Notes: generated by a model from the sequence alone, not told the origin. A DNA stretch of 44,300 nucleotides from Chromatiales bacterium USCg_Taylor (GCA_002007425.1 MUGK01000042.1:1-44300), one strand, 5' to 3'. Positions 1-44,300 are shown, numbered from the stretch's first letter. Program-made: numbers and translations.

Positions 1-147
1 TTCTTTGCTCATGGTGCTAAGATCGCATATTCATGATCAATTGGCGATCCCCCTGCAAACAATTTTTTCACAGCCTCTGAGAGGAAGATCCGTCTGTGAG
101 GGAAGCCGCTTGATCTATTTTCATGCCTATTGACGGAGGCTCTCGCT

Positions 148-2550
148 TCAGGATGCGCCGAGGATGATCGACCGGTAGAGACCCTTCCAGCGCTGGCGGT
201 CGAGCTCGGTCCGCGCAATGCGCAGCGACGATTGCGCCAGCTGATCTCCGAGCGTCGGGTCCGAGTGCAGGCGCAGAACCGCATCAGCAAGGGATTGGGC
301 GTCCAACCGGGTCAATAGCACATCCTCCTCGTGCCGGAACATCTGGCCAAATGGCTGTTCAGGCAGTATGCAAGGTTTGCCCATGGCCATGGCTTCTGCT
401 ACGGCCTGCGGAAATCCTTCTGCCCTCGAAGGCAGGATCAGCGCATCGGCGTGATCATAGAGCGCCGGCAAGTCCTCGCTCTGCACAAAGCCGACGTAGT
501 TTCGATTGCCTTGCTCCTCCACCGGAAAGTTTCCCGCGAACACGAATTCGACCTGGGGCCGCTTCTCGCGCACGAGATCAGCGGCGTGCTCGATCAAATC
601 GTAGCCTTTCTCCAGCGACTTCCTGCCTACATACAGAAAACGCACGCACCCGGATGAGTTGCGTTCCCGCTTCGGTGAAAACTTCTCCAGGTCAACGCCT
701 CTGATGCAGACCTTGGCCTTGGTGCCGTCGATCACGATTTTCTGAATCCGTTTTAGTTCCCACGGCGACATCGTGATGATTTCATCCACGAGCGCCATGC
801 TCAAGGTCTGGTCCAGCAATTCACGGCCGAGGTTTTTGGGCTCCTCATCATAGGTGCCCAGCAATTTGCGCACGCCTATCTCGTCTCCCGCGAATCGCAA
901 AACGCTGCGGCAAGGCAGGAGCCGGCCTATTACGCCGATGGCGAAACCCACCGTCACTGCGCCAAAAATATTGGTCACCACATCGGGACGAATCACGTTG
1001 GCCAGCTCTAGGGCTTCGGAAAACAATATATCGGTCCTTGTCCCTTCATTGGTTCGCGCAGAAGGCTCGAAATGCGTGATGCCGTAACGAGCGCAGAGGG
1101 TTCGCAGACTTTCCCTGGCGAACGGTGGTACCGGGCCGGTCATCATGTAGATCTCGGCCTGCTGGTGGATCTCCTCGAACAGATCGGGAAAGATGTATTT
1201 CGCCCGTGTGTCCCAGATCCCTTCGCGGAACTCCCAGGGTCCCAGATACAATACCCTTTTTCTGGATCCGTCTGCCGTGCCAGGCTCTTTGACAAGCAAG
1301 TCCGCCGACGCAAGCGGGAAGTCCCTTGGGAGACTCCGTAACGGATTATCGCTCAGGCTTCCATTGGAACGAAACACATCCACTAAAGTCATCTTCAGGG
1401 ACCAGGAATGCAGGGTCACTTGTTTCCGGGCGAATTTCAACAGCGTCTTGCTTTGATTCAGCTTGTCCCTGAGCGATTGCTCGCGCAGCCCTGGTCCAAA
1501 CAGAAAGCGCCAGCCCCGGTAGGGTAACTTGAGTGCCGCAAGGTAAGAACGTGCGGCCTCCGTAAAGTACTTCGACAGTACAAGGGCTCGCGAGCTACCG
1601 CACCGTGCTTTCTCGTCCTTGGTCTGTTCCAGCAGCTTCTTTAATTGATCATGGCGCTGCGTAACCGCCTTAAGCCGCGCGCGCAGTTGGAGGTCCTCCG
1701 AGCCGTGGGTTTCGATACATTTCCTCCATCCAATTTGTTCGTCGCAGAAACGCAGATACTCGTTAACACAGTCCCGGATTTTTTCCGTAACCCTGATCGC
1801 GCCTGAAAGCCCCCTCAGTTCTTCATAGATCTTCACCGTCAGCGGGCTGGCGGGAGGACTTGCCTGTATGGTACGGTTCAGTTCCGGCCTCACGACGTTA
1901 CTCGAGCCGAGCAGGGGTTCGACGCTAATTTCGGCCGCGGGACTGTCTTGGACATAGGCGAGCAGATCCCGAACCACCTGTGCCGGACGCGCGCCCAAAT
2001 CTTCATAATGCACCAGGCAGAGCTCGCCCTGCATATGCGAAAAGGATACGGCGACCCGGTTCAGCCAGATGGCCTCGCCGATGGCGGCATCCAACCCGTA
2101 GGTTTTGTGAATAGAGTTGGCGACGGAGCTTGGGTGGCGCAGGCAGAAAACGTAACGGGTGGAGATGTCCAGATCGACACAGATCTCCTGCCACAACGGA
2201 ATCAGAAGCGATAGCCGGGGGTCCTTGATGCCCCAGAGGCCATTGTGCCGTGCCATCGTGGTTTCGACGTAGGCCCTTAGTTTCGTCTTCGCGGCGGATA
2301 CCGCCGGATGGTTCGTCCAGTCGGCGGGAAATGGCACGGCGGCACCGACTATGCCATGACAACCCAGCGCATCCAGTAAAGCCTGGTGGGTCTCCACGAC
2401 ATACCGGTCCTCCCAATAGCCTGCCGGATTAGCCTGGTTGGCAGGGATCAGATCGGTCGATAAGCCAACCCCTGCACGGTGCAGGATCTGCATGACGAGC
2501 GATGTGCCGCTTCTGCCCGGGCCTAATACGAACACAATGGCGAACTTCAT
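148..2550 (-). CDS. Sulfotransferase-glycosyltransferase (GT4) fusion protein
   Basis: This 800-residue protein joins two enzymes. Residues 1-280 resemble PAPS-dependent sulfotransferases: the 5'-phosphosulfate loop GPGRSGTSLV lies at 10-19, KDPR at 109-112 and a 3'-phosphate motif (FCLRHPSSVANSIHK) at 135-149. Residues about 285-390 are charged and probably helical, like a coiled-coil linker. Residues about 430-795 form a GT-B glycosyltransferase of the GT4 type, with VGRKSLEKGYDL at 641-652 and the EX7E pair E711/E719. The likely role is to add a sugar and sulfate the same glycan, in the cytoplasm before export. It is the last gene of the minus-strand glycan operon that lies wholly in the window. 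The ATG at 2550 follows a GA-rich stretch. Substrates cannot be read from sequence. Confidence 0.85.
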   Translation of the reverse strand: MKFAIVFVLGPGRSGTSLVMQILHRAGVGLSTDLIPANQANPAGYWEDRYVVETHQALLDALGCHGIVGAAVPFPADWTNHPAVSAAKTKLRAYVETTMARHNGLWGIKDPRLSLLIPLWQEICVDLDISTRYVFCLRHPSSVANSIHKTYGLDAAIGEAIWLNRVAVSFSHMQGELCLVHYEDLGARPAQVVRDLLAYVQDSPAAEISVEPLLGSSNVVRPELNRTIQASPPASPLTVKIYEELRGLSGAIRVTEKIRDCVNEYLRFCDEQIGWRKCIETHGSEDLQLRARLKAVTQRHDQLKKLLEQTKDEKARCGSSRALVLSKYFTEAARSYLAALKLPYRGWRFLFGPGLREQSLRDKLNQSKTLLKFARKQVTLHSWSLKMTLVDVFRSNGSLSDNPLRSLPRDFPLASADLLVKEPGTADGSRKRVLYLGPWEFREGIWDTRAKYIFPDLFEEIHQQAEIYMMTGPVPPFARESLRTLCARYGITHFEPSARTNEGTRTDILFSEALELANVIRPDVVTNIFGAVTVGFAIGVIGRLLPCRSVLRFAGDEIGVRKLLGTYDEEPKNLGRELLDQTLSMALVDEIITMSPWELKRIQKIVIDGTKAKVCIRGVDLEKFSPKRERNSSGCVRFLYVGRKSLEKGYDLIEHAADLVREKRPQVEFVFAGNFPVEEQGNRNYVGFVQSEDLPALYDHADALILPSRAEGFPQAVAEAMAMGKPCILPEQPFGQMFRHEEDVLLTRLDAQSLADAVLRLHSDPTLGDQLAQSSLRIARTELDRQRWKGLYRSIILGAS

Positions 2551-2596
2551 GCTCCCTCTTGCCTACCGTTGTGTGAGCAAGGTCCTGCGTTCTTGG

Positions 2597-2965
2597 TCAA
2601 TCCCGGCTCGCATCACGCCTATTGGGGACAATCGCACGCTCCAGCAGCCGCCTGACCAGGCGATAGGAACGCCCGAATAGGCGATATGAACGCCTGACCA
2701 CGCGATATGGGAGCGGAAGGCCCAGCGCCCTGAATGCCCTCAGAATGGTGCTCCCGGTACGGTAGGCCATGGAACTAAAATAAACGTTTAAATCGTCCCT
2801 ATTAATTTTCTCCAGCTCGGCATTGCGCACGCGCATTTCCTCGATCTGATCGGACAAATCCATTGCCATTACCAAACCGTCGTTGATCTGCTCGACCATC
2901 GCAGTCAATTCCTGCTCCAATTCGGCGTTACGTATAGCCAGCTCCGATTCTATGTTTGCACCCAC
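2597..2965 (-). CDS. Small coiled-coil, basic-tailed hypothetical protein
   Basis: I recognise no family. The first 45 or so residues are rich in E, L, A, N and Q in a heptad-like pattern that suggests a coiled coil. The last 50 are strongly basic and aromatic, with repeated RSYRLxxR-type segments. The frame is open from a TTG at 2974, but the GTG at 2965 sits about nine bases after AAGGAG, so I prefer it (122 residues). It starts just after the stop of the upstream sulfotransferase, so it is cotranscribed. The long linker of the following fusion protein has a comparable charged helical region, so this could be a scaffold or partner for the sulfotransferases. That role is inference. Confidence 0.55.
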   Translation of the reverse strand: MGANIESELAIRNAELEQELTAMVEQINDGLVMAMDLSDQIEEMRVRNAELEKINRDDLNVYFSSMAYRTGSTILRAFRALGLPLPYRVVRRSYRLFGRSYRLVRRLLERAIVPNRRDASRD

Positions 2966-2978
2966 CTCTTTCAACTCC

Positions 2979-4049
2979 TTATTCTATATCTCCGCGACCA
3001 TGACTTTCTTCTAAAATCGCCGCATGATGTACTTTGTCAGATGCAAAGAAGTCACGGCGAAATATTCTATGCCCGTTCCGATCCGCCATCTCCTGTCTCA
3101 GGCTCGACACCTGATCGGCCGGCAAACTGTTGTACCCACGGACGACGACGCCAGTCGTATCCGTATGCATGTCTTGCGCGACCTTGTCGCATTCGAATCC
3201 ATAGCCCAGTATCTCGAAATCTGACTTGAAGTATTCGTAGACCAGCCGCTGCGTTTCAGGCGTATATTTCGGTTGCACGAAATTCGCTGATCTTTCTCCT
3301 ACGTACGGCAACCAGATGTTCCTGCCAGCCAGGGATTCAACCAGCGGCCATTGTTCCTGGACCTTTTCAAGGTTGCCCACGAAATCGACAAAGATACCTT
3401 CGCTGTCTCTGATGAACAGGTTCTGATGGATGATATGGTTGTCTAGTTCCTGGAACGGCACGGCCACAAATTTCTTCACGAATTCGTTGAAATGTTCCTG
3501 CAGGGTATCCGGTCCCGGCTCAGGCAGCCGCCCCCAAAATGCGATCAAGCCACGGCGATCTCTCCCCGCGGCACGGCCGGTCATCCATCGATCCAGACCC
3601 ATGAGCGGCCCCTCAACGAACTTCGCCATGGACTTCCGGGCGGCCCTCTTCAACCTCGCCGCCAAGGAAGAATCAAAGCGATCGCCAAAGCGATCGCCGA
3701 TCCCAATGGTGCGGTAATAGCCGTTCGCGATGGCCACCCGGCGGCGCGCGTAGAATGACATCAGCCGGTCGTAGGGATTCCTGACGAAAGTGAATGTCGG
3801 GACTTCTTCCGCCCGGTAGTACTTCCTACGCTCGTTCCCTTGTGGCAACAGATCAATGACCTTGCCATCCGCCCGGATATTGCAGACGGCAAGGCGCATT
3901 GTCTTGCAGGCACATCGCGCTATGGTGATGTACGCGATGGAGTCATCGGCCAGCGGCAGAGCCAGATACGGCGAGTGCCTCTTCAGTTCCGCAGGGTAAT
4001 GATATCTCACCTGTTCATTCCCGGTCGAAGTCTTCAGGTATTCTTGCAC
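2979..4049 (-). CDS. Sulfotransferase family 2 protein (carbohydrate sulfotransferase-like)
   Basis: The protein resembles the Sulfotransfer_2 group, which moves sulfate from PAPS to sugar hydroxyls. A 5'-phosphosulfate-type loop (YITIARCACKTM) is followed by the 3'-phosphate motif FTFVRNPYDRLMSFYARR. A later LDNHIIHQNLF segment resembles the DxHxxxQ motif of HNK-1/chondroitin-type sulfotransferases. The frame is open to 4217, but that extension runs over the end of the upstream epimerase, which stops at 4066. It also reads like antisense translation, so I place the start at the GTG at 4049 (356 residues). No strong ribosome site is visible there, so the start is uncertain. It lies in the glycan operon and is the second predicted sulfotransferase. 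Confidence 0.75.
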   Translation of the reverse strand: MQEYLKTSTGNEQVRYHYPAELKRHSPYLALPLADDSIAYITIARCACKTMRLAVCNIRADGKVIDLLPQGNERRKYYRAEEVPTFTFVRNPYDRLMSFYARRRVAIANGYYRTIGIGDRFGDRFDSSLAARLKRAARKSMAKFVEGPLMGLDRWMTGRAAGRDRRGLIAFWGRLPEPGPDTLQEHFNEFVKKFVAVPFQELDNHIIHQNLFIRDSEGIFVDFVGNLEKVQEQWPLVESLAGRNIWLPYVGERSANFVQPKYTPETQRLVYEYFKSDFEILGYGFECDKVAQDMHTDTTGVVVRGYNSLPADQVSSLRQEMADRNGHRIFRRDFFASDKVHHAAILEESHGRGDIE

Positions 4050-4065
4050 GCCGGTGATCTCGTGC

Positions 4066-5055
4066 CTAGTCCGGCCCGCAGCCCTGTCGTATGAAGTACT
4101 CGACCGTTCTGCTGATACCGCCGCGCAGGTCCATGGTCGGGATCCAACCCAGGATCGATTCGGCCTTGCGGGTATCGGCGAAGTTGCGCATGACATCGCC
4201 CCTTCTGCGGGCCCCATACTCGATGCTCATTGTGATCCCCTTCTCCCTGAGTATTTCCGAAACGAGCTCCACGACCTCGGCGACCGTGTGCTCGCGACCA
4301 GTGGCAATGTGGAACAACTCCCCCGCAACGTCCCGCTCGATGGCGCGCAATACGGCATTGACGAGATCGTCAATGTAAATAAAATCGCGGCTCTGCTTTC
4401 CATCCCCGTAGATCTCGCAGGGCTGTCCGAGCAGCGCTTGGCGGATGAGCTTCGCGACTACGCTGGACTTGTGCCTGCACCCGGGGCCATAGACATTGCC
4501 GAACCGTAACGCGACCGTAGACAAGCCGAAGCTCTTAGCATACGCGCAGCAGTATCCCTCTCCCGCCAGCTTGCTCGCACCGTACGGGGACACCGGGCGC
4601 GCGGGGATCTCCTCATGCAGCGGCGGTTGTGCCTCGCCGATGGGTGCTCCCGACGAAGCGAAGAGGAATTTTCTCACGGAACTCTGGCGGGCGGCTTCCA
4701 GCATATTGAATGTCCCGATCACGTTGCTCTCCATGTCGGTCCGGGGATCCTCGACCGAAATTGGGACGCCGGTGCTGGCGGCCAAGTGAACGATACAGTC
4801 TACGCCATCGGCGCAGCGCAGTGCTGTATCAAAATCCCGTAGATCGCCCTCGACCAGGACCACACCGGTTGCCGCCCGGCAGTCTCCGGCGGGGCGCCGC
4901 GTAAACGCGGAAACCCTCCCGAGATCCTCCGCCGTACCCACCAGCAAGTTGTCGAGCACGCGAATCGCGGCGGCGGGCTCGGCCTGAAGGATGCGCCGGA
5001 TAAGTGCAGTGCCGATGAATCCACAACCACCGGTTATAAGGTATCTCGCCGGCAT
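4066..5055 (-). CDS. NAD-dependent nucleotide-sugar epimerase/dehydratase
   Basis: This is an extended short-chain dehydrogenase of the UDP-glucose 4-epimerase group (329 residues, usual length). The Rossmann motif GGCGFIG is at 9-15, an SSG segment at 134-136 supplies the catalytic Ser region, and YGASK at 158-162 gives the Tyr/Lys pair. RFGNVYGPG and DFIYIDDL are the usual substrate-domain signatures. It should interconvert or modify a nucleotide-linked hexose for the glycan assembled by this operon. The exact sugar (galactose-, GlcNAc- or uronate-type) cannot be assigned. It is followed 16 bases later by the sulfotransferase. Confidence 0.85.
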   Translation of the reverse strand: MPARYLITGGCGFIGTALIRRILQAEPAAAIRVLDNLLVGTAEDLGRVSAFTRRPAGDCRAATGVVLVEGDLRDFDTALRCADGVDCIVHLAASTGVPISVEDPRTDMESNVIGTFNMLEAARQSSVRKFLFASSGAPIGEAQPPLHEEIPARPVSPYGASKLAGEGYCCAYAKSFGLSTVALRFGNVYGPGCRHKSSVVAKLIRQALLGQPCEIYGDGKQSRDFIYIDDLVNAVLRAIERDVAGELFHIATGREHTVAEVVELVSEILREKGITMSIEYGARRRGDVMRNFADTRKAESILGWIPTMDLRGGISRTVEYFIRQGCGPD

Positions 5056-5091
5056 GCTATTACGATAGCCGCCGGCCGGATTGTACGTAAA

Positions 5092-6192
5092 TCACAATTT
5101 TTCCGCCCGTAGCTTTGCGTAAACGGGCAGCAAGTCATTCGCGACGATGCGTTCCCAATCGAATCGTTGGATCGCCGTTCGATTCACGGCAATCTCCTCG
5201 TGCAGATCCGGTTTGGCGCATATCTGATTCAGTCCAGCTACAACTCCCTGTGGCGAATTCTGAAATGGCGTGAAAGAGAAGCCGAAACGCGACGCGTAGT
5301 CCCTATGGCCGATGGTGTCCGAGGCCATAAACGGCAAGCCCGCGGCGCTGTATTCCAGAAACTTGAGGGACGGCGCCCTGGAAAACTTGTCGTATGGTAC
5401 GTAGGCGATCCCGGCGTCGTATTCGCACAGACGGACGTAGATTTCCTCCTGCGGCACCAGTCCTGTCAGCCTGATGCAATCGCACAGCCCGCTGCTAGCG
5501 ACCAGGTTACGTAGCTCCCCCAGGGCGTTCCCGCCGCCAATAATGTCTAGGGAAGGTCTTAGGCTATTGATGCGAGAAAACCTTGCGAACGCGCGGATCA
5601 ACAGTTCCAGTTGGCGTACCCGTGCGACACTGCCGATGTAGAGAAACTTCCGGGGCGTGCCGGCCGGCCTCCCAGCAGCCTTAAAGCGCCGCGTTTCCAC
5701 GCCCGGAGGCAGCTCCGTGATGTGCCTGAAGCGCAGGGGGAGATTGTCCTCGATGGTACCCAGGGAATGCGTGAAGACGTGATCGACAAAAAACTGGCAG
5801 AGAAAATAACGCCACAAGACGGCCGCGTGGGCGGCGTTACTGCTTACCAGAAGTGGCGAACGAAAGTCGAGGACCCGCTTAACCAGCGGGAGCGCCCGGC
5901 GCAGCCCGTAGAGGATCCGCAGGCAAAGCGGGTTATGAAACACATGCACGATCTCGGGTTTAAACCCCTGTAGCGCGCCGAAAATCTTTGCCGCCCTGGT
6001 CTCCGCTGAGCCAGCGCCTACGTCGCAGATATTGAGGTCGTCGTTTTTGTAAACGACTTCTTCGCCTGATTTCGGGTTACCCTGGCATAGCACCAGCACA
6101 TCGTGCCGTTGCGCAACATACTTCGGCATCAAATAGCTGTCCGTGCCCCCCAGGACACCGAATGCCGCTCGCATGATAAAGGCTATCCTCAT
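5092..6192 (-). CDS. Glycosyltransferase family 4 protein
   Basis: This 366-residue GT-B enzyme has an N-terminal acceptor domain beginning MRIAFIMRAAFGVLGG and a C-terminal nucleotide-sugar domain with FLYIGSVARVRQLELLIRAF and a SLKFLEYSAAGLPFMAS segment. The latter is the usual donor-binding loop, though the classic EX7E spacing is not obvious. The frame is open to 6279, but the ATG at 6192 follows AGGAAGG and matches where such proteins begin, while the extension would overlap the upstream gene. It probably adds one sugar of the repeat unit on the cytoplasmic face. Confidence 0.82.
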   Translation of the reverse strand: MRIAFIMRAAFGVLGGTDSYLMPKYVAQRHDVLVLCQGNPKSGEEVVYKNDDLNICDVGAGSAETRAAKIFGALQGFKPEIVHVFHNPLCLRILYGLRRALPLVKRVLDFRSPLLVSSNAAHAAVLWRYFLCQFFVDHVFTHSLGTIEDNLPLRFRHITELPPGVETRRFKAAGRPAGTPRKFLYIGSVARVRQLELLIRAFARFSRINSLRPSLDIIGGGNALGELRNLVASSGLCDCIRLTGLVPQEEIYVRLCEYDAGIAYVPYDKFSRAPSLKFLEYSAAGLPFMASDTIGHRDYASRFGFSFTPFQNSPQGVVAGLNQICAKPDLHEEIAVNRTAIQRFDWERIVANDLLPVYAKLRAEKL

Positions 6193-6203
6193 TTTTGGCC
6201 TTC

Positions 6204-7964
6204 CTATATCATGAGCTCCGTAAAACCTCGGCACACCTTTTTGGCATTCGTTTTCAGCAGCTCCGGGCTGGCACGCCACGTATGATCAGCGGTATCGATT
6301 CTTCGACTCACGACCATATTGAACTCATCCAAAGAGGCGATAACCAGGCGTCTCTCAGTCGCTTGCATGAGGAACGCGGTATCAGCAGTGCCGAACACCG
6401 AGTCCGGATAGCGGGTCCTCAGGAGCACGTCTTTCCTACCGCCGAGGGTATTTCCACACAGCCATAGTTCGTAATGCCCAGGCAACACGGTCAGCGCCGG
6501 AATCTTGAGCTGGCGGTCATAGGTGTCGCCTTCACCCTCGAACAAGTAGTACTTTGGAGGTTTGCCGAAGATGTCCGCGCCTACGGACCTCAAGTGCAGC
6601 ATCATGTCCAGAAGGTAGTTTTCACCGTAATAGTCGTCGTCATCCACTCGAAAGCAATACTCTCCTCTGGCCAAGACGTTGCCCAAATTCAGGCACGCAC
6701 CCGCGTACCGCTCCTCCGGGACATTGATAATTTGCACGTCATCCCTGCCCTGCGTGGCGCGAATAAGCTCCTCGGCACCGGCCAGGGATGTCCGATTAAT
6801 CACGAGGACCAGGTCCTTTTTGGGATAACTCTGGCCATCGAAGGTCTCCAGGCAACGAAATAACAACTCGATTCTGCGCGTCGGGGTGACGACCGTAGCC
6901 CCGGGGTACTCCTCCCACTCTGTCGAGATGCCGATCTTCCTGCAGATGTCCCTGAGCCGGTGGGAAAAGGTGTGCTGATGATAAACCGCCCGCCAACCGA
7001 GCTGGCCGCATTTTCTCCGGTATAGATCATCCCCCGCGAGTTTGCCGAGCTCGGCTTCCACGTCGGACGCATCGTCCCTCTCCATGACGATGCCCTGACG
7101 TACATCGTCCTGCGCGAGTCGGCCCGCGTGGATGACCGGTACCCTACACGCCGCCGTTTCCAGCACCGCCCACTGTTGGTCCGTCTTTGTACGCGGCGCG
7201 GAGTCCAGAAACAGAGCTGTCTTCGCGTATTTCACAGCCACCAGGCGGTTCGCGGCATCGACGCAGCCCAGGATGCAGGAGGAGAAGTCGGGGATTGCGG
7301 CCAGCTCTGATGCAGATACCTCGCGGCTCGAATCGATGATCTTTAATCCATATTTTGTAGCACGGCGTAGAACATCGAGGCTCTGCTTCTTATCCAGCAG
7401 ATCGGCGAGGCCATCATACAGCACACCGATGTCGAGGGCATCGGCATGGCCGAACACCCGGAACGGGTTGTAAATCTGCGGCTGGATCGCGGGCAGGAGG
7501 ACCTCCGCGTCCAGGCCGATGCTGCGCAGATCTTCCGTCTCACGCGTATCGGCGCAAAACATATAGTCGAAGCGCCTCGCGATCGACCGGAACAACCCGG
7601 CGAAAGTATGATCCTGGGTGTTCCACAGGACCGTTGGGATCCCGAGTGACTTTGCAAAGTCCAGCATGTCGGTGAGATCGGAACCCTCAGTACCGCCGGC
7701 TATGCGCCAGTCCGCGACCGATTCGTCCGGGCTGGCCTCGACAAGCACCAGGTCCGGCTTCCTCTCGCTGAGGAGTCCCTTCCAGCTCAAGGTGGTCATG
7801 GAGAGCAATTCCGCTTCATGCGCCAACCCGGAGCGCAGCCGCGCACCTGTGACGGCCGCTATGCAGAGCCCCGGCATCGCCTTCGGGCACGGGGCCGTGA
7901 ACGCCGGAACCACCGGCCTCCAGGCTACGATCCGGTCTATAATGTCTTCCCGTACTGAGCTCAT
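6204..7964 (-). CDS. Two-domain glycosyltransferase (CgeB-like GT-B plus GT2)
   Basis: The 586-residue protein has an N-terminal CgeB-like region (about 1-360; WNTQDHTFAGLF and a FCADTRETEDL segment). The C-terminal GT2 domain runs from about residue 370, with the entry strand GATVVTPTRRIELLFRCL and an acidic metal/nucleotide motif RVDDDDYYGENY. It is a paralogue of the gene immediately upstream, with the same order of segments and matching motifs. A double-domain enzyme could add two different sugars. It starts 26 bases after its paralogue ends and is followed 11 bases later by a GT4 gene, all in the glycan operon. Confidence 0.78.
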   Translation of the reverse strand: MSSVREDIIDRIVAWRPVVPAFTAPCPKAMPGLCIAAVTGARLRSGLAHEAELLSMTTLSWKGLLSERKPDLVLVEASPDESVADWRIAGGTEGSDLTDMLDFAKSLGIPTVLWNTQDHTFAGLFRSIARRFDYMFCADTRETEDLRSIGLDAEVLLPAIQPQIYNPFRVFGHADALDIGVLYDGLADLLDKKQSLDVLRRATKYGLKIIDSSREVSASELAAIPDFSSCILGCVDAANRLVAVKYAKTALFLDSAPRTKTDQQWAVLETAACRVPVIHAGRLAQDDVRQGIVMERDDASDVEAELGKLAGDDLYRRKCGQLGWRAVYHQHTFSHRLRDICRKIGISTEWEEYPGATVVTPTRRIELLFRCLETFDGQSYPKKDLVLVINRTSLAGAEELIRATQGRDDVQIINVPEERYAGACLNLGNVLARGEYCFRVDDDDYYGENYLLDMMLHLRSVGADIFGKPPKYYLFEGEGDTYDRQLKIPALTVLPGHYELWLCGNTLGGRKDVLLRTRYPDSVFGTADTAFLMQATERRLVIASLDEFNMVVSRRIDTADHTWRASPELLKTNAKKVCRGFTELMI

Positions 7965-7990
7965 TAGATGGTGATTGATTGCGGCGCGAA

Positions 7991-9805
7991 TTAGACAAAT
8001 ACGTCCTCGACTAGATTTTCGAGCGGCTGTACCCGGCTCTTGAGCTCCGCGGTCGCTGACACCCGCGTGTGATCCTCCCGGTCCGGTTGGCGGACCGTGA
8101 CCAGGTTCAGCGGATCCAGGATCAGCACCTCGAGATCGTTGCGTCTCAATTGAAGGACGAACGCCGTATCGCCCGTCGCATGCGGCGTGTCTGCAACGCG
8201 AACGTAGGGTCCGACCGCCTTTTTGCCGGCGAGGGAATTGCCATCCAAGCAGATTTTGCCTCTTCCCGACTCCTCCGGCGGCAGGACGAACAACTCGGGA
8301 GTATTCGCCGGGGCGCCGTCGTAGATGAGAGGCTCGCCCGCGAAGGTGTAGTACCGAGGCGGCTTACCGACGACATCGGCGTCACACGCGCTGAGGTGAA
8401 GCATTATGTCGGACACAAAGCGGTCTCCGTACCGATCGTCGATATCCATTTTGAACCAGTATTCGCCGTGAGCGGCGCTGATCCCGGCCCGCATTCCGGC
8501 GCCGGTATCTTCGTCCCGCGGAAGATGCAATGCTCGTATGTCCTTGCGCGCGTTGATATAGGAGGCGATCTCGGACGCGGCCGGTCCGCCCTTGAAGAGG
8601 ATGACCAATTCCTTGTTGGGGTAGTCCTGCCGGTCGAATAAGCTGAGGCAGTCCGGCAAGCGCCCCGTCGTCGAGATCGGAACGATGATCGAAGCCCGCG
8701 GATGCTCTACCCAATCGTGGGCGATCCCCACTTTCGTGCAGATCGAATTTACCCGGCGGGCGAAGGAATGATTTAAGCACACCTGACGCCAAGCCAGATG
8801 GCCGGTCCTCTTCCGGTGCAATTCATTCTCGCGCAGCGCCGCGATCGCGGCCGGCAGGGAGTCTTCGCTCGCCGCCTCGACAACGAGGCCCTTCCGGAGG
8901 TCTCCTTCCGGCAGCCGTCCATAGTGGATGATCGGCGTCCGGCAGGCGGCCGTCTCAAGCGCTCGCCACCGCTGCTCGGTCAGAGTCAGGTGTGACTCCA
9001 GCATCAGCACGATCTGGGCGTATTTCATCGCCGTGAGCCTCCCCTGTGCGGTGACGCATCCCAGCAGGTTGCTTTCGAAGCCCTCCAGATCCCGCATCTT
9101 CTTCATGAAGATGAGGCTGTGCGAATCGATCAATTTCAACCCCTCGGAACGCAGTCGTCTCAAAACTTCAAGAGCCGCGGCATCCCGCAGGAGGTCCACT
9201 ATCCCGTCCAGCAGCAGACCGATGGCGAGCGAGTCGTCGAATCCATACGGCCGTAAGGGATTGAAGATCGCGGGCTGGACCGCCGGCAACAACAGGTCGG
9301 TATCGACGCCAGCCTCGCACAGGGCTTGTGCTTCGCGGTTATCGGCACAGAATACGAAATCGAAGTGACGGGCGAATTCCCGGTACTGGGTGTGATAGCC
9401 ATGATCCTGCGTATGCCAGAACACGCGCGGGATCCCCTTTGCCCCGGCGAGCGCCAAGATTTCCCGGAGCTCAGCATGTTCACCCGTCCGGCCTGTTTGC
9501 CCGAGATACCAGTGCCCCGTGGCGGTCTCCCAACAGGACTCGACGAGCAGCAGGTCGGGGCGACCGTAGGTCAGCACGGCCCTCCAGGTTTGCGGGGTTA
9601 GCAGCAGCAGCGTTCCCTCGTAACGAAGCCCATTCCAGAGCCTGTTACTGACGATTGCAGCGATTCTCAGGGAAGAATTTAAGCGCTTAGCCTTGAACTT
9701 GTGCAGCGAGACCGGTGGCGTCCACCAGTGAATGCGCCGGATAACTTCGTCCGGGGGGGTGGAGCGACCGAGCAGACGATGCTCGGCCATTGGTTCCGCG
9801 TTCAT
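7991..9805 (-). CDS. Two-domain glycosyltransferase (CgeB-like GT-B plus GT2), paralogue
   Basis: This 604-residue tandem paralogue of the next gene has an N-terminal CgeB-like part with FWHTQDHGYHTQYREFARHFDFVFCADNREA split over about 130-165. A GT2 part begins near residue 375 (ASIIVPISTTGRLPDCLSLF) and carries KMDIDDRYGDRF as the acidic motif, in place of VDDDD in its sister. The motif difference suggests the two copies may use different donors or that one has altered activity. The ATG at 9805 lies 12 bases after the ABC ATPase stop, so translation is probably coupled. Confidence 0.78.
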   Translation of the reverse strand: MNAEPMAEHRLLGRSTPPDEVIRRIHWWTPPVSLHKFKAKRLNSSLRIAAIVSNRLWNGLRYEGTLLLLTPQTWRAVLTYGRPDLLLVESCWETATGHWYLGQTGRTGEHAELREILALAGAKGIPRVFWHTQDHGYHTQYREFARHFDFVFCADNREAQALCEAGVDTDLLLPAVQPAIFNPLRPYGFDDSLAIGLLLDGIVDLLRDAAALEVLRRLRSEGLKLIDSHSLIFMKKMRDLEGFESNLLGCVTAQGRLTAMKYAQIVLMLESHLTLTEQRWRALETAACRTPIIHYGRLPEGDLRKGLVVEAASEDSLPAAIAALRENELHRKRTGHLAWRQVCLNHSFARRVNSICTKVGIAHDWVEHPRASIIVPISTTGRLPDCLSLFDRQDYPNKELVILFKGGPAASEIASYINARKDIRALHLPRDEDTGAGMRAGISAAHGEYWFKMDIDDRYGDRFVSDIMLHLSACDADVVGKPPRYYTFAGEPLIYDGAPANTPELFVLPPEESGRGKICLDGNSLAGKKAVGPYVRVADTPHATGDTAFVLQLRRNDLEVLILDPLNLVTVRQPDREDHTRVSATAELKSRVQPLENLVEDVFV

Positions 9806-9817
9806 TCTCGCGCGAGG

Positions 9818-11695
9818 CTATGGCGTGCTTACAAGCGAGGCACCGATGTCACGATGCTGTTCTAGCCACGTCGCATTGTCCCGTGAAAAATCGTTGTAGT
9901 GGGCTATCACCACCTCGGGCTCGTCGTCCATAACCAGCCGCCCTTTTTCGAGCCAGATGACGCGCGAGCAAAAATTCCCCAGCTGTTTGACATTGTGTGA
10001 CACCATGACCACCGCTCCCGCATTCGCTCGCATGGATTGCATGCGCTCGTCAGCCTTGCTGCTGAATGACTGATCGCCGGTAGACATGGCTTCATCCAGA
10101 ATCAGGATCTCCGGCTTGACGGCGGTCGCCACGGCGAACGCGAGTCGGCTGCGCATTCCGGATGAATATGTCCTCATGGGCTCGTCGATAAATTCCCCGA
10201 TCTCCGAGAAAGCGATGATGTCCGTCATATTTCTCATGACCTCCTTCCTGGTTAGTCCTAGGAGCGTGCCGCTGAGCAGCACATTCTCACGGCCTGTCAG
10301 TTCGGGTCGAAACCCTACTCCCAATGCTAAAAGTTGCACCCGGCCGTTACGGATCACCTCGCCATGGTCCGGGTGTAATGTGCCGGCCATTAGCATACAT
10401 AGTGTGCTTTTTCCTGAGCCATTGCGCCCGACGATTCCAACCATCTCTCCTTCAGCGACGGAAAAACTCACGTTTTTCAGCGCCCAGTAATATTTCCCCT
10501 TGTTGGACCGCCGTATTCCGCCGAACCAGGAAACAGCGCTTCTGTCATAGAAAACGCTGACCTCACGAACGGTAACGGCTACACGAGGCTCCTGCTTTGC
10601 GCGAGCGGTTGCATCGATGCGCGCCGCGGATTCGGTAAATACGTTTTGAGAAACCGGATCCCGCTGCTGCGGAATGACTTGGTCGGTGAAGACGCGGTTG
10701 CCAAATTCGTAGGTAATGAGCTCGTCGTCCACGGGAAGCTCGACACCCCTCGGCGGACTGGCTAGGTGGAAGACCTGGGGCTCGGCAAAGCGGACAATTT
10801 CCGGTACCGGCATCGCCCACGTCAGCGCGCCCGTTACAACGTCGAACGCGACCAGGCCGGATCGTTGTCCACGCTGATGAAAATCGCCTATTCCACAATA
10901 GATCGAATCTTCGCACATCGCCATGCCGCGCATGTCCCGGCCAAGCTGTGCATATCCCGGATCGCTCATGTGCGGCGTGGCAGTCCACTCGCTGGCTCGC
11001 GAGATCAGCCCGGTTTCATGAACCGCATCGTAGCAACTCAATTGCGTACCATTATTGTCGATCAGGAAGAAGCGCTCTCCGCTGAACAGGCCGCCGATGG
11101 GATCGTGGAGGCCATCGAAAAGCACTTCGCCGTGGTCTGTATCGACCACGACCCCCCTCTGTGAGCCGTTGCAGCCGGCTACGATCAGCAGCAATCTCTC
11201 ATCAGGCGCAACGCACATTCCTCGTATACTGCCATATTGGAATTCGGCTCCCAGCCACCCGGGAGACTCGCACAGATCCGCGGCTATTGCCCACAAGTGC
11301 CGGCGCCCGATGAACACTCCCTCGAGATCGAATTCCTCAATGCAGCATTGGCTGTTGTTTCCGACCCACACGCGCCTGCGCGCGTTTGAGGCTGCGACCG
11401 GGATCAGGTTCGCTTGCTTAGGGCCTCCGAGAACCCAATCCTTGCGAATGACCTCGCGCTCGAGGCGGAACAGCGGCGCATTCACGTCCTGTTCTACTGT
11501 ATATATGCGCAGACTTGCTTGCGTGACCGCGTATATGCGCCTGTCGACGACTGCAATCCCCCGTATTCCGGCAGATCGGAGCAAGTCGCTGGCTTGTTCC
11601 ACTTGCACGTACCGTAAGCCTCTGCCCGGCTCGACGATTCCCAGCGCCCCTCTCTGCCCGTCCGCACCTACCAATGAGACCAAAATGCCCGCCAT
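9818..11695 (-). CDS. Polysaccharide ABC transporter ATPase with N-terminal propeller-like extension
   Basis: Residues about 370-600 are a Wzt/KpsT-type ATPase: Walker A GRNGSGKST at 423-431, signature SSGMRSR at 511-517, Walker B LILDEAM at 531-537 and H-loop His567. It should power export of the glycan with the adjacent permease. The first 365 residues are a separate domain of repeating beta-rich segments (for example GIAVVDRRIYAVTQ, RVWVGNNSQCCIEEFDL, SIYCGIGDFHQRG, GLVAFDVVTGALTW) that looks like a beta-propeller. Wzt proteins usually carry their glycan-binding domain at the C-terminus, so this layout is unusual. The ATG at 11695 follows AGGGAGG at good spacing, and the permease ends nine bases upstream. 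Confidence 0.85.
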   Translation of the reverse strand: MAGILVSLVGADGQRGALGIVEPGRGLRYVQVEQASDLLRSAGIRGIAVVDRRIYAVTQASLRIYTVEQDVNAPLFRLEREVIRKDWVLGGPKQANLIPVAASNARRRVWVGNNSQCCIEEFDLEGVFIGRRHLWAIAADLCESPGWLGAEFQYGSIRGMCVAPDERLLLIVAGCNGSQRGVVVDTDHGEVLFDGLHDPIGGLFSGERFFLIDNNGTQLSCYDAVHETGLISRASEWTATPHMSDPGYAQLGRDMRGMAMCEDSIYCGIGDFHQRGQRSGLVAFDVVTGALTWAMPVPEIVRFAEPQVFHLASPPRGVELPVDDELITYEFGNRVFTDQVIPQQRDPVSQNVFTESAARIDATARAKQEPRVAVTVREVSVFYDRSAVSWFGGIRRSNKGKYYWALKNVSFSVAEGEMVGIVGRNGSGKSTLCMLMAGTLHPDHGEVIRNGRVQLLALGVGFRPELTGRENVLLSGTLLGLTRKEVMRNMTDIIAFSEIGEFIDEPMRTYSSGMRSRLAFAVATAVKPEILILDEAMSTGDQSFSSKADERMQSMRANAGAVVMVSHNVKQLGNFCSRVIWLEKGRLVMDDEPEVVIAHYNDFSRDNATWLEQHRDIGASLVSTP

Positions 11696-11704
11696 GGCCC
11701 CTCC

Positions 11705-12490
11705 CTAAAGTAACTTCACGATCTTACGCGACTGCCAGCGGCTCCAGATAAGCCCGATCTGCACAAGCAACAACGCCGCGACGAGCAAGCCGGCGAACGG
11801 TTGCCATCCGTACATGCTGCCGGCCAGAATGAGATCGCGCAGACTGGAAATGATCCAGGCCAGCGGATTGGCTTGAAAGAGGAGCTTGGCAGCATCCGGG
11901 ATGCTGCCTGACTCTAGCACCCTGGAAGTCGGATACAGAATCGGCGTCAGCAGAAACCCGGCGCGCAGCACGTATCCCATGATCTCGTTGGTGTCCTTGA
12001 AGTGTACCTCGCAGACGGACAGAAACAGCGCCAAACCGTAACTGTAGACCCCGATGAGGACCAGAAGCGGGAGGCTCGCCAGTAAATGAAATCCCGGAGC
12101 CTGCCTGCTCCAAGCCATGATGATTAGGAGGCCGACCGCTGCGAATACGAATTGCACCACTATAGGAATGGCGACGATGGTCTGGATCGGCATCCCGATC
12201 TGGCGAATCAGCGCGCGGTTGGCGCTGATCGCCCGCGTGCACTGACCGAGAGCCCGGGAGAAAAAGAGCCAAGGGATAACGCCATAGAGGAGGAACAGGT
12301 GGTAATTTTCCCCGCCCCCCTCAAAGATAATCCTGACGATGAAATAGTAGACGGCCATTAGGAACAACGGATCGAGCAACCACCATAGATATCCTAACGC
12401 CGTCCGGGAGACGGTTGTCTTCAGATGCAACTGAACCAGCGTTAGGAACGCGTCTCGATTTGCGAGCAATTCCGAGCAAATCCTTATCAC
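11705..12490 (-). CDS. ABC-2 type polysaccharide/polyol phosphate export permease
   Basis: This 261-residue integral membrane protein has about six hydrophobic segments and the family's conserved entry FLTLVQLHLKTTVSRTALGYLWWLLDP, split around residues 14-40, plus the conserved late segment ANPLAWIISSLRDLILAG. It pairs with the following ATPase to move a lipid-linked glycan across the inner membrane, as Wzm or KpsM does. The same frame stays open to 13369, but that part is antisense to the frame of the neighbouring glycosyltransferase. The GTG at 12490 lies behind a clear GGAGG and gives the family length, so I chose it. Confidence 0.88.
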   Translation of the reverse strand: MIRICSELLANRDAFLTLVQLHLKTTVSRTALGYLWWLLDPLFLMAVYYFIVRIIFEGGGENYHLFLLYGVIPWLFFSRALGQCTRAISANRALIRQIGMPIQTIVAIPIVVQFVFAAVGLLIIMAWSRQAPGFHLLASLPLLVLIGVYSYGLALFLSVCEVHFKDTNEIMGYVLRAGFLLTPILYPTSRVLESGSIPDAAKLLFQANPLAWIISSLRDLILAGSMYGWQPFAGLLVAALLLVQIGLIWSRWQSRKIVKLL

Positions 12491-12539
12491 TAAACACCCT
12501 CCGGCGGCGCCGGCTCGCACGAAGAATTGCGGTACATAT

Positions 12540-13715
12540 TTAGGCGTGGTCCGGGCCGTTGATGAAGTACGTAAACATCCCGGCCTGCTGCTCCCAGTTA
12601 AACCGATCGAGGTAAGCACGGCGTCCAGCCTGGGCATGCTGTCGCCGTAAGTCCTGGTTTTCGAGATAAGAGCAGATCGCGCCGGCTGCTTGCGCAGAAT
12701 CCTCGGCGTCAATGCTGATCCCGAAACCGTGGTCGCGGACGAAAGCGCCGATCGAGCCGACGTCGGAAACGACGATCGGCAGGCCGGCCTGCATGTAGGT
12801 GAAGATCTTTCTGCAGTTGCCTTCGCCCGCGAGGTGATTTCTTTCCTTCTGCAGAATAGCAAGGCCAATGAGCGAGGCCCGCAAATAGGCCTGCAATCTC
12901 CGGTAGGGCATCTGGGCCCGGAAGATCGTGACGTCAACGATCCCCAGATCGTGTCGCAATCGATCGATGTACTCCTGCTTTTCCTGAAGAGGTCCAATAA
13001 ACAGGAAGCGGATGTCCGGAAACCGATCTCTAACCGCCGGTATCGCACGCAGCGCAACGTCCAGCCCCTTGATCCGCGTAAGCCGGCCCGCATAGGCAAC
13101 GATCCTTGCGCTACCGAGCTCGCTCGCTGCCGCGGCGATCTCTGCCGCGTCGGGCTCATCATCCCGAGACGGCGTATTCCATAGCGCCAAGACGGGCCGG
13201 CGCATGCGCCGGTAATATTCTTCAAGCCAACCGTCGCGCGAGTCGATGGTCGTGATGGCAGCGACGCGCGCCAACCAGAGCCGTTCGAGGCGCCGGACCA
13301 ACGGGCGCGCCAGCCACCCGAGCCGCCCGAAATAACGCAGCATGTCTTCGCAGAAATACTCAGGGGCATCGTAGTAGAGTTTCCCGCAAAGCCCCGCCAG
13401 GACCGGTGCGGCGGGTAGAAGACAAAAGTGCGTCATGAAGATCGCGTCGACCCTGCCAATGCGGCGGATGGCCATGATGATTTGGCGTAGAAGCGACGGC
13501 AGCTTCCACAACAGGGTCGCGCTGCCGGCACCCGCCCGCAGGGGGATGTTGTGCCATTCGGACACCCATTCGTCCGGGATCGCCCGATCGCGCGGCCAAT
13601 TCCTGTTCCAGGATATAACGATGATCTCATGGCCGTCGCGGGAAAGCGTTTTACACATCAGCCGATGGCGCGGGATAATATCGGCATAGCAGCAGATGAA
13701 GATGAAGCGCTTCAT
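12540..13715 (-). CDS. Glycosyltransferase family 4 protein
   Basis: This 391-residue GT-B enzyme starts MKRFIFICCYADIIPRHR and carries IVAYAGRLTRIKGLDVALRA and FLFIGPLQEKQEYIDRL in the donor-binding half. The CRKIFTYMQAGLPIVVSDVG loop lies near residue 290-310. The acceptor half includes a short hydrophobic stretch that may touch the membrane. It lies between the SQD1 homologue and the export permease, so it probably acts on the same glycan, perhaps with sulfoquinovose as donor sugar, though that is a guess from position alone. Confidence 0.82.
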   Translation of the reverse strand: MKRFIFICCYADIIPRHRLMCKTLSRDGHEIIVISWNRNWPRDRAIPDEWVSEWHNIPLRAGAGSATLLWKLPSLLRQIIMAIRRIGRVDAIFMTHFCLLPAAPVLAGLCGKLYYDAPEYFCEDMLRYFGRLGWLARPLVRRLERLWLARVAAITTIDSRDGWLEEYYRRMRRPVLALWNTPSRDDEPDAAEIAAAASELGSARIVAYAGRLTRIKGLDVALRAIPAVRDRFPDIRFLFIGPLQEKQEYIDRLRHDLGIVDVTIFRAQMPYRRLQAYLRASLIGLAILQKERNHLAGEGNCRKIFTYMQAGLPIVVSDVGSIGAFVRDHGFGISIDAEDSAQAAGAICSYLENQDLRRQHAQAGRRAYLDRFNWEQQAGMFTYFINGPDHA

Positions 13716-13775
13716 GTGGAATAGGGGTCCGCGAGCGACGTAATCTGACCGTAGTCTCCGTTCGGGCGAGTGATC

Positions 13776-14927
13776 TCAACCGGCCCAGCGGACCCGCGGC
13801 ATGATGCGCTTCCGATCGATCCGATCTCGGTAGGGCAGCACCCGTTGGAGCATGTCCGTGAGCACCTTTTCGGTCAGGTAATGCGGTTGCAGCCCGAGTT
13901 CGATCAAGCCGCTGTGCCGCGGATTGTAGTAGTGCTCTTCCAGCTCCTTGCGCGGATTGGGAATGGACTCCACGGCGACCTCGATTCCAAGGCCATGCGC
14001 CGCGCGCTTCACCGTGTCCGCCAGATCGTTGACCGTAAATTGCTCAGTGAACTGGTTGAAAATGCGTAGTTGTCCCGGTTCCGATGGGTGGGTCGCGGCC
14101 AGCTCGACACACTGCAACGTGTCGTTCAGGTTGAGATAGCCGCGGGTCTGCCCGCCCCGTCCATAGACCGTAAGCGGGATGCCGGCGACGGTCTGTACAA
14201 GGAACCGGTTGACCACGGTCCCGAAGATGTCGTCGTAGTGGAAGTTCGGCAGCAGCCGCTCATCGAGGTCGGCCTGCGCGGTGGACAGCCCGTAAACCGG
14301 GCCCTGCATGAGATCGGTCACGCGCAGCCGGTAGGTACGCACATAGAACCAGAGCAGATCCGTGTCTAGTACTTTTGTCGTGTGATACAAGCTGCCCGCT
14401 TGTCGCGGGTATAGAAACTTGTCCTTGCGCCCATGGTGCTCAATCTCTATCCAGCCTTCCTCAATGTCGATGTTCGGCGTTCCGTATTCGCCCATGGTGC
14501 CGAGCTTGATGATGTGGCACTGTGGCGCATGCTCCAGCACCGCCCAGATAATGTTGAAGGTCACGCCCAGGTTGTTTCGCAGCGTCAGATTCGCCTCCTG
14601 AAAGCCGATCATCGAATACGGGGCGGAGGGCTGTTCCGCGTAATGGATAATCGCTTCCGGGTCGAAATCCCGGACGATGCGAGAGAGAAGGGCGTAGTCC
14701 GCGCAATCGGCAATCTCCACATGCAGGCGTATCCCCGTGGCAGACTCGAAGATCCGCGCTCGCTCATTAAGATTCGGGGTCGGGATCAGCGCTTCCGATT
14801 CAGTCTCCATGGCGATACGCCGCCGCAGATAGTTGTCCACCAGACACACTTCATGCGATTTCGCCGCGAACGCCATGGCGGTCGGCCACCCCAAGTACCC
14901 GTCCCCACCGAGTATCAAAACGCGCAC
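13776..14927 (-). CDS. UDP-sulfoquinovose synthase-like (SQD1/Agl3 family) NAD-dependent enzyme
   Basis: The whole 383-residue protein reads like plant/cyanobacterial SQD1, which makes UDP-6-sulfoquinovose from UDP-glucose and sulfite. GGDGYLGW at 7-14 is the NAD loop. GTMGEYGTPNIDIEEG at 143-158 supplies Thr144, and YHTTK at 181-185 supplies Tyr181/Lys185, at almost the same numbers as Thr145, Tyr182 and Lys186 of SQD1. The family-specific segments EQPSAPYSMI, VYGRGGQTRGYLNL, FNQFTEQF and EEHYYNPRHS are all present. The start is the GTG at 14927, one base after the upstream stop. Because the gene lies in a glycan-export operon and no SQD2 is adjacent, I infer that the sugar goes into a polysaccharide rather than a sulfolipid. 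Confidence 0.88.
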   Translation of the reverse strand: MRVLILGGDGYLGWPTAMAFAAKSHEVCLVDNYLRRRIAMETESEALIPTPNLNERARIFESATGIRLHVEIADCADYALLSRIVRDFDPEAIIHYAEQPSAPYSMIGFQEANLTLRNNLGVTFNIIWAVLEHAPQCHIIKLGTMGEYGTPNIDIEEGWIEIEHHGRKDKFLYPRQAGSLYHTTKVLDTDLLWFYVRTYRLRVTDLMQGPVYGLSTAQADLDERLLPNFHYDDIFGTVVNRFLVQTVAGIPLTVYGRGGQTRGYLNLNDTLQCVELAATHPSEPGQLRIFNQFTEQFTVNDLADTVKRAAHGLGIEVAVESIPNPRKELEEHYYNPRHSGLIELGLQPHYLTEKVLTDMLQRVLPYRDRIDRKRIMPRVRWAG

Positions 14928-14928
14928 G

Positions 14929-16005
14929 TCAAATACCCCCCCTTTCGGCTACTTGCAGGATCCGGTTCCGCTCGATAAACTCCTTGATCTGATCGATGGT
15001 CATTGGTGCCCTGTTTGCGCTCGTGTATGGCACGTCAACGCTACTACTAACAAGCTCTGGGTAACTGTAATCGATGTCTTCGTAGACATGCCGGAACGCA
15101 GGCGGGACAGCATACATTTCGCGTAGCTCAAGTGCTCGGTTCGTTTCCTCTGCCGTCATCAACTCTTCGTAAAGCTTTTCTCCGGCCTTGGCGCCAATCT
15201 CGCGGATCTCTATGGACCGCTCATTGGGGCCGGCCAGCAGATCAATCATGGCTCGCGCCAAGTCGTCAATCTTCAGAACCGACATCTTCGTGACAAACAC
15301 TTCCCCGCCCCTGGCCAGCTCAGCGGCACGCAGGACCAGTCGTGCGCTGTCCTCAATGGTCATTACGAAGCGGGTCATGCGCGGATCGGTAAGCGTGATC
15401 GGGCCGCCAGCCAGGATCTGCTTGTAGAAAAGTGGCACAACCGATCCGCGCGAGCCGATAACGTTACCAAAGCGCGTCGAGGAAAAGATCGTGCGCTGGG
15501 ATCCCTTTAGACTGTTGGCGGCGCTCACGAGGCGTTCGCTCATGAGCTTGGAGGTACCCATCACGCTGGTCGGGTTTACAGCCTTGTCAGAACTGGTGAA
15601 GATGACACGCTCCACGTCATGCGCGAGCGCAGCGTTCACAACGTTTTTTACGCCGAGGATGTTGGTTTGCACAGCATCGAAAGGCGAGCGTTCGCACAAC
15701 AACACGTGCTTGAGCGCCGCGGCGTGGAGAACAACATCGACCCCCTGCATCATACTGTCCATCTTATCCGGATCGCGCACATCGCCCACGTATGCGTGAA
15801 AACTACTGCGCTCGGCATCGCTCCCGCGCGCGTAGGCGCGGTACGCCACGCCGAACTCCTCTTCCAGGTTGAATACCTCGGACTCGTTGCTGTCGACGAC
15901 GCGTAGCCCCGCGGGCCGTTGCCGCAAGGTGTGACGGATAAGCTCGCGCCCCACCGTGCCTGCTCCCCCCGTTAGCAGGACCGTCTTGCCGGTTAGCAGG
16001 TTCAT
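14929..16005 (-). CDS. CapD/FlaA1-like nucleotide-sugar dehydratase/epimerase
   Basis: This 358-residue short-chain dehydrogenase belongs to the polysaccharide-biosynthesis CapD/PseB group, which makes 4-keto-6-deoxy sugars from UDP-GlcNAc or epimerises them. LTGGAGTVGREL at 11-22 binds the cofactor. SSDKAVNPTSVMGTSK is the family's catalytic region, where the usual Tyr of YxxxK is replaced by Met as in FlaA1. RFGNVIGSRGSVVPLF is the matching substrate-domain signature. The ATG at 16005 overlaps the stop of the aminotransferase (ATGA), so the two are translationally coupled. This supports a dehydratase-aminotransferase pair that makes an amino-deoxy sugar. Confidence 0.87.
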   Translation of the reverse strand: MNLLTGKTVLLTGGAGTVGRELIRHTLRQRPAGLRVVDSNESEVFNLEEEFGVAYRAYARGSDAERSSFHAYVGDVRDPDKMDSMMQGVDVVLHAAALKHVLLCERSPFDAVQTNILGVKNVVNAALAHDVERVIFTSSDKAVNPTSVMGTSKLMSERLVSAANSLKGSQRTIFSSTRFGNVIGSRGSVVPLFYKQILAGGPITLTDPRMTRFVMTIEDSARLVLRAAELARGGEVFVTKMSVLKIDDLARAMIDLLAGPNERSIEIREIGAKAGEKLYEELMTAEETNRALELREMYAVPPAFRHVYEDIDYSYPELVSSSVDVPYTSANRAPMTIDQIKEFIERNRILQVAERGGI

Positions 16006-17132
16006 GTTACCGCGTCCCGTACCCAGGTGATGATACAGTCTTGGGTATCCGCATCTAGATACGGATGCATCGGTAAGCTCAGTACTTCGGCCGCGAGCTT
16101 TGCGGATGTCGGCAAACCGCCCGGACTCGTGGGGTAATGCAAATATGCCGTCTGGCAGTGGAGCGGTTTGGGATAGTAAATAGCGGTCGGAACTTTGTGC
16201 TCCTTCAATCGCTCCGCTAGCCGATCCCGCTGTTCAGTACGGACCGTATATTGCGCCCAAGCACTGAACGCGCCGCTGGCAACCTTTGGTGTGGCGACCA
16301 CATCACCCAGTGCCTCGTTATATCGCCGGGCCACGCGCTGCCGGGCCTCGATTTCCTCTTCGAAAATACTTAGTTTTTCAATGAGTATCGCCGCTTGCAA
16401 GGTATCGAGGCGGCCATTGACGCCGATGCGTACATTGTCATATTTGTCTTTTCCTTGACCGTGAGCCCGCAGTGATCGAAACACATCAGCCGTGTCAGTG
16501 TCATCGGTGAACAATGCCCCGCCGTCGCCGTAGCATCCGAGCGGCTTGGCGGGGAAGAAGCTCGTGGCTGTGATCGGCGCCATGGTGCCTACGCGCCGGC
16601 CTGCCCGTGCACCGCCAAAGCTTTGTGCCGCATCGGCAATGATATATAGATCGTATTCCCGTGCGATCCGGCGTACCTCATCGTAATCAACAGGTTGCCC
16701 AAAGAGATCGACCGGGATAACCACCCGTGGTATAAGACCTAGCTTTTTTGCGACATCTATGGCTGCTCTAAGACTAGCCATACTGATCAAATAATTACCT
16801 TCGTTGATATCCACAAAAACGGGGGTAGCGCCTAAAAGCACGACGACCTCGGCTGTGGCAACAAACGTGAATGAGGGCACAAAGACAGCATCGCCTGCTT
16901 TCACACCGAGGGCCATTAATGCTATCAGCAGTGCATCGGTACCGCTGGCGCAGCTTACGACGTGCTTAGCTCCACTGAAAGCTGCCAACGCCTGTTCTAG
17001 TTCTTCAACCTCGGGGCCAAGAATATAGTTCCCATGTGCCAGCACCCGTTTTAATGCCTCGTCAATCCGGTGCTGAAGCCGGTTGTGCTGTGTTTTTAGA
17101 TCGATAAATTGAATCGAATCGATGATGATCAT
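16002..17132 (-). CDS. DegT/DnrJ/EryC1/StrS-family sugar aminotransferase
   Basis: This 376-residue PLP enzyme transfers an amino group to a keto nucleotide sugar. SCASGTDALLIAL near 60-72 is the PLP phosphate-binding region, IIADAAQSFGG (Asp167) contacts the PLP nitrogen, and SFFPAKPLGCYGDGG holds the Schiff-base Lys196. It overlaps the next gene by four bases (ATGA). It is the first intact gene of the glycan operon; the regulator upstream is broken. The start is the ATG at 17132. A shorter beginning near IQFIDLKTQ is typical for the family but has no in-frame start codon. Confidence 0.88.
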   Translation of the reverse strand: MIIIDSIQFIDLKTQHNRLQHRIDEALKRVLAHGNYILGPEVEELEQALAAFSGAKHVVSCASGTDALLIALMALGVKAGDAVFVPSFTFVATAEVVVLLGATPVFVDINEGNYLISMASLRAAIDVAKKLGLIPRVVIPVDLFGQPVDYDEVRRIAREYDLYIIADAAQSFGGARAGRRVGTMAPITATSFFPAKPLGCYGDGGALFTDDTDTADVFRSLRAHGQGKDKYDNVRIGVNGRLDTLQAAILIEKLSIFEEEIEARQRVARRYNEALGDVVATPKVASGAFSAWAQYTVRTEQRDRLAERLKEHKVPTAIYYPKPLHCQTAYLHYPTSPGGLPTSAKLAAEVLSLPMHPYLDADTQDCIITWVRDAVT

Positions 17133-17192
17133 GTAATTCGTTTAGCTATATTTTTCTTCCCCGCGGCAAAATCTTATCGGCGCCCTTAGGCG

Positions 17193-17851
17193 CTAGCCCT
17201 CGGCGTCCCGGGCGCCATGACCGCGCACCGTGACGCGATGAGCCCGTATCTCTAGGCTTGCGGATGGCGGCGCTACCTTCAATAGCGCCGGTGTCAGAAT
17301 TCGCTCTCGTGGGACCGCATTACCTAAAGCTTCCACAAATTCCGTGATGCCATCAAGCTGGGTTACCACGTAGAAATCGCACGGGGGCAGGTCTTCAACC
17401 CGTTGCCACACGGGCAAATCGAGGAACCGCATCTCGGCGTGGCGGGGGTCATAAGTGCCTAGCAAGGTGATACCGTGCTCACGCGCCCGTAACGATGCAA
17501 TCTCGGCGAGCTCTGAGACGCCGCATAGCAGGACCCGCGTACGGCCGTTCGCCGCGCAGGTCTGAAACACCTCAACACAGGAGAGCGCCGCCTGACGGTA
17601 AAACTCGAATGAGTGCGATAGGTATTTCGCCGTGAGCCGGCTTTTCTCGGCAAAACCTTTACGGGTCAAGTAATAGAAATACCGGTTCGCCGGCGCCAGC
17701 TTGATCTTGATCAGGCCTTTGCGAACGCAACGCTTGGGCCCAGGGCGACCCCTAGCCGTTGCGCGAGATGCCGTTGCGTGAGGGAATCGCCTCCATCGAC
17801 AGCAGTAAGCAATTCTAGAGTCAACGCCTCTTCTCGATCTTTATCGTTCAC
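17193..17851 (-). pseudogene. EPS-cluster winged-helix (MarR-type) regulator, frameshifted by a deletion
   Basis: Two frames together spell one regulator of the kind found at the head of exopolysaccharide clusters. From the GTG at 17851 the first frame reads NDKDREEALTLELL, then TQRHLAQRLGVALG, and stops soon after at a TGA. From 17735 another frame continues KRCVRKGLIKIKLAP, then NRYFYYLTRKGFAEKSRLTA, to the stop at 17193. Relatives, as I remember them, have about six residues between VALG and LKRC that are missing here, so roughly 16 bases were lost near 17736, changing the frame and removing part of the recognition helix. The C-terminal half (17669 downward) stays open and holds a nucleotide-binding-like VLLCGVSELAEIASL segment. 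A working shorter protein cannot be excluded. Confidence 0.7.
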
Positions 17852-17860
17852 TTTGTGAAC
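17846..17860. promoter_or_regulatory. Perfect 15-bp palindrome, candidate operator
   Basis: GTTCACTTTGTGAAC has 6-base arms around TTT. It covers the expected transcription start of the minus-strand promoter just beside it and the GTG of the broken regulator. A site here would suit autoregulation by the winged-helix protein. Binding is inference. Confidence 0.4.
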
Positions 17861-17890
17861 ACTATAATTCCAGGTGAGCTCGAGCGTCAA
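17861..17890 (-). promoter_or_regulatory. Sigma-70-type promoter of the glycan operon
   Basis: On the minus strand TTGACG (17890-17885) is followed after 18 bases by TATAGT (17866-17861). Transcription would start near 17854, almost at the GTG of the regulator at 17851. That would make the message nearly leaderless, or the real start lies further in. Confidence 0.45.
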
Positions 17891-17910
17891 TCACTTCCGA
17901 TCAGAGAGTC

Positions 17911-17919
17911 TGATACAAT
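17911..17919 (+). promoter_or_regulatory. Extended -10 promoter for aat
   Basis: TGATACAAT fits an extended -10 (TGnTACAAT) 28 bases before the aat start. No good -35 is seen. It lies between the divergent glycan operon and aat. Confidence 0.4.
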
Positions 17920-17946
17920 TTTGGTAAACGCCGCGCCAACTCCTCC

Positions 17947-18681
17947 GTGGAAACGCTTCTCTATTGGATCGCCGAGCAACGGACGACTTGCGGGTTTCCC
18001 GCTGCGGAACAGGCCCTGGAGGAGCCGGACGGCCTCCTCGCCATCGGCGGCGATCTCGGCAGCCGCCGCTTGCTCGAGGCCTATCGCCATGGGATATTTC
18101 CCTGGTACGATAGCACCCAGCCGATCCTGTGGTGGTCGCCGAACCCGCGCAGCGTATTATTCCCGGAGGGTTTGGTGATTTCGCGCAGCCTGCGGCGTAG
18201 CCTCAATCGATGCGCGTACGAAATTACCATCGACCGGAGTTTTCCAGAGGTCATCCAGGCCTGCGCGGAGCCCCGCAAGGATGGCCAAGGAACTTGGTTA
18301 ACGCCGGCGATGATCGACGCGTATACTGCCTTGCACCGAGAGGGTCATGCGCATTCCATCGAGGCATGGAATGACGATCGATTGATCGGCGGGCTCTACG
18401 GCATTTGCATTGGCCGCGTTTTTTTTGCTGAATCGATGTTCAGCCGCAGGCCCGATGCCTCTAAGATCTGCTTGGTGCGGCTCGCGAAGCATTTACTTAC
18501 ATGGGATTTCAAACTAATTGACTGTCAGGTGCATTCCCAACATATCGAGCGTTTGGGGGCTCTTCGGATCCCCCGTAGCCAATTCATCGCAATGCTCGAT
18601 CGTTGGTGCCCAGCGACGATAAGCGAAAACGCATGGCAGAGCAATCCGCAAGACCGGCCTCCCGCACGGCGTTCTATATAA
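17947..18681 (+). CDS. aat: Leucyl/phenylalanyl-tRNA--protein transferase
   Basis: Aat adds Leu or Phe from tRNA to N-terminal Lys or Arg of proteins, marking them for ClpS/ClpAP. The 244-residue sequence has the family signatures GLLAIGGDLGSRRLLEAYRHGIFPWY near 28-53 and WWSPNPRSVL. The catalytic-core stretches WLTPAMIDAYTALHREGHAHSIE and FFAESMFSRRPDASK follow, then LIDCQVHSQHIERLGA. The start is the GTG at 17947, giving the normal N-terminus with a usual length (E. coli 234). It overlaps bpt downstream, the usual aat-bpt-infA arrangement in gammaproteobacteria. Confidence 0.95.
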   Translation: METLLYWIAEQRTTCGFPAAEQALEEPDGLLAIGGDLGSRRLLEAYRHGIFPWYDSTQPILWWSPNPRSVLFPEGLVISRSLRRSLNRCAYEITIDRSFPEVIQACAEPRKDGQGTWLTPAMIDAYTALHREGHAHSIEAWNDDRLIGGLYGICIGRVFFAESMFSRRPDASKICLVRLAKHLLTWDFKLIDCQVHSQHIERLGALRIPRSQFIAMLDRWCPATISENAWQSNPQDRPPARRSI

Positions 18682-19364
18682 CGCCGCCGCATCCGTGCAG
18701 CTACTTGCCGGAGCAACGGGCGGCCACGCTGTTTGCCGATCCGGTTGTCCCCATGAACAATGGCCTCTATGCGGCCTTGCTTGCCTACGGATTCCGGCGC
18801 AGCGGAGAGTACCTGTATCGGCCGCAATGCCCGGCTTGCCGCGCCTGTGTTCCGGTACGGGTAGCGATCGACTCATTCCGCCCGAACCGTAACCAAAGGC
18901 GGACCTGGTTGCATAACCAAGACTTGGAAGTCCGTCCGGTCGCACCCGTTTTTACCATGGACCATTATTCTCTCTATCGTCGCTATGTGTCGGTCCGGCA
19001 CCCCGGCGGCGACATGGAAGACCTCACGCCCGAGCGGTTTATCAACTTTCTGGCCGCGCGCTGGGCGAACACGTTATTCTACGAATTTCGGCGCGGTATC
19101 CATTTAGTTGCGGTGGCGGCGGTCGATCGTATCGATGATGCGCTGTCCGCCGTCTACACTTTTTTCGACACCGATGAGGAACGCCGTAGCCTCGGACGTT
19201 ACGCCGTACTGTATGAAATCGAGAAGGCCAGGACAGAAGGCTTACGTTGGCTTTACCTTGGATACTGGATCGATGCCTGCCAAAAAATGCGCTATAAGGC
19301 CGAGTTTCAACCCCTAGAGTACTATTGCAACGGACGCTGGACTCCAAGCGCCAAGAGCATTTAG
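18633..19364 (+). CDS. bpt: Aspartate/glutamate leucyltransferase (bacterial ATE homologue)
   Basis: Bpt moves Leu from tRNA to proteins with N-terminal Asp or Glu, feeding the same N-degron route as aat. The N-terminal Cys-rich motif is complete (PPHPCSYLPEQRAATLFADP, then YRPQCPACRACVPVRV), followed by the transferase domain with YLGYWIDACQKMRYKAEFQP near the end. The frame is open from a TTG at 18603, but I chose the ATG at 18633 (MAEQSARPAS, 243 residues), which overlaps the end of aat by 49 bases. Its TAG stop lies in the TTAG duplicated by the MITE-like insertion that follows directly, so the protein end is intact. Confidence 0.93.
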   Translation: MAEQSARPASRTAFYITPPHPCSYLPEQRAATLFADPVVPMNNGLYAALLAYGFRRSGEYLYRPQCPACRACVPVRVAIDSFRPNRNQRRTWLHNQDLEVRPVAPVFTMDHYSLYRRYVSVRHPGGDMEDLTPERFINFLAARWANTLFYEFRRGIHLVAVAAVDRIDDALSAVYTFFDTDEERRSLGRYAVLYEIEKARTEGLRWLYLGYWIDACQKMRYKAEFQPLEYYCNGRWTPSAKSI

Positions 19365-19507
19365 GGAAGCTCTGCAAAAGTTACTGCGCAGCCCATCTGC
19401 ATTGTCGCGTGCTCGCTCGCCGCTCGCCTATCTACCTGATATGTCTCGCGACTCGCTCCGCGGCTTCGCGCATCTGGGCTTGCTCGCGACACTCTTGCAG
19501 AGCTTCC
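19365..19507. mobile_element. 143-bp MITE-like element with TTAG target duplication
   Basis: The ends are inverted copies of GGAAGCTCTGCAA (13 identical bases, 16 of the first 17 match). The element is flanked on both sides by TTAG (19361-19364 and 19508-19511), a 4-base duplication that fits the YTAR preference of IS5-family transposases. There is no coding capacity inside. It inserted exactly at the bpt stop codon and before the infA promoter. The IS5 assignment rests on the duplication alone. Confidence 0.72.
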
Positions 19508-19540
19508 TTAGATAAGAACGCTATCCTTGTGCTCGGCGTT

Positions 19541-19569
19541 TTGCGCTATGCCCCTAATTGGGCCACAAT
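19541..19569 (+). promoter_or_regulatory. Promoter for infA
   Basis: TTGCGC (19541-19546), 17 bases, then CACAAT (19564-19569), about 38 bases before the infA start. It lies wholly to the right of the MITE-like element, so the insertion should have left it intact. Confidence 0.4.
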
Positions 19570-19607
19570 GCGCCGTTCCCCACCGCGAGGACTTACAACC
19601 GGAGAAC

Positions 19608-19826
19608 ATGGCAAAAGAAGAACAAATTGAAATGGAGGGCAAGGTCGTTGAAACCCTACCCAATACCATGTTTCGCGTGCAACTCGCCAACGGGCATGTT
19701 GTGACCGCTCACATTTCCGGCAAGATGCGAAAAAATTACATCCGCATCCTCACCGGCGACACCGTGACCGTCGAACTGACACCCTACGACTTATCCAAAG
19801 GGCGTATTATTTATCGCGCTCGATAA
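19608..19826 (+). CDS. infA: Translation initiation factor IF-1
   Basis: IF-1 binds the 30S A site during initiation. The 72-residue product is nearly collinear with E. coli IF-1: [20 protein letters not shown], the OB-fold core [20 protein letters not shown] and the end [16 protein letters not shown]. The ATG at 19608 follows GGAG. The longer open frame from 19527 is not used. It is convergent with the cold-shock gene. Confidence 0.97.
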
Positions 19827-19886
19827 TTGGAGGTCAAACGGGCGCGCGGGCGCGGATCGAGCACTATCCGCTCAACGCTCAACCTC

Positions 19887-20099
19887 TCAGGCCATCACGG
19901 CGACATCTTCTGCGTGCAGACCCTTCTGACCTTCGCTGACGGAAAACTCCACACGTTGGCCATCCTGTAAAGAACGATAGCCGTCTCCCCGGATCGCACG
20001 AAAATGCACGAAGACATCATCACCCTTATCACGCTGAATAAAACCGTAACCCTTAGAGTTATTAAACCACTTAACCGTACCGTGTTCACGATCGGACAT
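19887..20099 (-). CDS. Cold-shock domain protein (CspA family)
   Basis: This 70-residue single OB-fold nucleic-acid chaperone has RNP1 KGYGFIQ and RNP2 VFVHFRAI, preceded by [12 protein letters not shown]. The first frame codon is a TTG at 20105, but the ATG at 20099 (MSDREHG) is the common family start. The leader of about 250 bases back to kdsB contains small inverted repeats (AACGAA/TTCGTT and TTAAC/GTTAA), compatible with a structured cold-shock leader, though I cannot identify a cold box. Confidence 0.93.
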
Positions 20100-20357
20100 A
20101 CTCAATCAACCTCATACATCAGAATAAAAAACACTTTAACGAACGGTTAAGATCCCGTTGACCCCTGGAATCGGTGAGCCCTATCCGCGGGCCCAACGAA
20201 ATCAGTTCGTTAAACACACCTAACGCCTTAGAAGCGCACCCGCCGTCGCTACGGCGAGCCATATTGAAAAGCTTACAACATATACGCTCAACTGCAAATA
20301 TTCCTCCACAGGCGGGTTACGGAAGAAACGTGGTTCGAGCTAGGCGTCGGAGTGACG

Positions 20358-21149
20358 TCACACCGCACCGCGAGCGCGGTGCTCCCGATCGAATACGCGG
20401 CGCATGTATTCCAGGTCCGAAGGAGTGTCGACGCCAGGTTCTATCTCGCGCTGTACGACGGCTACCGCGACGCGATAGCCATAATATAAGGCGCGCAACT
20501 GCTCAAGCGCTTCGAGGTGTTCTAAAACGCAGGGTTCTAGCCGCGCTAAGCGCTTAAGGGTTTTAACGCGATAGGCGTACAAACCCAGGTGCCGCAAATA
20601 AGCGCGGTCCGCCAAGGACACCTCACTCGCCGCCGATTCGGCGCCGAAATGCTCGCGATCCCAAGGGATCGGCGCGCGGCTAAAATATAGCGCGTAACCT
20701 TCGCGGTCCACCACGGCTTTGACGATATTAGGATCACGCAACGCAATCGCGCTGCCGAGAGGCGCGCATAGGGTCGCCAATTCAGCGCCTGGCTGGTCAT
20801 CGAGCAGGCCGGCGACCTGGGCCAGCAGCGCGGGCGCCACGCGCGGTTCGTCACCCTGCAGATTAACGATAATGGCATCTTCGTCTTCTTTCAAAGCCGC
20901 CGCCGCTTCCGCCAGCCGTTCCGTCCCGGAACGATGATGCGCAGAGGTCATGCAAACCCTTGCTCCGAAACCGAGCGCGCACGCACGAATGCGTTCATCG
21001 TCGGTGGCAATGATCACCGCCGAGGCGCCGCTTTCTAGCGCGCGCTCATGAACGTGCTGGATGAGGGGCTTGCCTGCGATGTCCGCGAGAGGTTTGCCCG
21101 GCAAACGAGTGGACCCGTAGCGCACGGGGATGTAGACGCGAAAATCCAA
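20358..21149 (-). CDS. kdsB: 3-deoxy-manno-octulosonate cytidylyltransferase
   Basis: KdsB makes CMP-Kdo for lipopolysaccharide. The 263-residue protein has the nucleotidyltransferase entry YIPVRYGSTRLPGKPLADI, then GFGARVCMTSAHHRSGTERL and the metal-binding VNLQGDEPRV. The start is a TTG at 21149, directly after the Trm112-like gene's stop with no gap, so the genes are coupled. It is third in lpxK-Trm112-kdsB, an order common in gammaproteobacteria. Confidence 0.95.
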   Translation of the reverse strand: MDFRVYIPVRYGSTRLPGKPLADIAGKPLIQHVHERALESGASAVIIATDDERIRACALGFGARVCMTSAHHRSGTERLAEAAAALKEDEDAIIVNLQGDEPRVAPALLAQVAGLLDDQPGAELATLCAPLGSAIALRDPNIVKAVVDREGYALYFSRAPIPWDREHFGAESAASEVSLADRAYLRHLGLYAYRVKTLKRLARLEPCVLEHLEALEQLRALYYGYRVAVAVVQREIEPGVDTPSDLEYMRRVFDREHRARGAV

Positions 21150-21329
21150 CTAGAGTTTCTCGTCCGGTGGAATACGGCGTGCTTCGTCCTCCAGCATCAC
21201 CGGAATATCATCTTGAATCGGATAAGCTAGGCGGCAGGCGCGGCAGATAAGCTCGGCTTCTGCACGCTTGTACAGTAGCGGGCCCTTGCATGAAGGGCAC
21301 ACTAGGATCTCAAGAAGACGCTTGTCCAT
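21150..21329 (-). CDS. Trm112 family (YcaR-like) zinc-ribbon protein
   Basis: This 59-residue protein begins [20 protein letters not shown] and continues with [20 protein letters not shown]. It keeps the two CxxC pairs (CPSC, CRAC) and the IPVM tail typical of the YcaR/Trm112 group. Its ATG at 21329 overlaps the end of lpxK by 20 bases, and its TAG abuts the kdsB start. The family is thought to help methyltransferases, but its job in this operon is unknown. Confidence 0.92.
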
Positions 21330-22317
21330 TGATCTTACTTTTCAACAGTGCAATAAAGGTTTTTTCGAAGGCCGATGACAGCTCGGCTTGTATGGGAATA
21401 TACCAAACATCGGCTGATGCGAAGTGCCGGCATTTTACCGCATCCTTCTCGGTCATGATGACAGGAAGCCCATCGGTGAACGCGAGATCGCGACGAGAAA
21501 AGCCGTAATGATCCGGAAACGGGTGCTCGATCGTCTCGATACCGAAGCCTCTTAAAAGTGAAAAAAAACAATCCGGGTGTCCGATCCCCGCGACGGCATG
21601 GACGCGCCGCCCGCGCAGTTCATCCAAGGTGCGCACCGCCGTATCGTCGGCCACGGCGTTGGCTACCGAGGCGCGGTAGCTCATCGCATACTCGTTATCG
21701 AGGGCTTCACCACGGGTAACAATCATGTCGACGCGCGTTAATCGATCGATCGGCTCGCGCAAAGGTCCGGCGGGTAATAGGCGGCCGTTGCCGAAGCGGC
21801 GAACCCCGTCAACGACCGCGATTTCAACGTCTCTTGCAAGCGCATAATCCTGCAACCCATCGTCACACACGATCACATCGCATTTATCGTCGAATAGCAA
21901 CTGATCAACGGCTTGTGCGCGCCGCCGGCCGGCGGCCACCACAGGGCCCTTGCAATGCCTTGCTACGAGCACCGACTCGTCGCCGACCTGGTGTGGATCG
22001 CTATCGGGCGCTACTCGCCGCGGCCAATTTGTCGACTGTCCCCCGTACCCGCGGGTCACGATCCCGGGGCGGTAGCCCTGGCGTCTGAGGCAGTGCGCAA
22101 GCCAGATGACGAGCGGCGTTTTGCCCGCGCCGCCGACCGTGATGTTTCCGACGATAACGACAGGCGTCGCGCAGGTGTACGGGCGCACCAGTGGGGTCGA
22201 ATAAAGCAACCGTCTCGCGGAGGCCGCGCCGCGATACGCCCAGCTCAACGGCGACAGCAAGGCGCACCAGCGATGCTGTCCGTACCAGGCGTTTTGTAGC
22301 CGTTGTTCAAGAAACAC
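21310..22317 (-). CDS. lpxK: Tetraacyldisaccharide 4'-kinase
   Basis: LpxK phosphorylates the 4' position of the lipid A precursor at the inner membrane. The P-loop lies in [18 protein letters not shown] near 57-74. It is followed by IVTRGYGG and [25 protein letters not shown] (split motif, catalytic DDGLQ). The frame is open to 22473, but that would run over the divergent queF start. The GTG at 22317 gives 335 residues and begins where LpxK relatives do ([13 protein letters not shown]), so I prefer it; the ribosome site is weak. Confidence 0.93.
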
Positions 22318-22471
22318 TGCCCCCGCTTTTAGCAGGAACTCGCATGAAGGTAAAGGCGCCGGCCACAGGGAGGTCCGGATGGGTATATACTTGCGAGCTA
22401 ATCCGCGCAATACGGCCATGAATTTAATAAAGTAACTCCGCGCTTTGAAGCCATCTTTACGGACCGCCGCC

Positions 22472-22870
22472 ATGGCAACGCAACCGAGGGCGCCTCTGGA
22501 AACCTTTCCGAACCCGAGCCCTGCCCGCGACTACGTAATCAGGATAGAAATCCCTGAATTCACCTGCCTATGTCCCAAGACCGGGCAGCCCGATTTCGCC
22601 ACCTTAGAGCTGCTCTACGTCCCCGATCGAGAGTGCGTCGAACTGAAGTCGCTCAAGCTCTACATCTGGTCGTTCCGCGATCAAGGCGCTTTTCACGAGG
22701 ATGTCACAAACAAGATATTGAATGAGATCGTGTCAACGTGCCGGCCGCGATTTGCGAGACTGACGTCACGTTTCAATGTGCGCGGGGGCTTATGCACGAG
22801 CGTCACCGTGCATTATCAGGCGCCTGGCTGGGAGCCCGTCGAGCAGCTCGGTTTGACGCGAGCCCTTTAG
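22472..22870 (+). CDS. queF: NADPH-dependent 7-cyano-7-deazaguanine reductase (preQ0 reductase)
   Basis: QueF reduces preQ0 to preQ1 in queuosine synthesis. This is the short form (132 residues). [16 protein letters not shown] supplies catalytic Cys34 and Asp41, and [15 protein letters not shown] is the QueF motif. I chose the ATG at 22472 because the longer frame from 22445 adds residues with no family match. The queuosine genes queA and tgt lie 15 kb away in the same window. Confidence 0.94.
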
Positions 22871-22882
22871 TGCTTAAAAGCG

Positions 22883-22911
22883 TTGCGTCGCTCCCGGGTT
22901 TTTGGTACAAC
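22883..22911 (+). promoter_or_regulatory. Promoter for dksA
   Basis: TTGCGT (22883-22888), 17 bases, TACAAC (22906-22911), beginning 13 bases after the queF stop and about 35 before the dksA start. This indicates separate transcription of dksA. Confidence 0.45.
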
Positions 22912-22946
22912 TGCGCGCTCATTTTTCTGCACATGAGGTAAGGGCA

Positions 22947-23426
22947 GTGCCCGCCAAGAAGAAGGTCGCCAAAGCTAGCGCGGCGAAAGTGGCGCGTGTC
23001 GGGGCCGCGACCACGTCGTGGTACGACGGTTTCGCGCCGTACAAGGAGAAGCGGGGCGAGGAATACATGAATCCGGCGCAGATCGAGCATTTCCGGAAGA
23101 TCCTCATGAGCTGGCGCCGCGATCTGATCGAGGAGATCGATCGCACCGTTCAGCATTTACAGGACGACGCGGGGAGTTTTGCGGATCCGAATGATCGGGC
23201 AACTCAAGAAGAGGAATTCGCACTGGAGTTGCGCACCCGCGATCGGGAGCGCAAATTAATCAAGAAAATCGGAGAATCGCTCGCGAGTCTCGACACGGGC
23301 GACTACGGATACTGTGAATACTGCGGAATCGAGATCGGGATCCGGCGTCTCGAGGCCCGGCCCACGGCGACGCTTTGTATCGACTGCAAGACCTTGGACG
23401 AAATCAGAGAAAAGCAGGTCATTTAG
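22947..23426 (+). CDS. dksA: RNA polymerase-binding transcription factor DksA
   Basis: DksA enters the RNA polymerase secondary channel and works with ppGpp. The 159-residue protein has a Lys/Ala-rich N-terminus, a coiled coil with the tip residues Asp80, Asp83 and Ala85 (DPNDRA), and a zinc finger of Cys123, Cys126, Cys144 and Cys147. The start is the GTG at 22947, preceded by GAGGTAAGGG. The open frame from 22902 would begin inside the promoter. Confidence 0.94.
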
Positions 23427-23444
23427 TGCGTCAGAAGTGCTCGG

Positions 23445-23490
23445 ACGGCGCCGCACCTATCTCATCCCGCTTGAAGAACGCCGGCGCCGT
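23445..23490. terminator. Possible bidirectional hairpin between dksA and the amidotransferase
   Basis: ACGGCGCCG (23445-23453) and CGGCGCCGT (23482-23490) are perfect inverted repeats with a 28-base loop between convergent genes. There is no T run, so intrinsic termination is doubtful. Confidence 0.25.
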
Positions 23491-24194
23491 TAATCGCTGA
23501 ATCCTTCCAGCCACCGGCAATAAAACCGCTCGGCGATGCGCCGCAGCGCTTTTACGCGTTGGGAGAGCCGACGGGTGATTTCATCGGGGGCCTGCACGCT
23601 CGTAGAAAGCGCAGCCAGTTGCTCCTGGTACACCTTCACCCACTGGGTGACCATCTTCGCCGTGACTTCAATATGACATTGCATGGCGAGCGTATTGCCG
23701 ATCGCAAACGCCTGATTCTCGCAAAGATCGCTCTTTAGCAGCCGAGCGGCGCCGGGGGGAATACTGAAGGTCTCGGTGTGCCAATGTAAGACCTCGAACC
23801 GAGGTGGTAAACCATCAAGCCATCTCGCCGCTTCCTCGCCACCCACGCACTCGACCGGCCGCCAGCCGATTTCCGGGACTCGACTGGGGGTGATCGCGCC
23901 ACCCAATGCTTTGCTGATCAACTGGCCACCGAGGCAATGGCCTAATATCGGCAAACCGCGGGCGTGGGCCGCCCGAATCAGCGCTAGCTCTTGTTCCAGC
24001 CACGGTAAGGGATCATTGACGGACATCGGACCGCCCATAAATACGAGCGCCGAACACCTGTCGATTTCACACGCCCGTTCCTCGCCTTCATCAATCCGTA
24101 TGAGATCGAACGAGATACCTCGCAAGGCCAAGAACTCCGCCAAATAACCCGGCCCTTCGCAGCTAACATGCCGAAAGATCAGTACCGGTTTCAT
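23490..24194 (-). CDS. Class I glutamine amidotransferase-like protein
   Basis: This 234-residue protein has the GATase fold with a complete triad: Cys87 in LGHCLGGQL, His174 and Glu176 in QCHIEV. FMGGPMSVND is the oxyanion-region glycine strand. It resembles the stand-alone GMP synthase-like amidotransferases whose substrate is unknown. I start at the ATG at 24194 (MKPVLIFRHV) because the upstream extension to 24260 is not conserved in character. It follows the FleQ-like regulator by 72 bases and could be in its transcript. Confidence 0.85.
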   Translation of the reverse strand: MKPVLIFRHVSCEGPGYLAEFLALRGISFDLIRIDEGEERACEIDRCSALVFMGGPMSVNDPLPWLEQELALIRAAHARGLPILGHCLGGQLISKALGGAITPSRVPEIGWRPVECVGGEEAARWLDGLPPRFEVLHWHTETFSIPPGAARLLKSDLCENQAFAIGNTLAMQCHIEVTAKMVTQWVKVYQEQLAALSTSVQAPDEITRRLSQRVKALRRIAERFYCRWLEGFSD

Positions 24195-24266
24195 CACCCC
24201 ATCGGCTTTGACTCGCGCGGATTTGGAAGAATAGGTGGTCGTCCCGCCCAGGCTCGCCAAGGCATG

Positions 24267-25688
24267 CTAGCCGTTCACCGTTTCTTCGGCGCGGTGCATC
24301 CCAAATTTTTTCATCTTCTCGACCAAGGTCGTACGCCCCATATTCAATCGCCTAGCCGCATTAGCAACCACCCAGTGGGCCTCGTCGAGGGCCTGTTTGA
24401 TCATCGTGTACTCGATATTATTCAGATGTTCCTTGAGATCGATCCCCCCGCGCGGCAACCGCGGCAAGGACGAAACCTCTTCGGCGTGCGGCACGCTCAC
24501 GAGAATCGGCGCTCGCTCCGCTAACTCTACCGCCTGATATTTCTCCGGGAGATCATGTAAGTCCACTACCCCGCCGGGGTAGAGGATCGCCAGCCGTTCC
24601 ATCAGGTTCGCTAGCTCCCGGATGTTACCGGCCCAACGATAGCCGGTCAGTGATTCGAGGCACAGGTCGGTTAATCGTAGCCTTCCCCGGCCCTCGTGCT
24701 CCAAACGCGCAAGGAGGTCATTCACGAGCAAAGGCAGATCCTCGATACGTTCCCGCAGTGGTGGCATCTCAATCGGGAAAACATTCAAGCGGTAATAAAG
24801 ATCTTCCCGGAACGTGCCCTTGACGATGGCTTCTTCCAGATTGACATGGGTCGCGGCGACGATGCGTACGTCCGCGGTGATGCTCTTGTTACTGCCGACG
24901 CGCTCGAAGGTGCGGTCCTGCAGCACGCGCAACAGCTTCACTTGCATCGCCAGGCTCATGTCGCCGATCTCATCCAAAAACAGCGTTCCGCCCTCGGCCA
25001 TCTCGAAGCGCCCTTGCCGCGCGGTGATCGCCCCGGTAAACGCTCCTTTTTCGTGCCCGAACAACTCGCTCTCCAAGAGATCGGCGGGAATGGCGCCGCA
25101 ATTCACCGGGACGAAAGGCTTACTCCGCCGTTTTGAATTGTAGTGGAGGTGCCTTGCCACGACTTCCTTGCCCGTGCCCGATTCGCCGGTGATCAACACA
25201 TTCGCATCGGTGGCGGCCACCATCCCGATCATTTTGCGTATGCGCTTAATACCGGCACTGGTGCCGACCAGGCTACGAAAAAGCTCCACGGACCTGGGCG
25301 TGCCGTCCTCATGGCGGTTTTGCCGATAAAGATCGACCTTCTGCAACACGCCCGTGAATTGCTTATAACGGAGCGGCAGTTCGATCTCGCCGAGGATCCC
25401 GGCCTCGATCTCCTGGTTGCTTTTCGGAGATCCGCCCGCTTCCGAGACGAGCAAGACCGGGCGATAAGGATCGGAGGTCTTAAGCGCACGGAACACTTCG
25501 ATCAATGTTCGCGCCGAGCTACAACTCCCCAACAAAACCAGCTCAACGGTCGCCGCCTCCCGAAGCCGGGGCTCCCACTCACCGTGGCCGCAGGCGATGA
25601 TGTGCCGATGCTCCAGGAATTCCATCACGGTTGCGAGCTTTAGCCGCAGGTCGAGGTTATCCTCAATGATTAGAACGCTGCAGTTCAT
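24267..25688 (-). CDS. FleQ-like sigma-54-dependent transcriptional regulator
   Basis: The 473-residue protein has a degenerate receiver domain (1-120) that lacks a phosphorylatable Asp (VLLGSC where the Asp would be), as in FleQ. The AAA+ domain has Walker A GESGTGKE at 168-175, the sigma-54 loop GAFTGA at 215-220 and Walker B GGTLFLDEIG at 233-242. A Fis-type helix-turn-helix ends in RRLNMGRTTLVEKMKKFGM. The LFRSLVG stretch at 136-142 matches the segment reported to bind c-di-GMP in Pseudomonas FleQ. FleQ controls flagella and exopolysaccharide; no flagellar genes are in the window. It is divergent from the dehydrogenase gene. Confidence 0.88.
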   Translation of the reverse strand: MNCSVLIIEDNLDLRLKLATVMEFLEHRHIIACGHGEWEPRLREAATVELVLLGSCSSARTLIEVFRALKTSDPYRPVLLVSEAGGSPKSNQEIEAGILGEIELPLRYKQFTGVLQKVDLYRQNRHEDGTPRSVELFRSLVGTSAGIKRIRKMIGMVAATDANVLITGESGTGKEVVARHLHYNSKRRSKPFVPVNCGAIPADLLESELFGHEKGAFTGAITARQGRFEMAEGGTLFLDEIGDMSLAMQVKLLRVLQDRTFERVGSNKSITADVRIVAATHVNLEEAIVKGTFREDLYYRLNVFPIEMPPLRERIEDLPLLVNDLLARLEHEGRGRLRLTDLCLESLTGYRWAGNIRELANLMERLAILYPGGVVDLHDLPEKYQAVELAERAPILVSVPHAEEVSSLPRLPRGGIDLKEHLNNIEYTMIKQALDEAHWVVANAARRLNMGRTTLVEKMKKFGMHRAEETVNG

Positions 25689-25871
25689 GATGCGTTGTTC
25701 ATCGCTTAATCGTCCGGGCGAGCGGATTTTAGTAAACCACTGCTGTTCGCGAATGTCAAAATCTTGGCGTTTCCACCACGGTCTCGGTGGCTGGCAACCA
25801 GCGCGGATCGCTGTTGGCCGGCGCGTATGGCGCCGGATTAGCGTAAGATAATTGTGAACAAAGGGGGGCCT

Positions 25872-26918
25872 ATGACGACTGAGAACATTGCGGTCACGCT
25901 GATCCGAGGCGATGGCATCGGGCCCGAGATCATCGATTGCACGCTCGCGGTCTTAGACGCACTGGGCGTCGCTTTTAATTGGGACGTGCAACAGGCCGGC
26001 ATGGAGGCCGTGAAGGAGGGCGGGGATCCCTTGCCGGCGGCGACGATCGATAGCATCCGGCGCACGAAATTGGCGCTCAAGGGGCCGCTGACGACACCCG
26101 TCGGCGGCGGTTACCGGTCGGTAAACGTCAGCCTGCGCAAGGAATTTAAGCTTTTTGCGAACGTGCGGCCGGCCCGCTCTTTATTTCGCGGTGGAAGATT
26201 CGAGGATGTAGACCTGATTCTCATCCGTGAAAACACCGAAGGCTTCTACGTCGGCGTTGAGCATTTCATCCCCATCGATGACGATCCGAAGGCGGTTGCC
26301 GAAGGCTCAGGGATCATCACGCGTTCGGGGTGCCGGCGGATCGCTCATTTCGCCTTCGAGTACGCGCTGCGCCACGGGCGGAAAAAGGTCACCATCGTGC
26401 ACAAGGCCAACATATTGAAGGCCTTGACCGGGCTGTTCCTCGAGACGGCGCTCGACATCGGACGCCAATACGAAGGCAGATTGCGAATCGACGAACGCAT
26501 CGTCGATAACACCGCCATGCAGCTCGTGATCAATCCGAATCAGTTTGACATGTTACTTACGACCAATATGTTTGGAGATATATTATCGGATGAGATCGCG
26601 GGACTTGTCGGTGGCCTGGGTGTCGCACCCGGGGCCAATATCGGTACCGATACTGCCCTCTTTGAAGGGGTGCACGGTTCAGCGCCGGACATCGCGGGCC
26701 AAGGGATCGCCAACCCGACGGCGATCATGCTGGCCGCGGCGATGATGTTGGATCACCTGGGCATCATCGCTCCCGCTATCCGCCTGCGACAGGCCATCCA
26801 GACCGTGCTCGATAAGGAGGGCATCAGGACTCGCGACTTGGGCGGACAGGCCTCAAGCGGCGAGTATACGCGCGCCGTCATACGCCAGATTGAGGTGCTG
26901 CCCGATCACACAGCCTAA
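25872..26918 (+). CDS. NAD-type isocitrate dehydrogenase (isocitrate/isopropylmalate family)
   Basis: This 348-residue beta-decarboxylating dehydrogenase has the nucleotide entry VTLIRGDGIGPEI, the substrate helix SVNVSLRKEFKLFANVRPAR (Ser and Asn before the LRK, typical for isocitrate) and ENTEGFYVGVEH. The metal site NMFGDILSDEIAGLVGGLG is also present. The motif pattern fits NAD-dependent isocitrate dehydrogenase better than isopropylmalate dehydrogenase; homoisocitrate cannot be fully excluded. I chose the ATG at 25872, preceded by a GGGGGG tract, over the GTG at 25854. Confidence 0.88.
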   Translation: MTTENIAVTLIRGDGIGPEIIDCTLAVLDALGVAFNWDVQQAGMEAVKEGGDPLPAATIDSIRRTKLALKGPLTTPVGGGYRSVNVSLRKEFKLFANVRPARSLFRGGRFEDVDLILIRENTEGFYVGVEHFIPIDDDPKAVAEGSGIITRSGCRRIAHFAFEYALRHGRKKVTIVHKANILKALTGLFLETALDIGRQYEGRLRIDERIVDNTAMQLVINPNQFDMLLTTNMFGDILSDEIAGLVGGLGVAPGANIGTDTALFEGVHGSAPDIAGQGIANPTAIMLAAAMMLDHLGIIAPAIRLRQAIQTVLDKEGIRTRDLGGQASSGEYTRAVIRQIEVLPDHTA

Positions 26919-27100
26919 GGCAAACCGTGTCTAGGCACGTGCGTAAAGTGGTCGGCGTCACCGCTAGCGCACGATCTTGCGCTTGGATATGTTGTTACTC
27001 ATACTGCTTTTGATCGCTTGGCTCCCCGTGATTCAGCGCAGCATCAGCTAGCGACAACCTGCGAACATCTAACTCGTTTCGAAAGAAGGCGACGCCGTCG

Positions 27101-27988
27101 ATGAAGCTGGTGGCAAGAAAAATCCAGAGGATACCGCGCCCGGGCCTCACTTCTGGTCCCGAGCCGGCGTTGCCCCGCGATGCCGGGGCCGCACCGGCGT
27201 TCACCTTGCAGGTGATGACCTACAATATCCACAAAGGGTTTAGCACCGGCAACGCGCGTTTCGTCTTGCATCAGATGCGCGATGCATTGGAGCGAGCCGA
27301 TGTCGACTTGATCTTTTTGCAAGAGATCCAAGGCGCCCACGCGTACCGGCAATGGTTGATCGACGATTGGCCGAACGCGCCGCAATCGGACTTCTTGGCC
27401 GACCGGAGATGGCCGCACCGCGCCTACGGGAAAAACGCGATCTATGATGCCGGGCATCATGGAAACGCCATCCTCAGCAAGTATCCCATCCGCTTCTGGG
27501 AAAACATCAACGTATCGGGAAGTCCCATCGCCAGCCGCAGCGTGCTGCATGCCGAGATCGCGCTCCCGCAAGTCGATCAGCCGCTGCACGTGATCTGCAT
27601 ACATTTCGGGCTCATCGCCGCGGAACGCCGGCACCAGCTTTCGGTGCTCGCGAGACGCATCCGGTCCCACGTCCCTGGTCATGCGCCGTTGATTATCGCC
27701 GGGGACTTCAATGATTGGGCCCGGCAGGCGGAATACCAAATGCGGACTCACCTTGGGCTCATGGATGTGTTCGTGACCCTAAACAACCGGCCGGCGAAAA
27801 CCTTTCCCGTCTGGTACCCGGTATTGGCCGTGGACCGCATCTTTTATCGCGGCGCGACCCCGATCACTTGCCGCTGCTTGAAAGACATGCCCTGGCGGCG
27901 CCTGTCCGACCACGCGGCCCTGTACGCGGCGTTTTCCCTGGCGCTGGAACCGGCGGCTAGGGATCGCCTCATCGAGCAACCGCTCTAG
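27101..27988 (+). CDS. Endonuclease/exonuclease/phosphatase family protein
   Basis: This 295-residue EEP-fold phosphohydrolase has MTYNIHKGF (catalytic Asn), IFLQEIQG (metal Glu), HHGNAILSKYP, IIAGDFNDW, AVDRIFY and the closing SDHAALYA. All active-site motifs are intact. The first 35 residues are basic and Pro-rich, with no clear signal peptide. It precedes a PGPGW protein and a CDP-alcohol phosphatidyltransferase, suggesting a lipid-linked role (E. coli YbhP lies beside cardiolipin synthase ClsB), but the substrate is unknown. Confidence 0.87.
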   Translation: MKLVARKIQRIPRPGLTSGPEPALPRDAGAAPAFTLQVMTYNIHKGFSTGNARFVLHQMRDALERADVDLIFLQEIQGAHAYRQWLIDDWPNAPQSDFLADRRWPHRAYGKNAIYDAGHHGNAILSKYPIRFWENINVSGSPIASRSVLHAEIALPQVDQPLHVICIHFGLIAAERRHQLSVLARRIRSHVPGHAPLIIAGDFNDWARQAEYQMRTHLGLMDVFVTLNNRPAKTFPVWYPVLAVDRIFYRGATPITCRCLKDMPWRRLSDHAALYAAFSLALEPAARDRLIEQPL

Positions 27989-28013
27989 AGCCGGCCGGAT
28001 CGAGGGACGTCTT

Positions 28014-28208
28014 ATGAAATCTCGCGGTGATGCACTGGCCCGGCGGCTCGTGGGCGTGATGCTCGGAGCCACGACACTCATCGCAATCGTCGCGATCATC
28101 GTGCTACCGGGTCCGGCATTCATCGTCATCCCCGCCGGAATCGCGATCCTTGTTCTCGAATACATCTGGACCCGTTGGTGGTTACGCACGCGCGGGAAGG
28201 AAGACTGA
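28014..28208 (+). CDS. PGPGW-type small membrane protein
   Basis: This 64-residue protein has one or two membrane segments. The segment VLPGPAFIVIPAGIAILVLE followed by a Trp-rich basic tail (YIWTRWWLRTRGK) matches the PGPGW family pattern. The ATG at 28014 follows GAGGG. It sits between the EEP hydrolase and the phosphatidyltransferase. The function of the family is unknown. Confidence 0.72.
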   Translation: MKSRGDALARRLVGVMLGATTLIAIVAIIVLPGPAFIVIPAGIAILVLEYIWTRWWLRTRGKED

Positions 28209-28271
28209 TCGAGAGGCTGCGGCGCATATTGACATTACGCTGCCGCGACTGTGATATTTGGGGCTACCGAA

Positions 28272-28874
28272 ATGGCACTTCAGGAGAACATCAACGGCGT
28301 GCTCACTTGGCCGAATTTGCTGAGCTGCTTTCGGTTCATCGCGGCGCCCGTGCTCGGCCTGCTCGCTTGGCATGGATTGCCGAGGACCTATTTGGCGGTC
28401 CTCGTACTATCGTTCCTGAGCGATGTACTCGACGGTTTCATCGCGCGGGTATTGAAGCAGGAATCCGCACTCGGGACCCGATTGGACACCGCCGGCGACG
28501 TGGTGATGTACGCCACGATCCCGGTGACGGCGTGGTGGTTATGGCCTGACATCATGCGCCAAGAGGCGCCGTTCATCATGACGGTCATCGCGAGCTCCGC
28601 CCTGTCTGCCATCATCGGTATGTTGAAATTCAGAGTCTTTCCCACCTATCACACCTGGGGCGTTAAGTTGGCGGCCGCGGTGGCTGCTAGCACCGCCTTC
28701 CTCATGTTCGCCGGCGGTCCGACATGGCCGTTTCGGCTGGCCACGCTGATCTGTTTGCTCGCGGCGATCGAGCAAATCGCCATCACGATCGTGCTGCACG
28801 AGAGCCGCTCTAACGTGCGGTCGCTCTGGCATGTGTTAACGGACAAATCCAAAAGTAGTCAGCGCGCGCTATAA
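28272..28874 (+). CDS. CDP-alcohol phosphatidyltransferase family membrane protein
   Basis: This 200-residue integral membrane protein makes a phospholipid from CDP-diacylglycerol and an alcohol. The diagnostic DGx2ARx8Gx3Dx3D motif is intact in DGFIARVLKQESALGTRLDTAGD, split near residues 48-70. About five or six hydrophobic segments follow. The start is the ATG at 28272 (MALQENINGVLTWPN); the frame is open from a GTG at 28251. The motif set resembles phosphatidylglycerophosphate synthase, but the alcohol substrate cannot be decided. Confidence 0.85.
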   Translation: MALQENINGVLTWPNLLSCFRFIAAPVLGLLAWHGLPRTYLAVLVLSFLSDVLDGFIARVLKQESALGTRLDTAGDVVMYATIPVTAWWLWPDIMRQEAPFIMTVIASSALSAIIGMLKFRVFPTYHTWGVKLAAAVAASTAFLMFAGGPTWPFRLATLICLLAAIEQIAITIVLHESRSNVRSLWHVLTDKSKSSQRAL

Positions 28875-28967
28875 TTTATTGTGAAGGCAACCGATCGAAG
28901 GCGTGGACAAGAGAACCGTGAGCTTAGAGCTTGCCTGAGAGGGTAAGCCGCCTAAGGGGGATCACCA

Positions 28968-30299
28968 ATGCAGTACCTAAAAATTAAAAATCGCACGGCT
29001 TTTCTACTAGTTACAATGGTGCTTCCGTGGTTAGGGGCTTGCAATGCACGGTTGCAAGAGAATGCCGAAGGACCGCGTGGAGCCCATGGCGCCCTCGATA
29101 TGGATCAGCAAAAAACCCTCCTCGAGAGCTTACTTCCAGAGCGCGACGTAACCCAGTCCCCGCCTGGCGTCGATCCAGGGATCTGGCAACAGCTTGTGAT
29201 CCCGGAGGACAACAAGATGACCCCCGAACGGGTGGCGCTCGGGAAGAAGCTCTACTTCGAAACCCGGCTGTCCAAGGACGGCACCGTGGCCTGCGCCACC
29301 TGCCATGACGTCAGCCGAGGCTTTACCGACCAGCGCCCCGTGTCGGAGGGTATCAATGGCGCCCTGGGCAAGCGCAATGCCCCCACCACCATGAATGCCT
29401 TTTTGCTGCAAACCATGTTTCTTGACGGCCGCGCCCCGAGCCTCGAGGAACAGGCGAAACTGCCCATCGTCAACCCGATCGAGATGGGCCACGCCAACGA
29501 GGGGGCGGCGCTGGCGGCGATCGCTGATGATCCCGAATACCAGCGCATGTTCTCCTTCGCCTATGGGCGGGCTCCGAACTACGACGATTTGGGGCGGGCC
29601 ATCGCTGCCTTTGAGCGTACCTTCGTGTTTCTCGATGCGCCCTTCGATCGCTACCTCGCGGGCAGTCCGGAGGCCATCTCGGAGGAGGCCAAGCGCGGCT
29701 GGAATTTATTCAATGGTAAGGGGCGCTGCATGAGCTGTCACCAGATGAACCCTTCCATTCCCATCGGCAGCGACAATCGATTTCACAATATCGGGGTGGC
29801 GGCGCGCAAGCAAAATTTCGAACAATTGGCGCGCCGGGCGCTCGAGGCCCTGGCGCAGGAAGGGGATATGAAAGCGGTGGATCGTCTGGCGATCGAGACC
29901 GATCTGTCGGAGCTTGGCCGGTTCATGGTCACGAAGGATCGTGCCGACATCGGGGCGTTCAAGACCATGCAATTGCGCAATATCGCACTGACGGGCCCCT
30001 ACATGCATGACGGGTCCATGGAGACGCTGTGGGACGTGATGGATCACTATAACAAAGGCGGCGAGCCCAATCCGTTTCTGGACGGCGGCATCGAACCGCT
30101 GGCCTTGAGCGAAGACGAAATCGATGCCGTCGTGGAGTTCATGTTTACTCTGAGCGACGCGCGCTTGGCGGAGCAAAATCAGCGCGCCTTTACACAACAG
30201 CGCAAGCTGGCCGCGGCGAAGCGCCCCTTCCGCGACACGGCGATGGCCGAGCGTCGCGTACTGCCGTTTGAAGAGCGGGTCATGGGCGGGACCAGATAA
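28968..30299 (+). CDS. Diheme cytochrome c peroxidase/MauG-family lipoprotein
   Basis: This 443-residue exported protein has a lipoprotein signal (hydrophobic 11-22, LGAC with Cys25). It carries two c-type haem sites, CATCH at 109-113 and CMSCH at 254-258, in the spacing of the bacterial CcpA/MauG family. The RNAPTTMNAF, PIEMGHANEG and TGPYMHDGSMETLWDVMDHY segments are also family features. It would reduce hydrogen peroxide or oxidise a partner in the periplasm. The ATG at 28968 follows AAGGGGG. It heads a three-gene set with a Tat-exported phosphoesterase and a cytochrome c. Confidence 0.9.
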   Translation: MQYLKIKNRTAFLLVTMVLPWLGACNARLQENAEGPRGAHGALDMDQQKTLLESLLPERDVTQSPPGVDPGIWQQLVIPEDNKMTPERVALGKKLYFETRLSKDGTVACATCHDVSRGFTDQRPVSEGINGALGKRNAPTTMNAFLLQTMFLDGRAPSLEEQAKLPIVNPIEMGHANEGAALAAIADDPEYQRMFSFAYGRAPNYDDLGRAIAAFERTFVFLDAPFDRYLAGSPEAISEEAKRGWNLFNGKGRCMSCHQMNPSIPIGSDNRFHNIGVAARKQNFEQLARRALEALAQEGDMKAVDRLAIETDLSELGRFMVTKDRADIGAFKTMQLRNIALTGPYMHDGSMETLWDVMDHYNKGGEPNPFLDGGIEPLALSEDEIDAVVEFMFTLSDARLAEQNQRAFTQQRKLAAAKRPFRDTAMAERRVLPFEERVMGGTR

Positions 30300-30315
30300 G
30301 TTTGGAGGCACAAAG

Positions 30316-31449
30316 ATGAAACGAACAATCGTTAAGAGCGTTGAGACGAGATACTACGAAGAACGCGAGGCATTGTTCCGTGGCTTGAAAAACCTCGACC
30401 GCCGGAGCTTTCTCAAGCTCTCCGCCGCCGCTGCTGCGGCCGCGCTCGCGCGCGGCGTGGAATTCAACTTGCACAGTTTCCAGCCGGTGCAGGTGGCCCA
30501 CGCCGCGACCGGAGAGGCGGGCCCGGTGGAATTCACCTTCGCCTATATTTCCGACTCGCACCTCTATAAACGCCAGCTCAATGACCGCTTCGTTCGGCAG
30601 TTGCTGCGCGCCGTCGACGACATCAACCACCTGGCCCCGCAGCCGGATTTCGTGCTCTATGGGGGTGATCTCGCGCAACTGGGGCAGCCCTTGGAGCTCG
30701 AGCTCGGCGCGCAGATCCTGAAAAACCTCAAGGCGCCGGTCAAGATGATGGTGGGCGAGCACGACTGGTTTCTGGACATGGGCGAGAAATGGCGCACGCT
30801 GTTTGGGGAACCTACCTATTCGTTTGATCACAAGGGCGTCCACTTTGTCGTGCTCCACAGTGTGATGGAGGATGACTTCTGGAGCGAGCGGGGCATGACG
30901 GGGATGGAGCGGATGCAGACGGTGGCGGGGCTCGACAATGGCATCCAGAGCCGCTTCAAGGTCGGGACGGAGCAGCAGGTCTGGCTCAAGAACAACCTCG
31001 CTGCCTATTCCGATGACACGCCGCTCATCGTGTTCTCGCACTCCCCGCTGTATAAATATTATCGCCCGTGGAACTTCTGGACCGACGACGCCGAGGAGGT
31101 ACAGGCACTATTGCAGCGCTTCAAGCAGGTAGTAGTCGTGCACGGGCACACCCACCAGATACTCACCCATCGGATCGGTAACATCCATTTCCATGGGATG
31201 CTGTCAACCGCCTGGCCGTGGCCCTATGCGCCCGAGGGCTTGCCGGCCCTCACGGTGCAGATGAACCGCGCCGATCCCTTCAATCCCAACGACGCGCTCG
31301 GGGATGGATCGGTCGGCGTCAAAGCGGGCGGCCTCGTCGATAAACTTTACAATCTTTGGAACCGCAACCCAATCCAGGTCACTAGCGCTTATCTCACAAG
31401 CGGGGGAAAAAGCGCCGTGCCGCTTACGCCTAATCTTCAAAGTTATTGA
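30316..31449 (+). CDS. Tat-exported metallophosphoesterase
   Basis: This 377-residue calcineurin-like phosphoesterase has a twin-arginine signal (RRSFLK from residue 29, then an Ala-rich segment and AHAA cleavage region). Metal motifs in order: ISDSHLY, YGGDLAQLG, VGEHDW (Glu where GNHD is usual), FSHSP and VVHGHTHQ. The ATG at 30316 has GGAGG upstream; the open extension from 30268 overlaps the peroxidase. It lies between two cytochrome genes, so it probably acts in the periplasm on a respiratory or envelope substrate. The substrate is unknown. Confidence 0.88.
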   Translation: MKRTIVKSVETRYYEEREALFRGLKNLDRRSFLKLSAAAAAAALARGVEFNLHSFQPVQVAHAATGEAGPVEFTFAYISDSHLYKRQLNDRFVRQLLRAVDDINHLAPQPDFVLYGGDLAQLGQPLELELGAQILKNLKAPVKMMVGEHDWFLDMGEKWRTLFGEPTYSFDHKGVHFVVLHSVMEDDFWSERGMTGMERMQTVAGLDNGIQSRFKVGTEQQVWLKNNLAAYSDDTPLIVFSHSPLYKYYRPWNFWTDDAEEVQALLQRFKQVVVVHGHTHQILTHRIGNIHFHGMLSTAWPWPYAPEGLPALTVQMNRADPFNPNDALGDGSVGVKAGGLVDKLYNLWNRNPIQVTSAYLTSGGKSAVPLTPNLQSY

Positions 31450-31474
31450 GAAGTCACCCAAAGAGGATAAGAAA

Positions 31475-32074
31475 ATGCGCACGTTCAAACTTCTCCTAGG
31501 CGCCACCCTCACGCTCGTGTCGCTGATGTGGTCCCCAGGGCGGGCGGAGCAGTCAGGCGGCGATTACCCGGCCGCCGCCAAGCAAGACCCGGGGACCGAT
31601 GACGCGGCCATGGCGCAATGGAAACGCCGCGGCCAAGAACCCGACTGGATGGCCGAAGAGCTGGCCAAGCACAAGGTGCTGATTCCGGCCGACAACAAGG
31701 GTCTTGTTGGCAAGGGCCAGGGATCGACCTACGGTAGCGTTACCCCCGAGGATGTGAAGGTCTGGCAACAAGAGACGTACAAGTTGGCCGTGGAAGGCTC
31801 GCGCATCTTTCACAGCGGCGATCGACTGAAGAGCACTATTGCCGTCTCCTGCGATATGTGCCATCCGGATGGAGCGAATACCCACCCCGAGACTTACCCG
31901 AAGTTTCAGGCCCAACTCGGGCGGGTCGCACTGTTGCGCGACGCGATCAACTGGTGCATCGAAAATCCGGTGCGGGGCAAAAAGCTTGCTCCGGATTCCC
32001 CTGAGATGCGGGCGCTGGAGACCTATATCTATGCCCAGCGCACGGGCACGCCTCTGCAGTACGGAAAGCGCTAG
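31475..32074 (+). CDS. Monohaem cytochrome c (TsdA/SoxA-like fold)
   Basis: The 199-residue protein has a Sec signal (1-24, cut after GRA) and one haem site, CDMCH at 126-130. Residues 105-195 (GSRIFHSGDRLKS, then HPETYPKFQAQLGRVALLRD and INWCIENPVRGKKL) resemble a haem domain of thiosulfate dehydrogenase TsdA and SoxA-type cytochromes. That makes it a periplasmic electron carrier or an enzyme subunit linked to the two genes before it. The ATG at 31475 follows AGAGGA. The frame is open from 31304, but that part is antisense-like overlap with the phosphoesterase. Confidence 0.82.
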   Translation: MRTFKLLLGATLTLVSLMWSPGRAEQSGGDYPAAAKQDPGTDDAAMAQWKRRGQEPDWMAEELAKHKVLIPADNKGLVGKGQGSTYGSVTPEDVKVWQQETYKLAVEGSRIFHSGDRLKSTIAVSCDMCHPDGANTHPETYPKFQAQLGRVALLRDAINWCIENPVRGKKLAPDSPEMRALETYIYAQRTGTPLQYGKR

Positions 32075-32172
32075 GAACTGCCACGCCATTCTTCACCTTG
32101 CTCCCCCGATGGTCCATGGAAGAAGCCGCTTTGACCGCGATTGCAATGCCGGCCCTGCGCGTGTGATCCGAG

Positions 32173-32776
32173 ATGAATGAACCGCTCTTCGCTTCCATGC
32201 AGCAGCACATGATCTCCGACATTGAGGCGCACACCGGCATGTGTGTCGATTTCATCGGAAAATCCACGCTCGACCCGCGTGTGATGCAGGTCATGGCCGA
32301 GATCCCGCGGCATGAATTTGTGCCGGTGGAATTCCAAGACTACGCCTACGCCGACACGCCCTTGCCCATCGGTTATAACAAAACCATTTCCCAGCCGTTT
32401 ATCGTTGCATTGATGACCGATCTCCTGGCCTTGAACGCTACCGACAAGGTGCTCGAGATCGGCACCGGCCTAGGGTACCAAGCGGCCGTCCTCGCGAAGC
32501 TTTCAGCCAAGGTCTACACCGTGGACATTATCGAAGAGTTATCGGAGCAAGCTCAGCGCCGATTCGGACAGTTGGGCTACCGCAACATCGAAACACGCAT
32601 CAGTGATGGCTATTTCGGCTGGCCCGAAATCGCGCCGTTCGACAAAATCATCGTCACCCGATGCGCAAAAACTCATCGTCGTGGTAAGAGATTCCGCGGG
32701 TAGCTTGTCCACCAAGGAAATGCTGCCGGTGCGCTTCTCCGAGCTCGAAAGCGACGCATCCGCGACTCATTGTTGA
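32173..32776 (+). pseudogene. pcm: Protein-L-isoaspartate O-methyltransferase with internal deletion and frameshift
   Basis: The first 160 residues are a good Pcm: LPIGYNKTISQPFIVALMTD, then the SAM loop VLEIGTGLGYQAAVLAKLS and PFDKIIVT. Just after 32658 the frame runs out (stop at 32703). From 32660 another frame continues DAQKLIVVVRDSAG and MLPVRFSELE to a TGA at 32776, which matches the family's C-terminus. Comparing with E. coli Pcm, about 27 residues between IIVT and the last strands are missing, so the deletion also changed frame. The enzyme repairs isoaspartyl residues in proteins; this copy is probably inactive. It overlaps the convergent glycerate kinase end. Confidence 0.75.
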
Positions 32777-33975
32777 CCCGCGCGAAACGTTCGCTTGCCC
32801 GGCCGCGGTACCCTCGCAGCCCGGCGTTGACCTAAGCTTTTTCCGATTAAGATGAGGCGCATCACCCGCTCACCCGCGTTCTCCAAGTGCTGCCTCGAGA
32901 GGCGCAAGGCCTCCGCGAGATCCATGTCGCGCGCGGCCACCGCTTCGAGGGCATCAATACCGTGGGAATAGACCCCCCGAGCATCGTCCGCGAGCCCCCC
33001 GCCGATGGCCACAACAGGCACCCTGAATTTCTTGGCCGCCTTCGCGACTCCAGCCGGCGTCTTACCGAACGCGGTCTGAAAATCGACCCGCCCCTCGCCG
33101 GTAATGACCAGATCCGCGTCTCGCAAGTAGCGCTTTAGTTGCGTCGCTTCGATCACCAGATCCACGCCGCGTTTCATCCGCGCCCGGGCGAAAGCAACGA
33201 GCCCCGCCCCTAATCCTCCGGCGGCCCCGCCGCCCTTGAGCTTGGCGACGTCGATGCCGCAATCCCGCTTAATCACCACCGCCGCGCGCCGGAGATTGCT
33301 ATCGAGCAGCTTCACCATCTCCGGGGTCGCGCCTTTTTGCGGACCGAAGACATAGGCCGCGCCGCGCCGGCCATACAAGGGATTATCCACGTCGCTGGCG
33401 ATAATGATTCGGGCTTTTCTCACCCTCGGATCGAGACCGCTCATATCGATCTTGGCGATCTGACCGAGCATACCGCCGCTGCATAGCGTGGTGATCTCCT
33501 TACCGTTGGCGCCTATGAATTTCACCCCGAGCGCTTGCGCCATGCCCGTTCCGCAATCGACCGTCGCCGAACCGCCGATGCCGATAATTATGGACTTGAT
33601 CCCCCTTGACATGGCATCAACAATGAGCTCCCCGGTACCGTAGGTGGTCGTCTCGAGCGGGTTTCGCTCTGCTCTCGGGATTAACGGCAGCCCGGACGCC
33701 TCGGCCATTTCGATGACCGCGGTCTCGCCGTCACCGACAATGCCGTAACGAGCGCTCACAGGTTCGCCACGGGGACCGCGCACCCGCTTTCGCAGCAGGC
33801 TGCCCGCCGTGGCATCGACCAGTGACTGCACCGTGCCCTCGCCACCGTCGGCCATCGGGATCTTGACGCATCGCGCCTTGGGCAGGACACGGCGGATCCC
33901 GCGCTCGATGGCGGTCGCAACCTCTAGGGAGGTAAGATTCTCTTTGAAGGAGTCGGGGGCAATCACGATTTTCAT
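32767..33975 (-). CDS. Glycerate kinase
   Basis: This 402-residue GlxK/GarK-type kinase phosphorylates glycerate to 2-phosphoglycerate. KIVIAPDSFKENLTSLEVA is the family N-terminus. MADGGEGTVQSLV and IIGIGGSATVDCGTGMAQALG are the substrate and ATP glycine-rich loops, and VITGEGRVDFQTAFGKTPAG closes the core. I chose the ATG at 33975, with AGGGA just upstream, over the frame start at 34005. The last 30 residues are basic and longer than usual and overlap the decayed pcm end by ten bases, so the tail may be read-through of lost sequence. Confidence 0.88.
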   Translation of the reverse strand: MKIVIAPDSFKENLTSLEVATAIERGIRRVLPKARCVKIPMADGGEGTVQSLVDATAGSLLRKRVRGPRGEPVSARYGIVGDGETAVIEMAEASGLPLIPRAERNPLETTTYGTGELIVDAMSRGIKSIIIGIGGSATVDCGTGMAQALGVKFIGANGKEITTLCSGGMLGQIAKIDMSGLDPRVRKARIIIASDVDNPLYGRRGAAYVFGPQKGATPEMVKLLDSNLRRAAVVIKRDCGIDVAKLKGGGAAGGLGAGLVAFARARMKRGVDLVIEATQLKRYLRDADLVITGEGRVDFQTAFGKTPAGVAKAAKKFRVPVVAIGGGLADDARGVYSHGIDALEAVAARDMDLAEALRLSRQHLENAGERVMRLILIGKSLGQRRAARVPRPGKRTFRAGQQ

Positions 33976-34041
33976 TATTTTTCCCTGCGATCGGTCGATG
34001 CTCACGGTCCGGACGTTACGCTCAGAGCTTCAGGTTCATGC

Positions 34042-34995
34042 ATGAACGATTTAAGCTTAAGACCGTTCGGGGATTGTAGCAAAGCGCCGCCTACAGTGAC
34101 CCGCATCCAGCTTAGCGATGGACGCCTGCTCGCTTTCAGCGAATACGGGATCCCGGATGGTAAACCGGTCTTTTACTGTCACGGCTTTCCCGCCTCGCGG
34201 CTCGAAGCGCGGCTCCTCGAGCCGGCCGCAGTCAAGCTCGGGCTGCGCTTGATTTCGATAGACCGTCCGGGCTACGGTCTCTCCGATTTTACGCAGAATC
34301 ACACGCTGGCCGCTTGGCCGGCGGACCTCACGCAGTTGGCTAAGGTCTTGGGTACCGAGCGCTTTGCGATCCTGGGCGTTTCCGGCGGTGGTCCGTATGC
34401 GCTCGCGTGCGCGCACGCCATTCCCGAGCGGCTCACCGCGGCCGCCCTCGTCGGTGGCCTCGGACCGGTCTTCGAGCCGTGGGCGATTAAAGGGCAACGT
34501 TGGCACGCCCGGTTCGGCTTTTTTTTAGCCCGGCGGGCCCGCTGGTTGTTAAAGCCTCTCTATGGCATCGGCCCACCCTTCCTCATGGGCAAGTATCCTG
34601 AGATCGCCTATTCTCTGCTCACCGCGCTGGCCGACGATGCCGACCGCGCGGTGTTGACGCGCCCCGAGATACGCCCCCCGATTGTGGCCTCCATGCGGGA
34701 AGCGTTTCGGCAAGGAGCACGCGCGGCTATGCATGAGTTTGCGCTCTATGCGAATCCCTGGGGTTTTGATCTCTCGAACATCGCGCTACCGGTCACACTC
34801 TGGCAGGGTGGCCGCGATCAGGTGGTGCCGCCCGCGCACGCCCGCTACCTGGCCGCTGCCTTACCTCGGTCTGATCTACGCTTGCTACCAAATGAAGGTC
34901 ATTTTTCACTGCCTATCAACTATATGCATGAGATCCTCGGTATTTTGGGGTCAAGTCTCCCACCTTTCACTCCATCCCTTTGGTCACAGGGCTAA
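34042..34995 (+). CDS. Alpha/beta hydrolase
   Basis: This 317-residue alpha/beta-hydrolase fold protein has VFYCHGFPASRLEARL (oxyanion region), ISIDRPGYGLSD, nucleophile elbow GVSGGGP, acidic WQGGRDQVVPP and the His in LPNEGHFSLP. The catalytic triad is complete. Substrate is unknown. The final codons run into a 16-bp repeat at 34947-34962, so the tail GSSLPPFTPSLWSQG probably comes from an inserted element and the original last residues were replaced. Confidence 0.85.
   Translation: MNDLSLRPFGDCSKAPPTVTRIQLSDGRLLAFSEYGIPDGKPVFYCHGFPASRLEARLLEPAAVKLGLRLISIDRPGYGLSDFTQNHTLAAWPADLTQLAKVLGTERFAILGVSGGGPYALACAHAIPERLTAAALVGGLGPVFEPWAIKGQRWHARFGFFLARRARWLLKPLYGIGPPFLMGKYPEIAYSLLTALADDADRAVLTRPEIRPPIVASMREAFRQGARAAMHEFALYANPWGFDLSNIALPVTLWQGGRDQVVPPAHARYLAAALPRSDLRLLPNEGHFSLPINYMHEILGILGSSLPPFTPSLWSQG
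34947..34962 (+). repeat. Left copy of a 16-bp inverted repeat
   Basis: GGGGTCAAGTCTCCCA is an exact reverse complement of 35799-35814. It lies in the last codons of the hydrolase gene and opens the segment holding the HigB/HigA remnant. Confidence 0.75.
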
Positions 34996-35045
34996 CCGTA
35001 GAAGACGATACGCCGAATGCCGTAGCAATCATCGTTTGCGTGTAG

Positions 35046-35288
35046 TATGAAGGTCGGTTTTCCCGGCGCTTACCCCAGGATATCCAACGATCTGCTGCCC
35101 GCAAGTTGGAAATGTTGTCCGCGGCGACTCGGCTGGAGTCTCTGAAAGTGCCTCCGGGCAATAAGCTTGAGAAGCTTAGCGGGCATCGAGCAGGTCAATA
35201 CAGCATTCGCATCAACGAGCAATGGCGGCTATGTTTCGTGTGGAACGACGGTGATACCTATGACGTCGAGATTGTGGACTATCATTGA
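35046..35288 (+). pseudogene. HigB-type (RelE/ParE) toxin, N-terminus lost
   Basis: The frame reads YEGRFSRRLPQDIQRSAARK from 35046, then LEMLSAATRLESLKVPPGNK and the typical core RAGQYSIRINEQWRLCFVW to VEIVDYH. An in-frame TAG lies at 35043-35045 and the normal first dozen or so residues are absent. The only usual start codons are TTG at 35106 and ATG at 35112, giving about 60 residues instead of the usual 90 or so. It is followed nine bases later by an intact HigA. The family cleaves mRNA at the ribosome; this copy is probably inactive or shortened. Confidence 0.6.
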
Positions 35289-35297
35289 GATCGGTTT

Positions 35298-35600
35298 ATG
35301 AGTCAGCGCGATTTTGAGCCCATACATCCGGGTGAAATCCTCTTGGAAGAATTCCTCAAACCGATGGGCATCACGCAATATCGATTAGCGAAAGACATCA
35401 GTGTCCCTCAACGGCGTATCAGCGAAATCGTTCAGGGCAAGCGTTCCATCACCGCCGATACGGCCGTGCGGCTCGGTCACTTCTTTGGGATGGAAGCCCA
35501 GTTCTGGTTGAACCTCCAAGCGCGGTACGACCTACTCCAGGTGCAACACGCGCTAGCTTCCCGCCTAGAACAAGAAGTCCACCCTTATGTGGCAGCTTGA
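35298..35600 (+). CDS. higA: HigA-type helix-turn-helix antitoxin
   Basis: This 100-residue protein opens with the HigA motif IHPGEILLEEFLKPMGITQY, followed by an HTH (RLAKDISVPQRRISEIVQGK) and FGMEAQFWLNLQARYDLLQ. These match HigA family antitoxins, which bind HigB and repress the operon. It is intact although the toxin before it lacks its N-terminus. It lies inside the 16-bp inverted repeat pair. Confidence 0.9.
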   Translation: MSQRDFEPIHPGEILLEEFLKPMGITQYRLAKDISVPQRRISEIVQGKRSITADTAVRLGHFFGMEAQFWLNLQARYDLLQVQHALASRLEQEVHPYVAA

Positions 35601-35798
35601 GATATTGGCAGCCATTCAAGGAGGGGGTAACTACGTCCGGCAACGCTCAGAACATGGGGAAGCTAGCGCCGACCGATCAACACCGTCCAAGGCCATCGGC
35701 TCTCGCGCCACGCCAGGTGATGTGATGCCCCTTCATATTCGATTCTTAAGGGCCTCGCCGTGGGGCGAGAACAGATCCTAGAGGCGCTCTATGCAAGA

Positions 35799-35814
35799 TG
35801 GGAGACTTGACCCC
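35799..35814 (-). repeat. Right copy of the 16-bp inverted repeat
   Basis: TGGGAGACTTGACCCC is the exact inverse of 34947-34962. It stops two bases before the stop codon of the minus-strand unknown gene. Together they bound an 868-bp segment. Confidence 0.75.
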
Positions 35815-35816
35815 TG

Positions 35817-36660
35817 TTATTCGTGAACAGCTCGATGCAGCAGATCGCCCTCCATCCAAAACTCGCGTCCGAATGGAAAGAGGCCGGGTAAAACCGGTCG
35901 CGCTGCGTTCGGGTTGTGGACGAAGACAAACTCAGGTCCAGCAGCGGGCGGCCGGTTAATCTCATCGGCCCAAGCGTAGAGGATCCCCGCGACATCGCTG
36001 TTCGTGGAGTCCAAGAAGCCGCGCATCGAGACGGTCTCGCCAGATCTTTTCGCCACCTGATCCTGGGCTTTGATCGACCAGCCTACGACCTGTGACGTTT
36101 CGAGATCGACTTCGTACTGTTCTTTACCCAGTCCGTACACCGCCCGGACAACTCGCGGGATTTCTCGCCAACCATATGCGCTCTTGAGCCCACCGGCTCC
36201 AATCGCGACAACGCACGCGTCATTCGCTTCGATGACCCCCTGGGCGCGATACTTCATGCAGCCTTCAGCCTTTGAACCCAGTGCGGTCAGAATCCGCAGC
36301 GTGAGCGAGTCCTCGTTCACCCACATCGGAGTTTCCCTCGGACAGCGTGACCGCCTCAATCCAAACGCGGCTGCCATGGATCAGCAGATCTGGCCCCTTG
36401 CTCCGAGGCATCCTAAGGACTCGAGGGACGAGGGCCACGCCGTTGCGTAGCAGGGCGTGAGTGGCATACAGCTCCCAGTAGGCCGAACGCCACTGCCGCG
36501 TCGCTTTCTCGCGCAGATCAGAATCGAGATAGGGCCCGGCCTCTCGCCATATCTGTTCCACGAAGGCCCGAGCGGCGACAGACATTGGCAATTCGTCGTC
36601 GCGGACGGCGGCGTATCGTGTGTCGCAAACAGGACCGTTGATGAAGAACGATTCACTCAT
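35817..36660 (-). pseudogene. Unknown protein gene broken by a frameshift
   Basis: Two overlapping minus-strand frames make one protein of unknown family. The 5' part (from the ATG at 36660) reads ARAFVEQIWREAGPYLD and SKGPDLLIHGSRVWIEAV, then loses frame near 36330-36340. The 3' part continues WVNEDSLTLRILTALGSKAE, then VRAVYGLGKEQYEVDLETSQ and EFVFVHNPNAARP to the stop at 35817. The PDLLI...VWIEAV pair looks a little like a PD-(D/E)xK nuclease core with the Lys replaced, but that is weak. A deletion of uncertain size at the junction is likely. The 3' end abuts the right inverted repeat. Confidence 0.55.
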
Positions 36661-37197
36661 TAGGTGAGTCCTCTCGTAGCGATCGCCGGAGCAGGAAAGG
36701 TGAGAATGGCGAGAGGCCCGAGGATCGCTCCCCGGGCCTCATCGTTACTCGCCATTCTGTGCCGTGGGTTCCGCTCCTACGCTGGGCGGCGCTGCTGGGC
36801 TTTATTCACGTGATCTCGCGGCTTATCGTGGGCGGGTAGACCTGCCAGCCGCTGCATGCGTTCGATAAATTTGTCATCCGTACATGCGCGCCGCTAGTTC
36901 CGAATCCCAACTATATCTGAGGAAAACCCGGACATCTACTTTCTCGACGGCGCTACCGCCTGCTGCCGTGCCTCCAACACCTCCGCGACGCCCCGCATGA
37001 CGGCATCCCGGCCGATCCACGGGCTCATGATATTTGAGCGCGGCGATCGGTGGTCCTTCGGCGTAATGATGTTGTCTCATGAGCTGCTCCCCCGCGTGTT
37101 CAAATGCTTTAGTCCGGATGATGGGACGCGAATCCGGCCAATACTCCCAACTCGCTCCGCGAGGCATTCTACCTCGCAACGCGCTACCCTAGGCAGG
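36661..37197. other. 537-bp gap with gene debris and a long hairpin
   Basis: No intact gene is supported. On the minus strand a 31-codon frame (36755 to 36660) ends in TAATG, sharing bases with the start of the unknown gene, and could be a leader or fragment. Further right, minus-strand pieces in different frames (for example DDKFIERMQRLAG and SPWIGRDAVMRGVAEVLEAR) look like remains of coding sequence. I cannot name a family. The queA start follows directly. Confidence 0.45.
36703..36758. repeat. Nested inverted repeat (hairpin)
   Basis: AGAATGGCGAG (36703-36713) pairs with CTCGCCATTCT (36748-36758), and inside it AGGCCCG (36714-36720) pairs with CGGGCCT (36733-36739). An eight-base bulge lies on one side only. 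There is no T run on either side, so it is not a clear terminator. Confidence 0.6.
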
Positions 37198-39370
<2,173 letters not shown>

Positions 39371-39403
39371 TAGCGCGCCGTTTAGGTGCTATAAGGAGGT
39401 CAA

Positions 39404-39736
39404 ATGGAATTTTTCATTGCCGATGCTTTCGCCCAGGCAACCCCGTCGCGGTCGGCGGGCCAGTTTTTCCTCGAAATCCTTCCCATCGTCTTTCTGTTCG
39501 TGGTGCTCTACTTCGTGATGATTCGGCCGCAGACGAAGCGCAACAAAGAGCACAAGAAGATGATGGAGGCCTTAACTAAGGGCGATGAGATCGTCACCAC
39601 CGGCGGCATGCTCGGCCGGGTATTGGAGGTCGGGGAGAACTTCGTGCTCATCGATGTCGGCAAGGCCGTCGAGGTTAAGGTGCAGAAAGCCCAGGTCGCC
39701 AACACGGTCCCGAAAGGCACCGTCAAGACCCTTTAG
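39404..39736 (+). CDS. yajC: Preprotein translocase subunit YajC
   Basis: YajC associates with SecDF at the inner membrane. The 110-residue protein has one membrane segment (FFLEILPIVFLFVVLYFVMI) followed by RPQTKRNKEHKKMMEAL and the conserved GDEIVTTGGMLGRVLEV. The ATG is preceded by a perfect AAGGAGG. It is followed 22 bases later by secD. Confidence 0.96.
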   Translation: MEFFIADAFAQATPSRSAGQFFLEILPIVFLFVVLYFVMIRPQTKRNKEHKKMMEALTKGDEIVTTGGMLGRVLEVGENFVLIDVGKAVEVKVQKAQVANTVPKGTVKTL

Positions 39737-39758
39737 GCAAGCGCGATAGGCCTAGGCG

Positions 39759-41615
39759 ATGAATCGCTATCCCTTGTGGAAAAACCTGCTCATCTTGAGC
39801 ATTATCGTGCTCGGCGCGATCTATGCGCTGCCGAATCTCTACGGGGAGTACCCCGCCCTTCAGATCTCCACGGTGCGGTCCGCGCCGCTCGATGCGGCCC
39901 TGGAAGGTAAGGTGCGCGCCGCGCTCAAGGAGGCGCAATTGGAACCCCTCGCCCTCGAGCGCGATGCGCGCGGCCTGCTGGTCCGTCTCACCGATACCGA
40001 GGCGCAGCTCAAGGCCAATGATGCCGTGGCGGCGGCGCTCGGGCCGGACTATGTGGTCGCTCTGAATCTAGCGCCCGCGACTCCCGCGTGGCTGCAAGCG
40101 CTGGGCGCCAAGCCCATGTATCTCGGCTTGGATCTGCGCGGCGGCGTGCATTTCTTGATGGAAGTCGATATGGAGGCGGTCGTGCGGATGGCCGAAGAAC
40201 GCTTCGTCTCCGATCTGCGTTCGGCGCTGCGCGAGAAAAAGATCCGCTATAAGACCATCGCGCGCGAGGCCGGCCGCGGGATCCTCGTGACCTTGCGCGA
40301 TGCGGCCAGTCAATCCGAGGTCGAGGACCTTCTCAATGAGGAGTTCCGGGATCTCACCTTCGCGCTGGAGAACGATTCGGAAGGGAGCGCGGTGCGGCTG
40401 AGCTTGAAGGAGGATTACATCCGCGAGACGCGTAAGCTTGCCTTGCAACAGAACCTCACCACGCTGCGCAACCGCGTCAATGAGCTCGGCGTGGCGGAGC
40501 CCATCATCCAGCAGCACGGCTTGGATCGCATCGTCGTGCAACTGCCGGGCGTGCAAGACACGGCCCGGGCCAAGGAAATCCTCGGCGCGACCGCGACCCT
40601 CGAATTCCGCATGCAGGATGAAGAACACGACCCGCAGGAGGCCGTCGAAGGTAGGACGCCGGCGGGCGCTAAGCTCTATCGGACGCGCGAGGGCGAGGCG
40701 GTGCTCTTGAAACGCCAAGTAATGCTGACCGGCGAATACATCATCGACGCGAGCTCGGGCCTGGACTCGGTCGATAATCGCCCGGCCGTATTCATTACCT
40801 TGGATGGCAAGGGCGCGCGTATCTTCAGCCGCGCCACCCGCGATAACGTCGGGCGGCCCATGGGCGTGGTCTTCATCGAGACCAAGATCGACAAACAGAA
40901 GAAGGGCAACGAGACCATCAAGGTAAAGAAGACGGTCGAGGAAGTTATCAATATCGCCACCATTCGCGAGCAACTGAGCAAGCGCTTCCAGATCACGGGG
41001 CTCGATAGCACCGAAGAAGCGCGGAACCTCGCCCTCCTGCTGCGCGCCGGGGCGTTGGCCGCACCCATCTCGATCATCGAGGAGCGCACCGTGGGGCCGA
41101 GTCTCGGTCAAGACAACATCACGATGGGCTACAACGCGTCGGTCATCGGTTTCGCGCTGGTGCTGGTGTTTACCGCCATCTACTACGGCATTTTCGGCTT
41201 GGTGGCCGATCTTGCACTGGTGCTCAATCTGGTGCTGTTGCTTGCGCTCATGTCGCTGCTGCAGGCGACCCTGACCTTGCCCGGCATCGCGGGCATCGTG
41301 TTAACGGTGGGCATGGCGATCGACGCCAATGTGCTTGTCTTCGAGCGCATCCGCGAGGAACGGCGCAACGGCACCACGCCGCAGGCCGCCATCAACGCCG
41401 GCTATGAGAAGGCCTTCGCCACCATCGCCGACTCCAATCTCACCACGCTCATCGCGGCGGTCGTACTGTTTGCGTTCGGGACCGGCCCGGTGAAAGGCTT
41501 CGCGGTGACCCTGTCGCTCGGGATCGTGACCTCGATGTTCACCGCCATTGCCGGTACGCGCGCCGTGATCAATCTTATCTACGGAGGCCGGCGGCTCGCC
41601 CGCCTCGCGGTGTAG
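39759..41615 (+). CDS. secD: Protein translocase subunit SecD
   Basis: SecD uses the proton gradient to help exported proteins leave SecYEG. The 618-residue protein has an N-terminal membrane helix, the periplasmic P1 region with LGLDLRGGVHFLMEVD, and a C-terminal RND-like block of five helices. That block includes GIAGIVLTVGMAIDANVLVF and FERIREERRNG. Length matches E. coli SecD (615). It is between yajC and secF. Confidence 0.97.
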   Translation: MNRYPLWKNLLILSIIVLGAIYALPNLYGEYPALQISTVRSAPLDAALEGKVRAALKEAQLEPLALERDARGLLVRLTDTEAQLKANDAVAAALGPDYVVALNLAPATPAWLQALGAKPMYLGLDLRGGVHFLMEVDMEAVVRMAEERFVSDLRSALREKKIRYKTIAREAGRGILVTLRDAASQSEVEDLLNEEFRDLTFALENDSEGSAVRLSLKEDYIRETRKLALQQNLTTLRNRVNELGVAEPIIQQHGLDRIVVQLPGVQDTARAKEILGATATLEFRMQDEEHDPQEAVEGRTPAGAKLYRTREGEAVLLKRQVMLTGEYIIDASSGLDSVDNRPAVFITLDGKGARIFSRATRDNVGRPMGVVFIETKIDKQKKGNETIKVKKTVEEVINIATIREQLSKRFQITGLDSTEEARNLALLLRAGALAAPISIIEERTVGPSLGQDNITMGYNASVIGFALVLVFTAIYYGIFGLVADLALVLNLVLLLALMSLLQATLTLPGIAGIVLTVGMAIDANVLVFERIREERRNGTTPQAAINAGYEKAFATIADSNLTTLIAAVVLFAFGTGPVKGFAVTLSLGIVTSMFTAIAGTRAVINLIYGGRRLARLAV

Positions 41616-41639
41616 CCGTCACTTTAAAGGAATTACTAG

Positions 41640-42587
41640 ATGGATCTCTTTAAGAAAACCCCGAAGATCGATTTCATGTCCAAGCGTTACCTCGCGTTCG
41701 TGCTCTCGGGGCTGGTCTTGACCGTCTCGATCGGCTCGTTCTTCGTGCGCGGTTTGAACCTGGGTATCGATTTTACCGGCGGCACGCTCATCGAGGTCGA
41801 ATACAATAAAGCCGTTGATTTGGCCGAGGTGCGCAGCGCGCTCGCGCGCGGGGGTTTCGAGGAGGCAATCGTGCAGCACGTCGGCACCTCGAAGGGCGTG
41901 ATGGTGCGGATCCCCCCCCGCGCAGGCCTAAACTCCGCCGATCTCAGCGATCGGGTCCTCGAAGCCCTGAAGACCGCAACCGGCACATCGGTGGAGATAC
42001 GTCAGGTTGAATTCGTCGGACCTCAAGTGGGACAGGAGCTCGTGGAAGATGGCGGGCTCGCGTTGGTGTTCGCGCTCATCGGGATCTTGTTATACGTGGC
42101 ATTGCGTTTCGAGCTGCGTCTTGCCGTTGCCGCGGTGATCGCGACCCTGCACGATCTCACCATCACGGCGGGGCTTGTGAGCCTCTTGGGTCTGCAATTC
42201 GACCTCACCATGCTCGCCGCCATCCTCACGGTGGCCGGCTATTCGGTTAACGATACCATCGTCGTCTTCGATCGTATTCGCGAGAACTTCCGCAAGCTCC
42301 GCAAGGAAGGCCCCATCGAAGTCATGAATCGCTCGGTCAACGAGACCTTGTCGCGGACCTTGGTCACCGGGCCGACCACGCTCTTTGTATTAATCTCGCT
42401 TTTTTATCTCGGCGGCGCTGTGATCGATGATTTCGCGCTGGCGCTGATCCTAGGTGTCGTCATCGGGACCTTCTCGTCGATCTATGTCGCGAGCCCCGTC
42501 GCGCTGGTGCTCGGGGTCAGCCGCGCCGATCTCTTGCCGGTGAAGAAGGAAGGCGCCGAGCTTGGTGGGCGTCCTTCTAACCGCTAA
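41640..42587 (+). CDS. secF: Protein translocase subunit SecF
   Basis: SecF pairs with SecD. The 315-residue protein has the first membrane helix (RYLAFVLSGLVLTVSIGSFF), the LGIDFTGGTLIEVEY motif and the transmembrane core ILTVAGYSVNDTIVVFDRIR. The tail is hydrophilic. AAAGGA lies before the ATG at 41640, 24 bases after secD. Confidence 0.97.
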   Translation: MDLFKKTPKIDFMSKRYLAFVLSGLVLTVSIGSFFVRGLNLGIDFTGGTLIEVEYNKAVDLAEVRSALARGGFEEAIVQHVGTSKGVMVRIPPRAGLNSADLSDRVLEALKTATGTSVEIRQVEFVGPQVGQELVEDGGLALVFALIGILLYVALRFELRLAVAAVIATLHDLTITAGLVSLLGLQFDLTMLAAILTVAGYSVNDTIVVFDRIRENFRKLRKEGPIEVMNRSVNETLSRTLVTGPTTLFVLISLFYLGGAVIDDFALALILGVVIGTFSSIYVASPVALVLGVSRADLLPVKKEGAELGGRPSNR

Positions 42588-42619
42588 GGCCTACCTATCC
42601 GCGACGGCGGAGCGCACGC

Positions 42620-43771
42620 ATGCGCATCATCGCCGATCCCAATATCGCCTATGTGCGCGATGCGTTCGCCGCGCTTGGGGAGTTGCGGCTAGCTTCGGGC
42701 CGTGACTGGACCCCGGAGATCGCGCGCGACGCCGATCTACTCTTGGTCCGTTCTGTGACCCGGGTCGATGCCGGCTTGCTCGAAGGCAGCCGGGTGCGCT
42801 TCGTCGGCACGGCGACGAGTGGCGCCGATCACATCGATCTCGAGTACCTAAGCCACAAAGGGATCGCCTTCGCCGCTGCACCCGGAAGCAATGCCACCGC
42901 GGTCGCGGAATATGTACTTAGCACCGTCCTGGTTCTGGCGCAGGAACGCGGCGTTTCACTCACGGGGATGACGGCGGGGATCATCGGCTGCGGGCATGTC
43001 GGCGCGCGCGTTGCGGACCTGCTCGGGGCGCTCGGGATCGAGTGCATAATCAATGATCCGCCGCTTCAAGAACTGACGGGAGACGTGAAATACCGCACCC
43101 TTGATGAAGCCCTGTCCGCGCATGTCGTCAGCTTGCACGTACCGCTCACGGCGAGCGGCCCCCATCCGACGCTCATCCTCATCGGCCTAGATGAGCTCAC
43201 CTGCATGCGCAACGATGCGATCCTTATCAACACCGCCCGCGGTGGCGTCGTCGACGAACCGGCATTGCGAACCATGCTGACGCGGCGGCCCGGCATGGCC
43301 GCGGTGATCGACTGCTGGTGTCATGAGCCGGACATCGACGTCGAGCTCCTGCGAGGCGCGGCCATCGGAACGCCGCATATCGCCGGTTATAGCGACGATG
43401 CGAAGCTCCGCGCAACGGAGATGTTGTACCGTGCGGTCTGCGAATTCTTAAGCGTGCCTACGGAGTGGCAGCCACCCGCCGCACGGGACACACTGCGTAC
43501 CCTGTGCTTGGATGAGGCGGAGACAGACGAAGATCTATTACGCCGGGCCGTCTTTGCCTGTTATGACGCGCGCGACGATCACCGCGCGTTAGCGGAGATT
43601 GACGGACTGCCGCTAGCCGAGCGCGGCCTGCATTTCGACGCGCTGCGCGCGCATTACCGCACGCGCCGCGAGCTCAGCGCGGTCGAGGTGTTGGCGCCCT
43701 CAGACCGGCCAGCATTCCGAGCATTATTGCGCGCGCTGGGTTTCGGTGTGGTCGCGGATACGACAGGTTAG
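42620..43771 (+). CDS. pdxB: Erythronate-4-phosphate dehydrogenase
   Basis: PdxB oxidises 4-phosphoerythronate in the DXP-dependent pyridoxal phosphate pathway. The 383-residue protein opens MRIIADPNIAYVRDAFAALG and has FVGTATSGADHID, GIIGCGHVGARVADLLGALGI (NAD), INTARGGVVDEPAL and TPHIAGYSDDAK (catalytic His region). A PdxB dimerisation-type C-terminus follows. It is 32 bases after secF and may share its transcript. Confidence 0.94.
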   Translation: MRIIADPNIAYVRDAFAALGELRLASGRDWTPEIARDADLLLVRSVTRVDAGLLEGSRVRFVGTATSGADHIDLEYLSHKGIAFAAAPGSNATAVAEYVLSTVLVLAQERGVSLTGMTAGIIGCGHVGARVADLLGALGIECIINDPPLQELTGDVKYRTLDEALSAHVVSLHVPLTASGPHPTLILIGLDELTCMRNDAILINTARGGVVDEPALRTMLTRRPGMAAVIDCWCHEPDIDVELLRGAAIGTPHIAGYSDDAKLRATEMLYRAVCEFLSVPTEWQPPAARDTLRTLCLDEAETDEDLLRRAVFACYDARDDHRALAEIDGLPLAERGLHFDALRAHYRTRRELSAVEVLAPSDRPAFRALLRALGFGVVADTTG

Positions 43772-43784
43772 TATCGTAGAAATT

Positions 43785-43867
43785 GTAGCTTGGGTTAGCC
43801 GCGCAACGGCGTAACCCGGGAAACGAAGCTCATTCCCCCGGGTTTCGCTGCGCTCAACCGAGACTAC
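43785..43867. repeat. Palindromic intergenic repeat (GTAG...GGGTTA type)
   Basis: The segment begins GTAGCTTGGGTTAGC and ends CGCTCAACCGAGACTAC, roughly inverted, with an inner AACCCGGGAAAC and CCCGGGTTTCG pairing. Sequences of this style recur between genes in many gammaproteobacteria, but I see only one copy here. It carries no gene and follows pdxB. Confidence 0.5.
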
Positions 43868-44128
43868 GAACTACGCGGGCATCCATATAAAATACGCGTG
43901 CCTTATGGTGTAAGCGTATTATTCATTCTATTGTTATTCCAATCTCAAGGCGAGTTACGGTGATCCATTGGGCGGATGCGAAACGATGATCTCATGAACG
44001 GTGAGTACCTCACCTCGGTGATCCCGGGGATTTCACAGGCATGCGCGTCGATCAATCCGCGAGCCGCCTGTTCGCCGATTATTCGAGAACCACGCTCAAG
44101 GGCTGGATCCTCGGTGGCAAAGGAATTA

Positions 44129-44205
44129 GGGGACAGACCACGATATATTTGTCTATGCGACGCAGCAGCTGCGCTCTTGGTATCGATATATCGTGGTCTG
44201 TCCCT
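44129..44205. repeat. Palindromic element with 19-bp arms
   Basis: GGGACAGACCACGATATAT (44130-44148) has an exact inverse at 44186-44204, with a 37-base loop that itself contains a GCAGCAGCTGC palindrome. GGGACAGACCACG-type ends resemble REP-like sequences often found near Y1-family (RAYT) transposases. No transposase gene is present in the window. Confidence 0.6.
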
Positions 44206-44300
44206 GTGGGATCCCCACGAATTTAGGCTCAATTTGAGCTCTCCTGGCAGTGTCGCTGTAGGATTCCATGGAGGCTATGGATGGCCGCGATCACATCAGC

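Follow-up and report, generated by a model that had tools for sequence, protein, structure and literature searches.

The window, a 44,300-nucleotide stretch of DNA from Chromatiales bacterium USCg_Taylor (GCA_002007425.1 MUGK01000042.1:1-44300), corresponds to contig C183 in an assembly of 2.96 Mb that is 93% complete. Open reading frames and domain searches showed that positions 148-17132 form a single minus-strand run of genes with tight or overlapping junctions, truncated at position 1 by the contig edge (Table 1). The original prediction of an export operon for a sulfonated and sulfated polysaccharide was confirmed in its gene inventory: an SQD1 homologue, glycosyltransferase (GT) domains in five genes, sulfotransferase domains in two genes and an ABC-2 exporter are all present. 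Three SDR proteins of the run are referred to here as PSB, SQP and EPI, of which PSB and SQP are spaced by 1 bp.

Table 1. Genes of the run in the window, in order from position 17132 to position 148
Feature	Coordinates	Strand	Basis
DegT/DnrJ/EryC1 aminotransferase, first gene of run	16002..17132	-	PF01041 347.9 bits
PSB: Polysacc_synt_2 SDR dehydratase, cassette member; motif SSDKAVNPTSVMGTSK	14929..16005	-	PF02719 328 bits
SQP: SQD1-like SDR, PTMP subfamily, predicted sulfosugar synthase	13776..14927	-	SQD1 homology, NF041015, signature residues
GT4 glycosyltransferase, not SqdX-like	12540..13715	-	PF00534/PF13692
ABC-2 (Wzm-type) permease	11705..12487	-	PF01061, residues 308-514 of long ORF
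Wzt/TagH-like ABC ATPase	9818..11695	-	ABC domain residues about 395-606
GT2 glycosyltransferase, long N-terminal part	7991..9805	-	PF00535
GT2 glycosyltransferase, long N-terminal part	6204..7964	-	PF00535
GT4 glycosyltransferase	5092..6279	-	PF13692/PF00534
EPI: epimerase-type SDR, cassette member; motif SSGAPIG...YGASK	4066..5055	-	PF01370
Sulfotransferase (Sulfotransfer_2)	2979..4217	-	PF03567 42 bits, cut-off 22
Sulfotransfer_3 (N-terminal) + GT4 (C-terminal) fusion, last gene before contig edge	148..2550	-	PF13469 27.7 bits; PF13692 77.8 bits

The exporter consists of the permease and of a Wzt/TagH-like ATPase. The ORF of the permease (11705-13369) is too long, and its start was corrected to near 12487. 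The ATPase lacks a C-terminal glycan-binding extension, its ABC domain ending near residue 606 of 625, and carries an N-terminal domain of about 380 residues that has no match in Pfam or the PDB and whose predicted structure has a pLDDT of 35. The two GT2 genes are paralogues with 39% identity. The Sulfotransfer_2 ORF overlaps the EPI gene, and its true start is probably later, at about 4049 or 4010, while the Sulfotransfer_3 match in the fusion gene is barely above its cut-off of 27 bits. Elsewhere in the genome, outside the operon, we found a single APS kinase and a single CysH, which are enough for the supply of PAPS and sulfite. With the sulfotransferase domains and the APS kinase, the predicted potential for O-sulfation stands.

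The alignment of SQP with Arabidopsis SQD1 extends over the full length (1qrr, E 7.5e-129), other SDRs reaching only about 1e-9, and by a wide margin the top NCBIfam model for SQP is NF041015 (UDP-sulfoquinovose synthase, 446 bits). It does not fall among plain epimerases, a placement that had been named as speaking against the prediction, being far nearer to SQD1 than to GalE. The curated cut-off of NF041015 (575 bits) was dropped as a class test, as lipid-type SqdB proteins of the same class also fall below it (337-340 bits) and it is hence not discriminating. In SQD1 numbering, SQP retains the SDR triad Thr145/Tyr182/Lys186 together with H96, E99, M146, E148, Y149 and S180. Position 101 departs from this pattern, arginine being replaced by proline. 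Arg101 is found in SQD1, in the S. meliloti pSymB SqdB and other alphaproteobacterial-type SqdB proteins, and in Chloroflexota genes adjoining SqdX-like GT4s. The R101A change inactivates Agl3, and because the mutagenic primer translates as AEQ-[R]-SAP, the residue is the same arginine as that of SQD1 (PMC4388408).

Position 101 is proline in the SQP of the window and in all 95 P-type rows of the alignment of relatives, and positions 184, 208 and 211 also differ between the P-type and Arg101-type proteins, giving SQP the signature Pro101, Thr184, Met208 and Pro211 (PTMP). In a tree of 104 rows, Agl3 and cyanobacterial sequences not among them, this signature requires one change and marks a 73-row clade to which the window belongs (SH-aLRT 99), and a branch (96) separates the Arg101 rows from it. 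Intermediate rows, from a few Chloroflexota and others, combine Pro101 with N/H208 and V211; six P101 rows outside the PTMP clade are otherwise SQD1-like (L106, L108, L125, L134, L137 and L139), and further exceptions are the long-branch L126 and the H101 row L140. Because Pro101 also occurs outside the clade with SQD1-like signatures, we dropped it as the sole mark of the new group and used the four residues together. Judged by its sequence, SQP is best described as a relative of the plant sulfolipid enzyme that stands apart in a separate clade, and not as a plain copy. Some homologues of non-photosynthetic bacteria are called UDP-sulfoquinovose synthases by annotation only (PMC4388408).

To place SQP in its genomic context, we scanned bacterial and archaeal genomes, which gave at least 573 confirmed relatives, and kept the best 80 with their flanks; adjacency was counted only in loci with a flank on both sides, 79 P-type and 18 R-type. 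PSB lies within 300 bp of SQP in 66 of the 79 Pro101-type loci and in none of the 18 Arg101-type (sulfolipid-type) loci (Fisher P 1e-11), and 32 of the 79 have EPI no more than 10 kb away. All three genes are present in the window, where PSB shares 53-57% identity with the PSB of relatives, and EPI 54-56% with the EPI adjoining PSB-SQP in relatives. Among the best 80 of at least 573 relatives, the GT genes differ from locus to locus and PSB stands beside SQP in most. Where PSB is not adjacent, five genomes have an orthologue-grade copy (48-58%) elsewhere, and several have none of that grade anywhere; because of the latter, the partnership is strong but not absolute, and PSB may not be obligatory. 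The cassette occurs in highly varied bacteria that are not photosynthetic, culturable carriers such as Parahaliea maris and Sneathiella chinensis among them. The taxa that carry it include Proteobacteria, Bacteroidota, Chloroflexota, Nitrospirota, Actinomycetota, Acidobacteriota and others, and from gene order and homology we regard PSB-SQP-EPI as a conserved three-SDR cassette of many phyla. The motif SSGAPxG...YGASK of EPI, which does not contain the acid of dehydratases, suggests that EPI is an epimerase. EPI had not been singled out in the original prediction, yet it matters as a cassette member. The dehydratase-aminotransferase pair proposed there was not upheld, the dehydratase PSB being better paired with SQP; close homologues of the DegT protein (49-62% identity) occur in only 4 loci among the best 80 of at least 573.

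These data bear on whether SQP is an ordinary UDP-sulfoquinovose synthase that joins UDP-glucose and sulfite, in which case the glycan would contain sulfoquinovose and PSB and EPI would make or modify another sugar in it. We regard this as unlikely, though as an alternative to be taken seriously. The full-length SQD1 match, the retained triad, the best NCBIfam model, the SQD1-like N208/V211 that certain P101 relatives beyond the PTMP clade retain, and the CysH linkage described below would all fit such an enzyme, but the arginine essential in Agl3 is proline in 95 of 95 P-type rows, the Met208/Pro211 proteins form a clade of their own, and the conserved PSB partner is missing beside every sulfolipid-type gene.

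The nearest solved relatives of PSB are all PF02719 dehydratases, namely 6bwc (E 6.5e-78), followed by FlaA1 and CapE, with PglF-like proteins also among the nearest. The 6bwc entry, named CapD in the structure search, is presumably the 5,6-dehydratase Pen. PSB carries the [ST]DK and xxxK motif with Met replacing Tyr, as in CapE, and scores under the PseB and FnlA equivalog cut-offs. Enzymes of the PF02719 family use UDP-GlcNAc (PMC8987622). In one relative (L023), PSB, SQP, NeuB and NeuC are contiguous, NeuB being present in only 4 of the 80 loci kept as the best of at least 573. Because of the substrate of the solved PSB relatives and the gene order in L023, a HexNAc-based sulfosugar is weakly favored over sulfoquinovose. 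Pro101 was also considered as proof of GlcNAc use and dropped: K/R at the site equivalent to Arg101 is also found in UDP-GlcNAc enzymes such as FlaA1, and both FlaA1 and PSB itself have lysine there.

A source of sulfite is linked to SQP in many relatives. PF01507 proteins are frequent neighbors of SQP and score well above the CysH cut-off, identifying them as APS/PAPS reductases, the product of which is sulfite. Strong CysH matches (>200 bits) were found in 13 of the 80 loci (best 80 of at least 573 relatives) versus 0.56 expected (P about 5e-14), the expectation being calculated from PF01507 density across 32 carrier genomes, a non-random set that includes CysH-positive ones and therefore makes it too high if anything. 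The distribution of CysH on the SQP tree requires at least 8 changes. In L066, L068 and L041 CysH directly adjoins SQP, in L025 and L057 it adjoins PSB, and in 8 loci a second SDR comes after it. Of the 13 strong copies, 12 have the catalytic ECGxH and all have paired-Cys motifs (CC or CxxC); ECGxH is also found in 4 weaker copies. Diverged CysH-like genes with ECGxH lie shortly upstream of PSB in L029, L044 and L058, diverged CysH-like genes also precede PSB in L157 and L158, and CysD and CysN are present in some relative loci. On the R-type (sulfolipid-type) branch, a single gene (L112) is a natural CysH-SqdB fusion, which shows the meaning of a partnership between CysH and the SQD1 family. 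A CysH is present in only about one locus in five, and the operon of the window has none. Sulfation alone calls for APS kinase and not for CysH; because of this and the CysH linkage, we keep sulfonation as the likeliest chemistry despite the loss of Arg101. Sulfite would then be the co-substrate of SQP, with the CysH linkage as independent support. Of the activity originally proposed, UDP-sulfoquinovose synthase, membership in the SQD1 superfamily and, through the CysH of relatives, the use of sulfite were retained, whereas a plain synthase was not, given Pro101 and the separate clade.

Alternatively, SQP could have no sulfite chemistry and act as a UDP-sugar 5,6-dehydratase, epimerase or reductase on the PSB product, leading to an unusual deoxy-HexNAc with no sulfonate. 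The nearness of PSB to 6bwc, if this is indeed Pen, agrees with such a role, as does Pro101. Agl3 yields a 5,6-ene when sulfite is absent, and its R101A mutant is inactive, so that Pro101 could mean that sulfite chemistry has been lost, an observation that counts against our main reading (PMC4388408). We nevertheless consider this loss improbable, as the repeated operonic CysH linkage would have no ready explanation if sulfite were unused and the remainder of the SQD1 active site is retained.

SQD1 homology would also be expected of a sulfolipid (SQDG) synthesis gene that came to lie in a glycan operon by chance. The 93%-complete genome contains no SqdX-grade GT, its best GT4 scoring 133 bits versus 680-905 for true SqdX-like partners, and a search of it for SqdD, run without a positive control, gave no homologue. 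The GT4 adjoining SQP shares only 26-30% identity over at most 81 residues with SqdX-like GT4s. We thus dropped a sulfolipid role for SQP, which appears very improbable; an sqd2 partner elsewhere in the genome had been named as speaking against the original prediction.

On balance, the evidence leans toward an ABC-exported, O-sulfated surface glycan containing a C6-sulfonated sugar made by PSB, SQP and EPI, with UDP-GlcNAc as the favored substrate of PSB. In the proposed pathway, PSB would dehydrate a UDP-sugar, likeliest UDP-GlcNAc by its family, to give an intermediate that is unsaturated or carries a 4-keto group. SQP would oxidize C4, add sulfite onto C6 of the 4-keto-5,6-ene and re-reduce C4, and EPI would epimerize the product, probably at C4. 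The sulfite would come from a dedicated CysH in many relatives and from the single CysH of the genome in the window organism. The two PAPS-dependent sulfotransferases would O-sulfate the glycan, to be exported by the Wzm/Wzt-like ABC route. We tentatively suggest, as a plausible but less than probable specification, that the cassette with CysH-derived sulfite makes UDP-6-sulfo-N-acetylhexosamines (N-acetyl-sulfoquinovosamine and its 4-epimer) for the surface glycans of heterotrophs, some perhaps being converted by NeuC/NeuB to sulfonated nonulosonic acids.

To our knowledge, no biosynthesis of sulfosugars other than sulfoquinovose has been described. A review assigns sulfoquinovose synthesis to phototrophs and certain archaea (PMC12890257); sulfofucose has no known biosynthetic route (PMC12421959). 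Searches of the open literature, with subscription journals largely outside their reach, returned no bacterial system with polysaccharides that contain sulfosugars, none with sulfoquinovosamine, none with an SQD1 homologue in a capsule cluster, and no description of the PSB-SQP-EPI cassette. The finding amounts to a widespread, undescribed cassette whose probable product is a C-sulfonated UDP-sugar destined for surface glycans; the window is one instance, which carries O-sulfotransferases in addition. If true, sulfonated glycans would be common in heterotrophic bacteria, the sulfur cycle would have an additional source of sulfosugars, and automatic "UDP-sulfoquinovose synthase" labels would need correcting.

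The predicted system shares features with several known ones. Like the Wzm/Wzt and TagGH exporters, it has an ABC-2 permease and a Wzt/TagH-like ATPase beside GT genes, but instead of the C-terminal glycan-binding domain of Wzt, its ATPase has the N-terminal domain of about 380 residues. PSB shares fold family and motif with the PF02719 UDP-GlcNAc dehydratases (6bwc, FlaA1/PseB and CapE/FnlA), yet it is a conserved subfamily of its own that travels with SQP. SQP resembles SQD1, SqdB and Agl3 in its full-length homology, catalytic triad and 5,6-elimination motif region, and probably in its use of sulfite. In contrast to these enzymes, it belongs to a separate clade, with Pro101 for Arg101 and with Thr184, Met208 and Pro211, and its partners are PSB and EPI rather than SqdX and SqdD. 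A parallel in purpose is the Agl3 N-glycosylation pathway of Sulfolobus acidocaldarius, where an SQD1-family sulfosugar serves a surface glycan and not a lipid, as predicted here; Agl3, however, keeps Arg101, whereas in the window the operon is bacterial, exports by an ABC route and includes O-sulfotransferases and a dehydratase that partners SQP.

The genes for KdsB and LpxK lie a short distance outside the glycan-export operon of the window, from which we conclude that the cell makes LPS and that the exported glycan could be an O-antigen. Within the operon, the two neighbouring GT2 paralogues share 39% identity, and the long N-terminal part, in the one of the two that was examined, bears a weak glycosyltransferase likeness. 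Distant relatives of the pair were found at three loci of SQD1-homologue relatives in other genomes (L066, L068 and L077).

Coordinates of genes in the window and at related loci (L-numbers) in other genomes
Locus	Position	Feature
Window	6204-9805	Paralogue pair, each a long N-terminal part, then a GT2 domain
Window	9818-11695	Wzt/TagH-like ATPase with extra N-terminal domain of ~380 aa (residues 1-380)
Window	20358-22473	KdsB, LpxK
Window	28968-30299	Di-heme enzyme, MbnH/MauG-type
L023	8886-13343	PSB (SDR dehydratase), SQP (SQD1-like SDR), NeuB, NeuC, contiguous
L045	11159-18605	NeuB, 2-hydroxyacid dehydrogenase, TPP enzyme, Gfo/Idh oxidoreductase, PseF-like cytidylyltransferase, NeuC-like epimerase
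L075	6338-7555, 9998-11149	Two SQD1 homologues
L112	610-2658 (-)	CysH joined to lipid-type SqdB, 683 residues

With their contiguous order, the L023 genes may provide a pathway by which a nonulosonic acid sulfonated at C9 is made. The set adjoining the PSB-SQP-EPI cassette at L045 looks like an unusual keto-sugar pathway. L075 carries one Arg101-type and one Pro101-type homologue with an epimerase-type SDR gene (EPI) between them. The natural fusion at L112, in which the APS/PAPS reductase and the UDP-sulfoquinovose synthase share a single open frame, suggests that sulfite is channelled directly between the two activities.

The N-terminal domain of the exporter ATPase had no match in Pfam or PDB, and its AlphaFold model from single-sequence input (pLDDT 35) does not allow the fold to be read. 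Whereas the usual Wzt-like ATPase has a C-terminal glycan-binding domain, the window ATPase has this N-terminal domain in its place.
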